A DNA stretch of 64,000 bases, taken from contig KV918761.1 of NCBI GenBank assembly GCA_002049455.2, positions 558,001 to 622,000 of the forward strand, read 5' to 3'. Source of the DNA: Porphyra umbilicalis. Lineage: Eukaryota; Rhodophyta; Bangiophyceae; Bangiales; Bangiaceae. The notes beneath the pieces are model-generated. The model saw only the letters and a list, made by a program, of their open reading frames with translations, was not told the DNA's origin and searched no databases. This document shows, one piece after another, positions 1-64,000 of this stretch (positions are counted from its first letter, which is position 1; every line of letters starts with the position of its first letter). The translations under genes and the position numbers were made by a program.

Positions 1-192
1 GTTTCTGAAAAAAGCACGGTTATCTGAGTGTCCTTAGCCATTGCCGCAATGCCTTTTCAGACCGCTCGTGGGATGCGTGGCCAAGCATGCAGCATGATCA
101 CAAAACCATTTCACAGTAGTGGCCACCGTACGGCACGCTCATGTAAAGAGAGCACGAATCTACACCCTCCTCGCTACAACCAACAGCGGCAA

Positions 193-3100
193 TCATCGCT
201 CATCCGAGAAAGGCTCCCGATCGAACAACACAAAGTGCACTCCCTCTCGTTCCAAAGTCCCCACCACCGCGTCCATGGCGCCCGCAGGCGCATAGTAGCG
301 GACTCCATCAGCACTCAAAAAACAGTCAATGCCAAAACGTTGGGCTGGGTAGCCGCTCCGGCCGGCCCGGTCCTGCGCGGACTTGACCGGTGCGACATAC
401 GCAAACGCCAGCGGACGACCGTCAATGTGCACCAACGCATAATGTAGCACCGCGCCGTACGTTGAGACAGGTACTTCCACCACTCGACCGTCTCGCCGCC
501 GTCTCTTCTCCTTCGAATTAATTCGCAGGAGGTAATTCCGGCGGCGGTGCTGGGCCGAGTCCGAGCCGAGGGGCTTCGACCCAGAAATTGTCCCATCGGT
601 CAATTTGAGACGGAAGTACTTCATCGCCAAAATAGTAGACGGCAAGTCCGTGACACCTTCCGATGCAAGGGCCGCCCGCATCGCCGTCAATTCTGGTCCC
701 ACAAGCGGCGCCGCCAACACACGCGGCGGCAGTAGAGTCACCGTCCAGCGCCACTCTTGCCCAGACACTCCAGCAGGGAGCTCCACGCTGCCTCGGGGGG
801 CGCCCTCGCGCCGGCGCTCCTTCCCGGTTGCTGCTGCCCATTCAGCCGGTGCATAGGTTTCTCCAAATGAGGTGATCAACTCCGCCTGGATGCGCCGCGT
901 CACTGCTCCGGCGAGGTAGGCGCTTGGGTTCGAGTGGGAGTGGATGAGGGTCCCCAACTCCCCGACTTTGCGCTCGGCGGGAAACTGCCATGACGCCCAC
1001 ACCGGCCCGCTCGCCCGCATGCTGGGAACGAGGTCGAGCACAGCCGCAATGATTGACCTGCACAGCGGCAGGCGCTCATACGTCCCACAGTACACGTTGG
1101 TGTAGTACAGGTGTACAAAGCGCTTCAGGCGCGCCTCCACCGCCGTCAGCTCCGGCGCGGACAGACCTCGAGGGAGGAAGAGGACGCGGCAGGCCTTGCA
1201 CAGGGCCATTAGCATTTGGAAGTACACGTCCGGAATTCGCCGCACTAATTGGACTTGTGCGGTGGACACCAACCAGTACATCCAGTCCACGGCCTTAAAC
1301 GATCGGAATTGGAGGTCGATGTTTCGCAACGACCGCGCCTGCGCCATGGGCACCGTTCGCCTTGCCGCAACCATCTCGCGGCCAATCACCGCTACAGTTG
1401 CGGGAGACAGGACGTAATCTTCATTGGCCACGCCCTCCACTGGCACTTTGCCAGCAAATAGCTTCCATAGCAGCGGGGCCACGTTTTGCATCAAGAGATG
1501 CATAGCGTCATAGGGAGCGGCTGCAGGTCCGATACGCCACAGGTGCGACAAATGGGGATAGGCCTGCCGCATAGCGTTAGAAGGTGCAAAGAGCAGTGAA
1601 TGACCTTTGACTCCCGACTTCTTCGATAGGGCTTTTTGGAAGGCCAAGGATCGTCCGATTGACCTGGCCTCCTCAACCTCATCCGCGTCCCGTTGCATCC
1701 TCTCGGCGGACCGTCGCGGCACGGTACAGCCCTCGATGGAGAAAAGGATCTCGCCACTAGTCGGGTCCCTTGGAGGGAAGTAGTGGTGATTGCTGGCCGC
1801 GTGATACACCCCGTGAAATTCACGACTCCGGCTCGGGGAATACCCATTATACCCCGTGATATTCAACAGAATATCGAACGCCGACATGTCAGCCGTGAAT
1901 TGAACCACATGTGCTCGCACAGTGCGGAGTTGGGAGGATCCAGCAATGCGAATGTCCGGAATTCCGCGCGCAAGCTGGTTCAGCTCCGCCACGAGAGGGT
2001 GCAGGAACGAGTCCAAGTCGACAGGCTGTCGCGGGCCCGGAGTAATCGCAACGACAATCTGGCAGATATTGCGTGTCCGTACACCCGGCGATAGGTTAAG
2101 TACTGTCACGATTATCGGCCAGCCCTGAAATCCTCTTTGGCGCCATGCCTCAAAGCCGTCCGTAGACACGCTCAGGGCAATGTCGGTATCTTCATCGAAG
2201 AGTCCCGCGCGCAGCGCCTCAAGAAAAGTCAGGCCATCATGCCAGTCGTGCAGCCCCTCCCTTTGCTTCCCATCAGAGTTCCTGCTGGCTGCGCTGCGCG
2301 CTTCCTTCATGCCGGCCATCATGTCAGGACCCAAAATTGGGTCGCTCAGCATATTGATGAGCCAGGCAGTCAGGGGCCAGTAGGTCATCTGCCGGGCCGG
2401 CTTGCCCGATGCCGTGTATCGCGCGGTGCCGCAGGCGTCGCACGAAGTCAGGCGTGACCGTTTGTGCGTGAAGGCGACGCAGCCGTTCAGGCAGCAGTCC
2501 ACCTGGCGCTTCTCGACGTTTACGCTCGCCTCGATGAACTTTCGCATGAGGTACGGAGTTCGGTACTTAGCGTCGCATGAGCTCAGCTTAAGCAGATCCG
2601 CGAACGCCTCCTCAGACAGCCCATGGTTGACGGCGTAAGTAAAGAGTGCCAAATCTTTGGCACACTCTCCAAATTGATCCACCGGCAGCTGCACCTCGTT
2701 AAAGCTTACAGCATCCTGCATGACAGGTTCCGGTGGCCCAATCGGAAGGGCGGAGTCAGCAGCGGGGTCCTCCACAACGAAAGCGGCGGGAGGCACGTCG
2801 GTGGAGTCCTCAGAATCCACGTCTGTGCTCGCCACGCTGCTCTCGTCGCCTTCACCAGCCCGACCCACATGTTGCTTGGCACGGAGGGGGCTATCCTCGC
2901 TGCAAGCAGCGGCCCCCCCTTCAGCCGTGTGGTCAGGTCCTGGTGGAAAGTCCTCGCCCGCGGCCCCTCCCCCCCCCCCCCCTCAGAGCCCCCGGCCAGT
3001 CCGACCGGAGGCTCGTCCCCATCTGACGCTGTGCTGCTACCAGCGGGGCCCATAAGACCTCCGCTGGCGACACGTCCTTCTGACAGCCGTTGTCGCTTAA

Positions 3101-3206
3101 TCCGCTGGTGGCGGAACCACGTGCGCTTTGATACCAGACGAGGAGGTTCTTCACCATCCGCCGTGCAGGCGTCGCACTCGCACAGGCGCCAGTCGTCAGG
3201 AGGCAT
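193..3206 (-). CDS. tnp2 (CACTA/EnSpm-type) transposase, one frame break
   Basis: Likely DNA transposase of a CACTA-superfamily element, about 1,000 residues. The start at 3206 opens with a short Cys/His-rich module (CECDAC, then LVSKRTWFRH) typical of the N-terminus of tnp2-family proteins. A low-complexity acidic linker follows, then a CxxC zinc-finger-like segment (CCLNGC...CDAC). The transposase core contains VSTDGFEAW, GWPIIVTVLNLSP and, further on, PYDAMHLLMQN, which are the conserved Asp-containing tnp2 blocks. Frame 3206 must be joined to the main frame at a C14 run on the plus strand (2969-2982), where one base appears to be missing; the downstream frame is open without a Met from there. 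The C-terminus ends normally at 193. No CACTA/TAGTG termini could be identified. Family assignment is confident. Whether it is active is unknown. Confidence 0.8.
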
Positions 3207-5731
3207 TGTGCGTCAGCACAGGGACAGGACGGGGACCTGAGAGAGAAGGGGAAGGGGGGGGGGGCAGCAGGGGACTGGGGGGGTGTGGGAAGGAGGGCGG
3301 GGGAGCAACAGGAGACAGGGAGGGCGTGCGAAGGGGAGGATTGGTGGGCAGCAGCGCCCGGTGGCGTCCGCTCGGGGCGACGGCGTGGCCGCACCAGTGG
3401 GATGGCGATCAAAAAAAAACTGGCTGCGCAAGAACAGGGGCACCGACTTTATAGACAATCGCCGAACGCTCTGGTCCAATAGCAAGAGGCCAGGGCGTCA
3501 TCCCCTGGAATGCAATCAGCTTGCGAGTTTTGTAGATGCTTTACAGCACGTGTGCGTCTGCGAAGCACACGTCGTGGGAAAGGGACGGCCCAAACAGTGC
3601 ACCTGTGAGCGAACCAGAGCGACGTGGCCTCGCCGACCCGCGATTTTCAGACACCCAGTCGAGCGATATGCCTTCACTAGCCTTTACAGCCCCCTTCAGC
3701 AGGGGTACCCTGAGGGGGGTGGTGCCCACCCGCGATTTTCGTCAGGAAATCCGCGATATCGCGGGTATATTTCTTGTAGGGGGGGGCCGGATGCATGCCG
3801 ACGGCTCCAATCCTCAGAGTGCCGCCGTCGAGGCGTCCATGGCAGCGACCACCCGGCGGGTTGCCACAACTCTGCCACGGGTAGCCACGGTGTTCAAGTG
3901 TCTTGGGCACGAAAACCCGTGGGGCCCCAACAGCTTGTACCATGCATGGTCTTCGTCTCATCACCCAGATGGGGGGGAGTACGACGGGCCCGAGGGCGCC
4001 CAAACCATCTGAACCGTACCGAATTGTGCGCACCGGTGACGAGTGTGGGCGCAACGGCGAGGCGGCAGCTCGTAGCAGTCGTGAAAATCCATCCGGTCCT
4101 CTGTCGCAGCGCCCGCACGTTGCCGCCAGGGCGGTGCAGGCCGGGCTTTTTTCCACTGGTACCACAGTGAACGGGCGGTGCGCTGAGGTTGTTGGTGTCG
4201 TCGTCGCCAACGGGTGAGTGACGAGCACTGGGTCATCGAGGCCGCTTGGGGAGGCGCGGTCGCCCGTGTCACACACAGATCAGGCCGGGGGCGCAGTTGA
4301 GTTTGGCACCGGCAGTGGGTGTCTGCCCACTCATCACGCTGCCTCAGTTGGAAAGCCAGTGGCAAGCACGAATCGTACGGAAAATGCCTGGAAGGCGCGG
4401 TCCAGCGGCAACGAAGTTCGCGCGTCAGCGGGCTCGACGTCCGCAAAGTTCTGCGTCACCAGGCTATTTCCCTGGCCTTCAGGACAGGGTGCTCTCAAAG
4501 TGTAGTGATGCACACATATACTTAGATCATGGGACTTTCTCTCCGTTTCAAAGGTGGCAGTCTGCATTCGTGTCCTCAGGGATCTGAGGGCTTGTCAGCG
4601 TTGGAAGGGTCGCGATGACGCTAAAAGCGAATATAGTTACGTGGCTCAAAAGGGCTGTCCTGCCGCAGGGGTCACAGGGCCCGGACGGCGCCTGCCCCCC
4701 TGCCCCCCCCAACCGCCTCGAGTTGCGCGCGGCAACCGACTTCCGGGGTTCGAAGCGCCCACGATGACCCGCGGATGACCGTGCCTGCGCGCCGGCTTCT
4801 GTGGCGGCGGCGCGTCGGCGGTTGCTGACGCCATCTACCGGTGCGGTTAGAAGAGCCCGGTCGCGCTGTGATCGATCCCATCCGCCCGCCCGTGCGCCGT
4901 GTCGGCCGCGCGCGGGTGCGCTGCGCGGCGGGGTGACGGCCCCGCCCGTAGGCGTTGCACCACGCCGGCGGGCCGCCGCAACTGCGGCGGCGGCGGCGGC
5001 ACCCCTTTCCTCGTCCCACGCCTCCCCCGCCACGGCAACGTGGCTGTTCGTGCCCCCGTGCGTGCTCACGGCCATGGAGCCGGCCGGCGTACCCGGTGTC
5101 TATGCGTCGCCAAGCGCGCCACCGCCCTGAAGGCCAGGGTATTGCACGTACGTGCCTGGAATTAGTTGCGCAGTGTTGTCGTCATCCTCCACGAGTTCAG
5201 GTAAGTTTTGGCTCTTGTGGCGCTGCAGTCGGGATGTTCACCGGCCGGAAACCGGCGTCTGTTCCATCGAAACGCCAAAATGACGCGCCACGTTGAAATT
5301 TGTGTTCAAGCTGATGGACGGAAAGCGGAGTCGAGCCGTCGTCATTCCACCGTCGCCGTATCCGGTGGGTGATACGGCCTTCTGATTGGGACACGGCCTC
5401 CGAAATATCTCTCTTGCCGCCGCCAACCAGGCGGAAGACTGGTTGGATCCGGCATGCGCGAGACCCGGGGCCAGCTTGGCGGCACCGCGGCAAATGACCG
5501 CCTATTGCCCCTGCGCGCGAGCTCTGGCACGCACACAGACGCCCCCTCGTCGTCGGCGGAGCCGCTCGTGAACTTGGTGGTGTTGGGCATTCACTGCTCT
5601 GCACAAGCGGCCGACAGCACGTCTTCCCCTTCCCCGACACGCTCGCAGTTGTCAGTCCCTGCCCTTTGCCTCTCGCCCACGTGCCATCGCACAACGCCTC
5701 GCCCTGCCCCCTCGGCCACCTTGTCCCAACG
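3207..5731. other. gene-free stretch with small palindromes
   Basis: I see no convincing coding region here; the open frames are short, compositionally biased and without recognisable motifs. It presumably contains the 5' part of the tnp2 element and the promoter of the downstream SHMT gene. Small exact inverted repeats occur at 3546-3570 (ACGTGTGC / GCACACGT arms) and 3751-3764 (CCGCGATATCGCGG). Confidence 0.4.
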
Positions 5732-7561
5732 ATGGCGGCGTTCGTTCCCACCGCGGCCACAGCCAGCGCCTTTGCCGGTGCTCGCGTGCGCACGGCGGCG
5801 GCGACCCGCTCGTTGGTCTCCCCCACCGCCGTGGCCGGCCGCGCTACGCCGCGTGCGGTGCTCAGCGCGCAGCCGTCGGCGGCGGTCGGGGCAGGCGCTG
5901 GTGATGCGCCCGCGCCGGGTACTGTCGGCAGCGGCGCACTGCCGCTGGCGGAGACCGACCCGGAAATGTACGAGCTGCTGCAGGCGGAGCGGACTCGTCA
6001 GCAGCGCGGTATCGAGCTGATTGCGAGCGAGAACTTTACTTCGCGGGCGGTGCTGGAGGTACGTCTGAGGGTGGGCGGGCGAAGGGCGGGGTCGAAGGGT
6101 GTGCGGTCATTGTGCGAGTTGTTGGAGAGTGGCGTGTGGTCTTTGTGGTCTATGCTGGTTGTTTGGAAGGGATGTGTTGTCACCTGGCAATGAGGCACGT
6201 GTGTCTTCGCTTCCCTCACAGACTCAAGGAAGACTCACCTTGTGTGATGTACTGTTGCCCTAGTGTATTTTGTGCCTTTTTGTTTCACCCTTCTCTTCTT
6301 TTACGTTTCTTGGTCTCCTCCCTGATAGACTCTAGGGTCGTGCCTCACCAATAAGTATTCAGAGGGCTACCCCGGCGCCCGCTTTTATGGCGGCAACGAG
6401 GTCATTGACAAGATTGAGTCGTTGTGCCAGTCGCGCGCCCTGGCGGCTTTTGGCCTCTCCCCTGACGAGTGGGGCGTCAACGTGCAACCGTACTCTGGGT
6501 CGCCCGCCAACTTTGCGGCCTACACAGGCCTGCTTAACCCCCACGACCGCATCATGGGCCTGGACCTCCCCTCTGGTGGTCATCTGACGCACGGCTTTTA
6601 CACGGCCAAGAAGCGGGTGTCGGCCACGTCCATCTACTTTGAGTCCCTTCCGTACAAGGTCGACTCGGCGACCGGGCTGATCGATTACGACGCGCTCGAG
6701 TCGAATGCGGCGGCCTTCCGCCCCAAGGTGGTCATTGCCGGGGGCTCGGCGTACCCGCGTGAGTGGGATTACGCCCGCTTCCGGTCGGTGGCGGACCAGT
6801 CGGGCGCGTACCTGATGGTCGACATGGCCCACATTTCGGGGCTTGTTGCGACCGGCGTGGTCGACTCGCCGTTCCAGTACGCGGACGTGGTCACGTCGAC
6901 AACCCACAAGTCGCTGCGGGGCCCCCGCGCGGGGGTCATCTTTTACCGCAAGACCCCGCTCGCCGCCGCTGGGGAGGGGGTCAACATGGCCGAGGCCATC
7001 AATGCCGCCGTCTTCCCGTCGCTCCAGGGCGGCCCGCACAATCACCAGATTGGCGCCCTCGCCGTGCAGCTGTCTGAGGTTGCCACTCCGGGCTTTGTGG
7101 CCTACTCCCACCAGGTGGTTGCCAACGCGCGCGCGTGCGCGGCGACGCTCATGGGCCACGGCTACAAGCTCGTTACGGATGGCACGGACAACCACCTGGT
7201 GTTGTGGGACCTCCGGCCGGCGGGCGTGTCGGGCGCCAAGATGCAGGCGGTGTTTGACGCGTGCTCCATCACGCTCAACAAGAACTCGGTGCACGGCGAC
7301 ACGTCGGCGATGAACCCGGGGGGCGTGCGCATCGGCTCACCGGCCATGACCAGCCGGGGGCTGGTCGAGGCGGACTTTGAGCAGATTGCCCACTTCCTCC
7401 ACCGGGGGGTCGTCATTGCACAGCAGGTGCAGGCGATCAGTGGGAAGAAGCTGAAGGACTTCCTACCCGCCCTCGAGGGTAACGCGGACGTTGCGGCGCT
7501 GAGGGACGAGGTCGAGTCATTTGCCGAGGGCTTCCACATGCCTGGACTGCTGCAGGAGTAA
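5732..7561 (+). CDS. serine hydroxymethyltransferase, probably organellar
   Basis: PLP enzyme that interconverts serine + tetrahydrofolate with glycine + 5,10-methylene-THF. It has two exons: 5732-6058, a 270-bp intron with GT (6059-6060) and AG (6327-6328) ends, and 6329-7561. Both exons are in phase 0, giving 519 residues. The ATG at 5732 starts a roughly 70-residue Ala/Thr/Arg-rich extension ([16 protein letters not shown]...) resembling a transit peptide, so plastid or mitochondrial location is likely. The catalytic part is complete: [16 protein letters not shown] runs across the splice into [20 protein letters not shown]. The PLP-binding lysine is K303 in [14 protein letters not shown], followed by [13 protein letters not shown]. 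Length and motif order match the family fully. Which organelle it serves cannot be decided from sequence alone. Confidence 0.96.
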
Positions 7562-8084
7562 GGGGTGTAGGCGTGCGCAAGTGCAAGACTAGGAGATGCG
7601 AGTGCAAGAGAGAGAGGGCCGGTGCGCGGCCGCTGAGCAGACGGAGAGTTGGTGACTATGGACTGGCGGAGGATCACCCGTTTTGTCACCTGTATTTTAC
7701 CATCATCCATGTCCGCTCGCAGCGAAACAAGTGGTCCTGCCTTTGCACAAGCGCGAGTAGAGTAGCACGGGCTTGCGGAGTAGAGCAGCACGACGTGCCA
7801 CGGCGTGCACCGCAGTCTCCTGCTCTTTCCTATTGTTGGCTGCTCCGGACCGGGTCACGGGAAAGATCAGTGCGATCAACAGCCTCAGCCACCATTTGGG
7901 CAGCCTACACCCAATCGGCCAATGAGAGTTGGTCTGGAATTTGACGACCTTGACAACATCGTCAAAGTTTTCGAAGACGGCAATACAAAACCAGTTCGGA
8001 CCACCCACCTTGATCCGACTCGAACCCCCCGCGTCGAAGCGCACCGCTCCCCGTCCCCGTCATCCATGGCACTGCCCTCATCCA
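7562..8084. other. intergenic region between SHMT and SETD9-like gene
   Basis: The stretch holds the SHMT 3' flank and the 5' flank of the next gene. No coding segment or RNA gene is supported. Confidence 0.4.
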
Positions 8085-10106
8085 ATGTTGAAGGCCTTCT
8101 CCGCCGCTCGGCGGCTGCTGGACGCGTCCGCCGCGGCTGGGCGGGCCCCATCGCCGTCGGCGGGCCGCGCCGCGCAGCTGCGCGCCGACACCGCTGCGCT
8201 GTTCCGGCTGCTGCCGCGGCGCCCAGGCGGCAGGTACGGCTCGAATTGGGGTGGTGGCTGGGGGTGGTTGTCGCGCTCAGGGGTGGCGGGGGTGGTGGTC
8301 GCTGTGTATATGTAGGGCGCTGGTGGAGGTCTCTTTCCTGACGTGGGCTCTCGGCCGGTCTGTTCACTGCTTTCCATCTCGCTTGGTCCCGTACGTGGCG
8401 CCGCTGGCCGTGTTTTTTTTTTATAACTGGTGGCGTCTTGTTTGCTCTGCGGCGCTCGGCGCAGAGAGGAACCATCAGCATCAAAGGGCCTGATTCCACC
8501 CGCGTCCACGGATGGCGACCCGTCACCCGCAATACCTTCGGCGCCTGCAGCAGACACAGATGGAGCGAGGCCGACGATGGACGTGCCCTTTGAGGTGCAG
8601 GTACGCTGCGGGCCCTACAGCGTCGATTTACGTTTGTTTCTTTGCATCAGCACGCCCTTGGTGGTGCTCTCTTCACACGTTCTCTGGGTCTCTGACCCAC
8701 GGCTGGCCTTGCTGCTGTTCCCGCTTCCCCTCCCGTCACGTGCGTGTCCCCTCGGTCCGTGTCCTTCCTCCCACCTGCACAGGCCGCCGCCGTCCGCGCA
8801 CACCTGCTCGCGCAAGCGACCCACCTGCTAGCGGCTGTCGACGCCGCGTCGGCGCCGTCAGACGCGCACCCAACGGCGCAGCTGTTGCCGCTCCCCCCCC
8901 GCCCCCCCCCCCCGGCCCCGTGGACGAGGCGCACGCGGCGGCGGCGCCCGAGGATGGGGACGAAGCGGAAGCGACCGCCCGCGTGCGGTCCGTCCTCGGG
9001 TGGGCCTTGGCCAAACGGCCAAGCACCGTGCCGTCGGCGTCGGCGACGGGGGGGGCGTCGGCCGAGGCGGGGGGCGGGTGGGACGCGGGGCTCGGCGTCG
9101 TCGTCACGGGGCCCGTGCGCGCGGGGCACATGGTCGCCTGGTATCCGGGCGTGGCGTACAGCGTGGGGGACTTGAGGGGTACGTCGGCGGGGGGGGGGGC
9201 GCTGGGGGCATGGGCTTCGTGTGGTTGGGGCTAGGGACAAGTTGCGCGGACGTGGGGGTGGGGCTCGTTGGTTGCAAGGGAGATGCGGCGGAGGGTTGGT
9301 GCGTTGCGGGGGTGCCCATCGCCGACTGGCGGCCGGGGCGGACCCTGATGCGGCTATCGTAGCGTCCGTCACTGACACTCCTTGTCGTACCTGGTCTTGG
9401 TCTTGTACCTCTTCTCTGCCCCTGCCCCTCCTCCCTCCCGCGACCATGTTCCGCCCGCCCAGCCATGCCCGACTACCCCAACATCTCCGCGGCCAACTCG
9501 TACCTCTTCACCCGCTACGACTCGACCGTCCTCGACGCCAAGCCCGCCAACGCCCCGACGCTCATGCGGCCCGACGGGGAGGCGGCGGCGCCCCCCCCAG
9601 GTGGCGCCACCGACGCTGCCACCGCGGCGCCCCCCCCCGCCCCCCCCGCCGAGACGGTCACGTGGGAGCGGCTCAATCCCCTCGCGCTCGGGCACGTGAT
9701 CAACCACCCCCCACCGGGGCGGGCGCCCAACGTGGCCCCCTTCCTCCTCGACGTGCCGTCGGCGGGGCTGCCGCCGCACCTCGCGCAGCTGGTGCCGGTC
9801 GTGGCCTACCCGCCCCCGCCGTCGGCGGTCGCCCGCCGCCTGCGGGCGGCCGTGGAAGCCGCCGCCATCCGGCGGGTGCCGGGCTTGCACGCCCTCCTGT
9901 CGGGGGGGGGGCCGACCGGGTGGGGCGGCGGCCCCCCGGGGGGGGGGGGGGGGGGGACGTCGTGCGCGCCGTGGCGATTGTCGCGACGCGCCCGTTGGCC
10001 GAGGGGGAGGAGCTGTGGATGGACTACCGGTACCGGGGGGGGGGGACCGGCCCCCGTGGTACGCAGACGTGGGGGGGGGGGGGGACGCTGGGCGCAGGGC
10101 GACTGA
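8085..10106 (+). CDS. SETD9-like SET-domain protein, four exons, several frame breaks
   Basis: Likely protein-lysine methyltransferase of the SETD9 type. The exon model is 8085-8233, 8465-8600, 8783-9178 and 9463-10106; all junctions have GT/AG and compatible phases. Recognisable blocks in order are GVVVTGPVRAGHMVAWYPGVAY (exon 3, like the VVSMYPGTVY block of SETD9), then MPDYPNISAANSYLFTRYD, NPLALGHVINHPPPGRAPNV and finally VAIVATRPLAEGEELWMDYRY. That order matches the family. The frame breaks occur at G/C runs: C8/C12 (8893-8913), G19 (9938-9956), G11 (10035-10045) and G14 (10071-10084). Each is repaired by one extra base. After the third break the frame reads PPWYADV, a plausible family-like tail, and the stop at 10106 is then reached. 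The start codon is the first Met in the exon-1 frame and is less certain than the rest. Confidence 0.72.
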
Positions 10107-10337
10107 GGTGCGGGGCGGGGGCGGGGGGGGGGGGAGGGGCTCGTGGCAAGCGGCAGTGGTGGAGAAACAAGAATACAAGCAACTAGAATGCCAAGTCCGA
10201 GGGGGGCCCCGCCACCCGCAGCCATCGCCGTCACGACGCCGCAAGGAGAGTCTGTACATGCGCGTCGGCCGGCGTCCAGGCGTTGCGGCGGGCAGCGTCA
10301 CCGTGGTGGCCGCACCGCCGCCGTGCCGCCCGCCACG

Positions 10338-12793
10338 TCACTCAAACTCGACGAGCACATCGTCAAAGGAGACCGCGTCGCCCGCCGCACACCGGATGGC
10401 CTGCCAATAGAGAGTGGCAGGGGTGACCATCGAGGCACAACACAAGCATGCGAGCAGCGGGGAAGACAAGAGGGAGCAGCCACGGCCAGTCAGTGATGCG
10501 CCCCTCTGCCCAGCCACAGAGACAGACGGTCGCACGTACCCCCAGTCGAGCCTGTCCACCAGGGAGAGGCGCCACACCAATGACTCCCGCCCGTCGCGTT
10601 GCGCCACACGCAACGCACGCCTCCCGACCACTCTGACAAGGAAACCATACGCACCTTGACGCGCCCTGCAAACGGCGCCCGCAGCCCATTCATCATCTTC
10701 ATTGCCTCCAACACCAACACCTCATCCCCCTCTGCCACCTCATCCCCCACGGTCACGCCCACGGACAGCACCACGCCCGGCATGGGTGCTGGCAGCACCC
10801 GCCCACGGGCGCCGCCGCCGAGCGCCGCCGCCGCGTCGGCGGCGCCCCGCTCGACCACCGCCTCCGTCTCGACGGCCGACGGGGGGCGGACGCGCAGCGC
10901 CACAGAGCCGCCGCCCGTGGCGAGCGTGACGGGCCCAACGTCCTCAAACGGGCGGCAGCCGTGGCGTTGGAGGGTGACGCGCGTGCCGTTGAGCGTCGCC
11001 GTGACGATGCTGACGATGCCCGTGCCGAGCGGGCGCTCCCGCACGTCCGTGACGGTGGTGGTGGGGGCGGCCGCATCACCGCCGTCGGCTGTGATGGTCA
11101 CTGACGTGCCGCCGGTGGCGGCGTCGGCGCCGCCGCGCTCCGGCACGCGGTGGAGCACAACCTCCTTGGTGCCCGCCGTCGCCCCCTCCCCAGGGGGTCC
11201 GTCCGCCTCGACGCGCACTGCCACGGCGGTCGCGGTCGGGTGGCTCCCAAAAAAGCGCGACGCGGCCACCGCCACGGCAGCGTCGACTTCCCCCTTACTC
11301 AGGGGCGTCCCGTGAAAGCCGTCGGGAAACTCCTCCCCAATGAGCGTCGTCGTCAGGTCCCCCGACAGCACCTTGGGGTGCCGCGTCAGCGCTCGGAGAA
11401 AGGGGATGTTGGTCGTCACCCCGCCAATGACGTACGCGTCGAGGACGGCCCCGAGCTTGGCCATGGCCGCCCCCCGGTCGGGCGCGTGCACAACGACCTT
11501 GGCCAGCAGCGGGTCGTAGTGGACGCCCACGGCCGTGCCGTCGGCAACGCCGCTGTCGACGAGGACGCCCGACGCGTCAAAGCCGAGTCTCGCCAGGTGA
11601 GCGGGCGGCCACGCAGCGTCGCCTGCGTTTACGGGGGCGGCCTTGGTGGCGCCCCCGCCGGCCGGCGTGGCCGCCGGTCCCGGCGGGTCGAGCCCGAGCA
11701 GCGGCTCCCGGTACGAGCCGATGACCCCCGTGGCCGGCAGGAAGCCCCGCCGTGGGTTCTCCGCGTACACCCGCGCCTCGAGGGCGACGCCCTCCATCGT
11801 CACCTCCTCTTGGGAGACGGATAGGCGCTCCCCCCCGGCGATGCGAAGCATCTCGACCGGCAAGTCGACGCCCACGACCGCCCCCGTGACGAGGTGTTCC
11901 ACCTGCAGCCGCGTGTTCATCTCGAGGAAATAAAAGCTGCGGTCGACGCCCGACACGAGGCACTCGACGGTGCCGACCGACCGGTAGTCGACGGCGCGCG
12001 CGAGCGCCACCGCCTGCACGCCCATCTCCGCGCGCATCCCCGGGTCGACGATGGAGCACGGGGCCTCCTCTATAACCTTTTGGTTGCGTCGCTGCAGGCT
12101 GCACTCCCGCTCCCCGAGGTGCACGACGCCCCCGTGGCCGTCGGCCACGACTTGCACCTCCACGTGGCGGGGGTGTTCGATAAACTTTTCAACGAGCAGC
12201 CGCCCGTCGCCGACGCTCGCCACCGCCTCGGCCTCGCACACCCCATACGCCTCCCGCACGTCGCGGCGGTCCCACGCGACGCGCATGCCCTTGCCGCCCC
12301 CCCCCGCCGTCGCCTTGACCATGACCGGGTAGCCGATGGCTTCCGCAGCGTCGACCGCCGCGGCGACGCCGTCGACAATGCCGACGTAGCCCGGGATGAC
12401 GTTGACCCCCGCGTCGGCCGCAATGGCCTTGGAGCGCACCTTGTCTCCCATGGCGCGCACGGCGGCGGCGGGGGGGCCGACCCAGGTGAGGCCCGCCCCC
12501 GTGACGGCATCGGCAAAGTCGGCATTCTCCGAAAAGAAGCCATAGCCGGGCGCCACCGCGTCGGCGCCCGTCGCACGCGCCGCCGCCAGCAGCGCGGGGG
12601 CGTGGAGGTAGGACGCGCCGCTCGGCGCGGCGCCAAGGTGGACCGCCTCGTCGGCGAGGACCGTGTGGGGGGCGTACCGGTCGGGGGTGGAAAACACCGA
12701 CACGGTGCGGAGGGAGAGGGACCGCGCGGCGTGGATGAGGCGGACTGCAATTTCGCCGCGGTTGGCAATAAGGACCTTGGAGATGGGCTTCAT
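10338..12793 (-). CDS. propionyl-CoA carboxylase alpha chain (biotin carboxylase + BCCP)
   Basis: Biotin-dependent carboxylase subunit, normally mitochondrial. It carboxylates biotin with ATP and bicarbonate and works with a beta subunit to convert propionyl-CoA to methylmalonyl-CoA. There are two exons: 12793-10655 (713 codons) and 10400-10338 (20 codons plus stop), with a 254-bp intron of GT/AG type in phase 0, giving 733 residues. The start at 12793 gives MKPISKVLIANRGEIAVRLI; the frame is open further upstream but has no family similarity. Motifs are an ATP-grasp loop (KATAGGGGKGMRVAWD), EKFIEHPRHVEVQV, RRNQKVIEEAP and EMNTRLQVEH. The biotin lysine is K699 in EAMKMM, and the second exon supplies the end of the biotinyl domain. 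MGDKVRSK, DAYVIGGVTTNIPFL and FPDGFHG favour propionyl- over methylcrotonyl-CoA carboxylase. No clear transit peptide is visible. Confidence 0.93.
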
Positions 12794-13699
12794 CGCGCCG
12801 CCTGGGCCGGGGCCGTGCGCGCGCGGGAGGGGCGGGGTGAGGGGGGTCAAACGAGCCGTACGGCCAAAAAAAAAAAAAAAAGGAAATCCAAGCGATAAGG
12901 CGCAGGGCCGGGTGCGGGACACGACGGCAAGCGCCGGGAGCAGCAGGTCAGCGCCGTTCGCTCCGTGGCGCCGACGCGCGCTACAGGCACGGACGAGGGA
13001 AACGCGGGACCTCGCGTGGTCGGCGGAGCGGCAGCAACGCCATGAAAGGTGCCAAAGGGGAATGAACCAGCTTCGTATGGGGGATGGCGGCAGGCGGCAC
13101 ACCCTGGCGCAACGGCCAAAGCCAGGCGACGAGGCCAGAGCCCCGCACAGAGTCGGTGGCGAAGAGGAGGCGAGCGCCGCGGCAGGCAATTCGTGTGGAA
13201 GCTGCGGCGGATCCACCAACGGGGCGGCAGTTAGGAAAAATCCACAAGCTTACCCAACCGCGTCTGGTTGCGGCGCCCGCGACCAGCGCCAGGCGCTCGA
13301 CTCGATGGCTCCTCGCCCCAGCGCGGAGCGGTCCGCGAGTTGCTTCTTCGGCGGTCGACTCGGTGATGCCAATGGCTACATCATCATGGTGGTGTCTACT
13401 GAGTGATGAGGTACCTTGATCACTGTCGTCTGTCCGGATGTTTCTTGAGTAGGGCCAGTGGGCAAGCGAGCTGCCTCTTCCTCGTATGTTTCTTGTGACT
13501 CGGTGGTGACAGGGGATAGATGTGCTCGGTTTTATCAGTCTCTTCTTTCAAAAACACGCTCAAGCTGTACAGCAAGGCACGGCGGGCATAGCGCATCGAC
13601 GCGCGTTCTTTATCAAGTTCTTGGCCAACCACGCTCTCACTCCTATCCAAACCCACTTGGACGGCGACGTCCTCAACTTCGCCGACATCCACGACCGCT
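12794..13699. other. intergenic region, PCCA 5' flank / bZIP 3' flank
   Basis: A pyrimidine-rich tract on the minus strand (A17 on the plus strand near 12867-12883) lies just upstream of the carboxylase start and may belong to its 5' UTR or promoter. Otherwise I see nothing codable or structured. Confidence 0.4.
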
Positions 13700-15514
13700 C
13701 TAAGCTGTCCACGTGTAGAGACGGAGCATGGAGGCCGTGCGGGGCAACGAAAACGGGGGTGGCCCGCCATCGGCCAGCGATGCAAAGAGCGTCTCGAGCG
13801 ACGCGTTGCTCGGGCTGAACGGCAAGCCCGGTGGAAGGACCCCACCGGCATCCGCGTCGGCGGTGGGCGCGGATGACGTCTCGTGTTTGGCGTCAACCGC
13901 CGGCGCATCGGCAGAGGCTGCCGGTGCCACAGCAGACGCTGCTGGTGCCACAGCAGAGGCTCCCGGCGCCTCAGCGGAGGCGTTCAGGTCGGCGGTGGCC
14001 GCCGGGGACACCTCGGAAGGGGCCTGGTCAACCGACAAGGCCAGCTGCTCCAGTAGCTGTGGAGGCAGAAGCGCATCATCCTCGTACGTCTGGGGGGCGT
14101 CGGGCGACGCCGACGCCGGGCCAGTCGCAACCGGGGCGGCCGGGGGCAGAGGAGCGGCAGTCATCCTTGGTGGCGAAGGCGGAGGCGGAGGCGGCGCAGG
14201 TGGTAGCGGCTGCTGCACCAGAGACGATGGTGGCGCATAGGGAGACTCGACATCCGGGTACGCCACGGGTGGCATGTACCCAACGACCAGCGGAGTCAGG
14301 GGCGGGCACGCCGCGGAGATGAGCTGCGATTGCCCCCCCCCCGAGCTGTGCTCTGCAGCACAATCAGCAGTGGTAGCCGGGCGCGGCACCCACAGCGACG
14401 CCGTCATCTGCGACGGCGGAACACGAGCCACCTTGGTCGGCGGTGACGCAACCACCGTCACCGCTTGGGCACCGGGAAACGGCTCCATGGGCACACTCCC
14501 AGTCGCCACCATAGCGGCTTTGCCGTCCACGGGCTGCTCCACCTTGACATCCGCACGCAGAGAGGGCGGTCCCACAGCCCCCACGGACACCCCACCCCCT
14601 CCCTGTGTCTGCAGCTGCACCGTCCGCTGCAGCGAGCTGACCATTTGCCGCAGCGCGTCATTCTCCCGCCGCAGCGCCGCGTTGGCCGTCACGACGCCCT
14701 CCACACGAGCGCCAACGGAGGACACGGCCTCCTCCAGCGCTGCCACGTCGCCGACAACATCCGCCACGACTGTGCGGGCGACGGCGCGGGAGCGGGCAGC
14801 GGACGCGCGGTTGCGGAGTTTACGCTTGTGGAGCATCAGCTGGCGTTCCTCGGTGGTCATCCGCCGGCTGGCGGCGGCAGTGGTGCCGGCCAAGTCCTGC
14901 GACGCGATGGCCGGCGCCCAGCGAGCGGCTTCGGCGGCGGCTTCCGACTTGCGCGGCCGCTTACGAGTGATTTTGCGCTTAGCGGGGGGGGGGTCCCCCG
15001 ACACACCGCACGCCGCGTCCCCGCCGCCGCCGTCCACGTCCGTCGCGACGGTCGAGGTAGAGACGGTGCCACCGCGACCACCACTTGTCGTGGGAAGCGC
15101 GGCCGAGGCTCCGCCGGGACCGCCGACGGCAGGAACGCGATACACGTCCGACATGACTGACGCGGGTGTCACAGGGGAGGCCGCTGCCGCTTCGGGGCGC
15201 GGTGCAATCAGGGGGGTGGCACACACAACGCCGGATGGGGGGGTGCAGGCCCTGACATTGCCGCCGTCGCCGCGGGCGACCGTCGTTGGCGGAAGCCCTG
15301 CCGTCGTCTCCATGGTTAGATCGACGTCAAAGCCACCGCCGTCGACGCCCAGGACGTCCCAGGCGTCGACGCCGCCCGCAGGCGCACCACCAGTGAGCAC
15401 GTTAGCCGGGCCAGCACCAGTACCGGTTGCCCGCAGTGCAGCCGACATGCTTGCCGATGCCACACTCGGGCGTGCGCCCCCCCCAGCCGCCATAGAGGGG
15501 AAGTCACAAAACAT
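13700..15514 (-). CDS. bZIP transcription factor
   Basis: Single-exon protein of about 604 residues if translation starts at the ATG at 15514 (MFCDFPSMAAGGG); the frame remains open upstream to about 15802, so a longer form is possible. A bZIP domain lies near residues 225-280. Its basic region KRKLRNRASAARSRAVART contains the diagnostic N-x7-R spacing. A coiled coil with regularly spaced Val/Leu and the stretch ALRRENDALRQMVSSL follows. A basic cluster (RKITRKRPRKS) upstream may be a nuclear signal. The rest is Ala/Pro/Val-rich and disordered, with a short tandem Ala-Ser-Ala-Val-Ala-Pro repeat near the C-terminus. Target genes and physiological role cannot be inferred from sequence. Confidence 0.88.
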   Translation of the reverse strand: MFCDFPSMAAGGGARPSVASASMSAALRATGTGAGPANVLTGGAPAGGVDAWDVLGVDGGGFDVDLTMETTAGLPPTTVARGDGGNVRACTPPSGVVCATPLIAPRPEAAAASPVTPASVMSDVYRVPAVGGPGGASAALPTTSGGRGGTVSTSTVATDVDGGGGDAACGVSGDPPPAKRKITRKRPRKSEAAAEAARWAPAIASQDLAGTTAAASRRMTTEERQLMLHKRKLRNRASAARSRAVARTVVADVVGDVAALEEAVSSVGARVEGVVTANAALRRENDALRQMVSSLQRTVQLQTQGGGGVSVGAVGPPSLRADVKVEQPVDGKAAMVATGSVPMEPFPGAQAVTVVASPPTKVARVPPSQMTASLWVPRPATTADCAAEHSSGGGQSQLISAACPPLTPLVVGYMPPVAYPDVESPYAPPSSLVQQPLPPAPPPPPPSPPRMTAAPLPPAAPVATGPASASPDAPQTYEDDALLPPQLLEQLALSVDQAPSEVSPAATADLNASAEAPGASAVAPAASAVAPAASADAPAVDAKHETSSAPTADADAGGVLPPGLPFSPSNASLETLFASLADGGPPPFSLPRTASMLRLYTWTA

Positions 15515-18500
15515 GGGGATGGGGCGCCACTCACGGTGCGCTACTTGCCGGCAACTGTCTCGTTGCCAAGACGATGACGACTCGGGCACGAAGACGAGTT
15601 GACGTTCAGCGGCACAAGGGCAAACCACACGCAAACGCGAGGATGCGACGACGTGGGTAGGGACCAGAGGACAGAGAGCACGGGAGAAAGCAGGGTGCGC
15701 TGGAGCAGGGATACGACCTAACCGTGTCCACGTGCGTGTGAGCGTCGGGGGGGGGGGACGAGCGGCGGGGGGAGCTGGGTACGAGCGGCTCAGCGAGCAC
15801 ACGGCTCCACGTCCCTGTCCACACGGCTTGGCAGGGTCAGGTCGCGGAGTCTCAGCGACTGCCGCTCCCGCGCCCGCTGGCTATTTAAAGCAGGCAACGA
15901 GGGGCCTGAACGCGTGGTGTCAGTTGGAAAGCTGCGATCGCGGCCTGGCCCCCACCCCCCCTTGTCGAGAGCTTCACAGGGCGGACACACGCGGTCGGGG
16001 TCTCGCGGGCGACATTTTTGGAGAGCCCTACACGCGTATCTCAGCGCCAATGGCGACGAACGAGGCGCGGCTGCATGCATCAACCAGTGCTCCCAAACGC
16101 GCCATCATGGCCGGAGCGGTAACCACTGGAGTATCCACAGCAGAGCACTGGGCTGCGGGTGGCCAGATACGCCAGCGCGCGCGCCGCCAGTCCCCCACGG
16201 GACGGGCCCACGCGCCGGGCAGGCGCCGCGGTGATGGCCCAGCGGCACCAGAGAGAGGGGTCGTGCTCCCACTTGCTGGGGATCGGAGGAGGGGGCTCTT
16301 CCTGCGTGCGCCGACCAGCCGGCCGCACGCTGTCGCGCGGGTGCGGGCGTGAGGTGCTTTGTCCGTCACCTCTCTCGGCAGCCAGGTGGGGTGTGCGCGG
16401 TGGTTGGTTGCTGCGCCCAGCACACACAGGCCGAGCTTCCGCAGGCGCGGCAGCGTCGAATGGCTGCGCGCTACGGTACGGCTTGGCCGCGGGCGGCTGT
16501 CCCCCACCCCCCTGAAGAGCACACCCTGGGCGACAGCGGAGGACAAGCAACTGCCACGCACAGCCAGCGCCACCAGACAAGCGAGGGCCGCGTTGCCTGC
16601 TTGCCAGCGAGGCCACGCGGGCGCGGACCACGTGCACACTCCGTGTCGCCATTCGGCCGTTGACGGCACGCCAGGCCCACAACGCGGCCGCTCAACCCCC
16701 CCCCTCCCTCGGCGCACCCGTGGAGGCAGTATCTCGCACCACCCGCCGTTCCACCCGAACGGGCCACGCCGGTCCGTCCCGGCCAATCAAATGCAGCGGA
16801 ACTGCCTGCGTGCAACTCGCACGTCAGCTGCGTGATGAGCGGGCCTCTGTCTACGAGATTTTCCGCATTTGCTCGCAGAAAACAGGCTTGACGGAGGTAA
16901 CCTGTCGAACAAGTCGCGAGATAGGCCAGAAAGCAACTCTCTGATGCGATGGTTGACAGACGATGCCTTCGATCGATCGCGAGGAGCGCTCAGGCCGACA
17001 ACCCCCATCCACGTCCCGCGCGGAGGTGCTAGACACGGCGGAGGTGAATACGCGGCACAGAGCCAGCAGGGGATGGCGGTGACTAGGATGTCTGGGCAGG
17101 GAGGGGTCTGTCGAAGAGGGAGCCCTCCATGTCTCCGCCACGCCATCACGTTCGGGTCAAGGTCCCTTCCTAATGGCGTCCAATTGAGTGAGTAGGCCAT
17201 TGAAACAGATTTTATTATTTTTCTTCCTAACCAATTCCCAATGTTCAGCTGTCGTAAAGAGGAGTGCGACAGACCCGAGACGAGTTTTTCGCCCCTTGTT
17301 ACTACTGTGGGCAAGTCGCCGACTCCAGGTGTGCTCTGCGAACGCCTGCTGACAAATCGTACCATCTGAACTCGTCCATGCACAGTTTGTCTCACCCAAG
17401 TACGCGCAGTTCACGCTCCTCTTCCTGCCTGAGAACCTATCTCCGTACTGTGTGCACCAGCTGCCCGTACCTGTGCTCCATTCACGACAAGTCGCTCCGC
17501 GATTGTGCAAAACAACGTCTCGCGCAACAGCTGCACAGATGGTTCCGCAGAAGAAGAATACCAGATGCGCGCAGGGCCTCTTGAGGAGCACTGCGCGGTG
17601 GACGCGAAGTCGGTCTTGTTCGATATGTCCAGCCGAGGCACTTTCGGTGCCCACGAGTAGTTGGCGGTGCAGGACGGATACGTGTCATAGGCAAGTAGTC
17701 CATTTAGGTCTGGTTCAATCCATAATACAAATATTCTATTTACGATATATTTCTACTAAAATCAGTTTGGGGAACTTTTGGTACAGAAGAACCGATTCTT
17801 GATAACGTTTTTATTTCGCTTCGCTGCAATCCACCAGTTGAGCCCTACTTGCTTTTGCGCCGGTGCGGTGTCCCGGCGGAGCAGCAGCGAGCTGCCGCGC
17901 GAGGATGGGGCAAGAATAACACGAACCACTGGCCAGTGCCACAATCTGTCTGTAGCCCTGCTTGACAGCATGACCGAGCGTGATTGGGCATTCCAGGGGT
18001 TCCGAGAGGCATCACACGGAAGAGCGATGGAGCTGTCGCCTGCACCTGCATGATTCGACACCTTAAGGCACTCAGGACTGTTGCGTCCAGTGAACACGTT
18101 CCACCTCCTTCACGGCGCGGAAAAACGAACCAGGGTGAAGACCTGGGACTGTGGGGTGTCTAGCAAAGGTCACGCCGTCATTGTGAGCGACGCCAAGCCG
18201 GGGTTTTATCACATCCCTCTCCTCGTCCAGGTGGACCGTGGACCACGACTTGACAGGGCGCAAGGAGCAGCAGACTGGTCGTCCATCCACGTCCAGCCTA
18301 TCCCTTTCGTGGTGCAAGATTCCGGTACCTACAATTACGTACTGGGAAAACCGTTCCAAGCGCACCGGCGGCTGCTGGCCGTGGCCCGCAAGCGGAGAGC
18401 GAGAGCGGCATTGGACGGGCACAGAGCTCTGTGCCCGTCCAATGCCGCTCTCGCTCCCCTTTGTGCACAGAGAACGGGATGGCAGTACGAAGAGCGGTGC

Positions 18501-18755
18501 ATCGGCACAGGTTGACAGTATCTCTTGCTCCACCCACAAACGTCCCGCCAGCGCCTCGACCAGCCACGACGCGCGGCACATACCAAACCAACCGCGTCCG
18601 CGCCTTTCTGTTTGCTCGATCCACAAACGGCTAACGTCAAAGCAAGCGCGGCCGACGCACATTGGGGGTGGGTGCAAGTGGGCGCTCCAGGCCTTACAAA
18701 AAACTCCTGGGCCGGTGGCACCGCCCACGACAACAAGCAAAAACAATGCACACAG
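15515..18755. other. gene-poor 3.2 kb region
   Basis: It contains the 5' flank of the bZIP gene, a locally more AT-rich segment around 17180-17830, and the perfect 60-bp palindrome at 18397-18456. Open frames such as 16787-17395 (minus) and 18072-18746 (minus) have no recognisable domains and resemble translated non-coding DNA. No tRNA or rRNA signature was seen. Confidence 0.4.
18397..18456. repeat. perfect 60-bp palindrome without spacer
   Basis: Thirty bases on each side of the axis at 18426/18427 are exactly complementary (GAGCGAGAGC... to ...GCTCTCGCTC, centre CACAGAG/CTCTGTG). The match stops sharply at both ends. It could form a cruciform or, if transcribed, a 30-bp hairpin. Confidence 0.95.
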
Positions 18756-20217
18756 TTACTCATCGTCCGACATATCGCCCGCACTAAAATCATCATCGTC
18801 GTCATCGGTGCTGTCCTCCTCTGGCTCCTCGCCGGAGTCCGGCTCGTCGCCTGCCTCCGACCCCTCACCCTTGTCCGCGTCGGCCTTTTCGCCGTCGCCC
18901 TCCTTGGCGGCCGGGGCGTCCGCAACCGCCGCACCGCCGTCCTTGGCGGAAGCGCCGTCGGCCTCGTCCACCCCATCCTTGTCGCCCCCCCCTGCCCCTC
19001 CTCCTCACCCGCACCCTCCTTGTCCGCGTCCTCCTCCTCGTCGCTGCCATCCGCGACGACCCGCCGCGCCTTGGGTTTACCCTCGTCCGCCGCGGCGGCG
19101 GCGCCGTCCGCCGCCGCCGCCGCCGCCGCCGCCGCTTCGGCTTCATCTTCCTCCGCCTTGAGCAGCTCGTCGAGCACGTCCACCGCCGGCTCGGTGTACG
19201 AGACGGGCGTCGACCGCCGGCGGCGCCCGCCCGCCACAATGTTGCCACTGTCGAGGCCGCCGAGCAGCTCCCGTCGCTCCACTTCCTTCTTGGCCGCCGC
19301 CAGCTCAGCGCGCCCCGCGATGAGGGGGTCCCCCCCATGCCGGCCTTTTCCTCGAGCAGCCGCCGCAGGCGGGCGGCCTTGGCGTCCGCGTCGCGCAGGC
19401 GCGACGTGGACAGCACCGCCGATCGGCGGGAGAGGCCGACCGCCGACACCACGTCGAGGAGGCGCGCCACGGCGTCGTTGCCGCCGCCGCCGCCGCCGCC
19501 GCCACCGCCGCCGCCACTGCCGCCGCTCGTCCGCCGCCGCTTCTTGGCGGGGCCCCGCGTGCGGGACCCCCCGGCGGGGCGCTTGCGCTCGACGGCCGCC
19601 TCGGCCGAGGTGTCGGACGCGTCGGCGCCGTCGCGACGCGCCCCGTCGGCCGCCAAGGAGCCGTCCGAGTCGGCCTGGTCGTCGCCCGATGCGGGGGTGC
19701 GCTCCCGTTTGGTCGGCGCCGCCGCGCCCTCCTCCTTCCCGTCGTCTTGGACGGCCGTCGGGGCGGCCTTGTCGCCCTTGCCATTGGCACGAGCCTTGAC
19801 CGTCGCACCGTCGTCCGAGCCGTTGGTGTCAGTGTCCTCGTTGACACCCTCGGTAGAGGCGCCTTTGGCAGCGTCCTTGTCATGGCCGCCGCCGCGCGTG
19901 ACGTGCGCGCCGTCTGCGCCTCCCACCTTGACCGACGCCGCTGCGGGGGCACCACCACCGGCGGCCGCCTCGGCGTCGCTGCCGCCAGACGCCGTCTTGC
20001 CCTCTGCCTCGCCCGCGTCCCCCGCCTGCGCCGCCATATACGCGTCTACGGCCGCCCGCACGACTTGGCGCAGGGGTTTGCCCTCGAGCCCAACGTCTGG
20101 CAGCCGCTCCCGCACCTGCACGGCGAGCATCTTGACGGTGACGGTCGACAGGTCGGCGGCGGCGAGCAGCTTCTTTACCTCGTCCGCCACGAGCTGTCCT
20201 CCTTCGGTGGCCGGCAT
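18756..20217 (-). CDS. CHZ-domain histone chaperone (HIRIP3/CHZ1-like), two frame breaks
   Basis: Probable nuclear H2A/H2A.Z-H2B chaperone. The start at 20217 gives a helical N-terminal domain (ADEVKKLLAAADLSTVTVKM...LRQVVRAAVDAYM) like the DEK-C/HIRIP3 N-terminal module. A long charged, disordered middle with a lysine/arginine cluster (GPAKKRRRTSGG) and a Gly run follows. The CHZ motif is recognisable as LDSGNIVAGGRRRR followed by PVSY. The C-terminus is a strongly acidic tail ending DDDDDDFSAGDMSDDE. Three reading frames must be joined. The breaks sit at C7 (19330-19336) and C8 (18985-18992) on the plus strand, each needing one more base. With both corrected the protein is about 487 residues and ends naturally at 18756. 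CHZ1 alone is the alternative label; function is inferred from family. Confidence 0.75.
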
Positions 20218-20580
20218 GGTCGCCAGCGGCAGGCAGACGCAGGAAATGAGAGAAAATGTGGAGAAAACGAGGGGGGGACAACGCGCAGGGGACGCCAGTA
20301 CAGGTAGGCTGTGATCGACGCGGTGCGTGAGCGCAGAGGGGGGGGGCGCGCCACCATGCTTCGACACTGCAAGGGTGTGGGGTGTGTGCTCCCCAGCGCG
20401 CCCCCGCTTCTCAGCCACAAAAGCGCGCGCGGGCGGGGCTGTCGGCAAGGACTGATCTCGCAACTTGTGGATCAAGTCGTGGTGGATGCACGCGAGTTCG
20501 TCGATACGCGACTCCAGTGACACGTGTTAGGTCGAGGCCAGCATCACGCACGGTCAACGAGCACAGCGCAGTGCACCTCA

Positions 20581-21868
20581 TTGCTGGATCCACCACGAGC
20601 CCGGTTCTGGCTCAAATTGCTCGTAAACGCTCGTTGAAAACGGGCTCATGCTCGCACGCTGGGAGTGTTTGCTCGAATCCCTTCCAAAAAACTCGATGTG
20701 GCGTGCTGGCGACGAGATCAGGGCGTGATTAAGAGCTCTATGAAGTCCGCTCAAGTTTTCACAAGTGCGACTTGATACACTAAACGGGTGCGGTGCTCAG
20801 TACCGAGTCTGTGCCGAGTAGGGCAAGAAATACGTAGAAGGATACCATCGTGCAGCGCACGAGCAGAGGAAGGTTGCGCCCACTCCGGGGCGGTGGGTGG
20901 GAAGAGAGCAGGCAGTTTTCGCAGCCTGACACCTCTCTACCGGCTTTTCCCGCTCTGGCCGCCGCCGCAGCCGACACCGGCGGGGAGGTCAGCCAGCGGA
21001 AGGGCCGGTAGAGTACGTGGCGGGGCGGGGCAGTGCCAATGGGGGGGGGGGGGGCGTTGGTGGAGGTGGCGGGGGTGCGGCCACCACGCGGGCGGCTCGG
21101 TCGCCGCAGCGGCGGTGGCTGTCGCAGCGGGAGGTAGCCGCCGCTGCCGTAGCCGCCACTGGCGCAAGCACAGGCCGACGGCGGGGAAGCGCGGTAACAA
21201 AGGTGGAGCATGGCAACAGCAGTGGGCAACCGGCACAGAGTCGGCAGAGCGACGTTCGTGCCACGTTGATATCGTGCCGCAAGCCCCGCAACCCCCCCGG
21301 GGTGGCGGGCGTCGGAACCCCCTCTCTCCGCACGGGATGCACAGTTCTTTGGCAATTGTCATAGAACTTGGTGGGAAGTGGGTTCACAATACCGAGACCA
21401 CTCCCTTTCGCCCATCACGGAGGGACAGTTGCCGCTCTGGTGGTTGGCAATCAATACCGCCAAGTCGCCGAGAAGGGGGAGCTAAGTGCGAAAGCCCGGT
21501 ACTCGTGCAGCACCTCGACACCCGTGCTCGTCTTTATTCACGCGCCTCGACAAGGGTGTCCTAATGCAGCGTGCAGAAATCGCAGAAACACCTCGTTGAG
21601 AGAACGGGAGAGCTCGCACTTGCTTGTTGAGCATCTGCATACGTCTGCATAAAGGCATTCCCGCTATGGCCCTGTACACCATAGGAGGCGCTTCCAGAGA
21701 CGCTTCTGATGAATCCAAAAAAGTCGGTGTAAAATGCTCGACCACAAAAGTATGCAAGTGAAAACATGGTTTGCACGAGAAAAACGCTCCATAGAGGCGT
21801 TTACGAGGGGTCGGCAAGTTCTGAACGAGCAATTTGAGCCACAACCGGGCTCGTGGTGGATCCAGCAA
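20581..21868. repeat. 44-bp inverted repeats flanking 1.2 kb of gene-free DNA
   Basis: The segment 20581-20624 (TTGCTGGATCCACCACGAGC...) is present in reverse complement at 21825-21868 with 43 of 44 bases identical. The enclosed 1.2 kb carries no convincing gene. This looks like the remains of the terminal regions of a transposable element, but no flanking target duplication was found. The wider gap 20218-21938 holds nothing else I can support. Confidence 0.6.
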
Positions 21869-21938
21869 CGAGATCCACTGCGCAGGAGCACGCCAACGAT
21901 GAACACGCGCACCCCACGCAGCCCTCATTTGCCTGCCC

Positions 21939-24100
21939 TCACGCGGCACAACGCGCCACTCGCCGCAAGACGATCGCCATACCATCCAGTCTACCAATGT
22001 CCGGCGCCGACACTGCCAAGTCCGCCACGTCCCCCCCGCCGCGGAAGCGCAGCGTCACGCGCGCAGTCCCCGGTAGCGCCGACACCCACGCGCTCGCCGA
22101 GGCAAAGGTCAGCCCCCCCCCCCCTCCGAGCCGCCGCCGTCACCGTCGCGCTCCCCCACCCCCCCACCCCCCACCACGGGCAGCAGCACCGACGGAGGGG
22201 CGTCCCCCCACTCGTTGGTGAGGGCCACCCCCCCTGCCCACGGCGCGCGCAGCGTGTACGTGTCGCCGACGTCACGCGCATAAAAGGTGCCAGCGACCCG
22301 TCCGGCATCGTCTGCCCGCAGCTGTGCGGCGGCCGGCCGCGTCGCCGCCAGCGTGGCGGCGGCGGTGCCGTTCACGCCCGCCAAGCCGCCGCCGCCCGCC
22401 GCGGCGGCGGCCGCGGGTGCGAGCGCCAACACGACGCCGCCCGCGTCGGGGGCACCGTCAAAGCGCGCAACGAGGCCACAGGCGACGCCCTCAAAGGGAC
22501 CCGCCCACACGGTGGGGGTGATGGCCGTGAGGACGACGGGCGTCGTCGCGCCGAGCGTCGCGACGAGGGTGGAAGGGGAGAGGGGGGGGGGGGTGCCCCC
22601 CGCCGCCGCGTCACCGTCGCCGCCACTCGCCGCTGCTGCTGCCGCCGTCGCAGTTGCCGCCGCCGCCTCCGCCGCCGCTGGTGCCGGCGTCGGGAGGCTC
22701 AGCGAAAACGTGGGCCTACCCCCACCCCGCCCCCCGAGGCCGCCCGTCGCCACCCACACGCCCGCGAGGCGGGTGGCGGCGCCCGCCGGCACGGCCACGG
22801 GCGGCAAGGCGCACAGGCGGTCCGGGTCAACGTCCGCCCCCACCGGCAGCGGCGACGGGGTGGGCGTCGACGCGAGGGCGGCGGCGACCGCCGCGGCCTC
22901 CCCGCGAAACACGTCGGGCCGCAGGGCGCCGAGGGCGGCGACCATGGTTGCGTAGACTCGAGGAAACACGTCTGTCGAGGTGGCGGCGAGGAGCAACCCG
23001 AGCCGCAGCGACGGCACTCGGAGGAGGAGGGTGATGTAGCCCGCGTCGACCCCGTCGTGGAGGAAGACGGTGCGGTTGGCGAGCGTTGTGGGGAAGAGTC
23101 CGGCCCCGTATTGGGTGCCGTTGCCGCCGGGGGCGACACCGGCCGGCGGGCGCGGGGGTAGGCCAAACGGCGCTTGGGCGCGCGCCACGAGGTCCGCCCC
23201 GCCACCGAGGGTGTTGTTGCTCCAGTTGGCGTCCCACGCGGCCAAATCCGCGGCCGTGGAGAGGATGCCCGTCGAGCCAGGCGCCGTCCACTCGCGCGGC
23301 GCGCGCCGCAGACCCGCCAGTGGCGCGTCACCCGCCGCGCCGCCCGCCGCGGGGACGGACGCGTAGCTGTTGGCCAGCCGCGGGTAGAGGCGCCGCGGGT
23401 CCCCCCGCAGCTCCGTCGCGGCCATGCCCAGGGGCTCAAAAATGCGCGCGCGCAGCAGCGCCTCGAGGGGCACCCCCCCCGCGAGGCGCTCGAGGACGGC
23501 CGCGAGGAGGATGTAGTTGGAGTTGCTGTACTCCCACCGGGCGCCGGGGGGGAAGCGCAGCCGCGACTGCCGCGCAATGACGGCCACGGATCGGGCGCGG
23601 GGGATCTCCCCGAGGTCCTCCCACGCCGACAAGCTCAACACGGTCGGCATGTCCCGCACGCCGCTCGTGTGGTAGACGAGGTGGTGGAGCCGCAGGTCCG
23701 CGCCGCCATACGCGGGGAGCTCTGGGAGGTAGTCCCGCACGGGGTCGTCGAGGGTGAGGTTGCCAGCGGCCGCCGCTTGAAGCACCAGCCACGCGGTAAA
23801 CTGCTTCGAGACGGACCCAACGTTGGTGCGCGTGGCGGGCGTCATGCGCACCCCGTTTTCCACGTCGGCAAAGCCATAGGCCGCACTGTGCACGAGTCGC
23901 CCGGCGTAAAAGACGCCGACGGCGGCGCCGGCCGTCGTGAGGTTGGCAAGCGGCGCATGCAGCGCCGCGAGCGCGTCCGTGTCGGGGGGGGTGTCGCCGT
24001 CGCCCCCACGGGCGGGGAGCGCCGCCGCCGCCGCCGCCGCGGCAGCCACGAGGAGGAGGAGGGGGATCGCCCGCAAACGGAGGCAACGCAGCGGCGCCAT
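21939..24100 (-). CDS. secreted serine hydrolase of the class C beta-lactamase/LACTB fold
   Basis: Start at 24100 gives a classical signal peptide (about residues 1-30: basic start, then LLLLVAAAAAAAAALPA), so the protein probably enters the secretory pathway. The beta-lactamase-like (Beta-lactamase PF00144) domain spans roughly residues 40-400. Its nucleophile motif S95-V-S-K98 and Y190-S-N192 match SxxK and YxN. The third motif is probably HDG in VFLHDGVDAGY. Substrates in eukaryotic members are mostly unknown (esters, D-peptides). The long C-terminal extension is Ala/Gly-rich. At a C12 run (22113-22124) the frame opens into an immediate stop. Adding one base instead continues through a further 57 residues (LTFASASAWVSALPG...) of plausible beta-strand sequence to a stop at 21939. 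The hydrolase call is firm; the extension is inferred. Confidence 0.85.
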
Positions 24101-24769
24101 GGCCAGACCCAGTCGCCGGCAGCGGGGGCGGTGGCAGGACCTTGTCCGCTGGGTGCGTGCAGAACACGCGCGGCACCCCGACGCTCAGGGTCCGCCAAGC
24201 TGGGTGCTGCGAGAAGAAACGACAAGCAAACAGCCCGTACATCTCCACCCGCCGCTCTTATCTGCAGTGCCGGCAGGTCGCCGTCGGTCGGCGCGCGGGG
24301 TCCCGCCCATGCTCACCCAACGTGATGTCACGGTGCCAGACCTCGTGGCGGCACGGGGCCAGACCTCGCGGCCGCGGCGACGGGGACCTCGCCGATGGAG
24401 GGCCCCGCGCTACGCCCGGTCGAGCACTGGGCGGGTCGCGCCCATGCGCACCGCTGGACGATGCGCTGGCGCCCGCCATGGCTCGGATGATGGCAGGCGC
24501 CTCGCCACAAATCAGCGCCACAGGGCCCCCAGGATCAGCTGTGCGCTGCATACGGCTGTCAGCCGTACGCGGCGTACGGCCTGCGTACGGGACGCAGGCA
24601 CGAGGTACCGCGCCAGCTGAGTGTAACCAGATTCGTGCGGTCAGCACGACGGCTTGGAAGCGCACGTTGACACGTGTCATTGGCACCCCACGTTTTTCTG
24701 CCGTGCTCTTTCCCTTTCTCCCCACCGCGTCGCACGTCGGCGGCGTCCCCCCCCCCCCCCGCCCCCCCA
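24101..24769. other. intergenic region with short palindrome
   Basis: No gene is seen between the hydrolase start and the GT14 stop. An inverted repeat GCCGTACGC-G-GCGTACGGC occurs at 24562-24580, within a cluster of GTACG motifs. Confidence 0.4.
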
Positions 24770-26488
24770 TTAGACACAATCCCCCGTCGCCCCGTCGCAG
24801 CTCCCCCGCGGCCGCACGGCGCTGCCATCCCCCCCCGCCAACAGCCAGGCGAGGTACCGCTCCGCGGCGGCCACCGCCTCGGGCCGCCCCGCCGCCGCGT
24901 CGAGGCGGTCCATGAGCGGCGAGTTGGGGGTGCCAAACTTGCGCGCGTACCACTTTGGGGAGCCGACGAGCGCGGCCTCAAACGGGTAGGCCACCCCCGC
25001 CCCCGCCGCCAACCGCAACGCGGCGGGGAGGCGGGCGCCGCGCACACCCTCGCTGCCGTTGCGGCCGCCAGCGCGGGCGTCGTCGTCGGCCGCCGCGCCG
25101 TCGTCGTCGGCCGCATCGCCGCCCCGCGCGTCCCCGTCGGGCGCCGGGGCGCGCTCGACCGCATCGACTGTGAGCGGGTGTTGGCCGCCGGTCCGCCCCC
25201 GAAACTTCCACCGCACGTCCCGCAAGCAGTTGGTCACGATGCTCGGGCGCCACGCCACCGACGCGGCGGCGAGGCTGATGAAAAAGTGCTTCGACGCGGT
25301 CGTGGCATAGGCAAACACGAGCAGCGTGCGGCGGGCGGCGGGGGAGCGGGCGGCATAGTCGACAAAGCCGCGGTGGAGGACCATCCACGCTTCCGCTTGG
25401 CGGGTGGAGGCCTTGACGGCAGGGTAGAGGGGGGCGCCCACCCACCCGCCGTCGGTGGCTCGGACGGGCGCCAAGCCGCCGCCGCGGGCGCCCGGCGTGG
25501 CGTTGAGGGACGGCGGCGGGGTGTCGCCGAGGAAGGCGACCGCCGGGTCGACGTGAAGGTGGCCGAGGCGCGCCTCGGCGTTGCGTGCGGCGGCGGCGGC
25601 GGGCACGATGGAAAAAAAGGTGCGGGGCGACGCGGTCAGCGCGGCGCCCCCGAGCAGCCGCCGCTGGACGGCGATTGGTAGCAGCGGGTAGTCGGCGCCG
25701 CTCAAGTTAAGCCAATACGTCCACGGCACGGGGGAGCGGAGCGCCACCTCCATTGCGTCGAGGGTGTTGAGGACGAGGGAAATGCCGCGGTACGTGACGC
25801 GCGACCGCTGCATGATGACAACGTTGGCGCCATAGGCGGGGGTGGCGGCGACGGCGGCGAGGACGGGGGCGAGGTCCGCGTCGGGGATGGCCGCGTCAAA
25901 GTGCACGGCGTAAGTGTTGCGGGGGTGGTGGATGCGCGCGAGAAGGCGGGGGAAGAGGGGGAGGCTCTTTGCGGACACTTGGAGGAAGATAGCCATGTCG
26001 GCCTCGGCGGGCGCCGGCGCGGGCGCGGGCGCGGCGGTGGCGACGGCGGCCGCGGCGGCGGCGGCGGCAGCGCGCTTGGTAGCAGGCGTGTCGAGCGCGT
26101 GGCGGCTGGGTGCCGCCGCGCCGAGCACGCCATCGGCCGCCGCTGCCTCTACTTCGGCGGCTGCCACCCGCCCCGCCGCTGCGATGAGCTCCGCTGCCTT
26201 GGCGGCGGGCGTGCCGCGACGGCGGTCGCCGTCCACCGCCGCAGCGCCGCCGAGGCCCGCGCCGAGCCACCCCCACACCAGCACCGCGCCAACGACGATG
26301 GTGGCGGCGGTGGCGGCCACCCGCGGCGCCCGCGACCAGCGGGCGGTCGTGGCCAGCCGCCGCCGCAGCGGGGAGTGCGCCACCAGGTGCATCGTCGGGT
26401 CCCCGCGGGCGGCGGGCCGGGGGGAGTGCAGGTGCATGCTGCCGGCACGGGACGGGGAGCCGCGGGTGGTGATGCTGGGACTGCCCAT
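24770..26488 (-). CDS. GT14-family glycosyltransferase (core-2/I-branching / xylosyltransferase type)
   Basis: Single-exon type II membrane protein of about 572 residues from the ATG at 26488. A basic cytosolic head is followed by one hydrophobic anchor near residues 58-80 (ATIVVGAVLVWGWLGAGLGG), an Ala-rich stem and the luminal catalytic domain. The Branch (PF02485) domain is recognised by IFLQVSAKSLPLFPRLLARI, YAVHFD, RGISLVLNTLDAM, WTYWLNLSGADYPL and, later, AEAWMVLHRGFVDY, with SKHFFISL and DVRWKFRG further on. Family members transfer GlcNAc or xylose in the Golgi. Here a role in extracellular matrix or glycoprotein synthesis is plausible but unproven. A 40-60-residue acidic disordered insert (DGDARGGDAADDDGAA) interrupts the C-terminal half. 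Confidence 0.88.
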   Translation of the reverse strand: MGSPSITTRGSPSRAGSMHLHSPRPAARGDPTMHLVAHSPLRRRLATTARWSRAPRVAATAATIVVGAVLVWGWLGAGLGGAAAVDGDRRRGTPAAKAAELIAAAGRVAAAEVEAAAADGVLGAAAPSRHALDTPATKRAAAAAAAAAVATAAPAPAPAPAEADMAIFLQVSAKSLPLFPRLLARIHHPRNTYAVHFDAAIPDADLAPVLAAVAATPAYGANVVIMQRSRVTYRGISLVLNTLDAMEVALRSPVPWTYWLNLSGADYPLLPIAVQRRLLGGAALTASPRTFFSIVPAAAAARNAEARLGHLHVDPAVAFLGDTPPPSLNATPGARGGGLAPVRATDGGWVGAPLYPAVKASTRQAEAWMVLHRGFVDYAARSPAARRTLLVFAYATTASKHFFISLAAASVAWRPSIVTNCLRDVRWKFRGRTGGQHPLTVDAVERAPAPDGDARGGDAADDDGAAADDDARAGGRNGSEGVRGARLPAALRLAAGAGVAYPFEAALVGSPKWYARKFGTPNSPLMDRLDAAAGRPEAVAAAERYLAWLLAGGDGSAVRPRGSCDGATGDCV

Positions 26489-27930
26489 TGGCAGCGACAA
26501 GTGGCGGATGTTGGGGACGGAGCAAGTGGGAGGGCGGCCAACAATGGTGGGCGGCGGGCGCTACGTCCACGGCCCCCGGGTCGGGACGCCAAGCCGGGGG
26601 TGGTGTGATAAGCAAGTTCCCCAAACCGACCCGCACGCCCGTGGTGTCAACCAATGCAATCGAGCCACCCGCCCACGGCGGTCGAGCTCTGTGGTAGCCC
26701 GCCGCCGCCAGGTGACTCTATCCTTGGCGGGGCGGGCGGTCCGCGCAGTCATCAGCACCGAAACCAGGCGACGCAGCGCCCGCGTGCGCACCAGGTGCCG
26801 GCATTTCCATAGCCTCACACGCACCGCGACGGGCGGCGCACGGAGTGCACCCGCCGCGCCCCACGCGCCACCCCGCCGTCGGCCCATGCATGCAGAGGCC
26901 GTCGGGCGCCGCGGCCATCACCGCCGCGGATGGGTGCCTCGCGGGGCTGTGGGTGTTTTTGGAGCGTGACGGGAGTCCACAGAATGAACAGCGGGCACTG
27001 TCAGAGGGCACAAGTGGCGCTTTCTGCTTCGCCAGCCGCGTGTACCTCCAGTCGGCACACCGTGGCCACCGCGTGCCAGACCCCCCTCCGTCGAGGCCTC
27101 CTTGTCAGGCACCTCCCGTCGCTGGTCCCGGGGAGGCCGCCGTGGACTGCCACCCGACGCGGCGGGGGCGAGAACCGAGTGGCCCCAGTGCAGGTATTGC
27201 ATGCAAAACGCACGGGCCCCGCCCCGGCACGCGCTGCATCGTGGTTGTTGGTTTGACGTAGCCGACCCCACCCGAGGTGCGCGGGGGGGGGGGTGGCGTG
27301 CGCCGCGGCATCGGCAGGGCCGTCATTCGCTCCGTGCAGCGGCTGCTGCAAAGGGACCGACGTCGTGGACCCTCCGGTCTGGCGCCGACGAATGCGTCGG
27401 CGCCAGACCCGTGGGGCTGCGTGGATCGGCGCGCCGACCACGCGGCGGCCTTCGTGGAGCGGGGCCGCCAATCTGGACGTGTCTGCACCGCAGGCGTGTC
27501 TGTCACCCAAGGGTCCTCGCGCGGTGGGCCTCTGCCTCGAGCCTTGGACAGGTGATTCTCCGTCGGTAGGGCCGGCTCCTGCCAGGATCGAGTGACCGCT
27601 CATGATCTGATCTGACCGGCGCCTCGGGACGAACCGGGCGCGTGAATGCTTGCTGGAGGAGCTCTGAACTTTCTTTGAAGAAATACGTGCTGTCGAGCAT
27701 TTAGTGTGACGACAAGTTGCGATGACTGCGGTAGCGAGATTGGGGGGGCTACCCGAGAGGACGGCAGAGAGAAGAAGGAGTCGTGGCGATGCGTGCTTGC
27801 TCGAAGTCCATGTCGAAGGGGGCTTCATTCATGCTGCCGGTCACCCCGTCGCGCCCGTGTTGGTCGCGTGCCCAGTGATACAAACGTCGACTCCCTTTTT
27901 CGGCGCATCCCCCCGCGTCCTCGTTGGGCC
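26489..27930. other. intergenic region between divergent GT14 and F-box genes
   Basis: The stretch probably contains both promoters. It includes the 15-bp-stem hairpin at 27376-27409. No coding segment with recognisable homology was found. Confidence 0.4.
27376..27409. repeat. 15-bp stem, 4-nt loop perfect hairpin
   Basis: GGTCTGGCGCCGACG, then the loop AATG, then the exact reverse complement. The stem is GC-rich and would be very stable in RNA or single-stranded DNA. Its function is unknown. Confidence 0.9.
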
Positions 27931-29652
27931 ATGTCCAGCTCGGATGATGAACAGCTCCCGCCGGCTGCCAACGGCGGCGGCGCCATGAGCGCGGGTGGCT
28001 CTGAGCTGCCCCCCGCTGGATTCCTGGACCTCCCCTCCGAGCTCCTCGTCCGCGTCATGACGCACCTGCTTGAAGCCAAGTGCCCCGACGCCGCTGACGA
28101 GGGGGTGGCCCACCCTCAACCCACCGAGCCAACCCCCGTCACGCAAATCGGGCGGCGGATGTGGCGGCGCCACGCGGGGATGGCCAGCGTCTGCCGCGCC
28201 TTCCGGTCGGCCTTCCTCCATGCCATTCTCTCCCTCGACGTGGATTTGTCGAGCGGCCTCGACACGTTGCAGCCCGAACGCCGCACCGCGGCCGTCGTCC
28301 GCCGTGGCACGGGCCTGGCGGTGACGCTCGGTCGGATGGTGGCGTTGCGGGAGCTGACGCTTCTCCTCGCGGGCATCCCCGAACCGTGGGCGGTGCCGGT
28401 CGTCAGCGACTTGCTGTTTGGGGTGCTCGGGCACGCGGCGCTGCCGCCGACGCTCCGGTACCTCCGCGTCCACTGCGACGTGTTGCCGCTGCACAGCTTG
28501 TGCGCGCTGCTGGCGGGGCAACCGCAGCTGGCCGAGTTGGTCCTCCACTGCGAGGACAAGACCGTTTTGAGGCCGTCCGAGGTGGCGCTGCTCGCCTCCC
28601 TCTATGGGCGCCTGGCGCCGCGGCTCGTTGCCCTCGACTTGCAGCCGCTGTTTGGGGTGCTTGGCCTCGACACGGAGCGCGCCTTTGTCGCCTTTTTCCG
28701 CCAACTGCCCGTGCTCTCCAAGGTGCGCTTTGTCGACCTCGACTATTGCGTGCCGTCCCGCTGTTGCGTGTTGATGGCAACGGCGCGCACGCTCACCGCT
28801 GTTTCGCGCTGCTGCCCGGCGGTGGTGACGCTCTGCGTCGGCTCGTTGAGCCCAGAGCTCAACTCGGAGGCGGGTGCGGCAACGTTGTTGGGGCTTTTCC
28901 CCAAACTCACGTCCCTGAGCTTGGCCGCCGCGGGCGGCGGGTGTGACCGCGTCGTGTCGCCGCCCCTCATCGCCGCCCTCTGCCTCGAGCGGTCCCTCAA
29001 CACCCTGTGCCTCCCCTTTGTCAACACGGTGGAGGCGGCGATGACGCCGTCGTTGCTCGGCGACGCGCTCCTCGCCGGCAACAAGCCGCCAATGAATCTG
29101 CGCCTCGACCAAACGCTCACATCCTTCCCCATTGTGGCGCTGCTGAGCGGGGGTCTCCGCGGCCTCCGCGGCCTCCACCTGTCGGACGTGGAGGATTTGG
29201 ACGTGCCCAGCTGCCGGGCGCTCGCCAGCTGCCCGACGCTGCAGGTGTTGGAGCTCGGGTGCCTCGCCGACTCGGCGTTGCCACTCGGGCTGGAGCACAC
29301 GTCGGCGCTCGCGACGGCGCCCGCGCTCATCCGCCTGTACCTGACGCGCGTGGCGCTCGTCGGCGCCGCCGCGGCGGGGCTGGTGACGACGCTCTCACGC
29401 AAGACGCCGCAAACACTCACGGGGCTGTACATGTCCGAGTGCCACGGGGAGATTGAGAGCGCTATCCTGGCCATGGTCCATGTGCGCTCCGCGCGGGAGC
29501 TGGTCATCACCCACCACGGGCGGGCGACCGGGGCGCCCCCACTGGGGGATGACAGCGCGGATGAGGAGGCGGCGGTGGGGATGGACCACTCCGTGGCGGT
29601 AGACTACCTCGCGCGATACCGGCCGGACATCCGCTTCTACAGCAAGTTCTGA
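27931..29652 (+). CDS. F-box protein with leucine-rich-repeat-like region
   Basis: Single exon of 573 residues. The ATG at 27931 is chosen because it opens an acidic leader directly before the F-box; the frame is open further upstream. The F-box is around residues 30-90: FLDLPSELLVRVMTHLLE, then an insert, then MWRRHAGMASVCRAFRSAF. The remainder consists of degenerate leucine-rich units (e.g. LRELTLLL, LRYLRVHC, LVALDLQPL, LTSLSLAA, LRGLHLSD, LQVLELGC), as in FBXL proteins. Such proteins are substrate receptors of SCF ubiquitin ligases; the substrate is unknown. The protein ends PDIRFYSKF at 29652 with no sign of frame disruption. Confidence 0.78.
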   Translation: MSSSDDEQLPPAANGGGAMSAGGSELPPAGFLDLPSELLVRVMTHLLEAKCPDAADEGVAHPQPTEPTPVTQIGRRMWRRHAGMASVCRAFRSAFLHAILSLDVDLSSGLDTLQPERRTAAVVRRGTGLAVTLGRMVALRELTLLLAGIPEPWAVPVVSDLLFGVLGHAALPPTLRYLRVHCDVLPLHSLCALLAGQPQLAELVLHCEDKTVLRPSEVALLASLYGRLAPRLVALDLQPLFGVLGLDTERAFVAFFRQLPVLSKVRFVDLDYCVPSRCCVLMATARTLTAVSRCCPAVVTLCVGSLSPELNSEAGAATLLGLFPKLTSLSLAAAGGGCDRVVSPPLIAALCLERSLNTLCLPFVNTVEAAMTPSLLGDALLAGNKPPMNLRLDQTLTSFPIVALLSGGLRGLRGLHLSDVEDLDVPSCRALASCPTLQVLELGCLADSALPLGLEHTSALATAPALIRLYLTRVALVGAAAAGLVTTLSRKTPQTLTGLYMSECHGEIESAILAMVHVRSARELVITHHGRATGAPPLGDDSADEEAAVGMDHSVAVDYLARYRPDIRFYSKF

Positions 29653-30611
29653 CCGCCACTGGCGCGTGCAGGTGAGAAATATTTTTTTTCTGTGCCGAAG
29701 GTTGCGGCGCTGGCGGTCGCGCTGCTTGTTCTGCGTCCCAGAGTGCCCCCCCGCTGGTCGGACACGAGCCGCCCGCTGGGGCACATAGGTGCTCGCCCGT
29801 CGAGAGCTTTCCACAAGCGCTCGGGCTCTCGTGCCATCCCTCCTCGGTCTTGGCCTCGGTGGCGACGACGGCACCTCCACGGCAGAGACGATGGCCCCCG
29901 GCGTCCTCCGACGCAACGCGCGGTGGCGGTGCAGCAGCCGCTGCTGCTGCTTGATGACGACCTCGCGGCGGCAGCGCACCCCCTCACTGCCCGCGGCGGC
30001 CTGTTGCAATGCGGTCGACAACGGCTGGCAGATGTCGTCGCGGCGTGACGCGGGGCCCTGGTGAGCGGCGGGCGGGCGGCGGCGATGGCGAGGGACGCCG
30101 TTTTCGACGGTGGTGGCGGCTGACGCGTGAGTCCGTTGGGGGTCGGCTGCGTTTGGTGTGCGGCGTGGCGGTAAACCGCTTGTGTCCTGTGCTGCCCTGC
30201 TCTCTTCCCATAATGTCGGTTGGGAGGACCGCTTTCTCCTCGCGTCCTTGACGATACTTTGAAGGGGCTCGTCTTGGACGGTGATGATAAGGAAGAAGAC
30301 GGCTATTGGCCTCTCCCCCCCTTGCCCCTTCGACGCACACACGTGCGTACGGATGGGGTTTTTGGCGTGAAGCTGCCTGACTTCGAAGTATGACGTAAAA
30401 ACAATAAGGGCCTTCAAGTAGCCTGCCCAGCGCATGTGGAGCGACTCGCGTTCGACATGACGGCTCCACATTCACACGGGCCTCGTTGGCGACTCGCAGC
30501 GTCTGCTTGGCGCACAACGTCTTTGCCCACAGCACAACGTCTCCGCCCACCACCCACGCGGTCCGACGTGCTCCATCCCCCCGCCCCTCCTTTCCCACAC
30601 CCGCCGCCACC
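29653..30611. other. intergenic region between F-box gene and YJU2
   Basis: No gene is supported. The segment just before 30612 is pyrimidine-rich and probably holds the YJU2 5' UTR. Confidence 0.4.
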
Positions 30612-30615
30612 ATGA
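30603..30615 (+). promoter_or_regulatory. near-ideal translation-start context of YJU2
   Basis: GCCGCCACCATGA surrounds the start codon, matching the eukaryotic consensus closely. It supports 30612 as the initiator. Confidence 0.7.
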
Positions 30616-31178
30616 GTGAGCGCAAGGTCCTCAACAAGTACTACCCGCCCGACTTTGACCCGTCCAAACTCGAGCGCCTCAAGCGCCCCCGCGACGCGGA
30701 GGAGCCCATCCGCTTCATGCTCCCCCTCACCATCCGCTGCGACGGGTGCGGGGAGTACATGTACGCCGGCCGCAAGTTCAACGCGCGCAAAGTCACGGCA
30801 CCACCCGACCTCTCCTACCTCGGCCTCAAAGTGTTCCGCTTCCTCTTCAAATGCACCGCCTGCGCGGCGACCGTGTCGGTGCGCACCGACCCGGCGGCGG
30901 CCGACTATGTCGTCGAGTCGGGCGCGACGCGCAACTTTCAACCGTGGAAGGAGGAGGAGGCAGAGGCGGCGGCGGACAAGGCGGCGGCCGCCGCGCTCGA
31001 AGACGCGGACGCCATGACCGCCCTCGAAGCTAAGACGGCGGGCGCGGCGGCACTGATGGAGCGCCTCGACGCGATTGACGAGCTCCGCGAGCGCCGGGAG
31101 CGGCAGGGTCACGCGGGGGTGCACGAGCGCCTGCTGGCGGCGGCGGTGGGGGGGGCGGGCCTCGGCGTCGGCGCGGCA

Positions 31179-31212
<34 letters not shown>

Positions 31213-31904
31213 GGGGGGGGCGGGGGAGGAGGGGGGGGCCGTCGACCTGCTCGCCGCCCAACAAGCGGAAGCGGACGCTGACGCGGCCGATGCGGCCGCT
31301 GCGGCGGAAGCGTTTCGCTTGCACCGCGAGCGGCAGCGGGGCGGCGGCGGCGGCGCCGCTGCCGCCGACGCCACGGCACGCGCCGCGGCCGCCGCCCCCA
31401 CCGCCGCCGCCGCCGCGTCCGCGGGCGCCGCCGCCCCCATGGCGCCCCCCCCCCCCCCCCTCCCCCCCACCAAGGCCGCGGCGGCGCGCCCGCCGTCGGG
31501 GCGCCCCCCCCGGCACGCCCCCCCCCCCCCGCCGCCCCCGTGTGGGGCGCCCCCCCCCGCGGCCCGCCAACGGTCGGCGGGGGCCTCAACTTGTCCCTCG
31601 CCGCCCTGCGGTCGGCGGTGGGCGGGCGGGCCAAGCGGCCGCCGACCGCCGCGGCAGCGTCGCCACCGGCGGGCAAGGCCGCCCGTGTGGAGGGCGCGGG
31701 GGGGGGCGGGCGCCGCCGGCGACGGCAACGTCAACGGCAGCGTCGACGGGTGCGGCCGCGGCTGCGGGCGGGGTGGGTGCGGCTGCGGCGACGGCTGCGG
31801 CTGCGGATGCCGGTGGGGGCGCAGGGGCGGCGCCAGCCGGCGCGCTGGGCGCCCTCGCCGGCTATGGCAGCGACTCGTCGTCGTCCTCGTCCGACGCTGC
31901 GTAG
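30612..31904 (+). CDS. YJU2: pre-mRNA splicing factor YJU2 (CWC16/CCDC94), three frame breaks
   Basis: Spliceosomal protein that promotes the first catalytic step. The N-terminal 130 residues are unmistakable: MSERKVLNKYYPPDFDPSKL, then CDGCGEYMYAGRKFNARKV, the second Cys pair in FKCTACAATVSVRTDP, and VESGATRNFQPW. The two CxxC pairs form the zinc site. A helical charged region then leads into a poly-Ala tract. After this the best coding frame changes three times, at G runs 31211-31238, C13 (31518-31530) and G9 (31698-31706). Each change is repaired by one added base, so the final segment (LGALAGYGSDSSSSSSDAA) is back in the starting frame and ends at 31904. The middle contains LLAAQQAEADADAADA and GGGLNLSLAALRSAVGGRAK, which read as real protein in their own frames. 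Confidence 0.9.
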
Positions 31905-32187
31905 GGGGGGGTCTGGGCGGCGGGGCCGCCGTTGGGGGCGCCCGTCAAGTGCCCGTCAAGTGCAACGTTCAAAAAAAAAAAAACAGCCCCCAGGCTTGCA
32001 GCAGTGACACCCTCCCTCCCGCGCGGCTACCCCCGCACACGGCGGCCACACCCCCCACACGAAAAAAAATCAGCTCCACGCGAACAAAAAACAACAAGAA
32101 ACCAATGCACACGCCGCCCCGCCGACCGACGAGCCCGACCGGGCGGGGCGGGCCGACCGCACACCCGCCCGCGCCCGTCGCGCCGCG

Positions 32188-35100
32188 TCAGTGGCGGGTC
32201 CGCCCCGTCCGTTTCCGCTTGCCCCCCCCAGAGCGGCCGCCCGACCGGTCCGGCTCGGGGCCAGACGCCCGCGCGCCCTGCATGCCGTCACGCAGGTCTG
32301 GGGGGCCGTTGGCCGACCCGCCGCCGCCGCCGCCCATGCGCCCCATAATGCCGCTGCCGCCGCCGCCGCTGCCGCCGCCGCCGCCGCTGCCGCCGCCGCC
32401 GCCGCCGCGGGGGCCCGGTGCGCCCGACGGCGGGCGGCCACGGTCGCTCCCCCCCCCACCCCCCCCCCCCCGCCACCGCCCCCCCCCCCCCCCCGCCGTC
32501 GCCACCACCCCCGCCGCCACCGCGGTCGCGTGGGCGGTCCCGGTTCCGCTCACGGTTCCGCTCGCGGTCCCGCTCACGGTCCCGCTCGCGGTCCCGCTCC
32601 CGGTCGCGGTCGTGGTCGCGCTCCCGCCCGCCACCCGGCGGCCCGCTGCCACCACCGCCGCCACCGCCGCCAACGCCGCCGGGGCCACCTGGCGCACCGG
32701 GCAGCGGGTAGGGCACGTTCAGGGGGGGGCGTCCGCCACCGCCGCCGCCGCCGCCGCCACCCCCCGCGCCGCGCTCCCGCCCCGGCCGCTCCCGCTCCCG
32801 CTCCGCGTCGCGGTCGGGCCGGCGCTCCCCGTGATCGCGCTCGCGGTCGCGGCCCCGCTCTGGCAGACGCTCCCGGCTGCCGCGCGGGGACGGCCCGCCG
32901 CCGCCGCTGCCGCCGCCGCCGGGTGGCAGTGGTGGCGACGCCGCCGACTGGCGCGGGTAACCGCCGCCGCCGCCGCCACCGCCACCACCCCCCCACCCCC
33001 CCCGTCCGACTCGCTGCGGCCGCGCTTGGGCGCGGGCGGGTGCTCCTCGCCACCCCCGCCCGACCGCGCCGACGGCCGGAGCCCCCCGCCTGGTGGTCCT
33101 GGCAGCGGGGCGGTGGGGTAGCTGCCGCCGCCGCCGCCGCCGCCGCGCGGCGACGCGCCAGGCGCTGATGGGGGGCGGTCCGACTCGTCGCGCGGGCGCT
33201 TGTTGCGGCGGCTGCCGCTACCATCGACGGGCGACGGCGGCGGGCCGCTGCCGCCACCCGCCGGCGGTCCGCCACCACCCCCGCCGCCTCCGCTGCCGCC
33301 ACCGCCGCCGCCGCTGCGGGCCAGCGGCAGCGGCGGCGGCGGCGTCGGCGGCCGCCGAGGCGACGGCGCACGCCCCGGCGTGCCCGCCGCCGCAGGCGGC
33401 AGTGCCGGCGCGGCCGGCACGGCCGCCCCCCCCCCGCCAAACTCAACACGTCCCCCCCACCGTCGTCGACCGGCCGCGGTGGCCGCGGCGGCAGCGGCGC
33501 CGGGGGCGTCGCGGCCGCCGCCCCCCCGCCGGCGGCGCCAGCGGTCGCCGCCTCACCCCGCCCCCGCAGGTTGCCGCTGCTCCCAAACTCGCGGCCGCCC
33601 CCGCGGCTGAGCGACGACCGCCGCGGGTCGTGCTCGCGCTCCCGCTCCCGCTCCCGTTCCCGATCGCGCTCACGGTCGCGGTCGCGGTTGCGGTCCCACT
33701 CGCGCGAGGGCGGGCCGTCTGGAGGGCCCCGCTCCCGCTCCCGCGTCGGCGCGTCGGGGCGCTCCCGCGGCGAGCGGTCGGGGCGGTCCCCGCGGCCGCT
33801 GCCTACGCTGCTGCTGCGACCGGCGGGGGGCGGCGCGCCTCGCGGCGACGCGTCGGTGCGCGATGGCGGGCGCCCGCGGAGCGGCCCACCGCCGGGAGCA
33901 GAGGAGCCGCCACCGGTAGAGCCCCCCCCACCCCCGCGGCCATCGCCATACGTCTTTGGCGGCGCACCGCCAGACTTGACCGACGCAACGACCGCGTCGG
34001 CGAGGAGTTTGCCGCCCGCCGCCTTGATGGCGCCGCTGCTCGCGTCTGACCGCTCCCCGCGGCGGGACCGGTCGTCGCTGCGGCTGCCGCCGCCGGGGAG
34101 GGACGGCCGCGCCTCGCGGGCACCCCCGCCGCCGTCACTGCCGCGGCCAGACGGGCCATTGCGGGGGCGCTCGTCGGGCTCGGCCTTTGTGCTCCGCCAG
34201 CTGCTGCCACCGTCGGCCGGCTCGGCCTTGGCGCCCGACAGATGGCGGCTATTGTCGGCGCCGCGGGCGGAGGCCGGCGCGGGCGGCCGCTCGTCGGCGG
34301 GCGATTTCCGCCCGACACCGCCGCCACCGCCGCCGTCTGCCTTGTCGACGGCATTCCGAGCGCCGGCCTTGACGCCACCGGCACCGCTGCCGCCCGCCGA
34401 CGGTACTGATACGGCGGTGGCACCGCCACCGCCGCTGCCGCTCGCCGCCGCTGCCGCCGCCGCTGACCCATCCGCCACCGCCACCGGCGGCGGTGCGCAG
34501 CCAAAGGCGGCCGGGTCGAGCAACCCCCCCATCGCCGACGGCTTCTTCTTGAGGTGCGCCTCGTACGACAGCGTCATCAGCTTGATGTCGTCCATCGAGG
34601 CGGCGGTCGCCGCGGACCGCGCCCGCTCCACCGCCGCCGTCAACGACACGCCGTCGGCGGTGCGGCGCGGGAAAACGTCGACGACCACGGAGAGGACTTT
34701 GAAAGCGTTGCGGAGGAGCATGTACTCGGTCGAGTCCCCAATGGCGGCCGCAAACGTCGATGCCAGGCGGCCGTGGACGCCGGCGAGCCACTCTGCGTAA
34801 GCCACGTGGGGGATGGGGGCGGCCGTGGCACCCGGCGCCGGGGGGCTGACGTCGGCCGATGCGGGCGCGGGCGCCTCGGGGGTGGCGGCGTTTGCCGCCG
34901 CCGGCGGGTCCGCCTTGGCCGCCGCCGCCGCCTTGGCCTCGGCCGCCTTGCGCTCCGCGGCGGCCGCGTAGCCGACAGCCCACGCCGCCCGCTGCTGGCA
35001 TTCGGCCACGTACGCCTTGCGGTCGGCGCGCCAGCCCTCCAGCATGCGCAGCAGGTCGCCCAAAAAGCGGGAAAAGCGACTCGCCTCGCCCTCGGTGCAC

Positions 35101-35874
35101 GAAAAGAGCACCGGGCCGAGGCAGTCGGCCAAATCGTCGAGCAGCCGCACCACATCCATGCCCGGCACGTCAAGCGCGACAGCAACGGCGACAAAGTCGG
35201 CCGCCGCCCGCGCGTCCCCGTGCGACACGACCGCCCGTGGGAGGAGGCACGTCGACAGCAGGGCACCCATGGAGCGACCGGGCGCCGTCACACCGCCGAG
35301 GAGGTGGCCTTTGCGAACGGCCAGGCGGGAGCGCACCGCCGCGACGCGGGCGGTGCGCGCGAGGAGCTCCTCCTCGACCGACCGCACGGCGCCGCGGGCG
35401 CGGCGGGCAGCGGTTGCCGCGTCGCCAGCGGCGGCGCGCGCGTCGGCGACCGCCGCCGAGCTGCCACCGCCGCCGCCACCGCCGCCACCACCGCCGCCGC
35501 GGGACAACTCCCGGTCGACGGCCGACACCGCCGCGCGGGCGGTGCGGGTGGCCAAGTCGGCACGCTCCTTTGCCGCCCGCGCCTCGGCCGAGTAGAGGCG
35601 GCGGGGGACGACCAAGTCGCCGGGGCGGAGCGCCCAAAACGTGGCGTACAGCTCGGGGGAGAGCGCCTCCCAGGTGGCGGGGGGGAGCATCGACGCGATG
35701 CCGTGGAGGCTCAGGATGGGGCTGGGGGGGCCCCCGCCGCCGCCGCTGTCGCCACCGCCGCCCCCGCCGTCGGCGGCGGCCATTGCCGAGCCCCGTGCCA
35801 CCCCGCGTGGGGTTTTGGGGCCGGCCCCGGCCCACGGGGACGGCCTCGGGGGTTTGCCCGCGTCGACACCTCCG

Positions 35875-35911
<37 letters not shown>

Positions 35912-38900
35912 TAGCGCCGACGCCGCCACCGGCGCCACCCCCGGCGCCACCCCCGCCGCCCGCTGTCGATTCGGGCGACGGCGCCCGCGACGCAACGGCC
36001 GAGGAGCACACGGACGAGTCGCGGCGCCCCCGCACGCGGCGGCGCGACACCATACACTCTTCGTCGCTCCCGTCGGCGCGCCGGGGCGTGCGGGCGCCGG
36101 CGCTGCCGCCGTCCCCCCCGCTGCCATCGTCGGGCATCCCGTCTGCGTCCGTGCCGCCATTCGTCGCGGCGGGGGGGGGGATTTCCCCCTCGCTGTCGGC
36201 GGGGATCTCCCCGTCGCTCGCCGCCCCGCCGCCATCGGCGGTGGTTGCGGCGGTCGCGGCGTCCGCGCCCGCGCCGGTCGCCGTACCGGCGCTGTTGACC
36301 TCCCCGTCCTCCACCGACTCGGCCACGTCCACGTCCATGGGCGCGGGCGCCGCGCCGCCGTCGGCGGACGCGGCGGCGGCGGGTGCGAGCGCCTTGGCCG
36401 TGGCCGTCGGCGGCGGGTCCACCTCCATCGCGTCGCCCGGCCCGTCTGCCGGTGGCGCCGCCGGCAGCGCCAACGCCATGTAGTCGAGCGAGTGGCGGTG
36501 CAACGTAAACGCCGCATCGGCCGGCACGTGCCACTCGGTGACGAGCCGGTGGACGGGCACGTCGGAAAGGCGGGAGGCGAGCGCCGGCTGGGTTTCTAGA
36601 AACGTCGCGTACTGTTGCAGCACGTCTTGGCAGCGGTCGTACAGGTCGCTGACGACCTTGAGTGGGGTGTGGCCGCCAACGTCGCCGCGACCCCCCGCAC
36701 CGCCGCCATTGGCGTCGCGCCCCACGCCGCCGCCATACACCACCTCCGTCCCGTACACGAGCGACGACCGCGTTTGTGCGACCGCCACGGGGAGGTCCAC
36801 GGCCAGCCCAGACGCCAGCAGCGCGCGGCGGAGCACGTCGGCGGCGCGGGCGCCGGTCGGGCTCCCCTGCCGCTCCCCATACAACCCAAAAACGCCCTCG
36901 GCTGACGCGGCCGTCGCCGGCGGCGGCGGCTCTGGCGGCGCCCCCCCCCCGGCGCCCCCCCCCCCTCCGCCCCCACCGTCGCCACGCCCGCCACGGCCGC
37001 CGCGGTCCCGCCCGTCTGGCGGCGGCGCCTTCACGTGGGACGGGGCGACCGGGGTGTCGGCCACCGCCGCGCGGAGGGCGGGCCCCGACGTGGCGAGCGC
37101 CAAGTGGCGGTCAGTCGGCTCGGCAATCACCTCCCCGCCGCCCATGCGGCCAATCATCTCGCGGAGGAGGACGAGCAGCAGCGCGTCGCCTGACCGCAAG
37201 CCCGTGAAAATCAAGTGCAACACGGGCTGCAGGTCGACGACCGCACTGTAGCGGCGGAGCAGCAGGGACGTAAACGTGCACAGGCCCGTGTACCACATGG
37301 CCACGTTCATGCCGTCGGCCTTGAGGCGGCGGCGGCCGCCGCGCGCGAGCGCGTCCACGCACGCGCACGCAAGCACGTCAAAGCCGAGGGCGTCGAGGTA
37401 GCGCAGCGCGTCGACGAGCGGCGCGACCATGTTGCCATACCGCTCCACGCGGTCGAGCAGCGACGCAAAGGCGGCGAGCGACACGGCGCGCGTCGCGGTG
37501 GCCATGCGCCGCCCATACTCCCGCACGTTCTCCTTGGTGACGCGCTTGAGGATTTGCCGCACGCCATTGACGCCTTCGGCGGCGGCGAGGGAGAGGAGCG
37601 GGTACGGGCGGCCGCCGTCGCCGCCGGCGGCGAGCGCCTCCACATGCCGGTAAATGGCGTAGCGGGTGGCGGGCGGCCACAGCGTCAGCGTCTCCCACAC
37701 GAGCGCGTCGAGGGCGTAGCCGGTGCGCGCGACGCACGCGCCGGGGAGGACAATGTCGGCGAGCAGGCCGGCCATCCCCGCCACGGCCGCCGCCGCCTCG
37801 GCGTCGGCGACAGACACAGAGTCGTCTGCGCCGTCACCGCCGCCCGACGGGCGGTGGCCACCCTTGGCCGCCGCCGTCGCGGCGTAGCGGACGAGCCGCG
37901 CGGCGCGAAAGAGGAAGCGCGACGACCGCCACGCGTGCGCGCCGAGCAGGTGGAGGACCGCCCACACGGCGGCCGCTGCGGGGTCCCCGCCCGGCGTTGC
38001 CGCAGCGGCAGCGGCGGCGGGCGGGGAGCCCGCCGCAAAAAAGCGCGTCACCGCCCCGGGGGTGGCCGGGAGGACGACCAAATCGCCGACCGCCGTGCCC
38101 GGCGCGCCCTCTGCAGACAGCGCGGGCGTGATGGCCGCCAGCTGCGCGTCAAAGGTGGCCGCCAGCGTCGCCCCCGTGACGTTGCCGCCGCCGCTGCCGC
38201 TCGACGCGGCCGCTTCCAGAGCGAGCGCCGCGACGCTGCGGGGTTGCTCCCGCTCCCGCGGGCGCGGGCCGTCCCCCCGCCGCCCGCCGCCGGCCGCGGT
38301 GACGCCGCCGCCGCCGCCGCCGCCGCGACCGCCGCCGACGCCCTCCCCCCGCCCCATCCCCGACGCGGCTTCCGCCACGCCGAGGAGGCCGCCGAGGGCG
38401 GCTTGGGCGGCGGCCGTCGCCGCCGCCGCCACCGCCGGGTCGGACCCCACGTCGACGCGGTCGCCGCCCGGCTCGGCGCGCACACGCGCCGCCGCGTCGG
38501 CGGCGGCGGGCCACGCGCCGAGGCGGAGGAGGAGGGCGATGAGGTCGATTTTTTGGCGGCCGCCGGCGGGGGCGGCCGCCGGCCACGGGCCGGCGGCCAT
38601 GGCCGCCTCGCCCACCGCCGACTGCTCCTTGGCATTGACCGCCGCGACGACCGCGGGGTCGGGCGTCCAGTCCATGCCGCCGCCGCCGCCGAGCGCACCG
38701 CCGCCGAGCGCCCCGCCCCCGAGGGCGCCGCTCAAGCCGAAAGCGCCCGCGCCGAGCGACGACGCCCGGTCGGCAACGGCGGTGGCATAGGCGGCCGCCG
38801 CCGCCCCAAGCGCGCCCGGCCTCGTTGGCGACAGGTGTGGCCACAGGTCGTCGGTCGAGACGGCCCCGGACGTGAGCAGCAGGGCGGCGGTGCACAAGAC

Positions 38901-39289
38901 GAGCGTGCGTGGGGGGGCGGGCGGGGAGCCGCCGGCGGCCGCCCGCCACTCGGCGCGCTCCCCGTCGCTCAGCCGCAAGCGCAGGCCGACTTGCTGAGCG
39001 ACAATGCCGGGCGGGAGCAGCCGCAGCACGTCGAGGAGGGGGGCGGGGATGGCCACCGACGCGGACGTGCCGTCGCGCGCGTCGCCGCCGCCGTCGCCGC
39101 CGCCGCACGCCGACGCGGCAGCGTCGGCGGCGGCGGCGACCGAGGCAGCGACGGCCGCCTCGGCAACGGCGAGCGTCAAGTCCATGACCCGCTCGGGGCT
39201 CAGCGCGTACGTGCCAATCAGGCGGGTGACGATCGACGGGAGCGTCTCCCCGACCGTGGCGGTGGCGGCGGCATCCCCGCCACCGCCGC

Positions 39290-39320
<31 letters not shown>

Positions 39321-39815
39321 GCCACCACCACCGCCACCGGCCGCGGCCGACGGGCCCCCCCCCCCCGCGCCCCCCCCCCCCACGCGAGCGCGACGAGGAG
39401 TTTGGCGTAGCCCTCGGGCGCCTCGCGCAGCAGCCGCACCTTGCGTTGGGAAAAGCGTGCGCGCGTCGTGGCCGTCGCGAGCGCCTTGGGCGCCACCGCC
39501 AGCCCCGCAAAGGCACCCGTCGCAGCCGGGTGCGCCGCCACCGCCGCCGTCGCGTCCATCTCCATCGCCGCCGCGGCGGCGGGGGGGAGCACCGCCGCGG
39601 CCGCGGCGAGGCCGGCCGCCGCCGCCGCAAGCGCGTCGACGCGGGGGGAGGGCCGTATGGGGGGGGCGCCGCCGCCGCCGCCGCCGCCGCCGGCGACGGC
39701 AGGGGCGCCAGCGGCAGAGGCGGCGGCGGCGGCGGCGGTGGGGGTGGGCGCCCCCGCCCCCACGTCGGCACCGTCACCCGCGGCGGGTGCGGCGGGTGCG
39801 GCGGCGGCAGCGGCG

Positions 39816-39847
<32 letters not shown>

Positions 39848-40107
39848 GAGCGCGGCGACGCCGAGGAGCCACAGCTCCGCCGCGAGCGACTCGCGCGTCG
39901 CTGTCGTGCCGGCGAGGGCGGCGACGAGGGCGGCAGGCGGCGGCGGGGCGCCGCCGTCGCTGCTGCCGCCACCGCCGTCGCCGCCGCCGCCGGTGGTCGA
40001 CGCGAGTGCCCGCCGCAGGGCGCGCACGTCGATGGCGGCGGCGGGGGGGGGGGGGGGCGATCGGCACCCGCCGGATCCGGCGGGCCGGGGGGGACATCTC
40101 CCGCCAT
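32188..40107 (-). CDS. THO2: THO complex subunit 2 (THO2/THOC2), several frame breaks
   Basis: Largest scaffold of the nuclear THO complex, which couples transcription to mRNP assembly and export. The start at 40107 (MAGDVPPGPPDPAG) leads through a break at G15 (40043-40057). The N-terminal block RARFSQRKVRLLREAPEGYAK follows, then a break at 39355-39381. The long central frame has diagnostic blocks: DALRYLDALGFDVLACACVD, MWYTGLCTFTSLLLRRY, LLREMIGRMGGGE, LYDRCQDVLQQYATFLE, WEALSPELYATFWALRPGD and LFSCTEGEASRFSRFLG. The C-terminal third is disordered and rich in Gly/Ser and RD/RE dipeptides. It changes frame at C10 (33426-33435), at 32988-33003 and twice in 32449-32494, then ends KRKRTGRTRH at 32188. 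All six breaks need one extra base. About 2,640 residues is long for the family, owing to low-complexity inserts. It converges on YJU2 with 283 bp between stops. Confidence 0.9.
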
Positions 40108-40372
40108 GGTGGGATGGAGTGCGGGGGGACGGGGGGGGGGGGGAGGGATACAGGGGGGCGGGGGGTGGGGGGGGGGGGGGGGGGGGGGGACGGACGAGAG
40201 CCCAACCGCGCGGCCTGCCGCCGCGGCGCGACGGCGGGGGACGCGGCGGGCGGGGCGGCGGCCGGATGGGGGCGCCGGACGGGGGTGCACGCACGGGCCC
40301 TGTTGCGGGGGCGGTGGCGTGCACGAAGGCCGCCCGACCACGAGGCGCCCCAATCCACGGGATGCGATCCGG

Positions 40373-40418
40373 AGTTGTGCTGTATTGCTGATGTCCCAAG
40401 TTTGTCCTCTGCGGACAA
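40373..40418 (+). repeat. left copy of a 46-bp inverted repeat
   Basis: The segment AGTTGTG..GTATTGCTGATGTCCCAA..TTGTCCTCTGCGGACAA recurs in reverse complement at 46357-46402 with 42 of 46 bases identical. The inner end is itself quasi-palindromic (TTGTCC-TCTGC-GGACAA). It lies about 270 bp upstream of the THO2 start. Confidence 0.8.
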
Positions 40419-40601
40419 GAGCAAAACAAGTGTACCAAATACACTCTTCGAAGTATTTAAGTGTTTTATTAATAAAAACGGTACTTCACCTTGAAAACAC
40501 CATATTCATTAATTTGATTGAGTTTTATTGCAGAGGCTACTTATTTGCACGGCGACGCCATCGTCGCCGTCGACTAAACCAGGTCTATAGGGACCTGGGA
40601 C

Positions 40602-40983
40602 TAGGGTTGCTCAGAACGCCCGGGGCGTCGTTCAGGGCGTCGTTAAGGGCGTCACCAGGGCGTCATTTGGGCGTCGTGCGCCCCGAACGCCCCAACTCAA
40701 AAGGGCGTCAGCAAGGCGTCGCGAAGAGATAGTTTTCAGGGGGGTCTACATGATTCAGCAGGTGGCGGCTGTGCACCTTGGTTGAGGACATGCACCCAGT
40801 CTGGACACAAAAATAACATAAGAAAGCAAAATATGGGTGCCACTTGACTGATATTGCGAATGCTGAGGGTGCTACTTGGGGCGTCGTGAGGGCGTTCTGG
40901 CTGCCTAATGGGGCGTCAGTAAGGCGTCTTATCCGTCACGCGCCCCTGACGCCCCCGAAATAGGGGCGTCGTGTGCAACCCTA
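40602..40983. mobile_element. 382-bp hAT-type non-autonomous element (MITE)
   Basis: Terminal inverted repeats TAGGGTTGC (40602-40610) and GCAACCCTA (40975-40983) are perfect over 9 bp and extend imperfectly (next bases TCAGAACGCCC against ACACGACGCCC). An exact 8-bp target duplication CCTGGGAC flanks the element at 40594-40601 and 40984-40991, as expected for hAT transposition. Many GGGCGTC/GACGCCC copies are clustered inside both ends, resembling subterminal transposase-binding repeats. There is no coding capacity. It sits 102 bp upstream of the next gene's start and could affect its promoter. Confidence 0.92.
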
Positions 40984-41085
40984 CCTGGGACGATGGCAAT
41001 GGCACGCTACCGAACATCCAGGTCGTCGCAGCCACCCACGTCCCTCTTTGTGCTGCCCGTGCACCCCGTCACTGTTTGAGTCGAC

Positions 41086-42496
41086 ATGCCACTCTCTGTC
41101 GGTTCCCCGCTGCCCAGCATGGCGCTCACTGAGGAGCCGGGTGCGCCATCGTCGCTTCCTGCCGCACCAGGTACGCTTGTGCTTGTCTAATGGCGGCGGG
41201 TGACTGTGCGAGCGAGGGCGGCAATGTTACGCGTTCTTGGTGCCCTGCAGATGCTCGTGTCAATTTCAGACCGTGCATATCGGGCAACTGAGTGGTGGAC
41301 ACACACTCACCGTGCTGTCTCTTTGTTGTCTTTCTTTAAATTCTGTCGGTTTTTCATGGGTCCATAATCTTGTGATGCGCCGCGTTCTCTACTGCTCTCA
41401 CACTGCAGGTACATCTACTCTTCGTCGATGCGGTGCATGTCGCGCGGTCGGGCACCAGCTGCCGCGCTGCCCGCTCTACCTGAAAGGCGAGGTCCAATGC
41501 GACTGTGGTTCGCCGTCGTGCCCTCAATGCGCGGTGTCCTGCGCCAAGTGCGGCGCCAAAGGGCATTCCGAGGACACCCTTGTCGAGGCGGTGCGAAAGG
41601 GGACGCCTGCCCGCTTCGCCTGCCCGCAACTCGATGAGGAGGCGGTGCATGATCGGATGATGCGGAAGGCTCCCCCGACTGCTCGGGCTCAGCGAGAAGT
41701 CGCCCAAGCTGGAAAGAAGCGACTGGCTGAAATTTCATGCAATTCTGGGTCGCGATTGACCTCGCAATTGCGGCAGTCGGCGCTGGTCGACGAGTTGGGC
41801 TCGGGCGGTGCGGCGGCGACGGCTCCTGTGCGTATGTCAGAGGGCGTGGCTGCGGCCCTAGAGGACGATGGTGCGCCGCGCGCCGCGAGCCGCATGCTCG
41901 GAGCCTTTGTGGCCGACAGCGCGGCGCACGGCAGGGGGGGGGCCTCACAGCCCCCCCCAGGGCCCCTCAAGACGCTTGACTTTGACGTTGTTCACAAGGC
42001 TATGATCGAAAACCTCAAGGATGGCATGAGCAAGCGCCCTCGCTACTCAAGCGACCAGCGCACGGCCATGCGGCGACGGGCTGCCGAGGCTGGCCTGCAA
42101 GCAGCACGTGGGGGGGCTTCTTCGGTGGAGATAATGGGCTCGGCCAATCCCTATTTTGGGGTTATGTCGTTGCCGCTGAAGCGAGCCGCCGTACGCTACG
42201 TGCAGCTCTCCGACGGTCCAATCCTCAACAAGGTCAAGAGGGCGATGGACGAATTCGTCGTCGAGAAGGCGTACCACGGTGGCTCCGTTACGAGCCAGGA
42301 GTTCACGACGGAACAAGTGTGGGCCGAGTTGATGGGTTGCGCAGGGCAGGCCGAACTGCAGCTGCCTTCGGTGCTGGCATCGATGCGACAATTCATCAAG
42401 GAGATGCGCCAAGGGGAGGAGAACCTGAGGCCTTTCTTCCATCCGGCAAAGTCTGGTTCACCCCGCCGGCCCACAAGCGCAGAGCTCATTAATTGA
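41086..42496 (+). CDS. zinc-knuckle-like protein of unknown function
   Basis: Two-exon model of 390 residues: 41086-41170, intron 41171-41408 (GTACGCTT...CTGCAG) in phase 1, and 41409-42496. The splice fuses MPLSVGSPLPSMALTEEPG...AAP to GTSTLRRCGACRAVGHQLPRC. The Cys/His cluster CGACRAVGHQLPRC, then CDCGSPSCPQC, then CAKCGAKGHSED suggests two or more zinc knuckles, possibly for nucleic-acid binding. The C-terminal half (LKTLDFDVVHKAMIENLKDG...) looks globular and helical, ending RPTSAELIN. I do not recognise the family. An alternative acceptor at 41250 would hit an early stop. The neighbourhood is dominated by transposons, so it may be a transposon accessory protein or a lineage-specific gene. 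No frame breaks are seen. Confidence 0.6.
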
Positions 42497-42879
42497 TGGG
42501 ATGTAGGTCAGAGTAAACACGGTGTGCGTGTTTGAAGCCTCTTAAGAACCAGAAATCTGACATCAGCTATGCAAACCAAACGCCTGCGCTGACGGCAAGG
42601 TAACATCAGCATTCACAGGCGACCTCCGCCTTCGTCCAGAACCATTCCGCCGAAGTCAAACGCCTACATGGGCATCGTCGCCAATGCAGATCGTGAAGAG
42701 CGCGATCTTGTGTCCTCACTCCATTCCGTCCAAGCCGCCCATGCAGCCGCAGAGCAAAGCAACATACAGGCTGTCACATACATACCCGCGACGCACGTTT
42801 GCGCATCACGACAGACAAGTACACGAAAAAAAGGGACGGTCGCAGTTCCACATGTCTGGGGCTGTCCATTCCGTGAACC
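42497..42879. other. gene-free flank of the foldback repeat
   Basis: I see no gene or structured element here. Confidence 0.4.
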
Positions 42880-44340
42880 TCATCAGAAGCGTGCAACGAG
42901 CCCGGCGCCATGGCCATGTCTTGATTGCATGTATGCCGATGTAGACGGTCATCGCCCAAATGCGAAAACTTCGGCGGTTTCTCGTCCATGAGAACTCTAC
43001 ATGGGAGCAAGCGATGTGCCACAGCCTCAGCTACGACGTCCATAGCCGTAGGGTGCGAGTGTCTTGCACTGCAGAAAGATAGTCAACACGCCGCGTACGG
43101 TCCATTTTCCGCGTGAAGAGGCCTGTAGATGGCGGGGACCTCATCAGAAACCAAATGTGAGGCCAGAACTGTGACCGACGCTTGCGAGGTACTCTGTATG
43201 ACCGCGGGGGAGATCGTAGAAGCGTGCCCCGAGCCCGGCGCCATGGCCATGTTTTGATTGCAGGTATGCCAATGTAGACGGTGAGGGCGCAAATGCAAAC
43301 AGTTCGGCGGTTTCTCGTCCGGGAATACTCTACATGGGGGCCAGAGGTGCGCCAGAGCCACAGCTACGACGGCCATGGTCGCAAGGTATGAGTATTGTGC
43401 ACTGCAGAAAGATAGTCAGCGCACCGCGTACGGTCCATTTTCCGCGTGAATAGACCCGTAGATGATGGGGACCTCGTTAGAAACGTGCCCTGAGCGCGGC
43501 GCCATGGCCACGCACTTGAGCGGCGACCGTCTACATCAGCATATATGTAGTCGGGACATGGCCATGGCGCCGCGCTCGGGGCACTCTTCTACGACCTCCC
43601 CGGCGGTCAAACAGAGTGACTCGATTGCATCGGTAACGATTCTGGCCTCACATTGGGTTTCTGATGAGGTCCTCTGCATCTACTGGTCAATTCACGCGCA
43701 AAATGGACCGTACGCGGCGCGTTGACTATCTTTCTGCAGTGCACAATACTCATACCTTGCGGCTATGGCCGTCGTAGCTGTGGCTCTGGCGCACCTCTGG
43801 CCCCCATGTAGAGTATTCCCGGACGAGAAACCGCCGAACTGTTTGCATTTGCGCCCTCACCTTCTACATCGGCATACATGCAATCAAAACATGGCCATGG
43901 CGCCGGGCTCGGGGCACGATTCTACGACCTCCCTTACGGTCACAAAGAGTACCTCACATGCGTCGGTCACGGCTCTTGCCGCACATTGGATTTCTGATGA
44001 GGCCCCCCCCATCTACGGGCCTCTTCACGCGGAAAATGGACCATACGCGGCGCGGTGACTATCCTTCTGCAGTGCAAGACACTCGCACCCTACGGCTATG
44101 GATGTCGTAGCTGAGGCTGTGGCGCATCGTTTGCTCCCATGTAGAGTGCTCATGGACGAGAAACCGCCGAAGTTTTCGCATTTGGGCGCTGACCGTCTAC
44201 ATCGGCATACATGCAATCAAGAAATGGCCGTGGCGCCGGGCTCGGGGCACGTTTCTACGAGCTCCCCTGCGGTCACGCAGAGTGCCTCGCATGCGTCGGT
44301 CACGTTTCTGTTCTTATATTGGGTTTCTGATGAGGTCTCT
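42880..44340. repeat. 1.5-kb foldback element built from ~333-bp units
   Basis: Left and right halves are reverse complements. For example, minus-strand 43043 pairs with plus 44098, and 43376 pairs with 43765, at a constant coordinate sum of 87141. Near the centre the sum drops by 72 because the left arm lacks that many bases. The right half is a tandem series: the sequence ATGGCC(A/G)TGGCGCCG..CTCGGGGCAC starts at 43558, 43891 and 44224, exactly 333 bp apart. The innermost arms meet around 43511-43558. Open frames within the units (e.g. 43765-44058) arise because 333 is divisible by three; no domain is recognisable. No target duplication was identified. Confidence 0.85.
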
Positions 44341-44709
44341 GTGAACGGCAGGCGTATACATGTGATGACTCGACAGTACGGGCGTAGGCCGTCACCTTTC
44401 AGGCGGGAGCAGGAGATGAGGTCGGGTGCCCTGGCCTTGTCGGTTGTTTTGTGCCCGCATTGTTTTCGTGTACTCGCCCATGGTTTTGTCTGCAGACATC
44501 TGAGTTTTTCTCTTTTGTGGCTCTCTTGTTCGTGTTGGTCGCTTGCGGGCTAGGACGGTCTTGGCCGTCTGCCATGTGTCGATAGACGCTGTACGATTGC
44601 ATCGAGAACTTCACCGTGAGGCACTGTGATGATGTGCATTGGGGCAATGTCGTTGCGTCTCAGTGCTTCTGTGACGACGTCTAAGTGTGGTGCATACATG
44701 CTCAATCTT
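44341..44709. other. spacer between foldback repeat and Tc1-like transposase
   Basis: No gene is seen. It presumably contains the 3' flank of the adjacent transposon; no terminal inverted repeat was found. Confidence 0.4.
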
Positions 44710-45729
44710 TTATGGGACGTACATCAGGTACCGAAGCACTGCTGCTTTCACACACCCAGTGCACATATCCCCCGTAGTGCTGCTGAGCATGCTATCAATG
44801 GTCGACATGGACCAGTCGTTAAACTGGCTGGGTGACGACCACCGACGCAAAAAGCTGCTCCCCATCGAAAAGAAGTCTTCAATCGGGTTGAAGTCGGGGG
44901 AATAGGGCGGAAGAAGCAACACGAACACCTCCCGCGCGCGGACTGCGGCCAATGCAACCTCGTCGTGCACACTCGTATTGTCAAGAATCAGAACACATCT
45001 GTCCTCCTGCTCATTCCACCACTGTTCCGGGTCGTACGACCTCAATGAAGGCAACAGGTGCCGCACAAGAAACAACACGAAGTCGACAGACGATTGGCCC
45101 GGGGGCGGGCGCGTGATCATCCAATCGGTAACCTCATTGTGCGCCATTGCGACGAAAAAGCTCGTGCGCACGCCAGCGGAGGAGGCCACGTAGCACTCCG
45201 CGCGCTCCCCACGAATCGCCCACGCCCACCGCCTCTAAGCCGCCCTCCCCAAGCGGTGAGCCTCGTCAACGTACACGCGGCTTCGGAGCGGTATCTTCCA
45301 CTGCTCCTCAACCCACAGCAACCACCGCGCCTCGTTCCGGGTAATGAAGGCCTTCTCAATAACCATGCGGGTACAGCCGTTGCGAGCCAGTACTCCGCAG
45401 ACGATGTTGTTGGAGACTTCTGCGATGCCTTGCATCAAGCCGGCCACGTGGCTGACCGCCACTGCAATATCATCCATAAAGAGTTCAGGCTCAGCAGTCA
45501 CAGCGGCCAGCACGACGCTCTTCAGCTCCGGATCGTCCATACGGTTGTCTCAGTGGCGGTTCCACATAGCGGGGTCATAGTGCAACGCACCGCCCGTGTC
45601 CTTGAAGTATCGGAGGAACCGGGTGAGGGACCGCCGAGACATCCGCGTAGAGCGGGCGGCCTCTGCCACCCCCTTGCTGTCAACTAGCACCATGCGGACG
45701 GCTGTCTTGCGGTTCTCCTCGGATTTCAT
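44710..45729 (-). pseudogene. Tc1/IS630-type transposase with two in-frame stops
   Basis: From the ATG at 45729 a single frame encodes a full-length transposase (339 sense and stop positions). The N-terminal helix-turn-helix reads GVAEAARSTRMSRRSLTRFLRYF. The catalytic DDE core follows: YVDEAHRLG with the first Asp, LILDNTSVHDEV with the second, and LPPYSPDFNPIED with the Glu 33 residues later. Two stop codons interrupt it without changing frame: TGA at 45550-45552 (after MWNRH) and TAG at 45235-45237 (after HRLGRAA). Sequence on both sides of each stop matches the family, including RRWAWAIRGER right after the second. It is therefore a recently dead copy, unless the stops are read through. 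The catalytic residues are preserved. Confidence 0.88.
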
Positions 45730-48479
45730 GCTCAGCGCCAGAGTGGGATGGATGACGACGGGGGTGGCAAGAGGGATAGAGAAAAACAAATGGGGGGGCC
45801 CAGTGCCAAACTCTGGTAAATGGCGGAGTGGGCCGGGGGGGAGGCGGTGGAGGGGTAGCCGTGGTGGGCAGGCGGGATCGAGGTGCGGGCTTGTCAGGCC
45901 TGCGCTGAGCCAGAGTGCCTGCAATCGGATGTGCGGGCGCCCGGGCGGCAGCCCGCATGAACCGGGCAGAATAGGGAGTTTCTCCCACGCGACCAGCAGG
46001 CAAAGTGCGTTTTCTGACAGAAGTTGAGCTTGTTCTCGTCTGTCTCCGCGATCAGTCGATCCAGTCGCGTTCTCTGGGGACTGGCGCCGACCCAGCGCCC
46101 TTCTTTCGTCTCAGGAACAGAAAGGACACGCCAGTCAACTCTCAGTACGCACTTACAAAAGATAGGCGATGAAATGATCAGGACAGATGTCGCGTGCGGG
46201 GGCCCATACGATGAATCCTGGCGGTCTCGAATCATCTTTTTAAGGTACTGCCACAAGAAAGGGCGTCAAGTACGGCCCGTTCCCACTTCTTGTTCCGTAA
46301 TTCTCTAATGTGTAGAACATTCCGAGTGGCACAGTTGTGCAGAAGCACTCTTATTGTTGTCCGCAGAGGACAAGATTGGGACATCAGCAATACTTCACAA
46401 CTGAAGGCACGTTCGCGAAAACACCCTGGCCTGGGAACTACAGTCTTTCTCCATATCTGTGACATCCTTTCTTGGGCACTGGTGCCTATTGTTGTCTTTC
46501 CAAGTTTGGCCGATCCTGTCGATGTCAAGAGCGGTGATCAACAATGCGAAACAGCGTCTCAGCCATCTACTCAGCCGGATAAAGTCGATTGACCAATGGG
46601 CAGTTGACCCAGACCCCTTCTTGATTTTGACCACATCGGCCAAAATTGGGAAGACAGCAATAGTAGCAATGGACAAAATGGTCCATTGACACCGTCAATG
46701 GACAAGTTTGTCCATTGGTGCTGCCACAGTCTCCGCGATTGTTCTCATCTAGATTGGAATGGTGACTTATCAACCAAGTGACTCGTCTGCAATTCCAACA
46801 TTGGCCATACTTGAAGCTTCGACGGCGACCGCAACCGCCGTTGTCGCGCCCACCTACCAATCCCACCGTCGTCGTCACCCCGACCGACCCCGTCCCCGGA
46901 CCCCCCCCCCCCCACCCCCCCCCCCCTTCCTCACCCCTCCCCCTGTCCAATGATGTCGGATACGACGCGCACCCCCCCTACTACCTCACCCCTGCCCATC
47001 CCCCTGTCCATCTATACATCTGGCATTGCTGTTGCAGCCACGGTTGAGGCTGCGTTCGAGAGGGCTGTACCTGATTTGACGCATGAGTGGCCCCATGCTG
47101 CCCGGGACGCGGCAAGAGCGGCCGCGGCGACGTGCGAGAGCCTTCTGGTGGTGGGGGCGCAGCAATCTAGGCGTGAACACCAGGCGGAAGAAGCGAACGG
47201 ACCCCGGCCGGCCATGCTGGCGGCCAGAAGGCGGCAGCAAAAGCCGCGCCAAGAGACTTTGTGATCGGTGTCAAAATGCAGATGATTCGTCTTGGCGACG
47301 CTCAAGTTCCGTGGTCGGTGGTTTTGCGGCAGCTGCCTGTTCCTGTGACCAAGCGCAATGCCAAAAATATGATAGCGGAGGCGGCTGTCTACCGGGCCGA
47401 GCCTGAAGATGCGCGCACATTGTGACGCAACAACCGTCGGAAGGGCGCGAGCACTTCCAACAGTATTCCGCATCGACAAAATATGGCTGCACGTGTCTCA
47501 CGTGGCCTTCTATGTGGAAAATCCGAGTCCTGCGCACAACCAGCAACGTCATTCCCAAAATTCTCTCCGCATAGAGGCCTAAAACGATTCAGAAGAGTTA
47601 GATAAGTCCAACCGGATAATCTGCGCGCGGTACGGACGCGTTCGCAAACGCCGGCCGAGTTGCCGCGAAAACGGCCGAATTGGGGCGTCCGTCGGCCCGT
47701 TCGCGACTGTGTCGAGCATGTCACGTCAATCCGGGCGCTGTCACGTCGCTGACAAAGCCATTTGACTACCGCGATCGTCGCAACGTGTGGAAGCGTTTGA
47801 TCGCACAGCCGAACCGCACAGCCGGATGTGATCCGCCGGTCGGTGGGTGCCGCGTAGGGCACGAGGACCTGGTCATGCACAGACCGCGAGGCCCAGGTGA
47901 GCCATCATTGCTCGCGATTGGCAACACCTGTGGCCATTCGGTCTTCGTGTCCGGCCATGTTGCCTGTTTTGCCCCCTGCCGAGTATCATCAGGCATGGAC
48001 GCTATCTCGTAGAACCGGGCATCATAGAACGAGTCATCTCAAAGGCTACCCTTGACACTGCGTCCGAGACCAGCATCAAAGGGTGGCAGAACCAATCGGC
48101 GGGCATAGGCTGTGCGCCAGCCAGGGTGACGCAGAGCCCCACAGTGACTGATTCGTCGTTGACTGCGTGAAAGCCCCGTGGCGGCCCGTGCTGCTCGGCA
48201 GGCCGTCGCATGGGTGGATTGTGCCGTCCTGCCGGACTTCGAGAGAGGCATCGAGAGACCCCTGCCACGCATCATGTGCGCCTGACAGGCTCTGTGCTGT
48301 TGCCCGCACGGCCATCAGCCGAATGGTTTTCTGTATTAGAGGCTAGCGGCGGGGGGCGTACTGACCGCACCCCGTCATTGGCAGAAGCCCAATCAGTGTT
48401 ATAAAATGACGGGCCCCGGTGGCGCTGCCAAGGCGACCTGCGGCAGCATCGGGAAACCACTTGTGAGCTTCTCGCACGC
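45730..48479. other. gene-poor 2.7-kb stretch with repeats
   Basis: No convincing gene is present. It contains the right copy of the 46-bp inverted repeat (46357-46402), a 10-bp-stem hairpin GTCCATTGAC-ACC-GTCAATGGAC at 46681-46703 with nearby extra GTCCATTG copies, and C-rich runs near 46900-46940. Composition alternates between AT-rich and GC-rich blocks, suggesting several old insertions. Confidence 0.45.
46357..46402 (-). repeat. right copy of the 46-bp inverted repeat
   Basis: Reverse complement of 40373-40418 (42 of 46 identical). Together the two copies bracket 6.0 kb that includes the first hAT element, the zinc-knuckle gene, the foldback repeat and the Tc1-like pseudogene. Confidence 0.8.
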
Positions 48480-48519
48480 ATGGCCTCGAGATGCACGCCG
48501 CCGCACACCACCGACCATC

Positions 48520-48850
48520 GAACGACGTGGCGCCCACCGACGTGGCGCCCTCCGACGTGGTGCCCATCGCTGTGTGCGACCTTCGCGGGGCCCATCTTCT
48601 TCGAGGCTACTTTTTTCTGGCCGGCCGCGTTACGCACGCCGGCGCGCACCACCGCCCAGCGACCGACGTGGCGCCCACAACCGCGGCGCCCGCCGCTGTG
48701 CGCGACCGTCGTTGGGCCCATCTTCTTCGCGGCTATTTTTTTCTGGCCAGCCGCGTGTCGCCCGGCGCAGCGCATTACCGCCAAGCCACCGACGTTGCAC
48801 CCAACGACGAGTGCCGCCGTCGGCCGACCCATCTTCATCGCGGCCGGCTG
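48520..48850 (+). repeat. three-copy 111-126-bp tandem repeat before Harbinger copy 1
   Basis: Copies share CCGACGTGGCGCCC and GGGCCCATCTTCTTCG..GGCTA followed by a T tract and CTGGCC.GCCGCGT. CCCATCTTC occurs at 48591, 48717 and 48828. The array ends about 30 bp before the transposase start, so it may be part of the transposon's 5' regulatory region. Confidence 0.75.
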
Positions 48851-48878
48851 TGTCCGGCCATTGCGCGGCCGGAAAGCA

Positions 48879-50314
48879 ATGGAGGACGAGGCGGGTGGTG
48901 ACGAGCTTGAGCTGGCCGCCGTTTTGGGCGCCCGATTACGCTTTGGAGTACGCCGTGCGCTGCTTTTCAACCTTGAGGGTCGTGTGCGCAAGCGTGTGGG
49001 AGGCTCTTGGCGCGGGCGCCGACCCAATCGGCGGCGTGAATTTGACATGGGCGCGTATTCCATTTTACGTGACTATTTTGGCGTCGACGGGGAGGCGCCT
49101 TTTTAAGGTGAGGATGCTTTCGAGGAGCGCTTACGGATGCCGAGACCTGTCTTCAACTGGCTGTTCCGCGCCATCTATAACCAGCCCTACTGGAGGCGCA
49201 CCGTCAACGCTACCGGTCACCCACAGTCCCAAGCGATCCAGAATGTGGCGGCTGCCTTGCGGGTTCTTGCCTACGGCGAGCCATCTGATGGCTCAGACGA
49301 GAACTGCCGGCTGTCGCGCTCGAACACTGGAGAGGCCGCGCAGCGCCTGACGGAGTTCATCATCAACAAGTGGGAGCCGACGTACCTGCGACCTCCAACG
49401 GACGAAGAACTCGAGCACATCCTGGCGCGTAACGTGGCCCGCGGTATGCCGGGGTGCACCGGTTTCATCGACTGCACACACTGGCAGTGGGCCAAGTGCC
49501 CTGAGGCCCTTGGCGGGCAGTACCTGGACCGCAAAGGTAAGCGCTCCGTTGCTATTGAGACCGTCTGCGATGAGGACCTCTACATCTGGCGTTTGTTTGT
49601 TGGGTGTCCAGGGGCTTACAACAACAAGAATGTGTTGGCCTGCTCTCCGTTGATGCTCGACGTAAACGCGGGGATGTGGCCGCCAAGGACGTATAGCTAC
49701 ACACTGAACGGCCGCTCCGTCGCTTGCTGTACTACGCGGTCGATGCTGGGTACCCGCGATATGCCCTGTTTGCTCTGCCTCACCTGAAGCCTGATACTCC
49801 CCGACTAGTGGTGTACAATCGCCTGCAAGAAGCTGTGCGAAACGATGCCAAGCGTCTTTACGCTGTGTGGTGGTCGCGGTGGTGTATCACCAAGTACCCG
49901 GCGCGGTACATGTCCGTGCCGCGTTTGATCAAGACGGCCAAGACAGTCGCCATCTTGCACAACATGGCCGTCGAGCACAAGCGCCACGGCTTTATTTCAC
50001 AAGTGCGAATGGCAGCATCAGAAGGAGAAGAACGACCAGATAGCGACGGCGGGCGGATGGCGAGCTTCGCCAAGGATGCTGGGCCTCGACATGACTGCGT
50101 GTGGGGCGTGGTGCAGTCTGCTGATGACCTCACCAATGTAGCCGACGGTCAAGGCCCCATCGTGGGTTCCGCACGGTACATGTACATGGCCGAGAACGAG
50201 GCCAAGAGCACCAGCAGTCACCTCTCGCTGCTCTCGGACTTGGCGGAGCACGTTTGGGCCGACCGCGGCCGACTGCTCGCACCTTACGCGCGCTTGCCGC
50301 GGGCCGCTGAGTGA
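48879..50314 (+). pseudogene. PIF/Harbinger transposase copy 1, decayed
   Basis: DDE transposase of the PIF/Harbinger (plant transposon protein) group, homologous along its length to the copy at 58052-59857. The ATG at 48879 gives MEDEAGGDELELAA. An in-frame TAA at 49104-49106 follows GVDGEAPF. The frame resumes as RMPRPVFNWLFRAIYN and runs through FIDCTHWQW (first catalytic Asp). It shifts near 49720 into RLLYYAVDAGYPRYAL and ends RLPRAAE at 50314. The second catalytic Asp is Asn here (GAYNNKNVL against GSLNDMNVL in copy 2), and the third catalytic Glu is Lys (DAKRLYAVW against DVERLFGVL). The copy is therefore inactive on four independent counts. The 3' flank with two T tracts (about 50360-50402) is shared with copy 2. 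Confidence 0.9.
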
Positions 50315-51827
50315 GGATTTTAGCGTTGTGTGTGTCAATGACAACGTCTCGATGTCACACAAAGGTTTTTTTTTCCCGCTGGCCGGTTCTTTTTTTCCTT
50401 GATCACATTGCTATATTCATTTGCTGCGCCTTGCACGCAGCACCACCATTCGTCTTGCTGATGCTGCGGCTTGCGCGCCAGCAACGGTCCCGCCGCTGTG
50501 GCGAAGAGCGGAACGCGCTTAGTCAAGCGCCGCTACGGCACCGCGGTGCACTTCTTCGTGCTGTTGCCAGCGCCGTGGCCGGCGGGCGCCGCGGCCGGCA
50601 AGGCCGGTACGCGTCGCAAATTTTCCGCGAGGAACGCACCATCAAGGCACGCGGCGGTCACACAGCGACAGCCGTCACGGAAAAGCCATGCATGCCAGCG
50701 AGTTTGGGCAAGAGGGGAGGGGCGTGTGTGTAACGGCTTGCCGAGAAGAACCATCAGGAGACCGCGCGTCACCCCTGCAAGAAGATGTTGGCGTGGGGAA
50801 GGATCCAAAGTCGGAGTCCACAGTACCTCTAATACAGTCGTTTTCCTCTGATACAGCCGTTTCCCCAAAAATCCCTCATTACAAAAGAGTTCTAAATCCG
50901 TTCTCCCAGCACTCCCGCACTCCAGCTCGTCTCGATTACGTACCACACAACTGGGGTGCGCAAAGGGTGTACTGGGGCGTACTGCGGCCTAGAATTTGTA
51001 CCCAGAGAGTGAAATCAATGCTGGGGTGGCGCGGGCTCCACTGACCTCTCACCAGCCCGTGGAAACGCAGGCTACAAGTGGCGCCCTCAGTCCTGGTGTT
51101 GTCCCCGCCGACGGCGGTGGGATTCGGCGGGATTCCTCATCATGTAGCCTCGCAGGATCGCTAATGTAGCCTCACCGGGTCGAGAGGGAATTTTCGTGCG
51201 TGAGACGATTCAATGCCTCCATGCAAGGCCTGGACGAGGGTGGTCACGGATCAACTCCGGCGGTTCATCGCTGGATTTCTGGAACGCTGCGCTGCGCTCT
51301 ACGTGGCCCTCACTGAACCCCCAGTGATACCCCAGGTCAGATCTCCCACGGCTGCGGCCACGCCAACGCCTCTGCTTCGTCGATGCCAACGTCGACGGAC
51401 TCTCCATCGACGCCTGATACGCGCCCCCCCCCCACACCCGCCGCAGTTGCTCACGGGTGCCCATGCCCCCACTCCGTCAATGCCCTACACACACCCACCG
51501 CCAGCAATCATTCGGCCGGTCACATCTCGGAGTAACTGACGTCACCGGCTTGCAGACTGCGCCCACGGCCACCCATCCAACTAGTTGACAGTAAAGTAAC
51601 CCTCTCAAGGACGCCCCTAAATTGGGTGTAGAAGTTACTTGTCAGCCGAGGTGTCATACTTCAGTGTGGTGTTCTGTCAACCATCCGCCATGTGGAGAGC
51701 TGCAAGCCTCGTGTGTGGACCCAGCACTCCTCACCATCAGTTGTGTGGAGGGCGGCACGCCTTATGCGGGGATCTCGACCCTCATTTGTTGACACTATGA
51801 GCCTTACTGGGCGGTCAATGGTCATCT
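50315..51827. other. gene-free transposon flank
   Basis: It begins with the 3' end of Harbinger copy 1 (two T-rich tracts). No other gene or RNA is supported. Confidence 0.4.
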
Positions 51828-51835
51828 GTTCTGAC

Positions 51836-52302
51836 CAGGGGTTGTCATGGATATATCCCTGAGGAGTATATCCATGCATTATATCCGTATCCACTTCGGA
51901 TACGCGCCGGGCACGCATATTCTAAATGCATTACACGAGTTTCAGAACAGTCTATCTGACGACCGTTTACAAGAACGGCGGGGAACTGCCTGGACCGCGC
52001 CCGTTGGGGCGCACACATCAAATGCGAATATCATATCATAATTGACGTCCATTTAGCACTCAACAAGTGTCTGAATGGCGTCTTTCTCTGGCCCTAATTG
52101 TGCGTCCTGACGGACTTGTAGGAATATAATCGGATACGATAATCGTACTCGGATACGGATATAATCTACGTAATAATCCGGTTTCAGAGGCAGATATCCG
52201 CATCCGGATCTTAGTTAAGCGATTTATCCGTAATCAGATACACCGCATCGGCGTGTATCCGTATCCTATTTCGCCTTGAAATGCGTATCCTGACAACCCC
52301 TG
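51836..52302. mobile_element. 467-bp hAT-type non-autonomous element, second family
   Basis: Perfect 12-bp terminal inverted repeats CAGGGGTTGTCA (51836-51847) and TGACAACCCCTG (52291-52302) are flanked by an exact 8-bp target duplication GTTCTGAC (51828-51835 and 52303-52310). The interior is unusually AT-rich for the window and full of GGATA/TATCC and ATCCG motifs in both orientations, probably subterminal binding repeats. There is no coding capacity. The terminal sequence differs from the element at 40602-40983, so the two represent different families. Confidence 0.95.
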
Positions 52303-52863
52303 GTTCTGACAGACATAGGCTGGGATCGAATCCTCAGGGGCCGCGTTCTGACTACCCGTTGCTTCGGGCGATCATCGATGGTGCAGCGTATGTCGCTCTT
52401 CTGAGGGTCAGCCGACGTGGAAGCTCCCCGGGGAACGTCGTCCAGTGGGCCATTGGCCCTCAATGGTACCACCTGGCCGTGTCCCCCATCCTCCGGCAGC
52501 CCTCGCGAACCCCCGCCCCCCCGCACCCCCTGTGCCTTAGAGGCGTTCGGCCGCGGTACAGCTACCGCTGACGGCTACCGCCGTCGTCGCGCATGGAGGG
52601 GCCGGGAGTCACGCCGGCGTCAAGACTTCCGCTACCGCGTACGGATCCCGTCACGCCCGAGCTGCGCGTCTTTGACACCCCCCTCGCCCGTCTTGTATTT
52701 TCAGTTCTCAAGTACGTTAAGCGTTGTGAGGACTAGTAGGACAAGGAGAGTGGTAAGATGTGTGCACTGCGTATCGTTTGCTCCGCCGTTCTCCCTCTGT
52801 AAATCTGCACCCGTCCAGTGATGTGCTTCTTCTCTCTCTGCCCATGTGGCCTTTGCCGCCACC

Positions 52864-53130
52864 TTTTCCACGTGGACACGGAGACGGCCATGGACAGGCG
52901 CGCCGCAAACAGCGCGGGCGTCAGGGAGTTGTCATAGCCGGCGGGGGTGTACGTGTTGGCCCCATACGTGCCGGCAGTGTTGGTCGGGCGGGAGAGGCCA
53001 ATTTCCACGCGTGAGCGGATGCGCTCGAGGTGGGGGGGGAGCTTGACGCCCGCCCCGTCGGCGGCGGCTGCCGACGGCGCCAGGGCGGCGGTCGTGTCAA
53101 CCTCCATCAGGGGGGGGGGCAGCCCGCCAC
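52864..53130 (-). CDS. possible orphan exon of an unidentified gene
   Basis: An 89-codon open segment bounded by an AG acceptor (53131-53132) and a GT donor (52862-52863) on the minus strand. It reads GGGLPPPLMEVDTTAALAPS, later RIRSRVEIGLSRPTNTAG and DNSLTPALFAARLSMAVS. It looks protein-like, with balanced composition unlike the surrounding low-complexity translations, but I do not recognise it and found no partner exons nearby. It may be a captured gene fragment. Confidence 0.3.
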
Positions 53131-53869
53131 CTGGGACAGGGACGACGCGGGAGGGAGTGTAGCAAGATGCAAAGTTGATGGTGTAGAGTGCAGCAGCAAC
53201 CAGGAAGGATGGGGCTGCCGGCCATGCAGGACGGCATGTGCCAGAGAGCGAGGCTCGACGGCGGGTCCGAGCGTGAAGGCGACGGCGGCCCGACGTCAAA
53301 CGACCGACTCCTGATCCGCTACTCAACAGTATTTGGTGTGACTTGCTGTGTAAATTTCCATCACAAAAGACTTAAGATCTCCTGATTCAAACCTTTAATC
53401 ACTGCCCGACACTTCGTGACCCATTGTCGCTTTGGTCCCTGTCACCCGACGCGCGTCCACGCCATTGACGTGGTGCCGCCACAACCGTGTTTCCCTCACT
53501 TGCCGCCTCCTCCGATCCCTCCCCACTCAAGTGGTAGGTGCCTGCTCGGCGGATATGTAGAGCGAGCCTCTATTGCGGTGCCCCAAAGCCATCTGAGTTG
53601 GCTTCTGTGCGTTGGGCATGTCACGCCAGGTCAGCTCGACGGGCACTCCCCCACCCGCGGCGGCGGTCCGTCGGCCGTCGCGCGGGCAGTGGCACAGTGA
53701 CAGACTTGCGCCTGGGCGTTGCCCGGCAGAGGGTGACCGCCACGTGGGTGCCCCTCCTTTACTCTCGTTGCTGAACCGCTCTCGACATGGGGTGCGGGCG
53801 GGCGCGCCGACAACGCCGCCACCCCCCGGGTCCAACCCCCCTCCCCGGCGAGCGTCTCGACGCGGTCGC

Positions 53870-54610
53870 TCACGGTGTCGAGTACCCCCCCCCCCCGCCG
53901 TACCCCAGCCGCGGCGTCACATACGTCGGCGCGGGCGTCGGGGTCGGGGGCGGGCGCCATCCCCCCCACGCCCCCCCCGCCGTGCACACGAGCGGCGTGC
54001 CGTCGGCGCGGCGCCACTCGGCGTGGCAGCCGCCGCACGAGTTGTGGGCACACGTGGCACCCTCGGCCGCACATGGCTGGCGCGCGACGCTGCACGGCGA
54101 CACGGAGCAGGGGACCCCATTGCGCGCCGCGCACGACCCACACCCCGCGCGGCGGGCGAGAAACGCCACGTCCCCCGCCGTCAATGCCGAGACGGGCACC
54201 GAGTAGCTACACGACTTGGTCCTTTCCCCTTTATAGAGGAAAAGGAGGACGGGCACGCCCAGCGCAAACCTAATCCTACACGAGGACCACAGCCCGGGCG
54301 TGGAGAAGCGCTCGGGGGCGGGCGCGCACCCCTTGTAGACGGTCGTGTTGACGGGGTAGGGGCCGCCGAGCAGCCCGTACGTGCGCACGCTGCGGCTGTC
54401 CACCTCAATGCGCTGGGGGGTGGCGATGACCACCGCCGTGTAGCCCGAACTAAAGTAGGAGGCGAGCATCGTCCTGGAGAGCCGGCAGATGCACCCGGTG
54501 GTCGGCGCGGGCGCCGCCACGGCGGCAAGGGTGACGGCCAGCGCGAGCGCCCACGCGGCCACGGCGACCGACGGCCGCCGCAAGGGGGCACAGCCGCGGG
54601 CGCGCGCCAT
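53870..54610 (-). CDS. secreted TIMP/NTR-like cysteine-rich protein
   Basis: From the ATG at 54610: a signal peptide (MARARGCAPLRRPSVAVAAW then a hydrophobic Ala/Leu/Val stretch), followed by CICRLSRTML. This C-x-C at the predicted mature start is characteristic of TIMP/netrin-type (NTR) domains. Further family-like features are YTAVVIATP, VNTTVYKGC, WSSCRIRFALGVPVLLFLY and SCSYSVPVSALTAGD. A second Cys-rich module (CGSCAARNGVPC...CHAEW) and a Pro/Gly-rich tail follow. In animals such domains inhibit metalloproteases; here the role is unknown. A long G/C run at about 53885-53897 lies next to the stop, so the true C-terminus may differ. The start could also be a few codons upstream. Confidence 0.5.
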   Translation of the reverse strand: MARARGCAPLRRPSVAVAAWALALAVTLAAVAAPAPTTGCICRLSRTMLASYFSSGYTAVVIATPQRIEVDSRSVRTYGLLGGPYPVNTTVYKGCAPAPERFSTPGLWSSCRIRFALGVPVLLFLYKGERTKSCSYSVPVSALTAGDVAFLARRAGCGSCAARNGVPCSVSPCSVARQPCAAEGATCAHNSCGGCHAEWRRADGTPLVCTAGGAWGGWRPPPTPTPAPTYVTPRLGYGGGGGYSTP

Positions 54611-55560
54611 GGCGGTGGCGGGAGCGGGAAGCGGGGGGGGGGGCGGGGGGGGGGGGGGGGAGGCGCACGGAGGGGCCCTCGGCACGCCAAGGACGGTGGC
54701 GCAGCAGCAGCGCCGCGGGCGGGCGACCCGACACGGACGCGAGGCGACGGGGCGGCGTCGGTGGCGTGGCCGACCGCCGCCGCGTCGGCGCGGGGTGGAC
54801 CTTTACACGCCCCCCCCGCGGCGACGGGGGCGGCGGCGGCACGGGCGCGGCGGCGGCGCCCGCCGCGCGCGGGGCGGCGGCGTCGGCGGCCGCGCGCGCG
54901 CGCGCGCGCGCCCGCCGCCGGTCGGCTCTGCGCCGGCGGCGTCGCCCCCCCCCGGGGCCGTGCGGCGGGCCGCAGACGCGGGCGCCGCCGGCGGCCGCCG
55001 ACGCCCCTCGGGGGGGCCCCTCCCCCCGTGCGTCGGTGGCGGACAACGGGGCGGCCAGCGCGGCAGTGGCGCGTCGCCCCCCCGCGTCCTGCCGACGAGG
55101 AAGAGGCAGTGTCCACGGGCGTCGCGTCGGATCGGACACGGCCGTGATCCCGTACCGACCGTTCCCCGCGGCTCGTTGGTCCGACGCGCGTGGGGGGGGC
55201 ACGGCGGAAGACGGGCCGCGAGGTCGTTGGAGGGGAAGGGGGGGGTGGGGGGGGGCAAACGTGGGCGCCTGCCGTGGCGGGGGGGGGGCGCCCCCGCCGC
55301 AACCGCAGCGCATGGCAGCGGCGGGGGCGGGAGGCGGCCGACCAGCCTAACGCCCCGATGGTCGTTGGTCGGGCCCGACCAACGCCGCGGGGTGGGGAAG
55401 GGGCGCGTAGGGAGGGCGTGGGGGGTGGACGGGCACCCCCACGGCGCAGCCGCGCGCCCGCCGCGCCGACCGCGCGGCGGCCGCCGACCGCGGCGGCAGT
55501 CGTGGGTGGGGTTGGCACTGGCGGGTGCAGGCGGGGGACTGGGGAGGACGAGCCTCGCTG
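54611..55560. other. low-complexity GC-rich region, no gene
   Basis: Dominated by G/C homopolymers and GGC/CGG repeats; it is open in several frames on both strands because of composition, with no motif. It includes the (CG)10 tract at 54891-54910. Confidence 0.45.
54891..54910. repeat. (CG)10 dinucleotide tract
   Basis: Twenty bases of uninterrupted alternating CG, a sequence type with strong Z-DNA potential. Confidence 0.9.
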
Positions 55561-57168
55561 GACGAGGCAGACGAACAGACCGCCGAACAGAACTGCCTGT
55601 TCGGCAACAGGCAAACAAACGCGTATCTGTTGGTCCGTCTGTTCGGGCAACAGAGCCCGAACAGAACGTCATTCTGTTCGGCGTCTCTGTTAGCTTCTCT
55701 CGAGAGGGGGCCTTGAATATGCAAGGCCCTCATCAGAGTAACGGCTCCATTCTAGGGCCTAACAAAGAACCAAGAGACAGATCGCTCCTCCGTACGACTT
55801 AAACGTACAACTGTCAACTAATGCATGCTCGCTTCATCAAAGAAACCACAAGTGTGGTAGAAACTTCACATGTTTGTCGGATGAGCGGCAACATGCAATC
55901 TCCCTGTGAGACCTCAGCGTGGGAGGCTGCCTTCCAACTCGCGCTTGCAGCCACCCACGCCCCGTGCACCGTCGTCGTCGACGTCGTCTTCGTTCGCCGG
56001 ATGCTACCGCTATCTCTCTTGCAGCACGCTGCTGTTTTGTCGCCCCATCCCTCTCGCCCCCTTTCCCTCTTGTCCCCTGGCGGCTCATTGCCCTTATCCT
56101 GCCTTCCCACCAGCTCTGTGATTGCATCCAGTCTGGCAGCGCTTCTCGACACCTAGCGTAGGTTCCATGCCATACTCTCCACCCGCGTATGCCCCCCCAC
56201 CCCAACCCCCAGTGTGTTGCTCCAGGCCCCCCTCCTGTCCACTTCCACGTGCACCGAACACTTGCTGCCGCACGACCGTGGCTCCACGGTTCTGCCGACT
56301 GGGTGCCCGCATGTGACGTGCACTTGTTTTGTTTTTTATGTTGCTCACCATTCATGTACTGACTTGCGGCTGTGCTCAGTGTGTGCTCTACTTGATCTTT
56401 TGGGCACGGTGTTTCCTCCACGTGGTGCTGTTAACATGTCTGTGTCCACCGTGCTTGTGGTAGTCACGTTGGGCGTAGTGTAGGTAGCTCTCAAAAAAGT
56501 GGAGGTGGGCCTCTCCACGCATCGGGAAGGTGCAGCCCCAGCTGCAACGGACAGCACAGGCCAATTCAACCAATCATATACAATTGAGAAGCAGGCTCTA
56601 GGGACTCTGGGAGACTTCACTTAGTTGCATCTCACTAAGGCGATCTCATGTACACCTCTAAGTATGGCCAACAAACTCATGTGCCATGGCTGTTCCGCCC
56701 GTTTCTGAAACAAACTCGAGATCCAGCGCCATGCACCCGAACAGCACCACTACAGAATCGCGTTTGTTGGGCGTCTGTTCGGAATAGCAGCCCGAACAGA
56801 ATCGCGTTCTGTTAGGGCCGCCCCGTTCACCGACGAGCGGCGGGGGTCGGGGCGGGCGCGTACCGCTGGGGTCGGGAGTCCATCCCAGGCCAGTGTTTTC
56901 TAGGCGCGGGCTCTGGCCGGCGCGCGCGCGGGGTCGGGCTGCCACCGGGTCGCGCGCGGGGTGCGCGCGCTCGGCCACGCGCGGGCCGCCCTGAGGGGCG
57001 CTCGCACGAGCAGCCAGCACACGCGGGATCCTGGTTCCTGATTGCTACTCGCACGCCAGCGCTTCGCTCGGGGTCGGGTGCGTGGATCGTCGCTGCAGGC
57101 GGCAGCCGAACCGGATACTGAACAGAATCGCCTGTTTAGCAACAGACAAACAAAAGGCCATCTGTTAG
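55561..57168. repeat. cluster of CCGAACAG/CTGTTCGG palindromic repeats
   Basis: Three related blocks at about 55561-55700, 56700-56820 and 57105-57168 are packed with CCGAACAG and its complement, forming hairpins such as GCCGAACAG..CTGTTCGGC. Read on the minus strand, each begins TAACAGA and contains AACAAACGCG- or CAGGC-like segments, so they are diverged copies of one repeat family. No transposase is nearby. The spacer 55700-56700 holds nothing codable. Confidence 0.6.
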
Positions 57169-57186
57169 AGCACTCCCAACAATGTC

Positions 57187-57423
57187 GGACTAATGCCACG
57201 CGCCTGCCACGTTGCGGAATATTAGCGAAACGTGGCTATTAGTCCACGGACGGCGACAAAGTCAATGTCGACTCGCCCTATTGAAGGGCGCTTTCGTCGT
57301 CGTCGTCATATCATTTTAGATAAGTCCAAAATCTGGTCGATAGTCCTCGTGACTGATTGCGGCGATGGTGGCCTATATCGGGCCGATATAGGCCACGCGT
57401 GCCGCAATCAGACACGCGGACTA
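57187..57423. repeat. nested inverted repeats with GGACTA motifs
   Basis: An outer hairpin 57187-57200 / 57231-57245 (GGACTAATGCCACG against CGTGGCTATTAGTCC, one-base bulge) is followed by a longer one spanning 57341-57423. The core of the latter, TGGCCTATATCG-GGC-CGATATAGGCCA (57369-57395), is perfect. It is extended by CTGATTGCGGC/GCCGCAATCAG and by GGACTA-containing arms. It resembles a small foldback element or the 5' terminus of the Harbinger copy that follows. Confidence 0.75.
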
Positions 57424-58051
57424 AAGAAGGAAGCACTCTGATTGGCTCCGAAGGAAACGGACACCTTCTGTGGTTGGAACCGACGTGTCTCGGACGTTCG
57501 CTCGAAAACATGAAATGACGTGACATGTTTTGATCGACATTTGACCGCTCTCCTGTGCCCCAACATTCGAGACGGGCCCAACATGGCCGAGCCTGACACA
57601 AAGAAACGTATCTATCCCCTCAAGCGCCGAGCTTCGAGATGGGACGCCCCTCAGTGGGCATGGCCAGAGCCACAATGAACTGGGGAGAACCCGGAGAGTC
57701 ACGCACTTTTTGATTGGACGAGTACGTGGCGGCCCATGGACGACCGAGGAGAGCTATCAAGCCTAGAGCTGGTGTGGGCGGCAGGTCGTGTCCTGGCATG
57801 TGCGCCGCATGCGAGGGGGCACCGCACCGCAGGACGCACAGTGAGGGGGGGGGGGCCGATGCAACCTCCTGTCGTGGCCACTCGACCGCGTGTGGCCCAC
57901 ATCCTCACCCCCGCCGTCGTGCCCTCCCCCTTTCCGCTCCCATCGGCATCCCCGTCGTCGTGCCCTCCCCCTTCCCCATCCCAGTTCCGCGACGGACGGC
58001 GGCCCCGCCGACCCGCTCACACTGCGCTCGTGCCCTCCTCTCACGACAGCG
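57424..58051. other. 5' flank of Harbinger copy 2
   Basis: No gene is seen. A short pyrimidine repeat (GTCGTGCCCTCCCCCTT, twice, about 43 bp apart, near 57918 and 57958) lies upstream of the transposase start. Confidence 0.4.
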
Positions 58052-59857
58052 ATGGAGCACGCGGTTGCCATCCCGGGGTGGGACGGTGACGATGCCCTCA
58101 ATGACGATTTAACTACCGCCACCGTCGTTGCAGCGCATGTAGCGACAGTTCTGCATTGACTACGCCGGCGGCGCGCCACCCGCGCCGCCGTGCGGCGGCC
58201 GCGGTACCGCGGATCGGTGCCCGGCCGCGCGGCGAACTGTCGCCGTGACTTTGCTTTGGGGCTCCATTGCAGTTTGAAGGACTACTTCGGCATCAACGGC
58301 CAGCCTCCCGTTTTCGGCAGCAGCCTTTTTGAGCGTCGGTTTCGAGTGCCTCGCTCTCTTTTTGTGCGTATCTACAACGACCTGAAGGATCGGCCATTTT
58401 GGAAGCAGCGCATCAACGCAACCGGCCAACCGCAATCGCATCCCATTCAGAAGCTGGTCGGGGCTTTTCGGGTCCTCGCGTATGGGGAGTGCCCTGACCG
58501 TGGTGACGAGTACGTGCGCCTGTCACAGGCCACGATCGAAGTGGCGACTAAGAAGCTGGTTGAGTACCTTGTGGACGACTTGGGTCCGTTGTACCTGCGC
58601 CCGCCGACAGACAGGGAACTTGAGGGCATCTTGACGCGTAACTCAGCGAGGGGGCTGCCTGGATGCTTGGGGTCGTTGGACTGCTCTCATTGGAAGTGGA
58701 CGGCGTGCCCTAAGGGACGCGCTGGTACGTACCAGGACCGCAACGGCGACCGCACTATCGTCATTGAGGCTATTTGTGACGAGGACCTGTGGATCTACCA
58801 CATGTTTGTCGGGGCGCCTGGGAGTCTGAACGATATGAACGTGCTGTATCAATCTCCTCTGTACATCGACATCACCACTGGCAAGTGGCCGCCTTCGTCT
58901 TCTCCTTTTACTGTCAATGGGGATACTCGCACGTTGCTGTATTACTTGGTTGACGGTATTTATCCCCGCTTCGCCTTTTTGGTCGCACCGTACCCCAAGC
59001 CCAGTACGGAGCAGCAGCGTGTCTTTAACCGCTTGCAGGAGGCCATTCGCAAGGATGTTGAGCGCTTGTTTGGCGTCCTGACCCGACGCTTCCATGTCAT
59101 GCTGCACCCTGCTCGGTTTTTCACGGTACCCTCGATGGTCCTCACCGCGCAGGCTGTCGCGATTCTGCACAACATGGTTGTCGAGCTGCGCCGCTCCAAC
59201 TTCATGTCGAGGACGCGGCCAGCCGCCGCCGATGCGGACGTCAGCGGCGGCTGCGGCGCGGCGGCCGCTGCCGGCGCCGGTGGAGGTACCGGGGAGACGG
59301 CGGAGGGGGACGCGTGCGACGACGAAGCTGCCACCGGCGACAATGGCGGCGGCGGCCACGAGACTGGGGCTGCCGCCGGCGCCAGAGGCGGTGACGGCAA
59401 CGAGACTGGGGATCGTACGGAAGGTGGAGGCCTCCGCGGAGCAGCTGAAGCACGCGGACTTCCGCGCGGCGGCGGTGGCACTGCCGGAACGGCCATGGAC
59501 GCGCGGCAAGGCTTAAGGCGCGGCACACGAGATGGAGGCGATGGCGGCGGCGGCCCTGCTGCGGCCGCCAGCGCCGCTGCGAATGGCAGCGCCTGCGATG
59601 CCCGCACAGGCGGGCAAGTTGCCGACGGCAATGCCGCAGCCGGCACTGCGGCTGCCACTGACGACATTCCCCCGATTCAGGGGACAGCGCCCCCCCACTT
59701 TATGGCTGCGCCTGATGCCCCGATGTCCGAGTACATGCGCGTGCTGATGGCAGCTGGACGTGCCCGGGACCGCGTCGAGCATGGTGCTCTGAGAGAAGAC
59801 CTATGTCGTCACGTGTGGGAGGAGCGTGGGCGCCTGCTTGCGCCGTACCTGGAATGA
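58052..59857 (+). CDS. PIF/Harbinger transposase copy 2, nearly intact
   Basis: DDE transposase of the PIF/Harbinger (plant transposon protein) family. The homologous start is the ATG at 58052 (MEHAVAIPGWDGDDALNDDL). A single in-frame TGA at 58157-58159 interrupts the leader, after which the frame is open for more than 550 codons. The core is complete: LKDYFGINGQPPVFG, FRVPRSLFVRIYNDL, first catalytic Asp in GSLDCSHWKWTACP, second in GAPGSLNDMNVLYQSPL, and the Glu in RKDVERLFGVL. AVAILHNMVVELRR follows. The Ala/Gly-rich C-terminal extension ends RLLAPYLE. It could be active if translation starts after the TGA or if an unrecognised intron removes it. The 3' flank has two T8 tracts like copy 1, and satellite DNA begins about 180 bp later. 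Confidence 0.85.
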
Positions 59858-60034
59858 GATCCTTTGGATCCGAGACGATTTGTCGAGGGCTGATGATACT
59901 ACGTTGACAAGCAATGGTTTTTTTTCCCGTTGGGCAGGGTTTTTTTTCCTATGATCATCGTCAGTCCTTCGGTGTCGTTCCAGCCCTTGAAAACGTATGT
60001 GCACTTGCGTGAGGTGGCTCGCTCGGTCTGAGAG

Positions 60035-63000
60035 TATGGTTGTCAGGGGGGAGTGGCGGCGGCCGTTCTTGGCGGGTGTCGGCGGGTGCGGCGGCCGCCG
60101 CCACACATGGTTGTCAAGGGGGAGCGGCGGCGGCCGTTGTTGGCGGGTGTCGGCGGGTGCGGCGGCCGCGATAACATATGGTTGTCATGGGGGAAGGGCG
60201 GCGGCCATCGCAGGCGGGTGTTGGCGGATGCGGTGGCCGCCACCACACACGGCTGTCAAGGGGGAGTGTCGGTGGCTATCGTTGGCGGGTGTCGGTGGGT
60301 GAGGCAGCCGCCGCCACATATGGGTGTCAAATGGGAATGGCGGCCGCTGCCATCGTCGGTGGCATTGCAGGGAAACTTCGGCAGCGGCCGCCGTTGGCGG
60401 ATGTGGGCGGCTGAGGCGGCCGCCGCCACACACGTGTGTCAAGGGGGAGTGGCTGCGGCCAGTACTGTTGGTGTCGTGGCAGGGCGCCTGTGGCGGCGGC
60501 CATCGCTGGCGGGAGTCGGCGGGTGCGGCGGCCGCCGCCACACACTGGGGTCAAGGGGGAGTGGCGGCGGCCGTTGTTGGCGGGTGTCCGCGGATGCCGC
60601 GGCCGCCGCCAGACACGGGTGTCAAGGGCGAGTTGCGGCGGCCGTTGTTGGCAGGTGTCGGCGTGTGCGGCGGCCGCCGCCAGACACGGGTGTCTAAGAG
60701 GAGTGGCGGCGGCTGTTGTTGGCGGGTGTCCGCGGATGCGGCGGCCGCCAAAAGACACGGGTGTCAAGGGGAAGTGGCTGCGGCCGTTCTTGGAGGGTGT
60801 CGGCGGGGGCGGCGGCTGCCGCCACACATGGTCGTCAAGTGGGAGTCGCGGCGGCCGTTGTTGGCGGGCGTCGGCGCGGGCGGCGGCCGCCGCCTCACAT
60901 GGTCGTCAAGGCGGAGTTGTGGCGGCCGTTGTTGGCGGGTGTCGGCGTCTGCGGCGGCCGCCGCCAGGCACGGGTGTCTCAGAGGAGTGGCGGCGGCCGT
61001 TGTTGGTGGGTGTCGGCGGGTGCGGCGGCCGCCGCCACACATGGCTGTCAAGGGGGAGCGGCGGCGGCCGTTGTTGGCGGGTGTCGGCGGGTGCGGCGGC
61101 CGCGATCACATATGGTTGTCATGGGGGAGTGGCGGCGGCCATCACAGGCGGGTGTTGGCGGATGCGTTGGCCGCCGCCACACACGGCTGTCAAGGGGGAG
61201 TGTCGGTGGCTATCGTTGGCGGGTGTCGGTGGGTGAGGCAGCCGACGCCACATATGGGTGTCAAATGGGAATGGCCGCCACCGCCATCGTCGGTGGCATT
61301 GCAGTGAAATTTTGGCAGCGGCCGCCATTGGCGGATGTAAGCGGCTGAGGCGGCCGCCGCCACACACGTGTGTCAAGGGGGAGTGGCGGCGGCCAGCACT
61401 GTCGGTGTCGTGGCAGGGCGCCTGTGGCGGCGGCCATCGCTGGCGGGAGTCGGCGGGTGCGGCGGCCGCCGCCACACACTGGGGTCAAGGGGGAGTGGCG
61501 GCGGCCGTTGTTGGCGGGTGTCCGCGGATGCCGCGGCCGCCGCCAGACACGGGTGTCAAGGGCGAGTCGCGGCGGCCGTTGTTGGCAGGTGTCGGCGTGT
61601 GCGGCGGCCGCCGCCAGACACGCGTGTCTAAGGGGAGTGGCGGCGGCCGTTGCTGGCGGGTGTCCGCGGCTGCGGCGACCGCCACAAGACACGGGTGTCA
61701 AGGGGGAGTGGCGGCGGCCGTTGTTGGCGGTCGTCGGCGCGGGCGGCGGCCGCCGCCACACATGGTCGTCAAGGGGGAGTTGTGGCGGCCGTTGTTGGCG
61801 GGTGTCGGCGTCTGCGGTGGCCGCCGCCAGACACGAGTGTCTAAGGGGCGTGGCGGCGGCCTTTGTTGGCGGGTGTCCGCGGATGTGGCGGCCGCCACAA
61901 GACACGGGTGTCAAGGGGGAGTGGCGGTGGCCGTTGTCAGCGGGCGTCGGCGCGGGCGGCGGCCGCCGCCACACATGGTCGTCAAGGGGGAGTTGTGGCG
62001 GCCGTTGTTGGCGGGTGTCGGCGTCTGCGGCGGCTGCCGCCAGGCACGGGTGTCTAAGGGGAGTGGGGGCGGCCGTTGTTTGTGGGTGTCGGCGGGTGCG
62101 CCGGCCGCCGCCACACATGATTGTCAAGGGGGAGTGGCGGCGGCCGTTGTTTGTGGGTGTCGGCTGGTGCGGCAGCCGCCGCCACACATGGTTGTCAAGG
62201 GGGAGTGGCGGCGGTCGTTGCTGGCGGGTGTCGGCTGGTGCGGAGGCCGCCGCCACACATGGTTGTCAAGGGGGAGTGGCGGCGGCCGTTGTTGGCGGGT
62301 GTTGGCTGGTGCGGTGGCCGCCGCCACACATCGTTGTCATGGGGGAGTGGCGGCAGCCGTTGTTGGCGGGTGTCGGCGGATGCCGCGGCCGCCGCCAGAC
62401 ACGGATGTCAAGGAAAAGTGGCGGCGGCCGCTGTTGGCAGGTGTCGGCGGATGCGGCGGTTGCCGCCACACACTGGGGTCAAAGGGGGGTGGCGGCGGCC
62501 GTTGTTGGCGGGTGTCGGCTGGTGTGGCGGCTGGCTCCACACACTGGGGTCAAAGGGGGGTGGCGGCGGCCGTTGTTGGCGGGTGTCGGCTGGTTCGGCG
62601 GCCGCTAACAAACACGGGTGTGAACGGGGAGTGGCGGCAGCCGTTGTTGGCGGCTGTCGGCGGGAGCGGCGGCCGCCGCCAGACACGGGTGTTAAAGGGG
62701 AGTGGCGGCGGCCGTTGTTGGAGAGTGTCGGCGGATGCCGCGGCCGCCGCCACACTTGGTTGTCCAGGGGGAGTGGCGGCGGCCGTTGTTGGCGGGTGTC
62801 GGCTGGTGTGGCGGCCGCCGCCACACATGGATGTGAAGGGGGAGTGGCGGTGGCTGTCGTTGGCGGGTGTCGGTGCGTGCGGTGGCTGCCGCCACATATG
62901 GATGTCAAGTGGGAGTGGCGGCCGCCGCCGTCGTAGGTGGCATTGAAGCGAAATTTTGGCAGCGGCCGCCTTTGGAGGATGTGGGCGGCTGCGGAGGCCG

Positions 63001-64000
63001 CCGCCACACACGTGTGTCAAGAGGGAGTGGCGGCGGCCACTAATGTCGGTGGCCTGGCAGTGCGCCCGTGGCGGCGGCCGTCGTTGGCACGTGACGGCGG
63101 AGGCGGCGGCCGCCGCAACACACTGGGGTCAAGGGGGAGTGGCGGCGGCTGTTGTTGGCGGGTGTTGGCGGGTGCAGCGGCCGCCGCCAGACACGGGTGT
63201 CATGGGGGAGTCGCCAGACACGGGTGTCAAGGGGGAGAGGCGGCGGCCGCTGTTGGCAGGTGTCGGCGGGTGCGGCGGCCGCCGCCACAGACGGGTGTCA
63301 AAGGGGAGTGGCGGCGGCCGTTGTTTGCGGGCTTCGGCGGGTGCGGCGGCCGCCGCCACAGACGGGTGTCAAGGGGGAGTGGCGGCGGCTGCTCCTGGCG
63401 GGTGTCGGCGTGTACGGCGGCCGCCGCCACACACGGGTGTCACGGGGGAGTGGCGGTGGCCGCCACTTTCGGGGGCTTGTCAGGGCGCTGGTGGCGGCGG
63501 CCGCCGTCGGCGGATGTGAGCGGCTGCGGCGGCCGCCGCCAGACACGGGTGTTAAGGGGGATTGGCGGCGGCCGCCACTTTTGGTGGGGTTGCAGGGAGC
63601 GCCTGGCGGCGGCCACCGTCGTCCGTGGCGGTGCAGGGCGTTCGTGGCGGTGGCCGCCGTTGGCGGGTGTCGGCGGCTGCGGCGGCCGCAGCCACACCCT
63701 GGTGTGACGGAGGGGTGGCGGCGGCCCTTACATTCGGAGGCGTTGTAGGGCGCTCGTGGCGGCGTCCGCCGCTGGTGCCTGTCGGCGGGGGCGGCGGCCG
63801 CCGCCACAGATTTCTTCGAGGGGGGGGTGGCGGCGGCCGTTATTGTCGGTGGCGTTGCAGGGCGGTCGTGGTTGCCGCCGCCGTTGGCGGTTGTCGGCGC
63901 CTCCGGCGGCCGCCGCCACACCCTGGTACGACCCTTGGCTGGTGGCGGCCACCATCTTCGGCTTCAGTGCACGGCACTTGTGGCGGCAGCCGCCGTTGGG
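60035..64000. repeat. 71-bp satellite array with higher-order structure, open at right edge
   Basis: Tandem units have the core GGCGGCGGCCGTTGTTGGCG, then GGTGTCGGCGG.TGC, a NotI-containing palindrome GGCGGCCGCCGCC, and CACAC..GGTGTCAAGGGGGAGT. Adjacent copies near 62187 and 62258 are 71 bp apart. A distinctive variant segment (GGCATTG.AG.GAAA.TT..GCAGCGGCCGCC) recurs at 60361, 61295 and 62939, spacings of 934 and 1644 bp; the difference, 710, is exactly ten 71-bp units. Units are free of stop codons in several frames, giving long spurious open frames on both strands. The array continues past the window and could be subtelomeric, pericentromeric or an interstitial satellite. Confidence 0.95.

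Follow-up and report, generated by a model that had tools for sequence, protein, structure and literature searches.

In the assembled genome of the red alga Porphyra umbilicalis, several genes within a stretch of 64,000 bases (contig C1, positions 558001–622000; hereafter the window) appear to change reading frame at runs of G or C, which raises the question of whether these genes are broken, are decoded in an unusual way, or have been written into the sequence file with bases missing. An initial annotation of the window had counted about 17 such breaks in six genes between positions 2969 and 40057, all at G/C runs and each fitting one missing base, and had favoured systematic under-calling of homopolymers in the assembly (83.8 Mb in 665 contigs). 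Because the window genes had been picked by that annotation, we dropped window-only counts as sole evidence and added 20 random 10-kb loci, in which G+C content is 65.2% and G/C runs of at least 10 bases occur 43 times per 100 kb; a G+C content of 64–68% is reported for Bangiales and relatives, versus 37–57% for other red algae (PMC7423979). Among the matches listed, a literature search returned no paper that dealt with this assembly, and none on errors at homopolymers in Bangiales. Throughout, D denotes one base missing at a run, and I denotes one extra base or two missing bases.

Results

Detection of frame shifts by codon periodicity

Frame shifts were sought with a seven-state codon-periodicity hidden Markov model (HMM; one non-coding state, three plus-strand and three minus-strand codon positions) that has a symmetric shift prior and uses no homology. 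The model was trained first on the 20 random loci and then with the window added, its training sequences being the same as those later analysed. A per-event likelihood ratio against a short non-coding detour proved uninformative; the frame gain on each side of an event was used in its place, followed by expectation maximization (EM), and an event was called strong when the gain reached at least 20 nats on each side. When a base was removed or added at 60 of the 184 intact runs of at least 6 bases, 27 removals and 26 additions were called correctly, with one wrong-sign call each, corresponding to a power of about 45%; the shift calls are thus without directional bias.

The model found 12 strong events in the window, of which 11 fall at G/C runs of at least 7 bases (10 D and 1 I) and one, an I event at 63258, falls elsewhere. 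Nine of the ten D events at runs lie within 2969–40057 and the remaining one lies at 53962; the genes with shifts are those for a serine hydrolase, CHZ, YJU2, THO2 and a SETD9-like protein. With a flat prior on each run of at least 7 bases, the posterior exceeded 0.8 for D at seven window runs and for I at none, and the posterior for no shift was at least 0.93 at five window runs of 10–12 bases (at 14333, 14984, 22582, 36171 and 53885). The frame switches at G/C runs that had been described for this locus are therefore present, nearly all in one direction, but it is not the case that every long run is broken.

In the random sample there were 33 strong events, 10 of them at runs of at least 7 bases (6 D, 4 I) and the others elsewhere (12 D, 11 I); several of the off-run events lie within retroelement-like or repeat sequence. 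Pfam matches beside the sample events include an LSM gene, domains of a Ty3-type retroelement and weak matches, most of them below cut-offs, so that codon statistics are the sole basis of most sample events; some G/C-rich low-complexity stretches may have been labelled coding in error. We note that in the Ty3-type retroelement (L027:494–2604) the RNase H and integrase domains share a frame and a chromodomain-like stretch (weak, E 0.06) lies in another, with no long run at the switch, and that a C10 run before the LSM domain (L025:2618–2627) shows I, the opposite shift (one extra base or two missing).

Individual breaks in the window

In the tnp2 transposase gene (PF02992; match within 193–2982, E 7.3e-9), on the minus strand, the frame moves by −1 at a C14 run (G14 in the sense strand; 2969–2982). 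The HMM did not flag this break, which is supported by a one-base frame offset from related copies that stay in frame. In the plus-strand SETD9-like gene, the SETD9 label of which has no Pfam support, a G11 run at 9189–9199 is absent from the Viterbi events and has a posterior for D of 0.99 under the flat prior and 0.97 under the genome-wide EM; further downstream, a cluster of G10, G19 and G11 runs (9892–10045) holds at least one D (Viterbi D at 9910, gains 65/36 nats), its G11 at 10035–10045 having a posterior for D of 0.86 under the flat prior and the other two runs being ambiguous. The minus-strand gene at 18780–20240 has a DEK_C match upstream of its CHZ match, both scoring below Pfam cut-offs, and contains D events at a C8 run (18985–18992; gains 50/140 nats) and a C7 run (19330–19336; gains 79/65 nats), each with a posterior of 1.00; both of these runs are short, unlike the genome-wide pattern described below. 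Close to the 3′ end of the gene for the serine hydrolase, downstream of the domain (PF00144, E 5.6e-55), there is a D at a C12 run on the minus strand (22113–22124; gains 53/130 nats, posterior 0.94).

The YJU2 gene (PF04502, E 1.3e-57), on the plus strand, had been described as needing three shifts of the same sign to return to its original frame, and the HMM bears this out. The first break is a D at a G10 run (31211–31220; gains 104/36 nats, posterior 0.96), the second is one net D within a cluster of C16, C7, C8, C13 and C9 runs (31445–31558; Viterbi D at 31485, gains 68/28 nats, posterior spread across the cluster), and the third is a D at a G9 run (31698–31706; gains 20/28 nats, posterior 0.99), after which the first frame is regained before the stop. 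Because the Pfam match stops before the first break, all three YJU2 breaks rest on codon statistics. No second full-length copy of YJU2 was present among the matches listed (of 274).

The THO2 region (32574–39773, minus strand) has a G+C content of about 80% and an open frame of 2399 codons. Its 3′ part carries one net D at C10 and C7 runs (33426–33458; Viterbi D at 33445, gains 27/66 nats, posterior for D 0.56 and 0.41 at the two runs) and its 5′ part carries one net D at two C12 runs (39355–39381; Viterbi D, gains 96/80 nats, posterior for D split 0.32 and 0.47). These two C12 runs separate two frames that match THOC2_N: positions 274–395 of the domain lie in one minus frame (38897–38502; whole-protein E 2.3e-8), and positions 130–163 lie in the neighbouring minus frame (39487–39386), the latter match being weak (E 0.013) and below the Pfam cut-off. 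The minus-strand G15 run at 40043–40057, which ends the range of the initial annotation, has flat-prior posteriors of 0.02 for no shift, 0.55 for D and 0.43 for I, and gave a weak I in the earlier likelihood-ratio run. Outside that range, also on the minus strand, a stretch with C12, C7 and C8 runs (53885–53978) holds one net D (Viterbi D at 53962, gains 31/86 nats) with a spread posterior, the C12 itself having 0.93 for no shift, and a G16 run (54645–54660) shows I, that is, one extra base or two missing (Viterbi I at 54702, gains 72/40 nats; ambiguous under the flat prior).

About 11–12 breaks can be placed in the genes named by the initial annotation, rather than about 17, when the seven run-level D calls are counted together with the cluster-level events (the YJU2 C-run cluster, 33426–33458 and 39355–39381 in THO2) and the tnp2 run. 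No confident I was found in those genes, but the near-even D and I posteriors at 40043–40057, where a shift of one sign or the other is indicated, do not allow the strict claim that no base is ever in excess. Among the gene labels, SETD9 and CHZ are weak.

Shift rates by run length

Forward–backward EM, with shifts allowed essentially only at G/C runs, was applied to the window and the 20 random loci (21 loci). At coding runs of 10–14 bases the share of D was 0.58 (95% CI 0.49–0.71), that of I was 0.03 (0.01–0.07) and that of no shift was 0.39. The pooled log-likelihood of a D-only model exceeded that of an I-only model by 64 nats (21 from the window, 43 from the sample), and the excess of D is therefore more than chance. 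Fitted separately, window and sample agree at runs of 10–14 bases: for runs of 10–11 and of 12–14, respectively, the share of D was 0.40 and 0.54 in the window and 0.60 and 0.68 in the sample, with I at 0.00–0.11. By written length, the share of D was 0.04, 0.13 and 0.06 at 7, 8 and 9 bases and 0.40, 0.60, 0.71, 0.57 and 0.49 at 10, 11, 12, 13 and 14 bases, a sharp rise between lengths 9 and 10. At 15 bases the shares were 0.42 (D) and 0.34 (I), and at 16 or more they were 0.53 and 0.10; with I at just 0.10 in this last class, a deficit that grows beyond 14 is not well shown. The deletion bias seen at 10–14 is absent at 8–9 in the sample, which taken alone leans to I at runs of 8 and 9 (0.24 and 0.30). 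Under a symmetric prior, runs of 10–14 gave D 0.51 and I 0.11 where the sense base is G, and D 0.45 and I 0.20 where it is C; this similarity is as expected for an error at the level of DNA.

Individual runs with a coding weight of at least 0.95 were classified at a posterior above 0.9, using a prior of 0.9/0.05/0.05 for runs of 7–9 and a flat prior from 10 up (the EM values are independent of this prior). Among 66 runs of 10–14 bases there were 17 D, 2 I, 6 without shift and 41 unsure; among 145 runs of 7–9 bases, where the prior favours no shift, there were 110 without shift, 4 D, 0 I and 31 unsure; and among 24 runs of at least 15 bases there were 4 D, 3 I, 1 without shift and 16 unsure. 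These calls are partly dependent on one another, seven of the long-run calls coming from a single random locus (L019, positions 590 to 8611).

In the sample, runs of 5 and 6 bases already appear shifted, in both directions, at a rate of 0.18–0.21, so that each of these rates includes some noise from the model. A displaced control, placed 45 bases past runs of 10–14, gave D at 0.07–0.10 in the window and 0.21–0.25 in the sample, with I up to 0.18, and D at 0.26 for the class of 8. In our view the displaced positions take up some of the real shifts at the neighbouring run, which makes this control a weak one, and we therefore used a calibration in its place, in which known proportions of D and I were imposed and re-estimated. 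Imposed D/I proportions of 0.33/0.33, 0/0.50 and 0.50/0 were recovered as 0.32/0.29, 0.13/0.43 and 0.49/0.04, indicating that the estimator roughly returns the shifts imposed.

The tnp2 family as a natural experiment

The window copy of tnp2 (100–3781) has five near-identical copies elsewhere (L053–L057; 98.8–99.3% identity by aligned piece), which differ from it by 25–29 substitutions (0.7–1.2%) and by 0, 0, 1, 1 and 2 gaps; one near-identical copy is without the 5′ part. The frame-breaking run is 14 bases long in all six copies and the G11 run at 3254 is 11 bases long in all five copies that reach it, whereas the C7 run at 2913 is 7 bases long in five copies and 6 in one, and the A9 run at 3411 is 9 bases long in three copies, 8 in one and unread in two. 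That the length of the frame-breaking run is equal in near-identical copies indicates a process that is a bias rather than noise. Constant runs of 14 and 11 bases across copies that differ from the window copy by 0.7–1.2% would be unexpected if long G runs mutate fast.

Five more diverged relatives were fetched (C29, C63, C245, C79 and C22). In C29 and C63, neither of which has a run of 10 and both of which stay in frame, a downstream anchor lies at a distance of 313 (1 mod 3) from the start codon, whereas this distance is 303 (0 mod 3) in C245, in C79 and in the five G14 copies that have both anchors. The run-bearing relatives carry G10 and then G7 (C245), G12 (C79) and G11 (C22); in C22, at 2 mod 3, the alignment shows one base lacking at the run and another lacking elsewhere, along with a stop. 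In all, eight copies with runs of G10–G14 and a readable start (C245, C79, C22 and the five G14 copies) are one base short at the run, and among these tnp2 copies the offset is present where the run reaches ten. C29 resembles C63, and C79 resembles C22, in sequence, so that there are fewer tnp2 lineages than copies.

Split junctions in other genes

We fetched 14 split junctions, 10 chosen from kinase matches and four from chaperonin matches. Twelve of the 14 are introns with ordinary starts (GTACG, GTATG or GTAAG), in gaps of about 150–500 bp. A kinase gene on C339 changes frame at a G10 run with one base missing, and in a kinase gene on C3 the net change is +1 across a stretch containing G10 and G7C6, compatible with either two shortfalls or one excess. 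The chaperonin survey (nine loci, eight nuclear and one plastid) showed no break besides introns, which were present in four. Near one end of C165, at a distance of about 250 bp, a kinesin domain (L005) has one base missing in a short C run, which implies that deletion-type errors occur elsewhere too. A 3-kb duplicate with a kinase gene (C323/C33; L051, L052), at 94% identity, was too diverged for run comparison. The plastid contig, C665, is exactly 185,000 bases long and carries a red-type rbcL, the neighbours of which, judged by eye from translations of the fetched stretch, are presumably rbcS, cbbX and thioredoxin genes.

Discussion

Length-dependent under-calling of G/C homopolymers in the assembly consensus is very probably the best explanation of these frame shifts. 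The finding is thus real in the sequence file but most likely not biology, the genes with broken frames are most likely intact in the organism, and we infer that the missing base exists in its DNA. The consensus would write runs of up to about 9 bases mostly correctly, runs written as 10–14 would often be one base short of their true length, and longer runs would probably be one or two short; each shortfall would throw the written frame, so that intact genes look broken. Deletion-biased frame error, its increase with length and its independence of the transcribed strand, which under-calling predicts, were all observed. Taken together, the jump in rate at 10 bases, the mainly one-way shifts at 10–14, the similarity of sense-G and sense-C runs and the recurrence at random loci far from the window support the systematic under-calling proposed at the outset; of the original observation, the shifts and their direction are confirmed, and the number 17 and the strict one-way rule are not. 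Evidence against under-calling comes from the five window runs of 10–12 that are in frame, the CHZ breaks at runs of 7 and 8, lengths that are mostly intact, the I at the C10 run of L025, and the sample runs of at least 7, with just 6 D versus 4 I. If miscalling is the cause, the lack of scatter among the near-identical tnp2 runs means that the bias is nearly deterministic there.

Were the written runs true, the alga would have to add one base at long G/C runs in RNA, or its ribosomes would have to shift. The YJU2 gene, with no second full-length copy among the matches listed and with coding-like composition after each of three breaks, and the identity of the tnp2 run in six of six copies would be in keeping with such slippage. 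It would, however, have to act on sense-G and sense-C runs alike, starting at about length 10, and would need a matching one-base deficit in about 58% of coding runs of 10–14 while others of equal length stay in frame; a preference for one sense base, which one would expect of slippage though not strictly require, was not seen, G and C being similar. Known transcriptional slippage is mostly at A/T runs, and we know of no eukaryote with such slippage at G/C runs. We regard slippage as very improbable, and equally so the broader proposition that this lineage decodes G/C runs of at least 10 with one extra base as a rule, most long-run genes being encoded one base short, which if true would be a new genome-wide decoding rule. 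Only marginally less improbable is that the tnp2 break alone is a true feature of the family, which would either use the run as a slippage site or be a defective lineage mobilized by a different copy, the host breaks being assembly errors. The run of 14 in all six near-identical copies and the offset shared by three run-bearing relatives despite their other run lengths speak for this; both relatives that lack the run keep the frame, however, and since host runs of equal length show the same offset, no special cause is needed for tnp2.

Introns or gene boundaries misread as shifts would be a natural suspicion in a genome where 12 of 14 fetched split junctions proved to be spliceosomal introns. 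At the CHZ, tnp2 and C339 and C3 kinase breaks, however, the frame changes at runs with no intron-like gap, no GT..AG interruption being seen by eye between the frames, and introns would not favour runs of at least 10 or one direction, which leaves this reading with a negligible probability. We give as little credence to the idea of decaying genes in which the shifts are genuine mutations. Decay may fit the off-run sample events, which have both signs and in several cases lie within retroelements or repeats, judging by the sequence; the conserved genes THO2, YJU2 and a kinase retain codon bias beyond the break, however, and true slippage mutations should give both signs.

If homopolymer under-calling is the cause, users of this assembly should note that, of the coding G/C runs of 10–14 bases, about six in ten appear out of frame, and that gene models in its GC-richest regions are probably truncated or split. 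With frames broken at long runs, claims of gene loss or of pseudogenes in those regions are unsafe.

Transcriptional slippage that rescues a frameshift at a homopolymer would leave the same picture in the DNA; the present case differs in that the effect is of similar size at sense-G and at sense-C runs. Closer parallels are the errors described for long-read assemblies. In nanopore assemblies, indel errors stem mainly from confusion over homopolymer length (PMC7483855), and long homopolymers may also be enriched for errors in HiFi data (PMC7736813). For bacterial consensus sequences from nanopore R10.4, most homopolymers shorter than 11 bp are reported to be resolved, those of at least 10 bp being expected to "probably still be problematic" (PMC9262707). 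As proposed here, such indels lead to frameshifts in gene calling, with trouble from about 10 bases (PMC9262707); the cases published in these sources are bacterial and human, whereas the G/C-rich genome analysed here offers many more targets.
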